From Ceratodon purpureus (Eukaryota; Streptophyta; Bryopsida; Pseudoditrichales; Ditrichaceae): a stretch of 64,000 bases of DNA. The stretch's first letter is position 1. Every line of letters begins with the position of its first letter. The translations under genes and the position numbers were made by a program. Location: the NCBI GenBank assembly GCA_014871385.1, contig CM026426.1, positions 72,196,756 to 72,260,755 on the forward strand, given 5' to 3'. Shown piece after piece: positions 1 through 64,000 of the stretch. The notes beneath the pieces were generated by a model. The model was not told the DNA's origin. It did no database searches and worked only from the letters and a program-made list of their open reading frames with translations.

Positions 1-1101
1 ATACCGATTTCTCCAGAGGTGGCGGTCAGGATAAGAAGCATCTGGAGTGGAAGGAGTACCCGAGGTCCCGGAATCCGGACCCCAACAATGATCATCTGTT
101 TCTACGTCGGATTCCCCTTGTTTAGACACATGGTCGTCACTGCTGATATTCATTAGAGACCTAGTCCCCAGATCCTGCTCAGACAGAGCGGAGTTGCTTT
201 CATCAATTTCTTCATCTTCGTTCCCCAAGTGAGGTTCCGTCGGCGGGCAGCCGACTGGACATGTGCCAGCCAACGCGCCGTTCACAAGTGGACATACCTT
301 GTATCCACTCCAAAGTACCAATCGCCCCACAGCACACCCGATCGTTAACACATCCGGTAACTCGCAGAAAGCAGGTGTTTCAGAGAATTCTGGATTGACG
401 GACGACACTCTCACTATTAGAAAGAAGCTGTGAGGAATCAAGAACCCCTCCCACGTTCCTTTAGGAGAGCACTCCATAATGACTCTAGCGGCTACACAAC
501 ACTTTGAGCCTCCGGATCCCTCGAGGAGCGCAACTTCCATCTACTCTGCGAGGTCCAGGAATTCTTGAACGGGCTTGACGTCTTCTACAACATCCGTCGG
601 CGGGCAGCCGACGGCGTTGATGTCATCGTCTTCCACCTCTCCGAAAGGCTTGAGGTCTGCCGCCTCCCACAATATCATGCGCCCTAAGCAGTTGCTCAAG
701 GACTTCACACCCTCATCCGGAAATGGTATATTCATTTCCATGCTGTCTGAAACCTCAATCACTTTTACCACCACCACTATAGGATCAAATTCTACAACAC
801 GTTGGATCACTGCCCTGCCTGCATAATAGAGCCCAGAATGAGTAAGGGCCACGACAACGCCCTTTTTAACCTTCCACCGCCCTGATCGGCCATTCCTTAG
901 AAACGTCTGGATCGGCTCTACTTCCATTGGATAAAAGATGAAGACCTCGTCGGCGGACAGCCGACAGGGTCGACGGGAAGTGTCCCTGCCGACGGAGTAA
1001 AATGTATCCGCCGACAACGAAGACGACTCGGCGGGCAGCCGACGCGGATCGTACGACTCGGAGTGTGCACAGAAATAGCATCCGCCGACGATGACGGACA
1101 C
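1..1101 (-). CDS. Tandem-domain protein, interrupted by TAG, runs off left edge
   Basis: One minus-strand frame is open from 1101 to the left edge except for a single TAG at 543-541. The likely start is the ATG at 927 (MEVEPIQTF), because upstream codons lie among palindromes. The TAG is followed directly by an in-frame ATG (540) that begins MEVALLEGS. The two halves resemble each other: a beta-rich stretch with (A)GRAVI or AARVI, a valine-rich strand, and GRMILW or GRLVLW, each followed by a palindrome translated as VGCPPT and an acidic tail. This is a tandem domain duplication. Function is unknown; the valine-rich strand resembles N-terminal parts of gene B and of the transposases here. The TAG may be decay, or a stop-restart (TAGATG). 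Confidence 0.55.
239..1044. repeat. E1 palindromes in the left gene
   Basis: Copies of GTCGGC-N5-GCCGAC or one-mismatch forms lie at 239-255, 596-612, 949-965 and about 1028-1044, with half sites near 1005 and 1082. Those at 239 and 596 are inside open reading frame and are translated as VGCPPT on the minus strand without breaking the frame. Confidence 0.85.
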
Positions 1102-1936
1102 GTCTGCCGACAGAAATTGCAGGGGACCTTAGTTGAGAAGCAGTATGATGTCTCTAACCTGTCCAATCAGAGACTCTTCTCAACCGTCCAATCAGAAACG
1201 ATAGACGAAGACAACAGAAACGGCAACAGAAGGTGCGGGACAGTTAAGCACATGCGGGAATAATAACGGTCCTCTCAGGAAACGTGTGCGTCAGGAGCAC
1301 TCTCAGAGGGAATCGAAAGTGCAATGACAGAAATAGAATGAAGTATGCGCATCTGACGGGGGGTTAGTTATGAATTCCCAGGAGTACAAATTGGCGCCAG
1401 AATCGAATTCAATTTTGCGCGCCTTGGACAGATCAAGATCCCATCATGGCGGCGAGATGCCCCCGCCGTCACAGAACAATGTTAGTTCATTATTACGAAT
1501 TTGAACGTGGCGATTGGAGCAGCTGTCACATCACATGCCCACGCCATCATGATTTCGTGACGGATTGAAAAAAAGTCAAAAGACGTCCCATCATCATCCT
1601 ACGTGGCGTGATGGGACGGATGTTAGGGATGACCATCCATGCATGGATGGTATGTACATAGCCATACGTCATGACCCATCGGGCGTGACGATTCAGTCTC
1701 GGGAGGTGGGGGTCTGCAGGGTATACACCCGCCACTCCCGACATTTCCTCCTCATTTCCAGCCTTCTCTTTTTCAGCTCTCTTTTGTCCTCTTCTCAGCG
1801 CTCCGTAGAGGTCGCGTCGGCTGCTAGGTTTTTCTGTGTCGGCTGCTAGGGTTGAGGGCGTCGGCTCCTTCACCTGCGCGCGTCGGCTGCTGTTTGAAGG
1901 TCATCCGCCGACGGTGAAAGGCCATCCGCCGACGCC
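1102..1936. promoter_or_regulatory. Divergent intergenic region between left gene and gene A
   Basis: About 0.8 kb separates the minus-strand left gene from the plus-strand gene A, so both promoters should lie here. No recognisable coding sequence is present. A CT-rich stretch at 1737-1800 and half-palindromes at 1815-1935 precede the gene A start and probably form its 5' UTR. No clear TATA box was identified. Confidence 0.35.
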
Positions 1937-4900
1937 ATGGCAGCCTCCGAGAGTGGGTAAGTTGTCCAGTCGGCTGTCCGCCGACGCTCCCCTTCTTGAG
2001 TCCTTCATGTTTCCATTTTCTCGCATGGGTTTGTCCCTCCCGTCGGCTGTCCGCCGACGCCACCCCTTCTTTTGTCCTTCATGTTTCCGTTTTCTCGCAT
2101 GGGTTTGTCCCTCCCGTCGGCTGTCCGCCGACGCCACTCCTTCTTTTGTCCTTCATGTTTCTGTTTTCTCGCATGGGTTTGTCCCTCCCGTCGGCTGTCC
2201 GCCGACGCCGTGACCCCTTCTTTTGCCCTTCATGTTTTGTGTTCTGTCGCATAGGGTTGTTCCTCCCGTCGGCTGACCGCCGACGCCACCCCTTTCTGAG
2301 TCCTTCATTTTTCTATTCTCTCACATGGGTTATTCCCCCCGTCGGCTGTCCGCCGATGGGGAGGGCGTGTCCATCCGCCCCGTCGGCTGTCTGCCGATGG
2401 AGTGAGAATCTGATGGTCTAATCTTGTGATTCTAATTTTGCAGGGCGAAGGTCGACTCCACCGTAAAACCAAATGGGTTACGGTGGCTCTGTGACAAGGT
2501 TGTTGATCCTGAAGTAGAAATACTCGCACGGGGCTTGAAACCGAGGGTGACATTCCTCGCTGATTCGAAGATAACGGAGTGGGGCATCACCTGGCGTGAC
2601 ACTCCCATGTCGCTGGGCTTCGTGACCAAAATAGGTCAGAAGCAAATGGCAGGTGGACCAAGATTTGAGATTATTGGTGCCAGGGAATGCGAGGATAACA
2701 ACAACGTGTGCTTGGTGTTTGCATCGGTTCCTGTCGCGGAGGGCACACCAGTGGACTGCTTCGTGGTTGTAATTCCGGTTGAGAAGTGCATGGACGGCTT
2801 GTGCTCTAAAGAAGTACAGGATGCGGCTACTTGGGGCAGGGGTGAGAACATAGCTGTTGATCAGATACTCGACGTGATTGATACGCTCGGGGACAAAGTG
2901 ATGGAAGAGAAGACGAAGAACTCGGTTAAGCCTTCAGCAAAGAAAAGAGGCGGCCGCAAGTCTGCTGTAGAAGCGGGCACTGTTACAGTCACCCCCGAGA
3001 CCGGAGAGACACAGACGACAGGGGAGTCATCGAGAAGGAAGAAGGGAAAGGCAGCGGCTGCTGAGGGCGAGGGTGGGAAGAAGAAAGGTGGGAAGAAGGA
3101 AGAGAAGAAGCAGACCGTGGCGGAAGCTCTCATGCTCGCAAACAATCTCACTTCCAAAACAAAGGACACCGACGTCTTTGCCATGTACCAGACGTTGGAG
3201 GAGGGACTTGGGCACTGCTTCCCCAACGGGCAACGTGCCCTTCCTTGTCAGATTCCATATAACAGGATACACATAGCTCCCGACGAATTTAAGTACAGAG
3301 CGATATTCAGGAAGAGGCAGGATCAGATAAGTCTTTTCTACAAAGGACTTGGAGCAATCCGGAAGAAGCCCGAGCTGTACTGCCTTCCTATGAGTGGTGA
3401 CCCCAGAGTAAAGGATCCAGTGACGGGCGAGATTAAGCTTAAAGGCTTGGAAGGACTTCTTCGACCTTGGCATGCCCTAAATATCAAGTATTCACTTACA
3501 CTGGATGACGGCACATCTAAGCTGGTACCTTGGTATGAAGATGAGGGCATCCACTGGTACATAATTGGGGGCCAGCACACGTTTGAGGCTTGTCGAGAAC
3601 TGGGAGAGAAGGAACCACTGGACTCTCCTATGCGGCAGTATTACCTTAACGAGGATATCATTCCTGTATATGCTGATAACAAGGATACCCTCATTAAGGT
3701 CTCTAACGCATTAAACATCGAGGTGAAGGATAAAGTCGCCGAAGTAAGTTTCAGGTCCCAGCTGGCGAAGATGCGCGCAAAATGGATCGAGCGGGGGAGG
3801 ATCGACAAGAAAGATGACTTCAGCGCATGGAAGGTAATTCACATCTTCCTCTTTTCCTGTTGTTTACATGTAGTTGAAAGTCGTCGGCGGACCGCCGACG
3901 CTCAAGTGGTTCTCTGTATTGTAGAAGTGGGATTTATTTATCAATGTCATTTTCTTCTTACTTGCAGGAGTTCTGCAAGGAGTACCTCAGTCCGATTCTC
4001 GGAAAGTCCCCTACGTCCCAAACCTTCAAGCTGCCCTTAGTCTTCGTGTCTGACGAAACATACAACGAGTGGCAACTGGTGTTCGACGCCTGGGAGGAGG
4101 GGAGGATCATCGGGGAGGACGGTTTGAAACCAGGATTTCCCCCAAAGCCAGCCCGCCGGGACATAACACTCAACGACATGCAGTACGTGATCGGTCTTCG
4201 GGACCACGAATGCAAGAGGCTGGCCGAGGAAATTCTGGACCTTAAAGTGTACGTCAAGGTCACTGGGAAAGAGGTGGTTCAACGGGATGGAACATCAGTG
4301 GAGAATTGGTGTAAGCATGTGAAATACGAGTATGTTGTCCGGAACGAGCTCATGTGTATTTACAGGGGCTTTGCACTGAAGAAACCAGGGACTGGAAAGC
4401 ATATTGAGTGGAGCATGGATGACTGGAATTCCCTTGAAGTCGAGAAGGGGTTCAATGATACAATGGTTAGTAATATTCGGGCTGACTTGGAAGATAGTCC
4501 TGAGGGGAAGGAGTGGCTTAAGGGACGGAATCATCCGCTCACGCCGTCGCACGGGCCAACACCAGAATTCTTCAAAGACATTGTGCAAAAGTACTGGAAG
4601 TCGGATGTGGACCAGTCTTTGCAGTCGTCTGTACAGTTCGATGTTCGGATTGCAGAGGACCTGGGTGAAGTGTGCACAGCTCTTGACGTTCGCGGAGCAT
4701 TCTCCTTCAACAAGGCGCAGTATGAGATGTTCGTGGTCTTTGGCTACGATCCAGCGGGAAAGGAGATGCCTAACATGCGACAACAACACGTTATAACTGT
4801 CGCTGAGAGGATTCACCGTGAGGTGGAGGAGGAGGTCATTCTGGATGGGGAGGTAGATACAATTAAGGTGAATAAGCTTGTCACCCCATCCTTGTGGCTA

Positions 4901-6618
4901 CTCGATGCTGAGTGTAATCACACTCTTCAAGGCGTGTCAAGGCTGACGAGTAATTCGTGGACGGTTCATACTATGTAGTACTTCCCTGATAGTTCCGCCG
5001 GGTTTCAAAGGAGTTCTTTCATTGACTCTAGACCCAAGGTTCATGTGTCCGTTATGTATCCAAAAACAACGCCCGGGGATGCATGGAATACCTTCTCGGA
5101 CTTCACTGGTTTGAAACGTCCGCTTCCTCCCTATGTGGACGAAGGAGAAGATCATCTTGGGGAGGATTGGTCAAATGGACACTGCCACGCTAGTTACTCT
5201 TTTCTCCAATCTCTTCTGGAGAAAGCGATGCAGATTGAGGACGTTCGGGTGATCAATTGCTGGGGAGGGGGGAACGTCACGGCCCTCGCTCTGGTAAGTT
5301 AATGCAGTCTCTTCTGGTGCCTTCGCTGTTTGCTCACCGATCGTCGGCGGGCAGCCGACGCTGATTGAATCCTTCGTGTTTCTTGGGTAGAAGATTTCGT
5401 TAACCGTTTCGTCTTGTTCTGCTGCAGAAAAACCATTTGACTGTAATTGAGATCGTGCGTACCAAGGAAGAGAGATACGAAGCGCACTGTCGGATTCGGA
5501 ATATGACGTTCATTCCGGGCGTTTATAACGTGCCCGTCCAAGCTCCAGTTCAGACCACGCAGTCTGGGGCCGGGCCGTCTGCCCCCGCCTCTGCTAGAGG
5601 CAGGATAGGCTCTCTCACGGCTGCCGACTTGGGTGTGAATGCGGAGGAGGCCCATTTGGTCGGAAAGGGTGGATGTATGGGTTCGGGGAAGTTTGCGGGG
5701 GTTCGCTCACACAGTTATCTGGACTCCGACGACGATGTCGACGAGGACCCACCAGATGTACCCGACCCAGACGTTGAAGATGAAGCTGGAGATGCTGAGG
5801 AACAGCCAAGAAACGAGGAGGACCAAGCTGAGGCTCGCATTCCAACTGGAGATGCAGAGGAAGAGGAGCGAGACACGGAGGACTTAGACTATGAACCAGA
5901 ACCCGACGTATCACCACTGGAAGAATCGAATCCTCGCTACGTGAACCCACCGCTGTCGCAAGTTCTACGGGAGACCGGAACTGACTCCCTCAGCTTTGGT
6001 ATTATTTCTCCTACATTTCAAGAGCAGGAGACTCCTCCCGCCGAGCCAGAACGTGATGTAGACCAGGCGGGGCGTCCAAAGAAGATGCAGGTTCCTCTAG
6101 CATCGAGGCCTGACGATGAAGTGGTTCTCCGTGTCCAGAAGCCAACCCAGGAGCCTGCAGTGAGCATTGAAGGGCATGTTCCTCCTGCTGCCGTCGGCGG
6201 GCAGCCGACGGCAGACGAGCAAACCTCATCTAACCCCTCTGCCAAGACCAAGTTGACAGGGAAGTCAATCGCATTCGTCACTCAAGGTGTGAAGGGCGCA
6301 ACTCGGATGATTGGCCCGGATGAGAACCCTCTGGTCAAGACACAATCAATGAAGAGAAGTAAGACCAATGGTACTGCGCAGGATTCCTCTCTTGTGGGTA
6401 ACTTATCCCGTGATTCCTCAGGGGTTCAGGAAGGGGAGGAGTCCTCTGGGAAGGGCAAACGGAAGGCTGCTTCGAAGAAGACTTCCTCCAAGAAGGGCAC
6501 ATCTGGGGATCTGCTCATGAGTCCCAGGAATGTGGACGCTCCAGAGGACGTTCTGTCACCTGTGCGGGCATCCAAACGGGAGCCTAGGCCGAAGAAGCAC
6601 AAAGGTGGAGGTCAGTGA
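1937..6618 (+). CDS. Gene A: ParB-like / DNA-methyltransferase-like fusion protein
   Basis: Four exons join in frame: 1937-1956 (ATG at 1937), 2444-3833, 3968-5293 and 5428-6618 (TGA). Donors (GTAAGT, GTAATT, GTAAGT) and acceptors (TTGCAG, TTGCAG, CTGCAG) are clean, giving 1,308 codons with one in-frame TAG at 4976-4978. Order: N-terminal beta-rich region; Lys-rich linker (about 155-225); a ParB/DGQHR-like domain with WYIIGGQHTFEACREL near residues 378-393; a methylase-like half with VVFGYDPAG near 731 at the DPPY position; a SAM-type motif CWGGGNVTALAL near 901-912 followed by VIEIVRTKEERY; and an acidic, NLS-rich tail. Known ParB-methylase fusions are prokaryotic or phage proteins; the fold call is by eye. 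The DPPY box is degenerate, so catalysis is doubtful. Gene B (36.3-41.6 kb) is a homologue with two introns at the same positions. Confidence 0.75.
1969..2398 (+). repeat. 74-bp tandem repeat in gene A intron 1
   Basis: Intron 1 (1957-2443) is almost filled by a minisatellite of about 73-78 bp. Each unit contains TCCTTCATGTTTC, TCGCATGGGTTTG and one palindrome. GTCGGC starts fall at 1969, 2042, 2116, 2190, 2268, 2341 and 2382, the last unit being short. Confidence 0.9.
3834..3967 (+). other. Gene A intron 2 with one palindrome
   Basis: A 134-nt GT-AG intron carries a single GTCGGC-N5-GCCGAC copy near 3885-3901. It is phase 0, and gene B has an intron at the homologous place (37718-38043). 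Confidence 0.85.
5294..5427 (+). other. Gene A intron 3, splits the SAM motif, one palindrome
   Basis: A 134-nt phase-0 intron lies between the codons for the SAM-type loop (NVTALAL) and the next strand (NHLTVIEI). A palindrome sits at 5343-5359. Gene B has an intron (39373-40032) at the same point. Confidence 0.85.
6193..6209 (+). repeat. E1 palindrome inside a gene A exon
   Basis: An exact GTCGGC-N5-GCCGAC copy lies in exon 4, in the low-complexity tail, and is translated as VGGQPT without disturbing the frame. Confidence 0.9.
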
Positions 6619-6719
6619 ATCAGGCGGTGGCCCAGTCCATCTTTTAAATGCCTGCATTGATAATTTAGTGTAGTGATCGGGCGCTAGGATTGTGTTAGAT
6701 GTTTGTACTGCCAAATATG

Positions 6720-6725
6720 AATAAA
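6720..6725 (+). terminator. Gene A poly(A) signal
   Basis: AATAAA lies 102 nt downstream of the gene A TGA and before the next palindrome-bearing gene. Confidence 0.6.
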
Positions 6726-6819
6726 TTTTTGGTAAATTCCAAGTTGTTCGCTTTCCCTTTTTTCAAATAATGTTGCTTGCAAGTCGGCTGTCCGCCGACC
6801 GTCATCCTAACCGTCACGT

Positions 6820-7620
6820 TTGTCCTCTGCTTCGTTTTCTGTCACTCCAAAGTCCGCGGACAAGGAAGTCCATGGAAAACTTCACGAAGATAGACCCAGT
6901 GCAGTTCTGGAGCAGGGACCTCCACCTCTGAATCCACTTCACATAGCCCCGGAACAGGCTGGTACTCAGGTACACGATCCAGTGCTGAAGTACTTTCTGG
7001 TTCTGAATATTAACGGCCTGCTATTAGTCCAGACGAAGCAGGGTACTAGGTGGAATACTAAACTTAGACCAGGTTTAGAGAATTTCCTAGAGTTCTGCCT
7101 GGACAATTTCGAGGTGGTCTTCTGGAGCTGCATTCAGGAAAAGAGGTTCCAGATTCTGTGGACAGCGTTGCAGCAGCGCTGTCCTCGTCTAGATGCCGAA
7201 GTGCGCTACAAGTTCGACCAGAGTTTCTGCGAGACTTGCGTACATAAGGCTAGTAGGGAGTTTTATTTGAAGAGACTCCAGACCCTCTTTGACCTCGATG
7301 ACGGGCTGAAGGGGACGGGGGCGTCTTCAATTAACACTCTCTTGGTTGATGATTCCCCTTATAAGAATGTCGCAAACACTCCTTGGAACGCTGTGCACCC
7401 TACACCATATACCTTCGAGTCGAAGGAGTCGGAAAATAAGAGGAATTATCTGCTTGGAGAATTGATTCCTTGGCTTACCAGTTTGAAAGAATCCAAACTC
7501 CCCGTGCCCGAGTACTGCCAGAAACACTCCGAATTTGGTCAGCGTCGTCTGTTTCCGGGGGATGAAGCTTATAGTCTCTTCTCTCCACACATTGATTGCC
7601 CTAAACGAAAGAGAACATAG
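6820..7620 (+). CDS. FCP1/NIF-like pseudophosphatase, copy 1
   Basis: The open frame of about 266 codons contains no methionine, so its start must come from an upstream exon; a possible acceptor is near 6850. The HAD/FCP1 (NLI-interacting factor) layout is clear: FLVLNINGLLLV at the DxDxT position, LRPGLENFLEFC, FEVVFWS and NTLLVDDSPYKNV. Both catalytic aspartates of the DxDxT loop are asparagine here, so phosphatase activity is unlikely; plant relatives with DxNGLL are known. It ends TAG TAG at 7618, with AATAAA at 7709-7714. A palindrome at 6783-6799 lies upstream and another at 7661-7677 in the 3' UTR. It is the first of three tandem paralogues and may be element cargo. Confidence 0.7.
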   Translation: MSSASFSVTPKSADKEVHGKLHEDRPSAVLEQGPPPLNPLHIAPEQAGTQVHDPVLKYFLVLNINGLLLVQTKQGTRWNTKLRPGLENFLEFCLDNFEVVFWSCIQEKRFQILWTALQQRCPRLDAEVRYKFDQSFCETCVHKASREFYLKRLQTLFDLDDGLKGTGASSINTLLVDDSPYKNVANTPWNAVHPTPYTFESKESENKRNYLLGELIPWLTSLKESKLPVPEYCQKHSEFGQRRLFPGDEAYSLFSPHIDCPKRKRT

Positions 7621-7708
7621 TAGATGTAGAAACTGTTTTAGAGAGCATGCACATGATTCAGTCGGCTGCCCGCCGATGGGATCTTCATGTATTTAGACTT
7701 TTTCAGTA

Positions 7709-7714
7709 AATAAA
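7709..7714 (+). terminator. Poly(A) signal of FCP1-like copy 1
   Basis: AATAAA lies about 90 nt after the stop and downstream of the 3' UTR palindrome. Confidence 0.55.
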
Positions 7715-7877
7715 GTTTTCCTCCTTTTAAATATATGAGAACGAAACTCAAGATCAAGACTCTGTGTTCTGTCGTGGGTGTCTTATTATGTCTCCATTTG
7801 TACACTAGAGCAAGTATGAATTGTGAGCATGCGATTGATCACCCATGTTTTCTTGGAATGTGTCCTTCATTTTTCAG

Positions 7878-8975
7878 GAGTCACTGGAGGATGAAGCTGA
7901 AATTGAAGTGCACCAGGGACCTTCCCTTCTTAGTATGCTCTTGGAGGAGTACCCAACATCTCCTGATGGTGATGCTCACAAAGAAGAGTCTCCGGGAGCG
8001 GAAGCCGAGAATGAAAGTGATGGGGAGGACGAGTACGACTATCCAGTCGGCGGGCCGCCGACGCTGTCTGCTGCACATAGCTCTGGCCGGTGTGCGATGG
8101 CTTCCACCTCGTTCGTCGAGACCAACGTCGCGATCCCGCGCACCGGTTCCCCGCGCGATGATTCCGTCAGTGTCAGCACTGATATTATTGCGCGTAATAT
8201 TGAGGTACCTCTCCAACGATACTACCTTGTCCTTGATATTAAGGGATTGCTCATCGCGGAGCACCACGGGTATATCGGTGATGACCAGAAGACAAAAATT
8301 CATATCCGGGCTAGACCAGGACTTCTTTCATTTCTAGAGTTCTGCACGGCGAATTTCGAGGTAGTCTTTTGGTCCACGGTTTCTGAAAAGAATCTCGATC
8401 GTCACTTCCAGAAGCTGTTAGCCATTCATCCTTTGCTCAGGAGCAATTACAGACGCCTTCCAGGATTCTGGTGTGATATCTCAACAAGGACTAATCCGAA
8501 TGGGAAACGGGAGTACTTGTTGAAGCGTCTGGATAGACTTTTCTGCGACACTAGGCTACTGGCTCGATCAGGTGCCACTGTCTAGAATACCCTACTGGTA
8601 GACGACCGCCCTTATAGGAATGTACTTAATCATCCATTTAGCGCTGTCCATCCTAATTCTTTTTTCTGGGACTCTGCAGAGTGCAAAGAACCTCAACCCA
8701 CCCCCAGTCCCTATTTAACTAGGGTAGTTACACCATTCCTTGCAGGACTTAAGCAGTCTGGATTGGATGTCCAAGAGTATTGTAGGAAGAATTCTAGCGT
8801 GGGGAAGCCACGTCTTTTTCCAGGATCTCGCAAATACCAGAAGTATAGGGAGGTTATTCCTTCTCATGCATGCGGGTTTGACGTCCCGGGTGATCCTGGA
8901 TCTTGGTTTGTGAATTTACCTTGTCCTCCGGAGGCCCCTGGTAGTTCCATCATCGGCGGGCAGCCGACTGATTAG
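7878..8975 (+). CDS. FCP1/NIF-like pseudophosphatase, copy 2, with in-frame TAG
   Basis: The exon starts after TTTTTCAG at 7877. An acidic lead includes a palindrome (8045-8061) read as VGGPPT. The HAD core follows: YYLVLDIKGLLIA (first Asp kept, second replaced by Lys), ARPGLLSFLEFC, FEVVFWS, then TAG at 8583-8585 directly before NTLLVDDRPYRNV. The frame stays open to TAG at 8973, just after another palindrome translated as IIGGQPTD. Apart from the internal stop the domain is complete and closely matches copy 1, including the C-terminal EYCxK and RLFPG motifs. It is probably decaying, or needs readthrough. Confidence 0.65.
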
Positions 8976-9284
8976 AGCCTATATCAGCGGCGCCACTAGT
9001 TTTAAAAATCACATATGATACTCTGCACTCTTTAGTTTAACAAGCTAAGACTGTTCCCTTTCTGAACTTCCCTGCACCACACAATTGTTTCCAGTGCTGC
9101 AATTCGGTACTTCTTTTTGTAGATGCATGCATGGCATTTCACTTGCTGCACATTTACCTTTGAGGTTTCTTCAATGCATCGTTTTGTTGGCGGGTCGCCG
9201 ACGACTTTGAATGTAGTCCATTTCTTTCATATACTTCGTCCTGTTCCTTGATTTCCTTCACTGATTGCATTTCATATTCTTCAG

Positions 9285-9948
9285 GGTTCCTCGTTTTATT
9301 TCAAATGCCTTCACGGTCCACCTCATCATGTCAAGAAATGTATTGTCCTATGCGTCAATGGCCTTCTCTGCTATGTGGATCCCAGGATAGAGGCTTTGCC
9401 ATGGGATACGCATCGGAATGTAGTGAAGCGCCCAGGTTTGAAGAAGCTTTTCGACATGCTTTTCTTGCATTTCCATGTTGGTCTGTGGTCGAAGATGCCC
9501 TTGGGAGAACTGAAGCCTTTACTCACACATATTCTGCCGGCCGGTGTAATGGAGAGGCTGTCCTTCGTGTATAGCAGAAGTGACCTTATCGACCGGGAGA
9601 ATTTCCCCTGGAGTTATAAGACGTTAGGTCAAGTTTGCTCCAAGGTACAGTCTAGAAACGTCTGCAAACTAGATCAGGTGCTATTTGTGGATGTTGACCC
9701 GAGGTCATTGAGGAGGACACCAAACTGTATGTGCTACATTCCTTGGCCTTTTCAGGGTCATCTAAACTTTCCGAACGATGACGGCGTTATACCTAACATT
9801 GCTACAGATATCCTTCCTCTGGTTTATCCCTTGCACAAGTTCGGATCTGTACCGGAGTATATGGCGCAGGCGTGTAGGCCGGGGCAAGTGCACTGGGCAA
9901 TTGAAGCTGCGAGAAAGTTTGGACGTGCACGAGTGGACTGGACTGAAG
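9285..9948 (+). CDS. FCP1/NIF-like pseudophosphatase, copy 3, truncated
   Basis: The exon begins after ATTCTTCAG at 9284. It encodes CIVLCVNGLLCYV (Cys and Asn replace the DxDxT aspartates), KRPGLKKLFDMLF, FHVGLWSK and VLFVDVDPRSLRR. It is more divergent than copies 1 and 2. The frame runs straight into the 735-bp TIR element at 9949, so its last codons belong to that element and the natural 3' end is lost or displaced. The intron before it carries a diverged palindrome near 9187-9204. Confidence 0.6.
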
Positions 9949-10683
9949 GGGGAGAGCACAATAAAGTGGACCACAAAGTGCAAAATGTGACCACCAACAA
10001 GTGAATATGAAGTGTGCTGTTTTTTAAGGCTCAAAGCTGATTTTGAGCATTTTGGTGTAGTTTTTGAGCATTTTAGTCACTTTTTAGGGTGTCATAAGGT
10101 ATCTTATATACATCTTTATAAAAAGAATATCTTCAATTGAAACTTAATTTGAAGTCAATGTAAAATGTCCATTTTTAATTTAATTATTTTTCACTTTTTT
10201 TTTCCCCAAGAACTCACAGTCTTCAGGAACATCCGGAAAGAATATTGAAATTTTGAAAAAGATAAATTAAAGAGCCCCAAAAGTTTCGTCGAAAACACTG
10301 TCCTGAAAACGTCGGAACGACACTTTTAGTCCATCCGAGGTTCCAAAGTACTGAAACAGGTACATTTATATAACCCTATTTCAAAAGCGGGGTGCCTAGC
10401 GAAATTAAAAGTGATATCGGACAAAACCCTAAACCGTTCTGTTCACTTTTCGAAACGAGTCAGTTCACTTTGTCCGAGTTCGACATCTCCGTTTTCCATG
10501 TTAAACTCCATGTCTTCTCCCGCCACTTTGGAACGTTGAAGTCCATCAAGTCTATTTTCGGTATTCCAAACTTAATCTTGCATCGACATAACGTAGATCC
10601 CACTTTCCCTAGTGTTTACGGAAGGGGCTGAAATTGGTGAAAAGATAAGCACTTTTTTGGTCCACTTTATTGTGCTTCCCCCC
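9949..10683 (+). mobile_element. 735-bp non-autonomous TIR element, copy 1
   Basis: The ends are G-rich inverted repeats containing AGCACAATAAAGTGGACCA. Length and sequence match copy 2 (42081-42815, opposite orientation) almost base for base. A 79-codon ORF inside differs by one residue between the copies, but no transposase is encoded. Flanks TGAAG and TTGGA do not form the 5-bp duplication seen at the other two copies. It lies exactly between the truncated third FCP1-like gene and the truncated last exon of gene C'. Confidence 0.85.
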
Positions 10684-12630
10684 TTGGACGATAGGGGATG
10701 TTGATGGTCGTCGAGCTCGTCTTCAGGGGATGTACAATTGGGATCGAGATTGTCCTGAATCGCGTTGAGGACGTTGCCCACTTCCTTGAAGTTCCAGACC
10801 TTCACGATGGAGCCATCAGGTTCTACTCGAAGAGGCAATCCGTTCTCATCTACCAGGGGGAACAGAGATGCCTAAGTACAAGAGATAGTGGGTGAGGCCA
10901 TCATCGGAGACGAGAGAAGGAGTTAGGGTAGGAGAAAGAAGCAGAGTTGAGGGTTTAGGCCTGGATAGCAATAAGTAGATGACACCGAAGGGAGATGAAT
11001 TTAATTTTTTAGATTGAGAGAGGGCAACAGAATGTAAACAGTGACAGAGTGAGGGGTTTAGGGTTTAGGGCACGAAGTATGTGTTAATAGAGGAACTTTA
11101 ACATTCAAAGTGACAAATTCGATAAACAGTTGAGTCTTCAACACTCATCATATACACGCTTCAGTTGAAAATTGCCAAATTCAAATGTGATTGTTTGTCT
11201 CGCAGAAACTAAGGTGACTGGAATTGAAGATTTGTACAAGCCTAGAGCCAAATTCAACCATACGTACTTACAAAATTACTACAAACTGGAGATCCGTGGC
11301 CATAGACTAGACCAAGTTTGCAATTCTAAAGTAAGAACCAGAGATCGGCATATGTGAATTGCGATTGTATCAACGCTGCAGGAGTACCTTTAGCTGCTCA
11401 TCTCCAAAGTAGACATGGCGCAAGACTGCATCGATTTGGGTTAGCTCTTGCATGTGTTTGACATTGACTGAGTCCGCGGTATCTTGTAAAATTTGCAGCT
11501 CCGCCTCCATAGTGCAAAGACTCTCCTCTCTAGCTTGGACACGATTCTGGATGGCAATCACGCGTCGTTGGAGCAGATCCGGCACGGTGCGACTTGAATC
11601 ATCGGTGTCGTCGCTCATCTCCCCTGAAATCAGCTGCTCTCTAGTCATAGACTTTGATCCGTGGCTTGACTCAAGGTCGTACACTGAGCTACTTGGGCGG
11701 TGATTGACATGCCATGCAAGAACAGTACCATGCAACGGCAGGACAATGTCCAGATTTATCTCCTCCTGATGTATCTTCAGTTGTTCCAGACGAGCGCGTG
11801 TTAGTTCAATTGACTATCGCTTCTTGCGTATCTCCTCCTGCAAGCCTTCGTTGAATTTTGTTATGCGACGCCTCTTTGTCTTCGCTGCCAGCTGGAATTT
11901 GTCTTGGATCAGGAAAAGTCCTTCAAGAAACGACCTTATCACGGTTGGAAGGTTGGCAACGGGAATTGGAGTATCTTCCTTTACTTCTGACTGGATTTTG
12001 TTTTTGACGACGGGTTGGGGGTGTATTGTGGCATCCGCCATTTGCAATTGAGTAGCCACCGTCTGCAATCAAACGACATGGGTTGGGATATAAGAAGCCC
12101 GATACATGGAGAAATTCCGTGGAAGTCAACGACTAAAGAAGACGACAATCACCTCTCGCTGGACATGAGGTGCGTTGAGGATGGCCGGTACATTTGTGCC
12201 TGGAAACACCCTGGGCCACGTGAAGGGCAGGGGTCGAGTGAGGTCTTTATACTTCTCTTGTGGCTCGAATTCCGTCTTCTTCTGTCTTGGAAAACACCGC
12301 TTCATAGCAAATTCGCACCAGTCAACCTCCAGTCCTTGAGCTTCGGCCATTAAGCCACGAGCAAAGTGTAGTGGTAGGCGCGGAGAATCCTTCATCTCTC
12401 GCTGGTGCACTCTTTCGAAGAGCCCCTTGACGTAGTTGTTGTACATATGTGGCGCCGTCTTCTTTGCGGAGGCAATAACCATCACGGTCTTTTGCTCCCC
12501 AGTAAACAACCACGGATTCTTTGCGATAGAGGAGCACATTCTTCGGATCGCCTAGAAGAAATCCACCCAATGGAAGATGAAGAGCACGGTTCAGCCATTT
12601 CCTCACGGTCTCCTCAGGTGATTCGGCCAT
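10684..12630 (-). pseudogene. Gene C': homologue of gene C, frameshifted and truncated
   Basis: It starts MAESPEETVRKW at 12630. RKW, LPxxG and YWGAKDRDGY align with gene C, then the frame shifts near 12475 to AKKTAPHMYNNYV and VHQREMKDSPRLPLHFARG, DWCEFAMKR. An exon ends at 12153 (GAG|GTGATT) and rejoins in phase 0 at 12062 (TTGCAG|ACG). That exon continues to a donor near 11388, through one TAG at 11814-11816 in a coiled-coil context (EEIRKKR, stop, SIELTRARLEQLK). A last exon after CTTAG near 10873 encodes VEPDGSIVKVWNF and runs into the TIR element at 10683. The function of the VHQR/FA domain is unknown. Confidence 0.6.
10880..11370. other. Intron of gene C' with two telomere-like motifs
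   Basis: This lies between the last two exons of gene C' on the minus strand. Two TTTAGGG units occur at about 11053-11068. I see no coding sequence. Confidence 0.4.
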
Positions 12631-13177
12631 CTTAGAGGACTCTGGAAAACCAATCCGTGTGAGCAGAGATGGTGGAGATAACTATAGCGAAGTAATCGAA
12701 GTGCCAAGACAATAGGGTCTCATATGGTGTGTGGGAATTAGGTCAAAGTGAATTTAGGGTAGCCATCTCACCAACCGTTAACTGATAGCAGAAATCAGGA
12801 AGCCGACTCAAGTTGTATGCTGATGAAGGGGAGGGGCTGCAATCCGATCTGCATGCACTCATGAGGATACGAGACAGATTAGATTAATAAATAGAATAGA
12901 CAGGTTGCAATCAGTGGATTTTCAAGCCAATGTACTAATACTGTGTCATATGAATTAGAATGTGTGAAGTGTGAAAAATAGTTCTAATAGATTATTCATC
13001 TATGATCCATAAGTTCTATACTCTCAACGGCGAATCTCTGTCAAGACATACACATACAAAAGTAAGCTTCAGAAGCATGCAATCTAGTGCGTGAACAGAT
13101 TCCGACAAGGATCTAAATTGACAAGAGAGATTATATAATACCATCTCTAGTTTCTCATACAACTGAAATCAACTTAC
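12631..13177. other. Non-coding stretch upstream of gene C'
   Basis: This is probably the 5' flank of gene C' followed by AT-rich intergenic DNA. I see no ORF or repeat that I can support. Confidence 0.4.
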
Positions 13178-13335
13178 AAATGTTCCAATCTTGGCAACGA
13201 GCTTAAGTCTGGAATGGGGCCCGTAAAAGTATTTCTTGAAAGATCCAACATTGCTAATGAGGAGATGTTGGATATCAATGCTGTATCAAGTTTGCCAAAA
13301 AGTAGATTTCCACTAGCATTGGTGCACAACACATG
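13178..13335 (-). pseudogene. Orphan exon of a leucine-rich-repeat protein
   Basis: The minus-strand frame reads SNISSLAMLDLSRNTF and TGPIPDLSSLPRLEHL, a textbook plant LRR (LxxLxLSxNxFTGxIP) as found in receptor-like kinases. It ends at a canonical donor (CATTT|GTAAGT, intron from 13177 downward). No other LRR, membrane or kinase exon is visible, so it is either one exon of a gene with huge introns or a captured fragment. Confidence 0.55.
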
Positions 13336-13539
13336 GAAAAATTGACGACGTATCATTATCCAGGCTCGAAACTACGCAAACCGATTTGCATTCAGTGTTA
13401 TTGGGATGAAAACTCTTAAAAACTACATTCTATCAAGTCCTATCAATGTTAATTTGAGAGAATGCAAACAGAAGAACATCTCCACACATACAACACCATA
13501 TTCGTTATTTAAGGAGATTTATCATCTACCAAAATAATG

Positions 13540-14335
13540 CATTAGGTCAGGTCGAGCTAAAACGGGCACAAGGGTCTCATACTTGGCAAGGAAAAGCTAA
13601 TAAGCAATTTCCATTAAATTGGGAGATGATCACACAGTACTAATGGAAAATGAAAGAACCGGATGGTTTACTAGAAATATATGAAAAAACACAAGGTAGG
13701 TCGAACCACCCTAAATGAACATCATGCATATAACAAGAAATGGACACAACGAATATTTTGGGCAAACTTATATTATATATATGTGTGGAAAATCAATTTA
13801 GGTCGACACTCCTTGAATGTTGAATCCGTGACGGGCCCTTTCAAACCCGTCCAAAAATTCAAGTTGTTTGACCAACATAATTGCCTATAGTTTCGAAAAT
13901 ATAATATACAATCAAAGAACATACGGACTTCAGTATAGTCCCATGCCAACAAATGTATGTTATCGGCTCTACTTCAGAAATCCAAACTAGGAACTTCAAC
14001 GCTAGATGTCGTTTAGGTCGCCTCGACCTAAACGGCTGGTATGTGCCAGTACATATGATATAGAATCAACGGTTTAGGATACTAAGTAAAAATCTACAAG
14101 AAAAACTATAAGTGACCTGTTGGTATTCTGCACTCGTAAAGTACAAACTTCAACGCCAAATGTAGTTTAGGTCGCCTCGACCTAAACTGCTGCCTATAAT
14201 GTGGTACAGATGATAAATAAGGAATGGACTTAAGTAATGTTCCCTCCATCAAAGTATATGTAATTTGCTAGTATTCAAAACATAAATACCATCAACTAAT
14301 ACGCTAGAACTCATTAGGTTGACTCGAGCTAAACA
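13540..14335. repeat. E2 palindromes, 3' side of the transposase
   Basis: Clear copies of TTTAGGTCG-N3-CGACCTAAA lie near 14011-14031 and 14167-14187, with degenerate forms near 13551, 13799 and 14313. They are AT-flanked and lie between the LRR exon and the transposase stop codon. Confidence 0.8.
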
Positions 14336-14481
14336 TCTACCTTTGTCTAGTAAACATAATGTTGGATGTATGGACAAACGAAATTCAGTTCAGTCGTCTC
14401 CAAACAAATATAAGTGATCTGACTAGATTCAGAACTTCAAAACTACCAACTTGAAAGCTACATGTTTATTCAGAATCCGAT

Positions 14482-17348
14482 TTATTCAGAAACAAATCTC
14501 TCCAAGGAGGCCTTTATAATGTCCAGTTGTTTGAGTGGAATCTTCAGCGTTGGATACTTGCCAAGCCCCCGCTCGTTGACATTTTTTTTAACTTTTGATT
14601 TCCAAGCTGTTATGACTGCATCAGTACTCTGCCACGACTCGGGTACATCCTTATCAACTGTCCAACAAAGTCTCCCATCCACATCCCAGCCAATATAGAA
14701 TTTCAAAACATTTTCCTCTCGCGAAATTGGATGGTAGAACTCTACTTGGATTGAATTTGGGAGGTCAGCGTTCAAATTAGGGTCAGTCAAGGCCCTCGCA
14801 AGCCAGAAAGGACGAACGTCTTCATTGCAGGGTCGTAATGCTAAGAAGTACCCTGTAAAAAGGTCTCGCGCAACATGGAATGACGGTCCTAGGCGATCTT
14901 GTTTGTGACCAACAAAGTGATCATCCTCTACGAACTCCTTGCGCAAAGTTCCATCTTCCTGAAACTCGTCTTCGACAGAGTGAGCGAGCCGAGTGGATGG
15001 CCAAAAACCATGCTCCAAGGTGGATACTGCATCAAAGGGGATGGCAAGAGCGTCTATAACATCGTTCCAATAGTATGAGAGTGGCTCATAGATTCTTCTG
15101 GACTCGACTGAATCAGAAGATAGCCTCTCCCAATGATCTACAAAACCCGACAAGCCCTTAATCACATCAGGCAAGTGCCGCATCTCGCGAGGGGCCACGG
15201 CACCAAGAACACCACGGGGCCATAAAGATCGACCTTCTGAATCCTCCTTCCACAACTTGATGCCACAACCATCTCCTTTTCGCAACCAGTCGTCGACGTG
15301 ACAGAAGATTTTTTACTTCATGACTAGGCATCCAGAAGAATCTACATACAATTTGAACTGATGAGCTTTAGTGTGACCCATTAACGTATTGTCGCCATCA
15401 AGCATCCACTCCGCGATGAATTTCTTGAAATCTAGGACCTCCTAAATGAGATGAGGAATTGTTGGTACAGCTTTATTTTTCATGAAGGACTTCATGAGGA
15501 GAGGTACTGTGGGGAAGTCCTCCCTCCGCAAAGCCATGCTCCATCGTCCGAAAAAGGCATCAATATCGTCATGAGTATGGCCGACCAGCATGAAGTTCAC
15601 GTACACTTCGCAAAACACCCGCTTCGCGACTAATAGGGACCAAAATGAAAATACAAATCTATTCTTGTTATCGCTGACAGCGTTATCCATTTGGACGTTA
15701 AGAATGGGAGGCAATGGTTTAGCAGCAACAGGAACCTGAGGAGGAGGGCCAAGAGGATCCAGACACATTTGTGAACCATGCAAAAGCGCGGCATACAATG
15801 GGTGAGACGGATTTTCTTGATAGAGTTCCCTAGAGGTGGATTTAGGGGGTGACTCAAGATCCCGAAGGAGCTTCGCAAACGATCCAACCGTGTAATTAGC
15901 GTCGTGTGAGTAAATGTCAAGGCCATAATGGGCGTAACGCTGATCCACATGCCCATGAGCAAGCATTCCCGTGACTGCGAGAGGAAGCTTCATGAGACCG
16001 TCTAAGTGTTTGACCTTGTGGGATAAGGCCGGCGATGCAGTCTTGGAGTGGTCCATCTTCTCATGCATAATTGTAAGAACTTCATGAGGAGTAGCCCTTG
16101 ACATGAATTGATTTAGGTAGTACAAGTCCCTATGCACCATTGCAGAGTCATTGTGCAGCCTCATTTTCTTAGACCATAACAAGACGCCTGAGAGCCTGTT
16201 GACGTCAACTTCTTCTGAGACTGGAACTCATCACATTTTGAGCAACAAGCGAAGTTGTCTCCTGCCCGTTTGGCGTAATATTCTGGATAGCTAAGCCTCC
16301 TGATCTTGCTCAAGTTAGAAGCGGACATAGGAGGCAATCCACAGTCCGCTAGATAATCATCGAGGATCGGAATCTGTTCCTTCCATTTGAAACTGGAAGG
16401 CAGAACTTTAGCAACAAATGTCTCCCTTGTAGGCAAAACACGACTCTTGTGGGGCATGTGGTCGGCATGCCTGTCAAGGATGGCCCCTAGGACGGCACTT
16501 GCTACCACTGTGTGATTTCGAGGTTTACGTAAACCAGTATTACCGTGAAATTGAGCTTCGAAACCAGCAGCAGCGTACTTGGCATTTCTATAAAATGTAC
16601 TGGAGCTCACTCCCATGATCTTCATCCAGGCGAAGGGGCAAACATCTATGCCCTCCAGAGTCACCACACTCCTCCCCGCTGAATTCTTGTGGATCTGTCT
16701 ATGCACGTCGAGTTTTATGTGGTTACGGAACTGCACTGTGGTCTTGTCGTACATACGCGACTGTAGAGTAGAGATTTTATCTCTAGGATAGTGTTGGACG
16801 CATAGGTGAGCGCAGCACGTGTTTGCCGCTACAGAGTTGATAGATGGCTGGGTCATCAGAAACTCAGCGTGACGTGATATAGGTGGGGGGGTATTCCTAG
16901 AGGAGTTATCATACGATCGGGTACGATCTCCCAGGGATCGACTACGCTCCGCAACCCAACGGTTATACACATCACGTTGACTATGGTGCTCTAGGCTAAC
17001 TCCATCCAGATAGACGTGGCTGATAGGCCACGTTTTGAAGGAGTACCTCCAATCATCCTCTGACTCTTCTTTGACTAACGAACGTGATACCTGGACGACG
17101 ACAACGGAATCACCAAGGGGACCAACCGTGTCAGATACGAAGCTGGACCATGGGTTCCGGATCAAACCCTCTGCTAATGGGATATTGTCGTCACTGTAAA
17201 TTGTTACAGTCTTGTTTTGCCACAATCTTGTGGGTACAACCACAAAGTCTTGAAGCTCTGGGTTTAAGGGCGCTTCAACCGGTACCTCGTCATTTGAGGA
17301 GTAATCCATTATACGTGGAATGCAACAGATCCAATTATATGAGATCAT
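14482..17348 (-). pseudogene. DUF7869-type transposase, copy 1 (one frameshift, two internal stops)
   Basis: Three minus-strand segments align end to end with copy 2. Segment 1 (17348-16161) has a beta-rich N-terminus, then HIKLDVHRQIHKNSAGRSVV and a Cys pair (CCSKCDEFQ). Segment 2 (16182-15442), in a shifted frame, has MHEKMDHSKTASP, ILNVQMDNAVSDNKNR and VGHTHDDIDAFFGRWS, the hallmark motifs and probable acidic catalytic residues. Then TAG (15444-15442) and TAA (15315-15313) break an otherwise continuous frame leading into the C-terminal GIKLWKED and RPFWLARALTDPN region. It ends TAA at 14482, with an in-frame TGA four codons later. The family assignment is from memory of DUF7869 proteins. 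Confidence 0.7.
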
Positions 17349-17404
17349 ATTATACTCCTTGAAGAGAATTCATCTGCAAGTGAGAGACCATGACCCAGGC
17401 GCAA

Positions 17405-17568
17405 TTTAGCTCGAGTCGAGCTAAACTGCTGCTGCCATTTGAATGCAGTAGTTTAGCTCGACTTGAGCTAAACTGCGGGGTCCTGTGGATCCAACACAGT
17501 TTAGCTCGACTCAAGCTGAACTGCATGGCATCCACAGGACCCTGCACTTTAGCTCGAGTCGAGCTAAA
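17405..17568. repeat. Four E2 palindromes 5' of the transposase
   Basis: Palindromes of the form TTTAGCTCGA-N-TCGAGCTAAA lie at 17405-17425, 17452-17472, 17500-17520 and 17548-17568, spaced 47-48 bp. The first and last are perfect. GGTCCTGTGGATCC and ATCCACAGGACCC around the third form a further inverted repeat. Confidence 0.9.
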
Positions 17569-17599
17569 CTGCAGCCCGCAAAAAGCGGCGCTTTAATAG

Positions 17600-18177
17600 G
17601 TGCTCACATCGTCCGAATTCAGAGTGGCAGACTCAGAGTACGCTGACGATTTCCACTCTCAAACGTTTACCAGTAGTAAAGAAAAACACTGCTAATACAC
17701 CAAGAATTGCAACAATCGCAAGCATAGAACAACCAAACATCAATGATGTGTGCTGATGATCGGAGAAAACTGAAGAGAAGACGTACAAGAGAAACGGCGC
17801 AATATAGCTTCTACCCAAAAAACAACGACCTCCAAGTGAGCGCCCAGAGCTCCTACATGCGAGAGAAGCAAGTGAGTAGAGAAAAGACTTTGAGCAGGGA
17901 CGATTCCAAAGGTCATCCTCTAACGTGTGACGGTTATCTTGCCGCTTCGATTTTGAAAATAGGCGGGAATCATGCATGACCATTCGTCCATCCACATTTG
18001 GTGGTGTGAGCAAGCATGGGAAATACAGCTTTCCATACTTCTCGGCCCTTTACGTAGATGCAGATGCAAAATATTTGGTGCATTAATTGTATTAAATGGG
18101 ATGGGTTGGACACGTCATAGCGCAAGACAGAATGTTGACTTTTGGCCCCGAACTTATCATCTTCTATCAGGGTTCAA
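17600..18177. promoter_or_regulatory. Probable promoter region of transposase copy 1
   Basis: This lies upstream of the minus-strand transposase. GGCGGGAA at about 17962-17969 matches the E2F/DP consensus; a similar site lies upstream of transposase copy 2. No supported gene; a 126-codon minus-strand ORF (17633-18013) has no recognisable domain. Confidence 0.3.
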
Positions 18178-18258
18178 AGTTTAGGGTTTAGGGTTCAGGG
18201 TTAAGGGTTTAGGGTCTTAGGTCCAGGGTTAAGGGTTTAGGGTACAAGGTTTAGGCAT
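18178..18258 (+). repeat. Interstitial telomere-type repeat
   Basis: A degenerate run of TTTAGGG, TTCAGGG, TTAAGGG and similar units fits the plant telomere repeat. It marks either a repaired break or a low-complexity insertion. Confidence 0.8.
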
Positions 18259-19345
18259 TTTTAGGGACATTAAATATCTCGTATATGGAATAAAATTAAT
18301 TCGAAAATTGTTTGAACGTATTTGAGTTTTGTGACTAAGGTTCATACAGGACAGTACATCGTTGCAAATGTTCATATCTCCATGTACCAGAGTATGTATT
18401 TTTGCTCAATTTCATTATTATATATGATGTAGGAAATCAAATCATTATAAATGAGTTGATGAATAGTTCTTAATAGACCTAGGTAGATATATTTTTAAAT
18501 CTATAATTATTTCTTTATTATAGATATTTAGTAAGAAATAATTAATATGTATATATATTCATGTATGTTTATGTCTTTATTTATTTCATAATGTGTTCAT
18601 TTCGCCATGAATGGTGTAGATTTGCTTTTTTGTTTCTGATATTTAGAATAATTATATGTTTGTAGTATTTAACATATGAAAAGATATTTTGGTTCACATA
18701 AATTTATAAATTTACATTAGTTTTTGACTTTTGGACTTCTAAGAATCAAAGTTAGGGAAGTATGATTTTTAATGTATTTATTATTTTCTAGAATTGCTAC
18801 TACTAAAATTACTCTAAATTATGGAAATATTAGGATACAAAATATACAAATATGAAAGCATCAAATTAAACTCTGTTTTTTATTCAAAACAACTCTGTTT
18901 TGAAGGCATTCCATTCCAAAAATAGTTTACAACCCACACGAAGGACATCTTCGGCGAGAGTTACCAGAAGATGAAAGTGATCTGTTTTTACATCTATGGT
19001 TGCCAAATATTGTATGATATAACGGTCCTGTTAACTACTTCCTAAAGTCCCCTTCCTATATCTGAGTTGATTAGCAGCAAGAAGTTAAACCGCAAGAGTA
19101 TATCGAAGATGCCTGCAAGTTCAGGAGCAAAGAGAAAAAGGGGATCAGAATGTATCATGTTTAGGGTTTAAAATCGAAAAGTGCAGGTCAAAAACCGGCA
19201 CTCATCCTCTTGACACTCACCACAAACTCAGCATCAAGGAATGAAATTCTGCGCTAGACATACAACAACCGTAATCTATTACTATGAAAACATCGAACTA
19301 AGGGCGAGGTTAAGGGTTACGAAGAGATAACATTTCACCTTGTCA
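18259..19345. other. AT-rich filler
   Basis: Strongly AT-rich DNA with no ORF, palindrome or splice pattern that I can support. Confidence 0.6.
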
Positions 19346-19750
19346 CTAATGTGGTGGGCTCCTCAAATCCCCGCTCTCCTCCTCATTTGAATTAGCCGTA
19401 GAGAAAACCTCTCCGGAAGTGAGCAGAAACTTGATGTCGTAAGCGTTCATAATCTCCATTTGCTCTACAGTATGTGCAAGAGTCCAATCCCACTCCACAC
19501 CTGGCTGCATTGGGCGTGCAATGCGGTTCCACGCGGGAATGGCTAAGCCGCGACTACGGGCGGGTTCCACCGCCATAAACCAAGGACGAAGCTCCTCCAC
19601 TCCTTGTGGGGAAACAACCGGCTTCCACTCGTCGGGCGAGTAACTTGACACCCTAAAACCACCGCCCGCCCTCCTCATCACGGCAAATGAACTAGAAGCA
19701 GATGAAAATAGAAGAAAAACTAAGAATGGAGCAATTGTTTCGTCGCGCAA
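19346..19750 (-). CDS. Unidentified 110- to 134-codon ORF in a GC-richer island
   Basis: It is embedded in very AT-rich DNA. The first ATG gives MRRAGGGFRVSSYSPDEW, then LRPWFMAVEPARSR, IPAWNRIARPM and EWDWTLAHTVEQMEIMN, ending TAG TGA. Composition and tryptophan-rich motifs look coding, but I do not recognise it. It could be one exon of a larger gene or a transposon remnant. Confidence 0.35.
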   Translation of the reverse strand: MRDETIAPFLVFLLFSSASSSFAVMRRAGGGFRVSSYSPDEWKPVVSPQGVEELRPWFMAVEPARSRGLAIPAWNRIARPMQPGVEWDWTLAHTVEQMEIMNAYDIKFLLTSGEVFSTANSNEEESGDLRSPPH

Positions 19751-19759
19751 AGGAACTTA

Positions 19760-21055
19760 TGCTTATGAAGGGGCTCGGGCAGGAGACCGAATGTTCTAGA
19801 GTAACAAAGGTGACTTTGACCAGAGTCGGTAACGAGACTTTGACCGATGTGGAGTTTTGAAAGTCCGGATTTACTTAAATGTGGCATTCTAATTTATTAT
19901 TAAAGACATTATGATCATTGATTTAAGACATTTCGTTTGAATATATGAATTATGAATTTTGTTTTTTAAAATTATATGAATGAACCAAATATTCCACTTT
20001 CTTATTAGAATGTAATAAAATTGTATGAATATTAGTCAAGGTAGAACGTTAATGAATTGATTAAGATTTATGTAATTTACATGCCGATCATACAAGGCAT
20101 ACCATGGTTTTTATATTTGCTTCTCATAAATAAATATAAAAAATTCAATATTTTAAAAAATGTAAATTATTTGCCATAATAAATGAATTGGTTTCTACAA
20201 TTTAATACTATGATTTTTAACAATGTACTACGTATATATACTTGAATATACTTGTATATTATTTTAAGATTTGTATATATTAGAATATAGTTTATTATTC
20301 TCGTACTATAATCATTAATTAAATATAATATTGTAAATGAATATATTAATACCTTAGTCTACTATAACATATTATTATTTTATAGATAAATTATGATACT
20401 AACATGTACTTTAAGAATATGATGATAACATTTACGTGAATATGTTTCTAATTAGAGTATAGTAAATTCATTTTCATTGCTAATAGTGTATTCATATTTG
20501 ATGCTATCGTTATCTAATTACAAATTATTATTTAAACTCTACTCTTGTGTAGTCAAATTAAATTTTTCTTCGAACAAATTTTAACTACATATATCTAAAA
20601 GGATTATTATGTTAATTTATATTTGTAAACGTCTCATATTCAACTAATATTAAAAAATTCGAAATATAAACTAGACCTTAATTTGATTAAATTTCTTAAA
20701 TCATTTATCACTACATAAATAATAGTTGGAGTCAATTTTGATTGAACCAATTCATTTAATATATATGAAGATTTAATTAATTTCATGACAATGTTACGAG
20801 GCATTCAATGTCATAAATATTTACTTCTCTTGAATAAAAATAAACATTGTCATCCTTTAAAAATTGTTAATAATTAGACTACTTCAAGGTTTAAAATTGT
20901 GTATTATTTCAAAACCTTCAAATTGGAGTGAAATTTATGTGGGCCTAAATTTGAATTCTTACCTATCAATACACATAAATTAATTTTCCCACTCCTAAAG
21001 ATCAATAATTTCAAAAGTTTCAACTCCTAGCATTTAAATTTAAATTCAAAACTCT
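19760..21055. other. Very AT-rich stretch without genes
   Basis: This is one of the most AT-rich parts of the window outside the microsatellites. It stops abruptly at about 21056, where a GC-rich short palindrome (GCCGTGCGCACGGGC) begins a stretch of ordinary composition. Nothing else is supported. Confidence 0.6.
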
Positions 21056-22980
21056 TAAGCCGTGCGCACGGGCTTTGGACCCCACGGTGACGGGGTTCAT
21101 CTTCTTGGTGGCGCGGTCTTCGGCCTCCGCTGGGGCAAGGAACAGTTCACCTCCACCCCGACCTCGTCCACGGGCTTGTTTCGTGTTCTTATTTCTAGGT
21201 TTTTCTGTGGCGCAAGTTTGCTTTCTTATGGCGGGAATTTTTTCATTGTAGCAGTTTGCTTAGTGTTTTAGGATTGTTTCCCGCGAGTTCTTTGGGTTTT
21301 AGAGTATAGACTTGTTAGCTCCATTGGGGTTGAGTTGTTTCAATGTGGTGAGATTAGTTGACAGGGTTTTCGGTGTTGAAGGATTAGGTTTGTGGTGCAT
21401 GGTTGAGAGGGGTTTGTGCGCAGAGGCTTTTCCAGGTGTATGCCGGAATTGTCTTAGGAATTCTGTGCATACTTTGTTGCAGGGATATACTTTGAGGGTT
21501 GCGCGTCCGAGTGTTTGAATAGCTACAGAACTATTAGAGTTTCATGTATTTTGTTAGGACAAACTTGCGGTGATTTGCTTAGACTGGGGTGATTCAGATC
21601 TAACTGGATCAAGAAACGCGGAGAGTAGTGGAGATTGCAGAGGTGTACGAAGTACAGGTCTGTCGAGACCATTTCTAGGTCAGTCATCATCCTCCCCGTC
21701 TTCTTGCGATTTTTTGTGTGTGTTCTTTTTCTATCGGTGCTATCTGTATCGTAAATTCAGTCTCTTTCTCGCAAATTGTCTTGGAAATTGGTTTTTTTTA
21801 CTGCAAATCGTGTAACAGAATCCTATCGTATCAAGTCTAGTAGTCTCTACAGTGAATATGCACAAAAATCATGGACGACTTGAGTCTTCGTAATTGGATT
21901 CAGCCTGTGTTTGTTCGATGCTTGACTGTAATTGCTAGGTTTAGATAGGAATTCTTGTGTTATTTGTATTCGGATCAGAGTGCAAGCATTTCAAGTGATT
22001 CTGAATCTGTGTTAAGGCTGTTTCTGCATAAGTATCATTGCTGTGTGAAGGAATTGATAGGTTTTATGGATGAGGTGACTGCATTCACATGTAGTTGGTG
22101 TTGTAGTTGAAGTTATGTTCAATCACATCTTTTTCTGAATTGGGTACAATTTCGCGCCAATGCTCATGTTCACATCTTTCACTATATGCTTATTAGATCC
22201 CGTTAGCTTATAATAGGAACTTTGCATATGGAATCCAAATACATTTGTACTATTCACCTGTATTTTTCGGCACAATTCTACAACATTTCAATAATAGATG
22301 TATGTTCTGATCCTCTGGAACCATTAAACATCATATTCATTAATTTGGGACTTTTGCCAGTCCCAAATTAGTTTCGTACTAAATTTAGACCATTAATTGT
22401 GTCAATTATAATGGGACTTTCCTTATATTGGGACTAAATATGTATAGAAATTTGACGGAATGAGCAATTATTGCCCAACATGTAATTGAACATCAACACT
22501 TTTTTGGTCACTGAACTACGAAGTCCCATATATTGATGATTATCATACATGTGATTATGTATGAAGGTCCATGGATTAGTTGACAGTGAACCAAGTCACT
22601 GTAATTACCACCTCAAATATTCCTCAAATGATGTTTTAGCTGAATAGACTGATATGAGCAAAGTATATGTGCAAAGTAATTTTCTGACAAAGACGATGGA
22701 GACTTATAAAAGACAAACGCCATTCCAAATTTTGAAGAATACATTTGTAAAATTCAAGTGAGTGATAATTTGCCAGAAATTTTATTCAATAACAATCTTT
22801 CCAAACTTGAACGCGTGGAGGGAACAAAGTACACAAAAGTAATTTTACCTCAATACACCATATTTTGGTATGCGTGATGATCACACCATGAGGAATTTTA
22901 TCCTACTAAACTATAAATGCCGCAGCACTATCTATCTATCCTCACAGAACACAAAACTCTAACGGTACTAATACACTATC
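21056..22980. other. Non-coding stretch with one strong hairpin
   Basis: Composition resembles plant UTR and intron sequence (T-rich, plus-strand sense) but no exon chain could be built. A hairpin near 22342-22371 has 11-12-bp arms (AATTTGGGACT and AGTCCCAAATT) around a 6-nt loop. Confidence 0.35.
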
Positions 22981-23480
22981 TAAGTATTTAGCTCACATCA
23001 AGCCAAATAGATGGACACATTAAATTTTAATAAAACATCACAACAGTAGTGACAGCAGTATCTAACTATCCTCACATGGTAACTTTTAGATAGTAGGACA
23101 ACATCTAAGTATTTAGCTCACATCAAGCCAAATGATAGCACTATAAACTATATAAAACATCACAATAGTAGTGGCAGCTGTATCTATCTATCCTCGAATG
23201 TTAACTTGTCGTTAGTAATACACTATCTAGATATTTAGCTCACATCAAGCCAAAATGATGGACACATTAAATTCTCTAAAACATCACAATAGTGCTGGCT
23301 GTAGTATCTACCTATCCACACATGCTCACTTGTCGATACTAATACACCATCTAAGCTAAACAATGGCACATTTAACTTTATTAAACCTCACAATAATACT
23401 GACAACAATCTCTATTTATCCTCACACATGACTAACTTGTCAATATTAAGTATTTAGCTCACATCAAGCTATATCATGGA
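22930..23480. repeat. About 120-bp tandem repeat with half-decayed palindromes
   Basis: Four to five units share CTATCTATCCTCACA, TATTTAGCTCACATCAAGCC and ATGGACACATTAAA. TTTAGCTCACATC motifs fall at about 22987, 23109, 23233 and 23456, with a reduced unit between the last two. It abuts the transposase stop. Confidence 0.85.
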
Positions 23481-23493
23481 CACATTGAACTCA

Positions 23494-26310
23494 CTAAAAC
23501 CTGAAAAGAGTAGAAGTGATAACGTTTCTTTGGATCACTGGAATACAAATTTTCGGATCGACGGTTCCGGACTTTATCTTTGATTTCCAACTAGTCATAA
23601 GAGAATCTGTATCTATCCACTCTGGCGTGTGCTCTTCATCAGCTTCCCATTGCAGGGATCTTCCAGAATTCCACCCAACATAGCATTCAAGGACATCTTC
23701 ATTGGAAGACAACGGTTTCTAGTATTGGACTTTAATACAATTTGGATGATTAACAGGGTCATCAAATGGATTTGACATAGCCCTTGCTACCCAAAACGGC
23801 CGTGAATCGTCATCAGCAGGCCATACAATGAGAAAATATCCCTCGTATACATCCCGAGCCACGCGGAACGAAGGATTTGGCCGAATACGATGCTGCCCAA
23901 TGAATGGCTCGTCTCTAGCAAACGCATCCCGCATCCTCCCATCATCAAGGTATTCGTCCTCCGGAGCTGCAGAGAACCGAGATCGTGGCCAGAATCCATC
24001 CCTTAAAACTGAAGGCAAAATGATATCATCAGAGAGGGCTTGATGCACCCCCTTCCAATCGTGATATGCCTTCATTCCTTCTTCGATACTCGCCCGACAA
24101 ATCTTCATTTGCCATAGTATACCAATGGTTGATGAATCCTCCAATACCCCTAATGATTTCCTCTTTATTCTTCATGCTTTGCGTTGGTAAAGCATTTGGA
24201 GACCCTGAAGGCAAGCTTGGCGTGCCGTCACTTAACTCAGTCCACAACTTGATGCCACCATTCTCTATTGGAAGCCACTCGCTATCCGTGCAAATAAGTT
24301 TACATTGCATCATTGGCCATCCGTTTGCATGTTTATAGAATTTAAATTGTTGGGCATTGGTATGCCCTTCTAAAGCTTCATCTCCAGAAGCAATATGACC
24401 ATCTATAAAGCCCTTCAAATCTAGCACTTCCTAAATAAAATGTGGAATAACAGGCTCAGATTCAGCATCCATGAACGATTTCATAAGCAAAGGTATTGTG
24501 GGGTAGTCATTTTTTCTAAGCTTCATACTCCATCGCCCAAAGAGGGCATCAATATCATCATGAGCATGACCAACTAGCATAAAGTTCACATACACTTCCC
24601 GAAAGATACCTCTAGCTACAAGAAGTGAAAAATAATAGAGCATGTATCTGTTCTTGTTATCCGAGCACGCATTGTCCAGTTGGACATTTAGAATTGGAGG
24701 GAGTGGTTTTGGTGTAATCATATTTCTAGGAATAGGAGGAAATGACGTGGTACATATATCGCCTCCACTCAAAACAGCCTCAAAAAGAGGTGCTAGACGA
24801 CCACCCGGAAACAATTCCCGTGAACATGTTTTTGGTACTGACTCAATATCACGTAAAAGTCTCGCAATACTTCCTACGGTGTGGTTGGAGTCACTGGGAA
24901 AAATATCAAGTCCATAATGCGTGTAGCGTTGATCTCCGTGTCCATGAGCTATCATGCCCCTGACTTGCAATGGCAACTTGAAATAGGAATCTGTTGCCTT
25001 GTTCTTGTGCGAGTATGCAGGCGATGATGTCTTCGAATGGTCCATTTTATCGTGAATCACGGTAACAACATTGTCAGGTTCAGTTAGAGAGCTATATCAA
25101 TTCGCGTAGTATAACTCCCGATGCGCCCGTTGAGCGGCAAGGTGCTCTGTAAGCTTCATCTTTCACAGATCTTCTGCTCTAGAACCTTTCGTGCTAGCAG
25201 CTCTCAAGGATTTCAATCTGTCACACGTGCCGCACCGAGCAAAATTATATCCAGGTTTCTTCACAAAGAACTCCGGAAATGAACGCCTCCTAATATTGCT
25301 GATCCCGGAGACTGACACTTTCTTCAAACCCAGCTGCCCGTTCACTATATTGACTTGAGATAATGAATCCTTCCATTTCCAATACGGAGGTAACGCCATC
25401 AATACTTCCTTCTCACTGTTATCCAGGGTCTTCGATCTATGAGGCATCTGATCTGCAATACTATCCAGCATGCAACCCAATGTTGCTTTCGCTTGAATGG
25501 TGTACGTACGTGGCTTCTTACTGCCCAAATTCCCATGATGATCTGCTCTAACACCTTGATCAGCTAGGCCTTGGTGACGGAAGAAGCTAGTCCGTGATAC
25601 TCCTAGAATTTTGTACCATGCAACAGGACATACTTCAAGTCCTTCTAATGTGACAACTCGATTTCCAGCTGGGTCAACGTGCATTTGCCGATGCACATCT
25701 AGCTGGGTATGTTTTTTAAAATAAACAGTCCCATCTCTCCAGAACTGATTTCTAAGGGCTTCAATTTTTTCACGGGGATAAAATTGAACACAATTTATCC
25801 TACAACAATTCTCGCTAGAAACTGCGGAAATAGACGTTGAGGATAATTTGTCTTCTGCTTTAGGCGTACTTGCAGGGAGGCGCGGTACTCTTGAACTCTC
25901 GTATGGTCGCACTCCCACGCGCTTCCTCCACCTCTACAAAGCTATGGCAGCATTATATTTTGCGACTTCGTCGTGGTCATACAATGACGCTCCATTCACA
26001 AAAACGTTTCTTATATGCCATGCTCGGAGTGAAAACATCCATTCGGATGGAACGTCATCTTCACATAGGGACTCTGCGATCTGCACGGCCACTCGATCAT
26101 CATCGAGAGCTGTTCCATCACTTCCAATCACAAGGTCGGAGTCGACGCTGTGACAGATGCCCTTTGCAACAATGGAGCCATACTCGTTCACAAGAGTAGA
26201 CACTTAGTAATCCAAGACGATCTAGACATACCATCGCAATGAACCACGTCGTCTGGCAGATTAGGCTCCTGAGGAAACAGGAGATCTTCCACTTCATAGA
26301 AGTTCTCCAT
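23494..26310 (-). pseudogene. DUF7869-type transposase, copy 2 (decayed)
   Basis: A first exon-like ORF starts MENFYEVEDLLFPQ at 26310 and is followed by GTATGT. The next block has VNEYGSIVAKG, then HTQLDVHRQMHVDPAG and ARCGTCDRLK. TGA at 25165-25163 and at 25099-25097, TAG at 24433-24431 and at 23721-23719, and a frameshift near 24090 interrupt the frame. The catalytic-looking core is HDKMDHSKTSSP, ILNVQLDNACSDNKNR and VGHAHDDIDALFGRWS; the C-terminus has GGIKLWTE and RPFWVARAMSNP. The TAG after IPHFI is at the same codon as the TAG after IPHLI in copy 1. It ends TAG TGA. Confidence 0.7.
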
Positions 26311-26479
26311 ATTCTTGTCTTAGAATCACTTTAAGAGCTGGACCAAAACAAAAAATTCACATTACATATAATAAGAGAATATAGTGATAACAAAAATCTT
26401 CAGAATTAAAGAAAATAAACAACACCAATTTCTCTGACACTAAGAAACCATTTTAGGTCACAATCAGCTAAGTAGAATA

Positions 26480-27335
26480 AGTTCCATTGGGCTAAACCGA
26501 GTTAGCTTATTGTGAGCTAAACCTATTTAGCTCAGTATGAGCTAAAACTATTTAGCTTATACTAAGCTAACAAGGTTTAGCTCATAATAAGCTAAATAAA
26601 TTTAGCTCAGAATGTGCGAGTTTGGTTACTGTCATAGTGACCTCTACCATTTCAAAGATATGAAGCAAAATCTTCTACGACGCAAAGAGCCATACAGGTT
26701 TAGCTAACGGTGACCGTGATCGCATTATCTTATCCTGCACTATTTCAGGACCGTCAAACACAAAATGATAATTACATTTTAAGCTCTCAGTAAACTAACC
26801 ATCTTAGCTCATTGGGAGCTAAACCAATTTAGCTCATTTTGAGAGAAACAAATTTAGCTCATTGTGAGCTAAACTAATTTAGCTCACTATGAGCTAAACC
26901 AATTTAGCTCATTGTAAGCTAAACCAATTTAGCTCATTGTAAGCTAAATAAATTTAGCTCAATGTGAGCTAAACCAATTTAGCTCAATGTGAGCTAAACC
27001 AATTTAGCTCAATGTGAGCTAAACCAATTTAGCTCAATGTGAGCTAAACCAATATAGCTCAATGTGAGCTAAACCAATTTAGCTCAATGTGAGCTAAACC
27101 AATTTAGATCATTATGAGCTAAACCGTTTTAGTTCATTGTGGGCTAAACCGATTTCGCGTATTGTGAGCTAAACCAATTTAACTTATTGTGAGGTAAAAT
27201 CTACTTAGCTCATTGTGAGCTAAACTGATTTAGGTCGCTCTGAGCTAAACCTATTGAGCACGTTCTCGACTATACCATTATAGCTAATTGTGAGGTGAAC
27301 CAATTTAGCTCATTGTGAGCTAAATTAGATTAATC
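26480..27335. repeat. Array of about 20-25 palindromes, 25-bp unit
   Basis: The consensus unit is a palindrome TTTAGCTCA-N3-TGAGCTAAA plus a 4-bp linker (CCAA). Between about 26800 and 27130 the units are head-to-tail at 25-bp period and nearly identical; toward both ends they are spaced and degenerate. It lies on the 5' side of the transposase. Confidence 0.95.
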
Positions 27336-28240
27336 GATGTAATATAGGTTCCGTAATTAGTGGACTGGAAAATTAGGAGGAATCGCATGGGCACTCTGCA
27401 ATTTTCCTCGTCCCAGCATCTGGGCCTACGAGTCATCCTATGCAACTGCCAAAACAGAAAATATTCTAAAAGGTTTTGCCAAATCCAAATAGGCGCAAAA
27501 TGAACACAAAAATGTTCATAATCACGCTAATGTAACAAATCAAGAATTCATATAAGAGCAATGATGACAAATACTCACCAGACAATTTGTTGTCGATTCT
27601 TTCAAAGTACTTGCTTTAATTCACTAACTCTACGCACAGCTTCACAGTATACGGTACGTAGAGGTTTCTTCCAGCTTAGAATGCAAACTCAGAAGCATCA
27701 AAAATTCAGTATGAAACTAAGAATCCACCGAGGCTGCATACCTCTATCAAAGACATAAGAAGGTGAAACCCTAAAATCTCTAAGCAGCGCAATACACCTA
27801 CACTCTCTGAAAGAACAAGAAATAAAGACCTGACAATGAAGACTCAAGTTCTTATATCTCGATTCAAAAGGATCCTAAAACGGCTCTCAAAATTGAACGG
27901 GAAATCCATCCACCACCAGTCTCGTCGGGAAATAGAACACTTTACAACAACATTCGCTATGGACCATTCGGGAGATGGAATGATAAGAATGCTAGTCGTA
28001 TTTTTCATCTTAGCTAATAGAAAGTTGACACGAGTTTCAGTGGCTGCGGCATGGGCATGATCATAGCAATAACTATTTCAACGAATACGGCTATTTTTGG
28101 AAAGAGTTAGATATGAGCAGTGAAAGAATAGTGGTTCATAGTTGTTCTCCTCACTTTTCCACTTAAATCCAGCACCTCCTCAGAATCCTATTTCGACTTT
28201 CATGAAGGAACGACAAAACAAGGAAATGCTTTGACAATGT
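27336..28240. other. Flank of E3 with short unidentified ORFs
   Basis: GGCGGGAA E2F-like motifs occur at about 28248 and 28275, just beyond this stretch. Two plus-strand ORFs of 65-74 codons (27561, 27836) lack recognisable domains. This may be the promoter side of transposase copy 2. Confidence 0.3.
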
Positions 28241-28398
28241 GGTATCAGGCGGGAATTACTGGATCAAATACATTTGGCGGGAAGAACAATATTCTTTGTT
28301 CTGATTTATTCATATATACTTTAATAAAATTCAAAAAAATAAACTAATTATATATAAAAATCTTTATGAATAACGAATATATAAATATATACATATAA

Positions 28399-28464
<66 letters not shown>

Positions 28465-29360
28465 GTATTTACATAAACACAGCACATTTACGTAAATAGA
28501 AATATTACGCTTAATAGTGTCAGATATATTACATAATCATAGATGTATAATAAGTCTAGCATATAACAACGTATGATAGGTGTATATATGAAAAAACATT
28601 TAATACATGTTTAGAAATATCGGTAAAATTTTGAATAAGAAAAAAAGGTGCTAATCATAATCATATTAATCCTCGTCATTTGGTATTAAATTTGAAAAAT
28701 TAACTTACGTACATTACTATTTAACTTAACTTGGGAATATTTGTCTTGGTATGCTAATGTATTGAATCTTGCATTCTAAAATGTACCTTACCAAAATAAA
28801 TAAATCGCAATGTTCGTTCAAAAACAAATTAACAATTTATTTAAACCAAGTAAATACAAACATTGGAATGATATGTTTATATATACATACATTACGTAAT
28901 ATGTTTTTACAATTATTACTTTTATATATGCATATATATTACTTATATAAACTATTGTAATATGTACTTCAATATACATATAATACATATATAAATAGAT
29001 ATGAATATATATACATATAAATAAATGTTTAAAATAATATTAAATTTTTATTTTAGAGCTAAGAAATACATATTAAATTTGCAATAGCAACATTTGTAGT
29101 TACTCAAAATAATGTCCTTAAGTTTAAAAAGAAAAAAATCAAACAACATTTCATGTATTGTCTACTACAACTATAATTGATAAACTATTTTTAAAAATGC
29201 TATCATAATTAAATACATTTTAGGTAACCTACACTTAGATAACAACATTATTAAAAAATTAAAGGAAAGAGCTAAGTATTCTAAAGAAAATATGATTAAT
29301 ACATGTAACTATTCGAAACAGTTTCACTTTTACAATACTACCTCATACTTTCGGAAAGTA
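28241..29360. other. AT-rich filler with a (TA)n microsatellite
   Basis: A (TA)n run lies at about 28400-28462. The rest is AT-rich with no supportable gene. Confidence 0.6.
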
Positions 29361-29485
29361 CCGGTCTCAGCAAAGTTTCTTTTGGTTTTTGGAGTAGGTT
29401 GCTTACATACTTCTCTACATGCTTGCTGCTCAAGGAAACATCGGAAGTCCCTATGAGGTGCTCTTCTCACATCCTTGCCATAGTA

Positions 29486-29716
29486 TCATTCTGTTTTGGC
29501 ACAGATGTGTTTTTGGTAGCTCTTATATGTTCCTCGTGCAATTTGTTGCCAACCATAGCCAGGAAATTTAATGACAGTGAGTAAAAAGCAATAAGTAAAT
29601 GACAAAGGTCGTACCTGAACAAGATTCACAAGTTGTTTGATAGCACAGCTAGGTAATGCAACTGCTAGAAGAATCCCAAAAACTGTTTTGTTCCTGATAG
29701 CGAGTAGTGCAACCTG
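29486..29716 (-). other. Two candidate minus-strand exons, hydrophobic product
   Basis: An exon-like stretch from CTTGCAG reads VALLAIRNKTVFGILLAV, a likely membrane helix, and ends CAG|GTACGA. A second begins lower down and includes PGYGWQQIARGTYKSYQ. The protein family is not recognised. Confidence 0.3.
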
Positions 29717-29719
29717 CAA

Positions 29720-31110
29720 GGTGAGAGTTAGATGTGTTTTTGGAAGTCACAAGCTTCTGGACGTCACAAGCTCAAATTTGGAACTTCTGACGTCCACTCT
29801 AACGACTTCTGTGCTAACATTTTAACAAGCGCAATAGCAGCGTGTAGAGATATCGTTTAAGGTAAAACAATTTGGTCTAGGATTTTGTCACCTTGCTTGG
29901 TACGTTCCAGAGCCTTCTAGGAATTCTCACTGCACATTTTGCGTCGTTTTCTGAACGTTGTTAAATTCCGGAACGGATGTGGCATAATGTGTTAGTACTT
30001 GGAACAGAAGAACTCCTCCTTCGATTTTGGATGTAGCCCTTGGTTTTGTTCCGATGTGTGATCACTAGCCACACCTTCTCAACAGCGTGTTACCTGCATT
30101 AGGTACCATGTTAGACAACTTCAGCTGTCGTGGTTTGAGGAAGAGCCCGATTTCTGTAGGAAGCTGCATATGAATGACTTGCGTATTAACGATCAGCGGT
30201 CCTGGCAGTCAAGCATTTGTTTGTTCAGATTGAGAGAGTTGCTCTTCTTCAAGTTCTTAATCCTTTCGCGTAGAAGGCACCTACTAAAGTCCTGAAAGGG
30301 TTGAGAGTTTTTAATCATGCAGGAAGCCATGAATATCTGGGTTGTCCTTTTCAGTATGAGGTTGAGGTTGATAGTTGTCGGTCCACTTGTGAGATTTTGT
30401 GTATGAAGTAGTGGTTCTTTACGGACTTTGAAAATGAAGTTTGCTGGGAAAGGCTTTGTCACAGGCATGTCGAAATGTTTAGCCTCTGTAAGTCCACCTC
30501 CATACAAAGTCTACCGGAGGATAAAATGTGATGGTGCATGTGTGTTACAGCCTTTTCTGCATTGATCGAACCACAACACGCATTTCCGATACATTTTTTA
30601 GTTAGTGTTAGGTGTAAACCTTTTGAAATGGGAGAATTTTGGTCACGATTATGACCGTCTGCTGAACCTGGTTCTTCTGGTGTACAATGTGATGCACAGT
30701 GGGTGAGGGCGTTCTCCTCTGAAACTGGAAGGATTGAAATCGTGGTGACGAAAGAACAAATCCAACAACTTGACCTTTCTCTTGCTCACGAAGTCTTCAG
30801 GAAATATGTGCAACAAATAGGTACGTGTTGACCATTCATTTCTTCAATCTGATTTTTTGTAGGTGAACCTGGAAGAAGCATTAGCTGTCTGTTTTAGCAC
30901 TGCTTAGATTGGTTTTGGATCGAATGTGTATTTTATCTTTTTTTGGAGGAGGTTTGTAATTATTGGGGTCTATGGGGAAGGAGTTTGTTTCGCTTGGTGA
31001 TTGCAGGAACGTACTCTTGTAGTAGATTCTTCTAAAGGCTCTGTTAAGTAAGAGCTGCAGGTTAGTTCTGGAAAGTTCATCTGCTTATGTGAGAGCTTGT
31101 GTGTGGTGCA
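29720..31110. other. Intron-like DNA, one possible plus-strand exon
   Basis: A possible exon after GCACAG near 30700 reads SETGRIEIVVTKEQIQ and HEVFRKYVQQI before AATAG|GTACGT at about 30821. Otherwise this is T-rich, intron-like sequence without a supported product. Confidence 0.25.
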
Positions 31111-31111
31111 G

Positions 31112-31171
31112 GCTCTGAGTCGTCTAGCTCAAAATCGTGAAGCAGCTCGAAAACGCAGGCTCAAGAAAAAG
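31112..31171 (+). pseudogene. Exon encoding a TGA-type bZIP basic region
   Basis: The 60-nt exon after GGTGCAG encodes RLAQNREAARKRRLKKK, the basic DNA-binding region diagnostic of plant TGA (group D) bZIP factors, with Arg where those usually have Ser. The 3' boundary AAG|GCGAGT would be a GC-AG donor. No leucine zipper or DOG1 domain was found downstream, apart from a doubtful short exon near 31328-31360. It is either one exon of a gene with very long introns or a captured or relict fragment. Confidence 0.65.
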
Positions 31172-31559
31172 GCGAGTTGTGTAGTTGGCGAACAAGTGCA
31201 TCTCTGATTGCTTAAATTAGACAGACAGTGGGACCCGTTTTAGATTGCACTGTTTTAGCATGCGCTTAGATGTTGCGTATCCCTGGCTTCCAACAATTGT
31301 GGTCGATTGTGGTTTCGTGCTGCAAGCAGATCTTGAGAAGTACGAGTTGTTGTGTGGACAGGTACGAGTTGAACATGCGGAGGACTATATTTCGGCTTCG
31401 TGGTTTCATTTTAGTGCTTCCATCGTGAGCCTCCGGTTTGGGTTTAGAGCGGACTCCTTGGGTTTAAGTGCTAGGATTTTGCGCCAATTGAGTGCTCATT
31501 TGTTCACAGAGGTATTACTCTGTCTCAGAGAGGCATTGAAATATTTGTAATTGGATTGC

Positions 31560-33600
<2,041 letters not shown>

Positions 33601-35340
33601 AATTCTTTCTATACGTGGCACCACCCCTATGGCTGGACTCGCTGCCCGCAGCCGCTAGTTTTTTTTTTTCCACTGCCCAGCCCGACGTGTCGTGAACAGT
33701 CCACGACGTTGTTTCATTTTTTTTACACTCTCCGTGTATGTCGCCGACGCCCGAGACTGCCTCGCTCCTCCTTCCTGCGTCGGATTACCGAGACATCTTC
33801 GTACTGTCTCTCTCCACGCGAAGCTCAAGGTTGTTGTTCTATCTGCGAAGTTGGAGGTGTAAAGATGTAGGGTTTTCAGCAAACAACATTGTTTTTTTAG
33901 CTTGGCTTTTAAGCAGTCTTGTTCTTCATTTGGGTCGGTTCTCATGGGTTTGTAGAGGCAAGCATGTAATTGTTGATAGTTGATCATAGTAGGTTTTAGC
34001 TATTCTAGAAACCCTAGGTCAACATTATCTTTGGCGCCGAAGTAACCTCCGTTGAGGCTGCGGTATGTGTTCACGCATCGACTGGTTTCGATAGTATTCG
34101 GAGAGTTTATGTGAGCGGCGCTGCATTTGAAGGTACGTTGTAGGGTGTAAATTGTCTTGTTTTCTGCTCCGAAGTACGTCCTCTTGTGCTATTATTGTTA
34201 CTGCTTTTTACTACCCAATTTCTAGGTCTTTTTGTTGCTCCTTAGTTTCTTTTGTTGCTCCAAAGTAACGTTTTATAGACAGTGAAGTTGTTTCTGTAGT
34301 TCCGAAGTTTTGTAGAGTATGATACTGAGTTTCTCTATGTGGAAGAAATGATTCTTTTTGTTTAACGTTTGCGAGTCGCTATGTTTCCATTTTCGCGTCG
34401 TTGTTTGTGTTCTACAACGACCTAAAGTGTCCCATTAATATATATTCGGTCTCTTGCGTGTTTTGTGCAGATCTGTTTTCTTTATCGTATAGCCACAAGT
34501 TGCGTGAAACTGTACTAGCCAGCGTTTTGACATACGAGGTAAGAGTGACCTTGCTTGAATTCTGTCATCATCATTGTGATGCACAGATTCTGCGTGTTCT
34601 GTCTAAGTTTTACAGAACTTTACTGAATCTGATTTGTTAGTTTGATTGAATATAGATCTAGTAAACCTGTGAATTAGATGATATTGAAATGGTAATGTAT
34701 ATGTGTTAGGGTACTGGTATATGAGTGCCAAAGCGTAAACTTTTGGAAAGGAGCAACATAGCTAATTTCAACTCCGCACCCAAAATTACTGTTTTTGCAG
34801 TACTGGTACGCACATTTTCTTTTGTCTAAACTAATGTTGTTTTTAAATATTCTCTCTTCCAAGTGTTCCTTTAGGTCTCCAAAGTGAGTGCATGATGTGT
34901 TCTATATGTTTCATGTTTTAACATTGTACTACATACCGGTATTAGATATGTCTACGTTGTTGTAGATTCATGAGTGATCGCTTATAGTTTTCAAAGAGTA
35001 CACATATTTTTTTATCCAGATTTCAAGGGAGTTTCAATTATCAGGATGTTTTGCATCTAATACTTTCATATGTAGAGCTTGTTATCTGTACAGTTGAATC
35101 CATAGTTCTCCAAAGCAGAATGCAACCGAGTTCTAATTCTATGAAACTGTTGTATCTGTTTTATCGTTTCCAGTTTATGGTATTTCTATATTTGTGTCTT
35201 TGTATCCTCTGATTTCATTTTCTTTTGCATTTGCCATACATTGGAACTCAGTTTGATGTTAACTCGTATAGAGAAGTCTATAAATATACAGGTTTATATG
35301 TTTCATATTGATATGTGAGATATAAAGTAGATTTAACTCA
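33601..35340 (+). other. Probable 5' leader and introns of gene B
   Basis: GC content rises at 33600 and a C/T-rich, UTR-like stretch includes an ATG at 33738 (MSPTPETASLLLP), then plus-sense intron-like sequence runs to the first E4 palindrome. No complete exon chain to gene B could be proved. Confidence 0.3.
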
Positions 35341-35366
35341 CAGTTACAAATTAATATAAATAAAAG

Positions 35367-36243
35367 TTTAGCTCACTCTGAGCTAAACTGTAACTAATTA
35401 GATGCAAAGTAAGCCAAAAATGCGTTGAGAAGCAATAAGTACAAGAGATGTTTAACTCACAGTGAGCTAAAGTTGATCGAATCTTCAATAATGTATCTAA
35501 AGGGTAGTAGTATAATCCCGAGGCCAAGTATTATTTTGCTCACTGTGAGCTAAACCTCTATCCGATATAGCAGAATTTAGCTCATAGTGAGCTAATGATA
35601 GTAGCATTTGTAATTACTTAGTTCAAAATAAGAGAACTTCTTGACAGATTAACACTACTTTAGCTCACAGTGAGCTAAATTATGCCTAATCAAATATCAA
35701 TTTAGGTCACATTCAGCCTATTTGTCTAGAAAACTAGTAACATACTACACTTACTTCAAGCATTTGGACAAATTAAGATGAGGTTTGAAGAAAGTGGATC
35801 ATCCTGAAATTAGAATAAGGCTCTAATTTAGCTCATTGTGAGCTAAATACATACCCTCTCAAGACAACAATAGCCATCATTAAGCTGTTACATTGTTGTA
35901 GATGCAATACAATTTAGCTCACTGTGAGCTAAATTATGTTTCGATTGTAGTCTAATAACCAGGGAACGTGGTGAAAGTGTCCCTTTGGATTTGAATCTAA
36001 TTAACTTTTGTTTTCTGAATTCAGGTTCTGATTTTCATCTACAGTCACTCCAAAGTAATCTTTGAGCATCTTGCGGAAGATCCACAACGGTAAAAGGTTT
36101 AGCTCACAGTGAACTAAATAATTTAGAATATCAATGTATAAATTGTGATATCAATAACATGTTTCTAAAGTCTACTTAGAGGATTGTGATGATAGCTTAC
36201 TAGAAGTGTAGAACTATTTTTATTCAGCTCACTGTGAGCTAAA
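35367..36243. repeat. Nine E4 palindromes upstream of gene B
   Basis: Starts at 35367, 35451, 35534, 35576, 35659, 35827, 35913, 36098 and 36223, each a 21-bp palindrome with 0-3 mismatches, dispersed rather than tandem. Confidence 0.9.
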
Positions 36244-37764
36244 TAATTTAACTAAGTTCTTTATGTTCATTGCAGATGACAATCACACCTAAAGTTCTCA
36301 TGCCGGGCGGGTATGATATGAGTCACCTCGAGCCCTTCATCGAGCCATTCATAAACCCGGATCCTGATGAGCCATTTTTTGAAGCCTCACTTTAACACTC
36401 CTACGGATTGCTTTGGAAGTTCAAAGACCATGTCAAAGGTTGGTCTATCGCTGTCTCAAGGTACCAGAAGTTTGTGCGGATACTACACAAAGAGAAGAAT
36501 TCGCCACTATATCTAGATCTATGTGTCGTCGAGAGAGTAAAGGTAATTGAGGAGCATCACGGGAGTTACATTGTCGTGGTTGTTGGGGCCGTTGATATAG
36601 AGTCTGAGTGTGACCTTACACACGTCCACTCCCTGGTCATCGAAGTCGGGAAGCAGAAGATAAACTTTGACCCAGAGCCATTGATTGAGAGCTTGATAGG
36701 TACATCGAGCGAAACCTTGATGGACAAAATTCAGAAGGTGTCGTGGAAGAGTGCTGATGGTGGCCCACTAAAAGCAGTTGCACTTGGGCAAAGACTGTCA
36801 CGGGTTTTCCTAACACCTACCCACTTCATCACAGACTCAGTTGTAGCGAAGGCCCCACCCGTGCTGTTACAGAGTGCAGCTGTTGTCTCTACCCGCGACG
36901 ACTCTGCTACACCATCTCGAGGCAGTGTTCAACAACGAACTTCCTCGGCAGTTCCAACTCCAGCGAAATCCAGGGCTTCAAAGCACCCGAGATTAGAAGT
37001 AGATGAAGACGGTCCTTTGAAGAAGAAAAAGAAGCAAACAACAAAGGCGGGGAGTTCTGGATCAGAGCTTACGCAAACAGAGGAGACGAAGAAGACTAAG
37101 AAGAAGGATAAGGAAGTCCTAGATTACGAGAAGTTCACGGAGATTCAGAAGACCTTCTCGGATGACTGTATCGAGGCCTACGTATTCAATATGAATACGA
37201 CATTCCCGGTGAATGTGAAGCAGTGCCACATTGCAAAAGATGAATATATCATCGGAAACTTAGAGCGGGATATAGTAAAGTCCGTGAAGGAGGAGCTCGT
37301 ACACATGGGTGATATTAATCAAAGGCAAAAAGTTTGCCTCATGCCAGTGCAAGACAATATGGAGCTGTTGCCAGAGAAGCCAACGTTGTGGGATCAGATC
37401 AAGGACGGGAAGTTTATGATAATTAACGGACAACATAGTATTATTGCATCGCAGGAGCTCCAAATCCAAGGATGTGGAGAAAAACGAAAGAAAGAACTCG
37501 AAACTTGGGATGCATACATTGTGTGGTCGAAGGATCCTCTTATTCTTGTGAGAACATCAGAATTCTACAATATGTGTAACCATCTCAACCATGCTCAACC
37601 TACGTGGGGGACAAATATCTTAAGCGCCCGTAATGTCTGGATCAGCCAGGGAGACCAACGAATATAAAGGATAGTACGAGAAACAATGATGCAGTTTACA
37701 ATGTAAAGAAATTTCAGGTAAACTTCTCACCCATAGAAGGATAAAAAAATGTATATGTCGTGAA

Positions 37765-37785
37765 TTTAGCTCACATTGAGCTAAA
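37765..37785 (+). repeat. E4 palindrome in gene B intron
   Basis: A palindrome (one central mismatch) lies in the 326-nt intron 37718-38043, homologous to gene A intron 2, which carries the E1 palindrome instead. Confidence 0.85.
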
Positions 37786-39439
37786 TTCACATCTTCCGTT
37801 CTCTCACCGTGAACTGATCCCGACTGTAGTGCATCAATTCTGCTACATCAAACTCAATAACACTAGGAATTAAACGTTACTGTCTTAAACAGTTTTTTGA
37901 TATGCTTTATCATTTAGTTTTTATATACTCTGCTAATACAGTGTTAGTCCCATTATTTATACCGTGTTGGCAATCTTCGCTATGTTCTATGTGTGCTGAA
38001 TTCCATAATTAATAACATATTTCAACGACCTGTTTTTTTCCAGAAATTTCTCGAGCTTTTGATCAAACGGTTTCAGAATATCGACCCCAATAAAGACGGT
38101 AAGAGTGTATAAGGGCTTGCGGATGTGAAGAACGAGATGGTGATTATCACCGCAGCCGAGGATCATTTCATGTTGTGGAGGGAATTTACAACGAAGCATA
38201 GTACTGGTGAACTGATTGATCCGGAGACTTGCGAGCGCTTCAATCAGAAGAAGGGGTTTAAGGGTGGTAAAGCATTCCAGCTTCAGCGTAGCTTCTTTCG
38301 CGGGATGGGTTTCATGACAGAAGAAGAAACGAAGGCATTGGTTCGACATCTGTTGAAGCTTACCAAGAATTGGAAGTTTAGATACCCTAAAGTTTCTGTG
38401 CACAAGACACGTGGTACGGTGTTACCGCATCACTACTCTTCTGGGGATTGGATGGCGAGAAAGAAGCGTAAGAGGATATGCATCCAAGAGCTTCACGATG
38501 TCAAGCCCAGTCTTGGGCTCTGCAATCCTGACTATACAATTAACAAGCAGAAGTGGCACGATTAGAAAGCCAAGCACAATGTTTCGAATGCGACTTTTAG
38601 TGTCCTCCTCGATCGGCCTGACAAGGGATTCTACGGATTTCGCGCCGAGAAGAAGGGTATGTTCAAGAGGGCACGGAATTTGACGGAGCGGTGGCCAGAA
38701 GTTTTCCCATTCTTTGCCAGATTCTTGGAGGTAAAAGGAAACTTGGTGCCTCCAACCGGTCGAATCCGAACTCGGCTTTTCAACGCTGTGAAGATGGAGT
38801 TTGGAGTACAGTGGACCTATGACAGCATCCCTCACCTAAGCCTAGCATTGCTGGATTTTTGTGACACCCCAGGTCATTCAACGAAGGACGACACGGTGGA
38901 TAATCCTTTCTTCAAGGCTTTCCTGAAGAAGCTAATGGCGGTGAAGGGGCCTTCGATCTCGGACCCGGAAGTGTGGGTTTGGATTTCTGCTACGCAGAAA
39001 CGAAATGCCCAAGCGATCGCTTACGCAGAGAAGCACATGAAAGGATACTCAGTAGTTCCTTCCAGTTACATACCTGCTAAGAATGAACGCCTCAACGACC
39101 ACACCACCCGAAACTCTGGAAAGGACGAACTGTACTTGGTGTTCTTGTTGCGTGCTGGTGGTAAACATGACAAGAAGAAGGTGAAGGCGTCTTATACAGC
39201 TCCAAATACGAACTACTATACAGTGTATGGGCTGTATAAGGAAGCTCATCTACGGCTCAACGCTCGGGAATTGCAAATGGAGTTCTACCTGGAGTTACTG
39301 AATACATTTTGTTTGCCGGGTGAGAACTTCTGGGGGGTCTTCAGTGGAACCAAGTGCATGTTGGCAGCTCGGGTAAGCTTCCTTCTCATTGTTTTTTAGA
39401 AATGTATTTGCTCTAATTGAGATGTGTTTGGATATTCTA

Positions 39440-39980
39440 ATATTGCTCAATGTGAGCTTAATCGAATATGCTTTGCGTAGCTTATTCAGTTTTTGTCAAA
39501 ACTAACTAAGTAGTATCTAAACTGTTTAGCTTACAATGAGCTAAACGTGATAAATAGATTATTGAATTTAATATTACACTGTTCTACTACACGCTAATAC
39601 ATAATATTAGGTACCATTTTTTGGTATGGTGGTGATGTTCTTTTCTATCTAAAAAATTTATTTTCCCGACAGTGAGCTAATTCATAAAAGCACTGAGTGT
39701 TGTTGGCATTTCAGTAAACCATTTGATGAACTGAGATCTTGCTTAACCATTTAGCTCATAATGAGCTAAATTTTTTATCTTAATCTTTAATGTTATATCA
39801 AACTCCTTAGACTACTAGACTAGAACGATTTCCTTCTGTTCAAATGTTTTCGGATTTATAATATGAGGCAGCGTCAATTATTTTTGGTGGTTAAGTTTCA
39901 TAGCACTTCCAGTGGATTGTGAAATAGATGTGTAGCTCCTCAGTATGATACGTAGTTATTTAGCTCATTGTGAGCTAAGT
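39440..39980 (+). repeat. E4 palindromes in the intron splitting the SAM motif
   Basis: Copies lie near 39523, 39750 and 39959, with a decayed one near 39443, inside the intron 39373-40032. Confidence 0.85.
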
Positions 39981-40381
39981 CAGGCGGATTTGAAGGTTAC
40001 TAACAGTGTTAAGACATGTGTATGTGTTCCAGATATATGGTATGTTCTACTATGGAATCATTGACCACAACTTTGATGAGTGTTACAAGGATATGTCAAA
40101 GCTTGTACCATCCCTGGATATCAATGATTTATCCACGAGAACTCTGTCTATGATTCAAAAGATACACAGCCCGCACTGGAGAGGTAGCAGTTCCTTGAGA
40201 GCGACGAGTTTGATCGTCCTCTTGGTTTAGACTTGTCCACCGACGATGAAGACGAGGAGTCACCTGATGACATCGATGACAATGCTGGTGCTGCTGAGGA
40301 CCTTCGTGAAGATATAGGAGCTGGCTTTGATGAAGAGGATGCACCGCCGCCTAGCCCACGGACAAAGCCTAGGCAGCTGCT

Positions 40382-41130
40382 ATTAGCTCACAGTGAGCTA
40401 AACATGGGTGCACCGCGGGCTCGAGGCTCTTGCCCTCTACCTGAATCTCGCTTTAGAAGTCAGATTTCTAGATTGGATCGCCGGTTAGTGAAGAAGTTCA
40501 GTCGTGAGCAAGACCTCCATGCTGATCTCGTGGGATCATCATCTAGGAGAAGGACCGAAGCGGAGGAGGAAGACTCCAGGGATAATGAAGAACCGATGGA
40601 AGATATAGTTGTCGTGCAGGTCAAAGCCGCGGTTTTAATGGGGGTTCCCCTAGTACCACTAAGCGACTCCGAAGATGATGATGAAGATGTGCCCTCTCCC
40701 AGTGCCAATTGCCAGGGCGAATCGTCGAGACCGGTTATTCCTACAGTCGCTGTGCATCTCGAATCGGTTCTAGAGGATGAAGATGAGGTATTTAACGCCG
40801 CGAGTAAGGCTCCACATCCTGGGGAACCAATCGTCAAGAGAGACATTGATTGGTTTGATTGGAACATGGCGCGGAAAAAGAAGAAATAGGAAAAGAGTGA
40901 GTGGGAAGCAGAGGCCACTCCGATTCTTGTGGAGGAGGCTCGGCTGGCTAAGGAGAGGGCAGAGACTCAACTCAGGGAACAGTAGGAGAGAGACAAGCAA
41001 CGCGACAAGGAGATTGCTGACATGAAAGCCATGCTCGCTCTTATGGTTGCTCAGAACTCTGGTTCCATCTCCGCTCTAGCCTTGGAGCCTTGTCCGAGTA
41101 TCAACCAGCCGTTTTTAGCTCACAATGAGC
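40382..41130 (+). repeat. E4 palindromes inside gene B coding sequence
   Basis: A 21-bp copy at 40382-40402 is read in frame within the Ser/Pro-rich tail; a second, decayed copy at about 41113-41130 follows the coiled coil. Confidence 0.85.
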
Positions 41131-41847
41131 AAACTAGCCTGGATGTACCGGGGAGTGTAAGCTCCGACACCGCTATGGCTGAAAATCCTCCCCCTCTAGA
41201 ATTACCTGTGATTACCCCTGTTTTGGTTGAAACAGCCTGGGAGGAAGACCCAAGACCACCTGCAAGCTAGATTCCCCGGTGCCTCGAACGCCGGATGAGG
41301 ATGATGACATTGATAGAAATGTTGGTGGTGACCGAACCTTAATGGAGGTTGTTAAAAACAATTCTAATGTGTCTGAGCAGGGGCAGGGTATCTCGGTGAA
41401 CAAGCAGAGCTTGAAGGAAGGGCCCTCAGATTGCCACTTGGATACAAATGCACCTACAGCTGGCGAAGACGAGGAGTTGTTAGATTATGAGGACTCCTTC
41501 TTGGGAGCTACACCCTTCTTTTCCTTCTACAATATGCAGATTGCCATAGCAAGTCGCAGCACAGATGTATTTAGAATATTTTTTTGCTCATTACAATGAA
41601 GGGCATAGTGGCCTGAAAAAAAAAAACGTCAACTTCTCTATATTTCAGCTACAGGCATCCCATTTTCTCTGAATAAAACTGTCACATGAATAACACATTC
41701 AAACTGAACTAAAAGGGTTGGTTTTAGAATGACATACTTGTGTATGCTGAATGCATCTGCAGTAAAGTATCCCGCCCACCCACACCAAAACATAAAATAA
41801 GTGCCGGACCGTATACAGAGCCATTCAGTCTGTAGTCACATGGGAAA

Positions 41848-43892
41848 TCATTCCCGGTCTTGCACAAGGAACCTTGCAAGGTCCCCCCTCTTGCGCTCAC
41901 CCTGAAACTCATCTTGGGGGGGAGCTTCTTCAGCCGGGCGCTCAAGTTCAGGGTCTTCCTCCACAGCTAGAGCCATACCCTCACGTTGGAGCATTTTCAA
42001 CAAGCAATCCACTTCCTCGCTACTTTGTCCCAGAAGCAAGTTATGTAGTATACAGCAACATACTACAACATTAGGCAATAGGGGGGAAGCACAATAAAGT
42101 GGACCAAAAAAGTGCTTATCTTTTCACCAATTTCAGCCCCTTCCGTAAACACTAGGGAAAGTGGGATCTACGTTATGTCGATGCAAGATTAAGTTTGGAA
42201 TACCGAAAATAGACTTGATGGACTTCAACGTTCCAAAGTGGCGGGAGAAGACAAGGAGTTTAACATGGAAAACGGAGATGTCGAACTCGGACAAAGTGAA
42301 CTGACTCGTTTCGAAAAGTGAACAGAACGGTTTAGGGTTTTGTCCGATATCACTTTTAATTTCGCTAGGCACCCCGCTTTTGAAATAGGGTTATATAAAT
42401 GTACCTGTTTCAGTACTTTGGAACCTCGGATGGACTAAAAGTGTCGTTCCGACGTTTTCAGGACAATGTTTTCGACGAAACTTTTGGGGCTCTTTAATTT
42501 ATCTTTTTCAAAATTTCAATATTCTTTCCGGATGTTCCTGAAGACTGTGTGTTCTTGGGGAAAAAAAAAGTGAAAAATAATTAAATTAAAAATGGACATT
42601 TTACATTGACTTCAAATTAAGTTTCAATTGAAGATATTCTTTTTATAAAGATGTATATAAGATACCTTATGACACCCTAAAAAGTGACTAAAATGCTCAA
42701 AAACTACACCAAAATGCTCAAAATCAGCTTTGAGCCTTAAAAAACAGCACACTTCATATTCACTTGTTGGTGGTCACATTTTGCACTTTGTGGTCCACTT
42801 TATTGTGCTCTCCCCCAATAGAGTAACATGTAAATCCGACGCACTATGAAGCTCTTGAAAACATTGTTTAAGAATTCCGAAAGCATTCTCCACCGTGCTA
42901 CGAGCTCTCAAAAGCTTACGGTTGAACAATGTTTCCTGAACTGATCGACGACCACCACCATCCGTGGAGGGTGTAATAAGCCACGGCATGATAGGGTACC
43001 CTTTATCCCCAATGGGATAGGGTGTGAAACCTTGAACAACGTCTGCTGGATCGAACAGGTTAGATGTAGTGGCTCTGTAGTATAGCATGGACCGGCGGAG
43101 CTGTCTGGCGTCATTCGTGGACCCGAGCATGCCCACTGATATATTTATGAATTTCCTACTCCTGTCAACTACGGCTTGACATTGCAATGTACAGCCACCA
43201 CTTTTAAAGTAAAAGTAATCCTCAAGGCTATTGTTAGGTTTCTTGATGTGGATATGCGTACCGTCAATTGCCTCCACGATGCCTAGGAGGCCTGAAAACT
43301 TCCTAAACTGCACCATGTTCAATTGGAGTCTGTTACCCGTCGGCCAAGAGATCTCACTCTGAAGCTCCACATTCACAGCCTTCACCACATCCCGGATAAT
43401 CCCAGATGCGGTGCTTGTCCCGATTGCGAAGAATTCTGAGCACAAGAGCAATGAAGCCCCCTAACAAAGCTTGAACAGTGCATAGGCCACCCTCACGATC
43501 AAAGGAATGGCGAGTCTATAGTGCGTGTTCTGCCTCTTGATATGGGGCCTCAACAAATTTGTGAGACTGAACACACTAGCTTTAGTTAGGCAAAAATTCT
43601 CGAGCCAACGTGAGTCGTCATATTCCTGAAGCACAAACTGAGAAAACCAAGAAGTTGACCGCGACATCACCCACCACCCCAACTCCTGATCAAGCGGAGT
43701 TGTCGCGTGGACAATACGGAAGTCGCGTAGGACTGAGGTGATTATTGAGTTCATGTTCACTAATGTGTCATGGACCCGCCCAATTTCGGTTGAGCCATCA
43801 GCCGCGTCGGAGGGAATTTCCTCCTCTGGTCGAAACATGGCGTCAACCACGTTTTGCAGTAACAACACCAAAGACGGGAGGAAAAAAGCCAC
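41848..43892 (-). pseudogene. PIF/Harbinger (DDE_Tnp_4) transposase, split by a TIR element
   Basis: The N-terminal part (43892-43461) leads to a TAG at 43463-43461 directly before GASLLLCSEFFAIGTS. The catalytic region follows: VEAIDGTHIHI (first Asp), PYPIGDKGYPIMP-like GDKGYP (second Asp) and RSTVENAFGILKQ (Glu), the DDE triad of PIF/Harbinger. After SASDLHVTLL the frame is cut by the 735-bp element (42081-42815) and resumes at PNVVVCCCILHNLLLG, ending TGA at 41848. Apart from the insertion and one stop the protein is complete, so it was active fairly recently. Other end points of the element were not found. Confidence 0.85.
42081..42815 (-). mobile_element. 735-bp non-autonomous TIR element, copy 2
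   Basis: It is inserted in the Harbinger transposase and flanked by CAATA at 42076-42080 and 42816-42820 (extendable to CAATAG). Removing it and one repeat restores the transposase frame. Nearly identical to copy 1. A 5-6-bp duplication excludes Harbinger's usual 3-bp TWA target, so it was mobilised by another, unidentified superfamily. Confidence 0.92.
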
Positions 43893-44740
43893 ATTCAGGG
43901 GATCAACCCCTTCAGTCCATGACAGTAAACCCTAACGATAAACAGACAACAAGGAAACCCTAAGCAGGACCTCGGTACGCACTACACCAGACCACCCACT
44001 ACGACAAAGAATGCACAGTCCTAAGCTTGATCCCGAAAATCGATCACACTCACGTTATGATGACGCAGTAGCAGGATCAGACTTACATGCTGCATACACT
44101 TGTTGCGGGAAGGGAGTGGTGAGAGGCGTGTACCTCCAATCCGACGCGCCACCAATGAGGTATGTATACACCTCCACACTCTGCATGCGTAGCGATCAGA
44201 ACTGTTAGCGGTGGCAAAATTACAAGAATCCATTAATTCAACAGTAATAATAAGGAGAAAACAATGGTCGAAGGCGTACCCAATCAAGACACAGCGGACG
44301 AAGCCCTCGAACACTCGATGATCACTCACGCACTCCCCACAGCCAAATTCAATCTCAGCACACACATCTCCTCCTGTCGCTAAAATAACTTCGTCCCCGC
44401 GGAAAATTGAAGTGATAGTCGACATGCGCCGAATGCACACCGCTCAATCGAGACAATGAATCGAAACAACAAGAAAGACAAAAAGAAAACCGAGAAGGAC
44501 CAATGCAAAATCGGAGAGACAAGTGTGTGCAGAATATGGACGTTGAGGGGGTTTTGTGGGGGGTGGGAAAGATGACTGTCCGCGCAATCGTTCCCCTGCC
44601 CGGCTCCGAAACCTTCCGCCCGTTTACACAAGTCACTTCAAGCCCCAAAAGGAACTTTCAGTTTTTCCCATCCTGACGTGGTAATGATGGCAAGGTGGTG
44701 CCCCATGTCCACTCCGATGTGAAACATGGGTACGTACCAC
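43893..44740. promoter_or_regulatory. Upstream region of the Harbinger gene
   Basis: This lies 5' of the minus-strand transposase. ORFs here (for example 44021-44440 minus) have no recognisable domain; a Myb/SANT partner ORF typical of PIF/Harbinger was not identified. Confidence 0.3.
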
Positions 44741-44755
44741 CATCTCTCCAGAACA

Positions 44756-44756
<1 letters not shown>

Positions 44757-44787
<31 letters not shown>

Positions 44788-44895
44788 CTTCCACTTTCCA
44801 TCAATGTGAACACGTTCGGTTCTTTTTGCAGTAACCAGTGGTAAGCCCCCTACAACTGTAGTTTCCAAACTACTAGTGGGAAGGGGGCATTAGAC
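44757..44895. repeat. Poly(C)/poly(A) tract and GCCCCCT...AGGGGGC hairpin
   Basis: A homopolymer C then A run lies at about 44757-44785. Shortly after, an imperfect inverted repeat of about 45 bp (44847-44891) has arms ending GCCCCCT and AGGGGGC with GTAGTTT and AAACTAC inside. It may be a tiny foldback element or an end of the Harbinger element. Confidence 0.45.
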
Positions 44896-46639
44896 TCTAC
44901 CATTGGAGCAATTCACATACAACATTTCTTTGACTTATTGTTATGTCTTCACTTGCAATTCCTAAATAACATAAGGGTAATGTCACAGAGTCTCCATCCC
45001 GCAGCAACAAAACCGTGATCTTGTCCCCTCAGTCCATTGTTACAAATACAGCAACAAAGAGGCCTCCTCGCCTCCTACCCCTGCACATGGCAAGAGTAAG
45101 CACATTAAGAAGACGTCTTTGGATGTAGAAGGGACTCACGGAATCACCAACTTCTGCCCCTTAACCGCGGTCCCCGCCAATTGCTTCAATGAAGGGTAGC
45201 CAAAGCAGAGTACTCCGTTCATAGTCAAATTGCTCTTGCATCCCCAACTAGAATTATTGACTCTCGACCCCGCCAACACTGCGGCGTCTAAGTATTCAAC
45301 ACTACCAAACTCCAATAGTCCCCTCCAAGCGCAATTCTAAGGAGATGATGCATGTAATATTGCCCCCGGTTTAAGATTAGAACATAGATTTTGAGCCTCC
45401 CTCTTCAACGTGCTTGACTAGCGGAGACTATACAAGTTCAGATATGGGGCCGCAAGCAGGGGAAATTACTTGTTGTCTGTACAAAGGTACCCTCCAAGCC
45501 CATTCTATCGAGGGATGTCGGATGTGACCCTATAATACTGGTAAAATTGGTTTGGATTCTACACGACCATTGTCTTTTGGTGGTAGTCATTCAAAGGAAG
45601 GCGGGGATTGCCTAGAGAACCAAGTTCAACAAGTTGGGTGCATAGTGCTCCGAAGGGCACCAATGGATTCAAGTGCATTGGGTTTTCAAGCATGTTGTCC
45701 CATTAATGTTCCTCGAGTCCGATGTAGGTTGTTCTATTATTCAGAGTTCTTTGCCTCTAACACAAGGTCGGCACAAGTCCATAATGTGGTTGTTGAGACA
45801 TCTGGTCTTATTCAAACGGTAGCAAATCGAAAAAATGTGTACTCTCAATGTGTCCATATATCTGGGACGTCGCTCTCATTCCGAGAATTCTGCAATGTAA
45901 AGGTTTCAATTTTATTGTAGCTAATTTTGTCTTCCAAATTATGATTATGGTATTTGCATTTTCGTCGATTGTGATTGTATGCATTACTGCAGCGATTATC
46001 TAACGACCTCGGAAGCCAGGATTAGATTGCATTTTGAACCCCCATCTCCTGATATTACTCATATTTAAATCCACAGTTAATGGAATCCCGCTTAAATTAG
46101 TACATCAAACAATAAACTTTCTTCAACCTAATATCATATTTATAGTATCCAAAGACGAACTTGAGCCATCAAGTTAACCTAACCCTAAGCACCAAAATCT
46201 GCACTATACCGTATGCACCGGTCATCTGAAAAATCCAGCACGTGCCAATTACAGACACCCTAAACCTCCCGGTATCGAGTTTTATGTCGTCTACATGTTT
46301 AGAGCTCACCGCAGGATATCCACCTCATTAAACGTGGTTTGGTTATAGACCACCGTATTAGCCTGCAGATCGGTATTGTATATGAAATTTGATCATGGAT
46401 ATTTCATAAGTTTATCCACAGACAAAACGTACATCAATAGGTAGCCAAAAACCATACAACAAGTCATCGCTAGCCCCGAAAAATACTCCAGTCCCTACTC
46501 GGTACAAACTGTTGGCAGCAGGGTATAAATCCTTTTTTAGTTCACACATACAGCGTATGGTCCGTCGGTGTTGCGTAAGGTCATGGATGATTTCCTATGA
46601 TAAAATATGTAGGCTATCCCTAGTCACCGTTTTTGATAT
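44896..46639. other. Unassigned stretch before the LINE
   Basis: One 122-codon ORF (45552-45920 plus) has no recognised domain. It may include the decayed 5' part of the LINE, but I cannot support that. Confidence 0.3.
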
Positions 46640-46699
46640 CTTCAATGGCGGGGGGGTCTGTACTTGGATCGCCCCCCACCTCTCCCACTTAAAGTGCTG

Positions 46700-47170
46700 A
46701 CGAGCTCTTCACCATGCGGGCTCAGCGGATTAGGCTAGGGGGAGTACCAGGGGAGGATATCGCTATCCTCAATGTTTACGCCTCCACCAACCCTCGAGAG
46801 AGGTGTGCACTCTGGGAAGAGTTGCTTTCCACCCTCCGTTGGGACTGCAGGTGGATACTTATTGGGATTGGAACGTTGTCGAGCAAGCGGTAGACAAATC
46901 CAATCTAAACGAGAGGATTATCTCGGTTGCAGAGGACTGGGTCTTTTCACTTTTGAAAAACGCACTCAACGTGGCTGATCATTTCACAAGAGGCGGCCGA
47001 ATTAAATTTACTTGGGACAACTGACATCGATCAGGGGTCCGGTCACTGGCCAGATTGGACCGCTGCTGTTCCTACATTCAGCTGGGAGCAGGCCCCTCTC
47101 CCGTGAAGTACTATGTTATCCGTGGTGACTGTAACCACTCTGACCACTTTCTTTTTTCTCACACCGTTTA
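46700..47170 (+). pseudogene. LINE endonuclease (EEP) domain fragment
   Basis: IAILNVYASTNPRERC and RWILIG in one frame continue after a one-base shift near 46867 as DWNVVEQAVD, together forming the GDWN motif. Further on come ARLDRCCSY (the RLDR motif) and CNHSDHFLF (the SDH motif). The stop after FTWDN and the frameshift inactivate it. Upstream, CTWIAPHLSHL near 46650 may be the domain's beginning. Confidence 0.75.
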
Positions 47171-48850
47171 GCTGATCCCTTCTGGGAAGCAGAGCTCCAC
47201 TTACAAGATGAACGCTTTCTTTTAAAAGATAAAACCGTCAAGATTGAGGTGGAGAGAATTTGGGGGCAGAACTCTACGCTCGGCTTCACTGGGAAGCTGA
47301 GGCACGTAGTCAGATTCTACAAGCGCTTTTGTATTCAGAAAGCAAAAGAGCGACGCCTTGCTGAAGTCTCTCTTTGAGAAGAACTGGAGACGCTTAATGC
47401 GGACCTCCACCGTAATCCGCAGGATGGCACAGCACGTGAAAGAGTTGAGAACATCAGCACCAAGTTGAAGGAGTTTGAAACTCACCTCCTCGAAGGGCAA
47501 CGGGTTCGGAGCAGAGTGAAGTGGAAGAGCGTGGGGGATGCATGCACAAAGGAATTTTTCAAAGCATCGAAGGCCCACACAGGGGCCTCCAATATTATTG
47601 AGCTAGAGGACGAGGACGGGGTCCTTCGTTCTGATCAGGCCAGCCTGGAGGAGTTGTGCTCAAAATATTAAGCGAAGCTTTACACCTCCCCCAGGCCCTC
47701 GACTGCCCAAGCCGCGGCTGCTGATCAGGCCGTTGCAAGTCTCAGCGACCGCCTCACGGCGGCTATGAAAGTGACGCTGAGCCAGCCCAGCAGCGAAAGC
47801 GAGCTCGGAATAGCGCTGCGCAGCATGGCACCAGGCAAGGCACTGGGCCCAGACGGAGTCATCACCGAGTTTTTTAAGATCTTCTCGGATCTCATCAAAG
47901 CTCATTATCATAAGATGATCACCGAGGCTGTGGCCGCGCAAAAGCTTCCAGAAGGAGTCACACGGGGACTAATCTCCCTCTTGCACAAAGGAGATGTAAG
48001 ACGCCTTCTTACCAACTGGCGACCTATCACTCTGTTGAATGTCGCTTACAAGGTTTTTGCTAAGGCCCTCCAGCTTCGATTCCAACCCATTCTTATGGAG
48101 GTCATCAATTTTGACCAATATGCATTTCTTCCGATGCAGTTTATTTTGGATAACATTCTCCTCACCCATGAGACCATGGCTTGGGCTGATTGTTCTGACC
48201 AACCATTGATTTTTATTAAGCTGGATTTTTCCGAAGCTTATGATATGGTTGATTGGGAGTTTTTGGCCCGTGCCATGGGTGGTATCGGCATACCTCAGGA
48301 ACTTATCCAGATGACCTAGATGCTCCTCAACGACGCAACGGCTTCGGTGAAAGTCAATGGTGCTCAACCCTCAAAGTTCGACATCCAGAGGGCAGTAAGG
48401 CAGGGCTGTCCGTTGGCGCCCTACCTCTTCTTAATAGTGGCTGAAGCCCTGAATTCCATGGTCAAGCAGGGAGCTACCGACGGCATTGTGAAAGGTATCC
48501 GGCTGCCAGGGGGAGTGAAACAACAAGTCTTGGCCCAGTTTGGGGATGATACCTCATTCATCCTTGTAGGTGAAGAGGCACCGGTCAAAGCTCTTGTGGA
48601 TATCCTCGACCGGTTCTGTCCAGCATCGGGGCTTGTCCTAAATTGGACTAAGTCCAGCGGCTTTTGGAAGTCGAAGAGGGATCCGGTCCGGCCTCAGTGC
48701 ACCTCTGATTTGAACATCGCTTGGGTGGACGAAGCCAGCACCAGTAAGCTTCTTGGTATACCATTTGGTATGGATTTGACCTCGCAATCAGTGGATGCCT
48801 TCTTGGGAGCGAGGGTTATCAAAAAGTTGCAATACTGGTGTACTGCTAAG
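47170..48850 (+). pseudogene. LINE reverse transcriptase, N-terminal part
   Basis: A linker (KMNAFFLKD, LEELCSKY, stop, AKLYTSP) leads to SMAPGKALGPDGVITEFFK, then motif A KLDFSEAYDMVDW, motif B RQGCPLAPYLFLIVAEAL and motif C AQFGDDTSF (GDD where LINEs commonly have ADD). TAG at 48317-48319 lies between ELIQMT and MLLNDATAS. The frame is cut at CTAK by the hAT-like insertion at 48851. Confidence 0.85.
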
Positions 48851-48971
48851 CAGGGTTGTCTATTCGGACGGATATGGGCAAAATTTCCGGACATAGACGG
48901 ACGGACGGACGGACGGACCGGTCGGTCCCCGGACATAATCGGACATTGAGGGGAGGAGGAAAATTACTAAG

Positions 48972-49706
48972 GGGAGAAGCACAATAAAGTGGACCACCAA
49001 GTGCAATATGTGATCACTAGGAAGTGAATATGAAGTGTGCTGTTTTTTATAGCTCAAAGCTGATTTTGAGCATTTTGGTGTAGTTTTTGAGCATTTTAGT
49101 CACTTTCTAAGGTGTCATAAGGTATCTTATACACATCTCAATGAAAAAACATCTTCAATTGAAACTTTATTTGACCCCCAGTTCTAAATCATGAAAATGA
49201 ACTTTTCCAAAGTCTTGATTTCTTCATTTGGGGCCCTCTATTGTCTTTAGAGGATGTTTTTTCCAATTTAAAAAACAATTTTTGGTGAAAAAAACCTCAC
49301 AAAAAGTTTCACCGAAAACAGTGTTTTAAAACCGTCCCGGGGATACTTTTCGCCAATCTAGGATTGCAAACACGACCACCCGGATCATTTCTACAAGCGT
49401 AATGTACAAACGAAGGGCCCCACAAAGTTAAAAGTGATTTCTATCAAAACTACAATGTAATACGGTCACTTTTCCAAATGACTGCATTCACTTTGTTCAA
49501 CTTTGTCGTGTTCATAGAGGTGTCTCAACTCAACAACTACAAACGCAAATTTCGGAAGTTGTAGTACATCAAGTCTACTTTCCGTATCCTAAACTTAATT
49601 TCCCATCAAGAAGTTTTAGATGCCACTTTCTAGCGGGTTTATACAACAGGCTGAAATTGGCAATGAGCTAAGCACTTTTGTGGTCCACTTTATTGTGCTT
49701 CCCCGC
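48972..49706 (+). mobile_element. 735-bp TIR element, copy 3 (diverged)
   Basis: Inserted in the hAT-like element with CTAAG duplicated at 48967-48971 and 49707-49711. Same length as copies 1 and 2 and same terminal AGCACAATAAAGTGGACCA, but its centre differs, so it belongs to another subfamily. Confidence 0.9.
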
Positions 49707-49792
49707 CTAAGTTAGTTTTTTTTTTTTACAACTTACCTATAGGGGAAACATATTGATGACATGGACAACGAACGATGACGGGGAATTCCACA

Positions 49793-49899
49793 TATGCAAA
49801 GGGGTGCGCGAGCGAGTTCAAAGGGGGCGCGAGCTTCTGAGAAGGGGGCCAGAGCTTTTGGGAGGGGGGGCCAGAGCTTCTTCAAGGGGCGCGAGCTTC

Positions 49900-49930
<31 letters not shown>

Positions 49931-50365
49931 GCGAGCTTCTAAGGGGGGGGCGCGAGCTTCTAAGGGGGGGGGCGCGAGCTTCTAGGGGGGGGCGCGAGCT
50001 TCTAAGGGGGGGGGGCGCGAGCTTCTAGGGGGGGGCGCGAGCTTCTAGGGGGGGGGGGGGCGCGAGCTTCTAGGAGGGGGGGCGCGAGCTTCTGAGGGGG
50101 GGGGGGGGGGCAAGTGCTTCTAGGAGGGGGAGGCAAGTGCTTCTTGGAGGGGGGGGCAAGTGCTTCTAGGAGGGGGGGGGGGGGGGGGGCAAGTGCTTCT
50201 AGGAGGGGGGGGGGCAAGTGCTTCTAGGAGGGGGGGGCAAGTGCTTCTAGGAGGGGGGGGGGGGCAAGTGCTTCTAGGAGGGGGGGGGGCAAGTGCTTCT
50301 AGGAGGGATGGGGGGGGCTAGAGCTTCTTGGAGGGGAGGCCAGAGCTTCCGGGAGGGGGCGCGAG
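49793..50365 (+). repeat. G-rich minisatellite, left arm
   Basis: About 20 units of G(5-20)CGCGAGCTTCTAG, then G(5-18)CAAGTGCTTCTAGGAG. G-runs long enough for quadruplexes. ORFs across it are artefacts. Confidence 0.9.
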
Positions 50366-50937
50366 GTTATGGGTTTAGGGTGATTCTGGAGAACGGGGCA
50401 TACAATTGATATTTTATTTTTTCCGTTCCATTACAAAAATAACAATAAAATTTTATTCTCCACAAGAGTACATAGCCGTCAAAAAAAGATTTATTACGAT
50501 TTTGCAAACGTGTAAACAAAGCCATATAGGCAATCAAAATGTTACATATGCAATTCACTATGGTACTACAATGTGCCTCTAAAATAACTATCAGAAGCTT
50601 TGAAGTTGTAAGGGGGACTCATCAAATCATCCACAACTCTTGCAAGTGATAGCCTCATCGTGCGGTCTTCGTTAAGCAAGCCATTCAACTTCGTTGAGAA
50701 TGCAATCATTGACATTGTATCCTTGAAGAGGTATGGGCATTGTTCGTCCCTCCATATCATCTTTGCCAAATAGCCTACCAAAAATGCATTAGATTGCTCC
50801 ATCCTGGAACTCTAAATTTTATATTATAATCCCCTTTCTCTTCCAATATTAATGTTTCATCTCTTAATGTTTTGTGCATACTTCCCTCTGTAATGATTCA
50901 TTTATTTATTTCTCTTCCAACCTTGTTCCACTCTATA
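49793..50937 (+). repeat. Large inverted repeat, left arm
   Basis: The sequence from the minisatellite to about 50937 is repeated in reverse complement at 52315-53320 with very few differences in the unique part (about 50340-50937). Each arm contains a 78-codon ORF, MEQSNAFLVGYLAKMIW at the start, with one residue difference between arms; no known family. It is possibly a captured gene fragment. Confidence 0.9.
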
Positions 50938-52314
50938 CTATTTTTTATTTTTTTTCCCTCTTCCATTTATTTTTAAACATAAAATACAAAATAAATGGAA
51001 GAGATGAAAATAAATCGAACTTTAATATTGAAAAAGAAGGGAAAAATATAAAATTAAGAGTATAGACTCGAAGAAGGTTGCAAGAGAAATAAATAATTAT
51101 GAAAGGAAGTATGCCAGAAACAAACAATGAATTAACATAGAATTAAAAATATTTAAATAATTAATTGATTTAGTACGGAAGAAACAAACAGTGCTCTAAC
51201 ATAGAATAAAAAATTAATGGTAGAGATTAAAAAAAAAACAAAAAAACAAACATTAAAATCAGAAGAGAAAGGGATAATATAAAATCAATAGCATGGGATG
51301 GAAGAAGGTTGGAAGAGAAATAAAAATTTGAATAATTAATCAATTTAGTACGGAAGAAACAAACAATGCTCTAATATACAAATAAAAATAAATGGAAGAG
51401 TTAAAAAAAAAACAAATATTAATATTCAAAGATAAAGGAAAAAAAATAAAAAATAGTATACCGTAGTTTCCTAGCAGGTTCGGCACCTCACTGCCTAATA
51501 ATTAATTAAAGTGGGAAAATGAGGTTAGGCACTTCAAAAAATGATATCCAAAAGGTTAGGCACTTGTGAATCTTAATTAAATATGAATTAGGCACTCATC
51601 CAACATCTAAGGCATAGAATGCTCAGTTACTTATACACGAGGAATGGAGTTATATTCAACAATGCATGTGGGATATGTGAACTTTGAGTTGAAACAACTA
51701 GTTAGTCTTCATTTTAATAACAAGCATAGCTTTTGCAAAAAGTCTCCAAATGACACAAAATTTGTTGGAGGTCAAAAATAGCATGATTTTAAAGCTTTTC
51801 TTAGACCAAAATATTTTCAAAAAAGTTGATTTTCTATGCACAATTGAGCTTTAAAAAAACTGTTTGGAACACATTCTGATACATGGACCTTTACGTGCTG
51901 TTTTGTCCATATCTTTTGCATGAAAACGTTTTTTGACATAATTCTTGTTGGAGATGGAAGAAGGCTTGGTTACTTAACTTTTCTTAGTTCATCACATTTT
52001 CATATAACTTCATCTTCTATGCTCAATCACAGTCCAAAAATCTGTGTACAACACATTTCGAAAACCCCACCTAGAGTCTTGCTACTTCTTAACCCATATT
52101 CTTTGTGGAGTAGTGTAAGTGGGCTTGATTACAAAAGGAGCACCTTCTCCCTCATTCCAATCATTCGAAGCTTCATAGTTGGATATAATCTCAATTTTAG
52201 GCAATGATGAATTTTAAAATTCATACTATTAGGCAAAAGATGTCCATAATTTCCAAAAATTTTAGGCATTAATTTTTAGAATTAATTTGTGCCGAATCTG
52301 CTAGTAAGGTACGG
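50938..52314. other. Spacer between the inverted-repeat arms
   Basis: AT-rich, with short direct repeats of ACGGAAGAAACAAACA and purine-rich runs; no supported gene. GGTTAGGCACTT and AGGCACT motifs recur near 51480-51600. Confidence 0.5.
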
Positions 52315-53320
52315 TAGAGTGGAACAAGGTTGGAAGAGAAATAAATAAATGAATCATTACAGAGGGAAGTATGCACAAAACATTAAGAGATGAAACATTA
52401 ATATTGGAAGAGAAAGGGGATTATAATATAAAATTTAGAGTTCCAGGATGGAGCAATCTAATGCATTTTTGGTAGGCTATTTGGCAAAGATGATATGGAG
52501 GGACGAACAATGCCCATACCTCTTCAAGGATACAATGTCAATGATTGCATTCTCAACGAAGTTGAATGGCTTGCTTAACGAAGACCGCACGATGAGGCTA
52601 TCACTTGCAAGAGTTGTGGATGATTTGATGAGTCCCCCTTACTACTTCAAAGCTTCTGATAGTTATTTTAGAGGCACATTGTAGTACCATAGTGAATTGC
52701 ATATGTAACATTTTGATTGCCTATATGGCTTTGTTTACACGTTTGCAAAATCGTAATAAATCTTTTTTTGACGGCTATGTACTCTTGTGGAGAATAAAAT
52801 TTTATTGTTATTTTTGTAATGGAACGGAAAAAATAAAATATCAATTGTATGCCCCGTTCTCCAGAATCACCCTAAACCCATAACCTCGCGCCCCCTCCCG
52901 GAAGCTCTGGCCTCCCCTCCAAGAAGCTCTAGCCCCCCCCATCCCTCCTAGAAGCACTTGCCCCCCCCCCTCCTAGAAGCACTTGCCCCCCCCCCCCCCT
53001 CCTAGAAGCACTTGCCCCCCCCTCCTAGAAGCACTTGCCCCCCCCTCCAAGAAGCACTTGCCCCCCCCTCCTAGAAGCACTTGCCCCCCCCCCCTCAGAA
53101 GCTCGCGCCCCCCCTCCTAGAAGCTGGCGCCCCCCCCCCCCTAGAAGCTTGCGCCCCCCCCCCCCAAGAAGCTCGCGCCCCCCCCCCAAGAAGCTCGCGC
53201 CCCAACCCCCCCTAGAAGCTCGCGCCCCCCCCCCCTAGAAGCTCGTGCCCCCCCCTAGAAGCTCGCGCCCCCCCCCCCCCCCCCCCCCAAGATGCTGGCG
53301 CCCCCCTCCCCCAAGGCGTT
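52315..53320 (-). repeat. Large inverted repeat, right arm with C-rich minisatellite
   Basis: Reverse complement of the left arm: the 78-codon ORF lies on the plus strand at 52448-52684 and the C-rich minisatellite at about 52880-53290. The array lengths differ between arms, as expected of unstable repeats. Confidence 0.9.
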
Positions 53321-53568
53321 GGTGCCCTTCCTCTTAGCCATGTCATCCCCCGTGTCAACTCTATATGTGGAATATTTGGTGACATGTCAGACGCGTGGCA
53401 TCCTAGGTGGCCAAGGTAACTCCCATTTCACCATTTGGATGGTCAACCGTAAGTCTTGGTCAAACGGACCTCCCCTGACCCTTAACGGACGGACGAGCGG
53501 ACCGGACGGACGAGCGGACCGGACGGACGGTTCGGTCCTTATGTCCCATGAACAACCCTGCTGCTAAG

Positions 53569-54480
53569 GTGAATTCAACCGGGCGCGGGGTCATTGTTAA
53601 TAGCGTGTTACTCTCCTCCATCATGTACTTTGCATCAATTTGGCGAGGCACTAAACGTGGAATTCAGAAAGCAACCTCTGCCATTCGGAATTACTTATAG
53701 TTGGGGGCCATGCATAGAGTTCGTACGAAAGTCTCTTGGCTCCAGTGCTGCCAGACAAAGGATAATGGGGGCATTAACGTGATTAACATCAACGATGCCC
53801 TAGTTGCTTTAATGACAAAGTGGATTGTCAAAGCCTGTGAGCCAGGCACTTCGAACCTCCATTCCTTTCTTCGGTATCAGCTAAGCAGGTTTCAACCCTA
53901 TGCAGGTGGGTGGTAGACTCCCAGTCTAGATTATTTTACCCTTCCTCACTTTCAAGCCCAGAAGGGATCAACGGCATGGATCCGGGTCGGCACTTTGTGG
54001 CGGAAACTCAAGTCCGAACTCTTACCAGTTCGTCCCACTCTCCTGGAAGAGGTGGCTATTGAACCCTTCTGGTGGTCGGCATTCCAGCCCTTAATCGGCC
54101 CCGGCTTTTCAAAGTCACGGGCTGCCCAGTTACATAGGCAAAGCTTGAGACAAATTAAAGATGCTCAATCAGAAGGAAGATTTCTCTCCGCTGCCGAAGC
54201 AGGGGCTCGGTACGGTCAACTCCTGATGGAGAATGGTGCTTAGGATACTGCAACGGGCGCGCTCTCAAGTACTTGGGCGGGGCTCCTTCATGCGGCGCCT
54301 CCGCCTGCCTGGGAAGGAGAATGGGTGGGGTGGTTCCCCGTAGATCAACCCGCTACACCTCGCTAGGTGGTCCAGGTTCCGGCCTGATCACGAGCCCGGA
54401 TCGGTCCACCAACTCACAGGTTGATGATGACCCCTGTTTCTCCGTCCTTCCCATGTCATGCACTACGGTATAACTTGGAT
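53569..54480 (+). pseudogene. LINE reverse transcriptase, C-terminal part
   Basis: The frame resumes with VNSTGRGVIVNSVLLSSIMY and IWRGTKRGIQKATSAIRNYL, followed by TAG (53697), then TKVSWLQCCQTKDNGGINV, and later RAAQLHRQSLRQIKDA. These match the conserved region after the RT domain of plant LINEs. Several stops end it near 54240-54480. Confidence 0.75.
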
Positions 54481-55368
54481 TTTGGGGGTGGACGCCTCCG
54501 ACTCCTGGGAGTAGCCCCCCAGGGTGCATAGTGTCTCCCCTTACCTACTCTGCGAGGACCAATGAGATTGCTTCAGTTTTACAAATTAGTCGGAGTGTGC
54601 TCCTGGGAGCTGGGCTGGCACTCCTCCTTTTCGAGGGTAGTGAGCTGTCGCTGTGTCTTCAGTTCTGGGATTTCTGGGGTCCGGGTTTCACTACCGTGTT
54701 CCCTGTCAATACGGTATACTGGCACTTATATGAAATGGTGGCCTCGAAGAGGCGACACGCGTTCTGCTATTCGATAAGGCAGTTGACAATTAACTGCCTC
54801 ACACCATTCCCAAGACAAGTGAATGCAAACCGTCAACATGAAACGCTTATAAGAAATAACGAACACGTTTCCAGACTGTATAATGCGATGTTTTCGATAT
54901 CCGGTATCGCAGATGAGAACACATGTGATTTGAGGGCACACACATAGCATTTACAGAGTCCGAAGCAACATTGTACGTCTTCCTATTTTAGATGAATACT
55001 GGTATCCGTTGACAGTATTAGCACATGCTCTTAAAGCTGTTATTTAACAACTGCTGACACCTGATAAGTACGATATCATCCTGTAGCTTCACAGTTCTGT
55101 CGACGTTAGGTCTTTTAAAATCGCGACAACTGTAAGAAAAAGACATTAAAACCATTGGAAATGCAAGTCAGGAAAAAATACGGAAATGCTGTCCACTAGG
55201 ATGCGTACTACTATTGCATTAATTCCGCTTGTCTGTAAGATCATATTCACGAGACACATAGGCATACAGAAACTCCTATACAGAAATGGTACAACCACGT
55301 TCTGTACCTACTGTGATAACACTGAAATTGAAAAGGATGCATCGTTGAGATGTCTCTAAGGCCAACGA
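54481..55368. other. Unassigned stretch between LINE and gene C
   Basis: A 138-codon plus-strand ORF (54531-54947) has no recognised domain. It probably holds the LINE 3' end and the gene C 3' flank. Confidence 0.3.
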
Positions 55369-58300
55369 TCACGCAGACTTCTCATCTTCATTGTCGACAC
55401 TGCTCTTGCACTCTTTCATCATCTGTTTCTTCCACAGTCGGTAACACTCACTCGTAGAAAGCAATCCACGGTCGCTGTCATAGTAACCACTTGATGAGGA
55501 ACTGTTGTCGCGATAGTCTTCGAAAGGTCGGAAACCTGGTTCTCTGTATTCTGCTGAAGACTCTTTGATGACCTTGCTGCCACTTGCCGCGCCTTCCACT
55601 GTGAAGAACTCGGAGGAGGGAATTTTTTCTGCCTCTTTGCTACCACCAGCACGGTGCTCCGAGACGATTTGTTTCCCACGTTTCACACTGTTCATCTCGC
55701 TTGGATCTGTATACGTTGAACCTAGGCATGAAGCATTTTCCGGATCAAGTACCATTCGCCCTTCTTGTCCACGATGTTCTTGGTATGCGGTGTTGGTACT
55801 GGGTGTTCCCTTCCCCGAAAAGTGAGTATGTCGAGGCTCATACATGTCGTCTTCGTCCTCTTCGTCCTCTTCTCCGCCATGGCCATTGTGAACAAGGTGA
55901 GGAACGTGGTTGAGACCGCGATCGTCCGTACCGTCAGGCCCTTTCGGAGCAAGCAAAACATTCTCCTCTTCTTTGTCCAATTTTCCAATACGACGGCCAG
56001 GTCCATTATGTCTGGGTGACATGACTAGATTTTCCCTCACCTCCCCTTTTCCCACTCCAAAGAAATCGTCGTCGTCCGATGAAGTATCTTTTCCTGTATA
56101 GTGAAGAGGACCGTAAGAGTTAATAATCCAGTTCATTCATTTTGAATAACATAAAAACAAAAAAATGATATAAATATAAAAAGTTAAAACTACGATGCCA
56201 ACCACAAGAGCACCAACAGCAAGTGACTGTGAAGAATGAATCACTACTTCACTACAACGTACGGTAAATAATTGGGGGGAATGGGGTATGGTTCTGGTTC
56301 ATTTGAAAAATCTCCACTAATAAGAGTTACCTGTGACCCTGCTGTTTTTCGGAGGAGATCCCATTGGGTAGAAGGGGGGGGCCCCTACTAGTTTATGGTT
56401 GAAGTCCGGATCTGGATTCTGAAACCTTCTGGCGTGGTTACGTGGATCACTCGGAACTGGCTCCGGACTGGGGGATCGCACGCTCTCTTTGATACACTGT
56501 GCATCCACCTCCTCCATTGCTGTCTCTGTCAAATCGTCTTCTTTTTCTGCAGCACCATACGTCAAATTCAGACAGACTACTGTTAATAATGGAATACCAA
56601 AAGTCATATATTTGATATGCTAGAATCAAAGTACTACCTCTCCAACGTGTCTTGCAAAACTATGTGATGAAGTTATTCCCCTTTCATATGTCAGAATGTA
56701 TGAAGACCTAGCATTAACAGTATCGTCTTCAGGTGGGGACGACAATAGGTACCCACGAAGTGTACTACTTTAACTTACAGACATACATTCAAGTCAAATT
56801 TCATATTGACGTACCCATGCTGAAGTAGTCTTCAGAATGCGAATCCTCTACGGTCAATTCTCTCGCTTGAGGAGGCGTCTGACTTCGCTCGGACCCTGCT
56901 ACGCCAAGACTTTTGACAACCGACGAGTCCACTGCATCTCCTGAATCATGACACGCTTTTTCTTCAATGTCTCTTCTCACATTGTCGTCTGCGTCATCCT
57001 CGTCTTCTCCTGCGTCGCGTTGTCCGCATTTGAAAAATGTTAATTGCAAATCATTGCGGGAAGACTACCTTTAGCAAACTTATAACGTCAGGTTCTAGTT
57101 TCGACATAGATCCGGAACAACAGAGTAGAAGGGCCTAAATAAACGGTATTAAAATTACCTCCGTTTTCCGACGCACTAATCATAACATCAGAGCATTTAA
57201 GGACCTTGATAAACTAACATATATATGTACAGATGGGGAACTACCAGACATGTACAGTGGAAATCTGTAACTAAAAGGAGAACAAAGAAATGAATTTTTA
57301 CAAAAAGTCGATGGGAGAAAAGAAAATATCATTAAAAAATAACCAGATGAACGGCAAAAGCAAGCAGTGCCCGACAGTGTGCATACGAATAGAACGCACT
57401 CTTAATCCACTGCTCGTTGTCACATAAAAACGAAAATTATACCTGTATTGTCATCGTCGAAATAAGGCTTGGGCTCCGGATCAAATGGCCCTGCTCCCAC
57501 TAGCTTGAAGTGGTTCACCTTTGGAAGTGGTGTCAGTGGATTTATATTGGCAATGGAGTGTGTAGCCTCGTGTTCTCCAGGATGATCAATTTTTTCATTG
57601 GGATTCTCTTCCTTTTCCCCCTCCGCGCATGCATCATCGGTATTGTCTGCTCATTTGCATCAACGACACATTAGCCTATCCGAGAAAGACAACATATTGT
57701 CCCTAAGGAACAAGTGTTACCATCGTCTACCGAAATAATTTTATTGTTCACTGGTTCCTACATGATTGAAACTCGGTTTGTTGGTTGCCATTGAAGTGGT
57801 GAGACAAATCTATTCAGAGAGTAATAATCGTGTAGATAAAAGACATATGTGAAACAGCAACTACAAAAACGCAAAGAGATACTTAGTGTAGACCGGGACA
57901 GTGTTTTACTGGACTGTGGTCTACTAAGTGGTATTAAAGATAAAATTAAGCTCACCTTCGCTGAAGTCAGAAAAATGGTGCTTCGGTTCCGGATCAAACG
58001 GTCCTATTCCGATTGGGATTTTGTGATTGACTACTACGTCCTTGTTACGCGTGTGACATGTCTCAGGTATGTCGTCGTTAGTGTTCACTTCCTTCGATGG
58101 AGACTTTAAAGACAGTTTGGTAGGAGAAGAGATATTTCCATCGCTCAGTACAACATGCACCGCGTCTACTGCGTCCCCTATTGGTGATTAAAATTTTCAC
58201 AGTCAGTACTTCAGATTAGAAACGAGCTTATTCAGTTTTAAGTTAATCATAAAATCAAAACAATGTCATATGTTGCTAATCTGAAGCAACATTTTCACTT

Positions 58301-59123
58301 TCAGGACAAATATTGACAGAGACGTACCGAGGGAGGGAGAAATACCTGTGTAGCGTTCTTTGCCGTCATCCCTCGAGCATCGCCTTGGCGGATTCCTTCT
58401 CCGACTGGTTCCCGGTAAGGCACTGTCTTCGGTTGGTGCTTTTGCCGATTTCTTCTTCGATAGAGATGAGTAGAATCCACGGCTGCTGGCCTTCCGCTTC
58501 CTGGAAGTAATGTCAGATGTCTTCTGTCTCTTCCCTTTCGCGAGTGCATCTTCATCAAAAGTCCCGGAAAGACCTCCTTCCTCTGATGTGCGCTTGTTTC
58601 TGTTTTCATTTGCTTCGATCCTTCGTTTCTTCAGCCACTCAGACTCTCCAGCCTCAACTCTCTCACTGCGACTTGGTCTGCCACGTCGCTTGCGTCGCCC
58701 TGCCTGCACTTGTTTCTCCTCTTCTTTTCTCAGTCGGATTTCCCTCTGTGTTAGCTCCTCGAAGGGCCCGTCGTGGTTGTTGGCCCTCCAGCAAGCGAAA
58801 GTGGCCCAGTCAATACAGTCAGCTCCGTACTTTTCCTCCGCCACCCAACCCAGAGCAAAGTAGATTGGAATACTTTGACCCATTGGTCTTTGGTGCACTT
58901 GCTCGTATCTTTTCTTCAGTGCAACATACTGTGGGTATTCTTTGCTTATCTTGTACCCGTTTTTCCCTTTGCGATCTCCCCACCTCTGCGCACATTCAGA
59001 TTTGATCGCCATCCATTCTGGGAGTCCCCCGGGGCTTGGCAGGTAGCCCTTGTGTGGCAGTTTGATCTCTGTTTTAAACCATTTTCGTTGTCCCTTTGCC
59101 ACGACATATCCCATGTCGTTCAG
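55369..59123 (-). CDS. Gene C: multi-exon acidic-repeat protein with VHQR/FA domain
   Basis: Six exons join in frame on the minus strand: 59123-58346, 58177-57956, 57646-57443, 57009-56815, 56546-56341 and 56093-55369, with GT-AG borders and TGA at 55369; the five introns between them are all phase 1. The first exon has RKWFKTEIKLP, EYPQYVALKKRYEQVHQRPM, IYFALGWVAEEKYG and IDWATFACW, then a basic KR-rich stretch. Following exons are acidic and end in related motifs: GIGPFDPEPKHHFSD, GAGPFDPEPKPYFDD and GAPPFYPMGSPP. The last exon is Asp/Glu/Ser-rich. No internal stops. The 5' exons lie above 59124. Function unknown; gene C' at 10.7-12.6 kb is a decayed relative, so it may be element-borne. 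Likely nuclear from its basic regions. Confidence 0.75.
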
Positions 59124-60365
59124 CTGCACATGGACAATATATACGAGGATCAGCAACAGTAGAAAATCATTAACAAATGTAGAAAACAAATAAACTTTGT
59201 ATTTATGTGCAGCAAAATAAAAAAGCATTGAAAGGCCAATCCCGAGATCAAGTATGAAGTATGTGTATTGACCAGCAGATGTACTGAAGTCCGGGAATGA
59301 CGAAACATAGCCGAACACAATGTAGAAAGCGTGGATTCAGACAAATTATTCACAAGATAAACAACTAACAACCAAACACTGAATCATCTTAATGCAAATA
59401 CAAAAGGAGGGATGATGTTCAACACTTCTGAATTGATCACGAACAGAACAATTGGTTCCTGCACGGCGACACATTGTGTGCACATTCAAATCTGGAGAGA
59501 AGATCGATTCCTAAAAAAAAGTTTAGTAAATGAATGTACAGACTGACCTTTTTTACGGTAAAGAGACTGTGATTAATTCCCTAGAGGATAATACAAAGAC
59601 GCAGAGATTCTCAGAAATGCGGGACGAAACAAAAGCAGTCACTGGATAGACAAACGAGTACCAGAAACAGATGACAAATAAACTAGGAAGAAACATACAA
59701 TCGAATCGGAAATTTTCGTACTTTACAACTTAATTTATACAAAAAGCAGAGAAATGACTTTACGAGACAGAATGCAACTTCGCAAACACAGAGTTCGGGT
59801 GCTGAACAGTGAATCAACACAATTTCACAAGGTATCACAAACATTGGGAGAACAAACTGACGCTTCTTGTTTCCTCTTTTTAACGGGCGATGTTGGGAAA
59901 ATGAACTGAGATTTATCCGATACAGCACTTTCCGTACTGAATCCAGACCATCGTTCAGTATTGTGTGTTTTTATTATTCGTTGTCTTTCTAGGTTGAGTA
60001 AACCCAAGAAGACAACCACAACTTAACTCTGCGAAATTGGTACTATGTTCTGGGTGAGTATTACCTTGTACAGAAGTGAAATGTTGAGAATATATTTTGA
60101 GATAACAGTTTGTGGACAATAAGAGCTGGGTTGCGCTCCACCGGGATCTTCACACGAAAACAACTCTTCAGATTGCGAAACCAAAGTTAAAATAACATAT
60201 GAACATCGTACTCTGCATTTAACGAGTAGAAGAAACGTTGGAATGGAAGCTCATGTGAAATATATAAAAATTCGAAATAAAATAGGAGAACATAAAACTA
60301 TCCAATCGAAATGAATGCTTGTGGAACTCATATCCCCTGGGTAGCAGTAGAAAGTTCAAGAGCTT
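59124..60365. other. Intron or intergenic DNA upstream of gene C exons
   Basis: A TGTGCAG acceptor at 59124 shows that an intron lies here. No further supported features; AT-rich with scattered short ORFs. Confidence 0.4.
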
Positions 60366-60594
60366 ACCAGAGAACCGAGGTAAAAGTCCGACACCACAGC
60401 GATCGGAAACGCTTCCAAGAACGACCACTTCGAGGCCTCTTATCGTCACCTCCGACTCTGCAACAGCGGCGCTGATGAATACACATGTCCAATTTCCAGT
60501 GTTAGTCCTCCTTCTGAAGTAGCGGATAACACATAATGGATCCGCCAGAGTACACAATTGAACATACTTGTCATTGTATCCGAACCACTCAGAG
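60366..60594 (-). CDS. Candidate exon, unidentified protein
   Basis: Bounded by GTGGCAG and CTCTG|GTAAGC on the minus strand, it reads FSEWFGYNDKYVQLCTLAD, VIRYFRRRTNTGNWTCVF and EVTIRGLEVVVLGSVSD. Composition and borders look coding. It may be an upstream exon of gene C or of another gene. Confidence 0.4.
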
Positions 60595-60744
60595 AACTGC
60601 CACGACAAATTATACAGGCATCGGACACAGAATGTAACGATGGACACAACATACAACTCGAGGCACATGATGCAGCGAGAAGTACATAAACCTATCGACG
60701 GTCACAAGCCTCCCCACCCGGGCGGTGCAACGTTTGCTTGTGAG

Positions 60745-60945
60745 ACGAAACCCTTTTAGTACTCCAGCATTTTCGACTAAAAACCAATGTCTGCCTCCAC
60801 TAAACACATACGAACAGCAGCCAGGGTCCTCATTGCAGAACGGCGCATTAAGGAAACACAATCGATCAAGCAATTGACGAAGAACACTCTGGAAAACCGC
60901 GTGCGAGGCAATGAGCATGTAACACATGGGTCCAGTTTCAAAACT
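60745..60945 (-). CDS. Candidate exon, unidentified protein
   Basis: The minus-strand frame reads FETGPMCYMLIASHAVFQ, LRQLLDRLCFLNAPFCNED and VFSGGRHWFLVENAGVLKG, after a possible acceptor (ATGTAAG or similar) near 60946. The 3' border is uncertain. Confidence 0.3.
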
Positions 60946-61029
60946 TACATATAAGCAAGAGAAACGCTTTCGAGACCTCCAAATTGTAGTTTCGTATGAG
61001 CTACCCGGCCAGTGATTCCGTAACAAACT

Positions 61030-62123
61030 GAGCGCCCAAACGAGACCGACTGTCTACGCAAAAAAAAACACTCTGAGAAACATCCCATCACAACACTGAT
61101 AGTGCGCAGAAAACAACCCTCCGGCACACTTCTCACTACTACGACAACAACTCTCAATCAGGCAATAAGAAACCTCCAACGCTCGCTCAACTTCTCTTGA
61201 AGTGTGATCTCTGAGGAGATGAGGAAGAGGCTGCGATCATGGGGAAGAGAAAATAGACATAAATGGGGAGAGCGATGGCAGGCAATCAATGCGCACTACA
61301 CATGAAATCTTCTGGAAAACTGCAATTATATGTTGTATCACCTTTTAAGATCGCAGTCTCATTGGATATGAGTGATTGCTGAGGGCCACTACGGCAGCAT
61401 TAAACCTTCGAAATCATCACTGCTAATGGGTGCCGAGAGTTGACGTTTAGAGTGTCGAGAGACATCATCGCGTAATGATCTCCTCCCACGGTAATAGGCC
61501 CCTCAGTATTATGACCCTGGGCATGCATTTATCAGACAGTCAAATCAGTACTGGGGGAAAAGCTAATGACTGCATTCAAATCAATCTGTAAAAAATGACA
61601 TCCACGCAGTTACCACCCGGGCTCGAACCGTTATCATGTTCTGGTTTGGATCATTTGTGAAAACGTAGCTGCATATGAATCTAGAGACGAGTAACTGCTG
61701 TTTGAAAAAAAAAAAATTGAATATCAGACTCTAGACTCTATGCATCCTACTCCGGCCATATCCAAATAGAGTCAGCTTAAAATGATACACCGCAAAATGA
61801 GAAGCTATTCCTAAGTACATAGTTCTTCTTGAAGTACTACCATTTATTCTAATTGTGGCCAATGATTTAAGTACCTCTACATACTCACTCAGTTTATGTC
61901 ATCAAAGTCTGTACAGCAACAGTTCATTAAGAATTGATTCCCAGGATCTTATACATGGACTCTTCCTCTCAGACTTGTCCAAATAGTGGAAAATTAATCT
62001 GTTTACTACATAACACTTCATCAATTCATGAACAATGTGATAGTAACGTACACTCTATCCATTTTCAAGAAGGGACTGTGTTTCGGATTAGTTCCGGAAA
62101 TCACGTTTCAACTTGCTTAATGT

Positions 62124-62160
<37 letters not shown>

Positions 62161-62340
62161 AAAAGAACGAAAAAAAATAAAAAAATGTCTTTGAGAACCA
62201 GTGTGTGCAGTATTAAGTATCGGACAATTGAATGATATTATAATGTTACTGTCCAGTGGGTAGAGCGTTATAATCCTCGAAAAAGTAGTACTGTGAATGT
62301 GCCAAAAACTTGTAAGAAATAAAAGAATATGGTGAAGGGT
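61030..62340. other. Intergenic or intronic DNA with an (AAAT)n microsatellite
   Basis: An (AAAT)n run lies at about 62130-62163 followed by A-rich sequence. A CGGTTCGAGCCCGGG-like motif near 61617 is not a tRNA. No gene supported. Confidence 0.4.
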
Positions 62341-62347
62341 CCTCACC

Positions 62348-62534
62348 CGTAATGGTGCACAGATATATTTCAAATCAATATGGCACAATGTTTCCTGAGA
62401 TAACTCTGCGTGGGATTTTCTCGTCCTCTTCATTCCCCTCATGAATGGCATTCGATATTTGCCAACCAAGTTCCAGCAGTACACATGACCGTCGGAGATA
62501 TAGTGAACTTCCCAGCCAATTGTCCCATTCAAAC
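62348..62534 (-). CDS. Candidate exon, unidentified protein
   Basis: Between ATCTGTAG and CGG|GTGAGG on the minus strand, it reads LNGTIGWEVHYISDGHVY, NLVGKYRMPFMRGMKRT and SQETLCHIDLKYICAPLR. Plausible coding exon, unknown family, same strand as gene C. Confidence 0.4.
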
Positions 62535-62539
62535 TACAG

Positions 62540-63690
62540 ATTGTTCACTGCTACATTTGTAACAAGGGAGACATAGATTAATGGAAAGCTCTGGAAGAAA
62601 CATGAAATTGAGGAGAATCACAGAAATAGATGAAAGCCAATAAAAAAAGGTATATCAGAGAAAGACTTGAAAAGGATGTACTTTTGAAAACTTTGAACGA
62701 GGAGGAAAAAATTAATTAAAGAAAATAATGAAACATTTAAATATAAATGGAACATACACCAAACAAAAATAACGAGATCTTCGAGGCATGAACTCAACTC
62801 ATACTGCAGACATCGACAGATCTCTATATGTCCTATAACATAGGTCCAACATGTAAGTGATCAATTAGTACAAAGGATATAGACCTACCTCTGAAGAACT
62901 CGTAAAAAATAATAAGGAACGTAGAATATAAAAGAGGACAACACCTGCAAAGAAAGTCTCACTCACCGTAGATGTTTTCGACTCTATTACCAACCGACAA
63001 TGCATGTACAAAGGAGAATAATTGAAAACTCAATATTACACGATTCATATAGAATCGAAAACAGGAGCTGATAAAACAGGAATCCAAGAACTCTAAAACT
63101 TTCGGACCATGAAGCCTATGTTAAAACAAAACCAAAAAAAAAAGAATAAAAGATACTCAACATGACTAATCACAATGAGAGTCTCTTGAGTCAAAATATT
63201 CAACACAAACGCTCAGTCACTTTGAATATAAATATTGAAAACCCAAAACATTCGGCCTAGATTGCCAACAAGCTAAACGTTATAACATCAAAAAACACTA
63301 TTTTAGGAATTAGCTGATACAAGAAGAAATCAGGTTTACAAAACTGTATTCATGTCGCAGATTCTAACGCCGGTGCAATTCGACGACGCATCCTTCCGAG
63401 GTAAGTTGTAGTAAACAGCCGCTGATTTAATCTCTGATCAGCATATAGCAATACAGAGCAAGTTATGAACCATTACTTGATATCTATAGAGCCGCCTATG
63501 GATTAATAGGGACAATATATTCCTCATACTTACTCTGTATTCTCATGCAAGATTGTTCTAACCTATGTCCACAACAAACATGAAATACGTCGCTTTCGTA
63601 ACCAACCGCATACATTGCATATTTCACACAGCACTGGAACCTGTAAGTACTTCAATCTTGGACGGTAAACAATTATCAATTGGATTCAGA
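62540..63690. other. Intron-like AT-rich DNA
   Basis: A-rich on the plus strand (T-rich on the minus strand, the sense of the neighbouring exons). Nothing further supported. Confidence 0.4.
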
Positions 63691-63692
63691 AA

Positions 63693-64000
63693 AATACCTC
63701 TGTTGTTGTGATTCTGGTCACCTAGGATGTGCCTCCTTCCTTCGAAGAAGATTTCGATGCTTCGGCTTGCTGCGCTCTCTCCGCTCTCATAAGTAAAATC
63801 TCTGCGACCTCCAGAGGGTGTAAGTCAATAAGTCGACCCTTCTTCCTCGGACGCACGGCTGGAGGTTTTTCGACCTCGTCCACAACGAGGGTGTCAACGG
63901 ACTTGTCCCCGTGGGGACGTCGATTACTCTGTGAAATGTCATTGGTCTCTGCATGTCCAACACTCTGCTTATTCGTTAGGGAATCCTGCATAGAGGAATC
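63693..64000 (-). CDS. Candidate exon at right edge, basic/Ser-rich protein
   Basis: The frame is open from the right edge through MQDSLTNKQSVGHAE, RPRKKGRLIDLHPLEVAEI and LLMRAERAQQAEASKSS to a TAG at 63724-63722. Beyond the TAG the same frame continues to a good donor (CAACAGAG|GTATTT, near 63693), so this may be a coding exon with one more in-frame TAG rather than a terminal exon. Product unknown. Confidence 0.35.

Follow-up and report, generated by a model that had tools for sequence, protein, structure and literature searches.

Two broken moss genes from a many-copy family that may descend from a ParB–amino-methyltransferase fusion

Two interrupted genes, here called A and B, lie in the window analysed in this work, a stretch of 64,000 nucleotides from the moss Ceratodon purpureus, and they raise the question of what kind of protein their family encodes. 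An earlier note had read them as transposon-borne fusions of a ParB-like part with a DNA-methyltransferase-like part. We examined their structure, their kinship, their relatives and their resemblance to phage proteins, and weighed the explanations that could account for them.

Both genes exist, and the motifs previously reported, IIGGQHT and CWGGGNVTALAL for gene A and IINGQHS and VFSGTKCMLAAR for gene B, are found where they had been placed. Gene A was read as three exons, as follows.

2444..3833, plus strand: gene A exon 1, with the N-terminal region, the Lys-rich linker and the ParB-like part; it ends AWK, followed by GTAATT
3561..3581, plus strand: IIGGQHT, the ParB/DGQHR-like motif of gene A, where the family profile aligns with the phage ParB motif
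3834..3967, plus strand: gene A intron 1, 134 nt, GT...AG, after the ParB-like part as in gene B
3968..5293, plus strand: gene A exon 2, with the middle domain and the methyltransferase-like C-terminal half
5258..5293, plus strand: motif-I-like CWGGGNVTALAL of gene A, with the WGGGN turn; its final base is the splice donor boundary
5294..5427, plus strand: gene A intron 2, 134 nt, GT...AG, directly after the motif-I-like turn
5428..6618, plus strand: gene A last exon, with KNHLTVIEIV (strand-2-like), then a long acidic/low-complexity tail; stop at 6616-6618

Joined together, the exons 2444–3833, 3968–5293 and 5428–6618 make one continuous frame, the single internal stop of this three-exon reading being an in-frame TAG at 4976-4978 (exon 3968..5293). 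Exon 1, which offers 463 open codons counted from 2445 and an in-frame join to the next exon, was aligned with 21 relatives (HMM E 1.4e-181). Relative P0001 has no stop at the site of the TAG, which indicates that intact copies exist. The start at 1937 proposed for gene A was rejected, as positions 1965–2356 are a 74-bp tandem array of 5.3 copies and the relatives that reach the gene A N-terminus (P0002, P0004, P0008 etc.) start within ~12 residues of the equivalent of position 2450. P0002 has a Met start at about this place; the window copy of gene A lacks this Met.

Gene B has the same layout.

36276..37717, plus strand: gene B exon 1, with the N-terminal region, the Lys-rich linker and the ParB-like part; aligned with 22 relatives
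37419..37439, plus strand: IINGQHS, the ParB/DGQHR-like motif of gene B, where the family profile aligns with the phage ParB motif
37718..38043, plus strand: gene B intron 1, 326 nt, GT...AG
38044..39372, plus strand: gene B exon 2, with the middle domain and the methyltransferase-like half; it contains TAA 38110-38112 and TAG 38563-38565
39337..39372, plus strand: motif-I-like VFSGTKCMLAAR of gene B, with the FSGTK turn; its final base is the splice donor boundary
39373..40032, plus strand: gene B intron 2, 660 nt, GT...AG, directly after the motif-I-like turn, as in gene A
40033..40152, plus strand: start of the next gene B exon; its first 40 codons read IYGMFYYGIIDHNFDECYKDM..., strand-2-like

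Exon 1 of gene B carries a TAA (36393-36395), and its reading frame shifts between 37634 and 37664; A and B are both broken copies in this window. The strand described in the earlier note as IEI/GII was recovered, as VIEIV after intron 2 of gene A and GIID after intron 2 of gene B.

The family profiles point firmly to a common descent of A and B. Over the ParB-like part they aligned with an hhalign probability of 97.7% (E 2.2e-12, 260 columns; E 9e-10 with other alignments) and over the middle domain with E 9.4e-6 (E 2.5e-4 in another comparison), while reversed B profiles, used as a control, gave P 0.09 and 0.46. Within the window, the ParB-part HMM of either family picked up the gene of the other one (E 1.1e-11 and 1.3e-4), and the middle exon of gene A was detected with the HMM of the B methylase part (E 0.0036). 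The order of parts said to be shared by both genes was thus upheld for the ParB-like part and the middle domain, but the beta-rich N-termini aligned only in the Lys-rich linker (P 0.013). Columns 6–212 of the A-family HMM aligned to the N-terminal region of a B-type locus, L082 (i-E 0.011), and profile comparison gave no mutual alignment for the methylase-like parts at the far C-terminal ends of A and B.

Intron positions correspond as well: the first intron comes after the ParB-like part in all of A, B and L082, and the second, in A and B, after the motif-I-like turn; all four introns read in the two genes are GT–AG. When the frame of B relatives was followed past the turn, the next residue was Val in 23/24 and Ile in 1/24 (P0071 and P0083, aligned in fragments without the turn, are excluded from this count); Val is what the GTN codon of a donor site would be expected to give. 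Val likewise comes next in two A-family members, P0001 and P0025. Locus L082 came from a prokaryotic-genome scan with the plant ParB part, in which one of 10 pattern matches was related; its contig is titled as a cyanobacterial MAG, but it carries a GT–AG intron and was therefore taken for eukaryotic contamination.

The search with A, which scored the 7,999 candidates with most words in common, returned 25 proteins (all E <= 5.1e-24), among them a named Physcomitrium patens UniRef entry with 41% identity over 28% of the query. The search with B returned 26 proteins (all E <= 7.2e-38), and a B methylase-part profile search 42 (all E <= 3.1e-42), 3 of which had been found previously. Altogether, 90 relatives (P0001–P0090) were collected across the A and B searches, and P0003, P0022 and P0059 stand for 90%-identity clusters of 50-62 member sequences. 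A and B are members of a large, many-copy and apparently undescribed gene family. Against gene A, P0001 is identical at 421/441 exon residues and 22/23 residues of the translated intron, and P0002 at 418/462 exon residues and 56/67 beyond the exon, so that constraint on these recent copies looks weak.

GGQHTyqAC is nearly invariant in the A family and INGQHSitAS nearly so in the B family, the relative P0051 having IIDGQHS; both show a conserved ParB/Srx feature, a beta strand leading into a glycine turn with His/Arg and then into a helix that contains Ala. At the FxGxG place of the methylase-like part, a GxK turn, mostly FxG(T/S/G)K, occupies 25/26 rows of the B family, P0075 being truncated; the second glycine is lysine in these 25/26 rows and asparagine in gene A (WGGGN). 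Read across intron 2, gene B gives IYGMFYYGIIDHNFDEC, with an acidic residue 21 places past the Phe of FSGTK, which is the spacing of the canonical FxGSGTT...GIE; gene A gives KNHLTVIEIV, with an acidic residue 18 places past the Trp of WGGGN. This spacing check is independent of the profile alignments and is a comparison without a statistic. The catalytic motif IV, (D/N/S)PP(Y/F/W/H), occurs in 0/26 rows of the B-family methylase alignment. Its place is held by D-(F/L)-R-x-x-P in 23/26 rows (the exceptions are P0065, P0074 and the window copy), and the corresponding region of the A family has (M/L/T)YPK. Such wide retention of a modified site is more in keeping with DNA recognition than with canonical methylation.

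To set these motifs against known fusions, six ParB–methylase fusions taken from phage records were used as the core of a yardstick. A viral-contig scan provided 80 loci, 74 with a reading frame >330 aa; these frames, as candidate fusions, and the six fusions formed an alignment of 80 proteins, in which the (D/N/S)PP(Y/F/W) motif is present in 76/80. The wider methylase alignment comprised 66 sequences. The family profiles were compared by hhalign with 74 targets, i.e. the fusion, ParB part, methylase part and wider methylase profiles, 4 reversals of these, 33 decoy clusters and 33 reversals of the decoys. The decoy clusters were built from further stop-to-stop frames, candidate genes at best, of the fetched loci, and one of them, dec0, is itself a methylase cluster (motif in 51/60 sampled members).

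With the A ParB part as query, phage ParB ranked first, the fusion second and dec0 third, all covering GGQHT. With the B ParB part, the fusion ranked 2, phage ParB 4 and dec0 7, all covering INGQHS, and ranks 1 and 3 were reversed profiles (a reversed decoy and the reversed methylase, respectively). With the B methylase part, the wider methylase profile came first and dec0 second, both on motif I, followed by cluster dec4 (rank 3), the fusion (rank 4) and phage methylase (rank 8), the last two on motif I; at VFSGTKCMLAAR the top hhalign match of the B-family profile is thus an N6/N4 methylase profile. With the A methylase part, a reversed decoy was best, the wider methylase ranked 2 but off the motif, and the fusion and phage methylase ranked 17 and 20, both on motif I. 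The on-motif matches of the A ParB, B ParB and B methylase parts are low in score (~20–30) and short (19-33 columns).

Column shuffles of the yardstick reached the real score in 5/100 cases for A ParB, 5/100 for B ParB and 10/100 for B methylase. All of these scored >130 (values shown 130–141) against real scores of 22.6–29.6, and those listed cover 3–23 columns at or near the template end; we judged them an artefact of gap-rich ends. None of the remaining shuffles reached the real score (0/95, 0/95 and 0/90, respectively), the next best being 20.3 for A ParB, 18.9 for B ParB and 21.2 for B methylase. An earlier round had given 5/60, 4/60 and 4/60 high scores with the same pattern.

Short yardstick HMMs were also run on shuffled consensus sequences. 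The motif-placed score was reached by 3/1000 shuffles for B ParB and 49/1000 for A ParB; for B methylase, matches at the expected places were reached by 19/1000 (motif I) and 40/1000 (the region directly after DxRxxP). In the window's own B copy, the motif-I HMM matched at a wrong place (36/1000), and the match for the region after DxRxxP was correctly placed (28/1000). As for the A methylase half, the window copy gave no match and the consensus matched at wrong places (289 and 381/1000). Among mismatched controls, the ParB HMM gave no match on four methylase halves, and the methylase HMMs gave none on the B ParB consensus and 265 and 413/1000 on the A ParB consensus. When the phage ParB HMM was run against 90 plant proteins and their reversals, the GQH site was matched by 9 of the first 14 rows (E 0.25 and worse), and 3 of these 14 rows were reversed sequences; for all three phage methylase HMMs, the best match on plant proteins was a reversed sequence.

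Motif position and weak profile matches speak for the proposed ParB–methylase resemblance; the active-site motif IV is absent from the B-family rows. In our judgement the ParB-like assignment is likely, and the methylase-like assignment of B is on balance probable. The C-terminal half of gene A has no support of its own for a methylase resemblance, and its assignment draws on homology to B elsewhere, motif order and intron position.

The earlier note had proposed profile searches as a check that could refute its reading, and these turned largely against it: Pfam, NCBIfam (ParB parts) and PDB gave no ParB or methylase. Specifically, Pfam searches with single sequences gave no ParB or N6/N4 methylase family, PF01555 included, for 8 window pieces, 10 relatives, the 23 rows of the B ParB set or the rows taken from the B methylase set (5 in one scan, 25 in another); as a positive control, 4/4 phage references matched PF01555. 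NCBIfam, searched with the ParB parts only (22 and 23 rows), gave no ParB, methylase or DGQHR/DndB-type family, and PDB no convincing ParB or methylase match for family alignments A1, A2, A3, A4 and A6. For the B ParB set, the PHROG matches comprised 22 weak families, two of them annotated as 'ParB-like partition protein' (E 0.019 and 0.048), the best match (E 0.0019) being a family of unknown function; for the B methylase set there were 10 weak families, 0/10 of them methylases. When viral contigs were scanned with the methylase part of the plant family, 60 stretches matched the pattern and 0 were relatives by tblastn, and P0034 had no match in phage records. Plant HMMs run against 1,208 frames (and reversals) of the fetched loci found L082, but nothing above chance among the phage ParB and methylase genes. 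The tRNA and RNA-family searches found none.

The blank Pfam, NCBIfam (ParB parts) and PDB results speak for a host multigene family unrelated to ParB proteins or methylases, in which the motifs would be chance glycine turns, as does the lack of a methylase among the PHROG matches. Such a reading must meet the agreement of motif placement in two domains, in the same order as in phage fusions, the scores above the usable shuffles and the two ParB-like PHROGs; we regard it as rather unlikely.

We favour, as the somewhat more probable account, that A and B are divergent broken copies of a family derived from a ParB–amino-methyltransferase fusion, whose intact members are most likely non-catalytic DNA-binding proteins. 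The ancestor would have been a prokaryotic or phage-type fusion, with a ParB/Srx-fold domain in its first half and a permuted N6/N4 amino-methyltransferase as its C-terminal half, and its descendant a eukaryotic, many-copy, intron-containing family; both folds and the ancestry from a fusion are what we infer from sequence comparison. Replacement of the catalytic motif IV would predate the divergence of the sampled B-family members; motif I is altered in both families. The replacement of motif IV, together with the change in motif I, suggests that intact members most likely bind DNA and are not active DNA methylases; they may consist of a ParB-like clamp or DNA reader and a non-catalytic SAM-fold module recognising bases. 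If so, the family would be a prokaryotic DNA-handling protein taken up by plants and repurposed, and would offer a case, open to testing, of a methylase fold retained for recognising DNA and not for methylating it.

The genes had also been called transposon-borne, a label that the window does not bear out: of the mobile elements near them, the most clearly delimited is a terminal-inverted-repeat (TIR) element of ~737 bp, separate from both genes.

9948–10684 and 42080–42816: TIR element copies, inverted to each other, 99.6% identical
48971–49709: third copy of the TIR element, 70% identity
42777–43460, minus strand: transposase, DDE_Tnp_4, without demonstrated tie to A or B
47672–48946: reverse transcriptase, without demonstrated tie to A or B

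The 737-bp element, which has copies downstream of both the gene A region and gene B, was rejected as the carrier of either gene, each copy being complete in itself. No terminal repeat pair around A or B was seen in a self-comparison of the window and a repeat scan of 1-12000. A TTTAGGG-type repeat at 18169–18255, TTTAGGG being the unit of plant telomeres, gives the window a plant-like look.

The family might still be the main protein, i.e. the transposase or its DNA-binding partner, of an undescribed DNA transposon whose movement makes the copies numerous, the ParB and methylase resemblances being superficial. The many relatives with their large 90%-identity clusters, the broken state of both window copies and the equally small divergence of P0001 from gene A in intron and exon, as in recent copies under low constraint, would all suit it. 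Family profile scans, however, gave no transposase match for A, B or the relatives scanned, no enclosing terminal repeat pair was seen in the self-comparison or the scan of 1-12000, and conservation of the methylase-like motifs extends over the B rows, so that we hold this explanation to be unlikely, while noting that it is partly compatible with descent from a ParB–methylase fusion, as a transposon could carry such a descendant. An active DNA methyltransferase, element- or host-encoded, that deposits a DNA mark through a changed active site is very unlikely. The DxRxxP conserved in 23/26 rows, which could be a new active site, and the glycine retained in motif I speak for it; against it, the canonical motif IV is kept in 0/26 rows and the second FxGxG glycine is replaced by lysine (25/26 B rows) or asparagine (gene A).

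Returning to descent from a fusion, its boldest form would be a eukaryotic mobile element that carries an ancient ParB–amino-methylase fusion with its centre rebuilt around DxRxxP, a new DNA-recognising or DNA-modifying machine of mosses and streptophyte algae; we consider this form doubtful. The interest of the family lies in its being large, eukaryotic and intron-bearing, with the layout of a phage fusion and conserved non-canonical active-site motifs.

Among the literature matches listed, titles and abstract openings held no description of a eukaryotic ParB–methylase pairing or family. The amino-methylase of bdelloid rotifers is known as N4CMT. It is reported to be a bacterial amino-methylase captured by a eukaryote and to leave a 4mC mark (PMC8885841). 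It is like the plant family in being a bacterial-type amino-methylase in a eukaryote; the plant family differs in having lost the canonical catalytic motif and in its fusion to a ParB-like part. Charophyte and dinoflagellate retrotransposons have acquired cytosine methyltransferases and give a precedent for a DNA-methylase gene on mobile elements in a streptophyte alga (PMC5890265). Theirs is a C5-cytosine methylase inside retrotransposons, whereas A and B have an amino-methylase-like half, and no element enclosing them was seen in the window.

Closer to the plant motif itself, the GQH core is common to DGQHR/DndB-type proteins, the Arg of DGQHR being Thr or Ser in the plant proteins. Proteins of the DGQHR/DndB type have a ParB fold. 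The nearest layout is that of phage ParB–N6/N4 fusions, such as the Wolbachia phage WO methylase (L086), Evamon gp82 (L084), the Lacachita 'ParB protein' (L087) and ORF098R of Planktothrix phage PaV-LD (L002). The six fusions used whole are 374-499 aa long, with DPPY in 6/6 and FxGSG in 5/6. Like the plant family, phage fusions have the ParB part first and a permuted amino-methylase last, with motif I near the C-terminus, and short profile matches link the two at both motifs. What sets the plant proteins apart is the presence of introns, of an additional region at the N-terminus, of a middle domain that precedes the methylase-like part and, in gene A, of an acidic tail, along with the changes in motifs IV and I; these proteins look like very distant, catalytically altered cousins of the phage ParB–methylase proteins.

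Three copies of a terminal-inverted-repeat element, with GCACAATAAAGTGGACCA close to each end, lie in the window among the following repeats and reading frames.

Repeats and reading frames in the window
6811-10001, three NIF/SCP-type phosphatase-like reading frames, directly downstream of gene A
9948-10684, terminal-inverted-repeat element, copy 1 (window self-comparison)
15445-16227 (-), DUF7869 reading frame
24434-25096 (-), DUF7869 reading frame
26491-27324, plus scattered 35367-41114, TTTAGCTCA / TGAGCTAAA palindrome-like repeat
42080-42816, terminal-inverted-repeat element, copy 2 (window self-comparison)
48971-49709, terminal-inverted-repeat element, copy 3 (window self-comparison)
49918-50935 and 52315-53312, inverted copy pair (window self-comparison)

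Since copies 1 and 2, 32 kb apart and in opposite orientation, are 99.6% identical, the element has probably moved recently. The inverted pair, 94% identical across ~1 kb, holds big G-rich and C-rich minisatellite arrays. Self-comparison also revealed that the two DUF7869 frames lie in stretches with ~71% DNA identity across 300 bp; no paper containing the term DUF7869 was found in the literature searched.

Genes A and B, related broken copies of a plant family, are accompanied by different palindrome-like repeats. The short TCGGCGGGCAGCCGACG type (e.g. at 237, 3883, 5341, 6191, 8046 and 8950) is present in introns 1 and 2 and the last exon of gene A, and around the phosphatase-like frames. 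The TTTAGCTCA / TGAGCTAAA repeat builds 25-bp tandem arrays and occurs as single copies inside and around gene B, including both introns.

An open B-type gene was found at L082, a locus from the prokaryotic-genome scan, on a contig whose title names a cyanobacterial MAG. Its GT-AG intron argues that this contig is probably plant contamination, perhaps from a moss.

The catalytic site motif of NIF/SCP-type phosphatases is DxDx(T/V). At this position the first and second frames beside gene A read NINGLL and DIKGLL, respectively, so that the frames look like inactive relatives.
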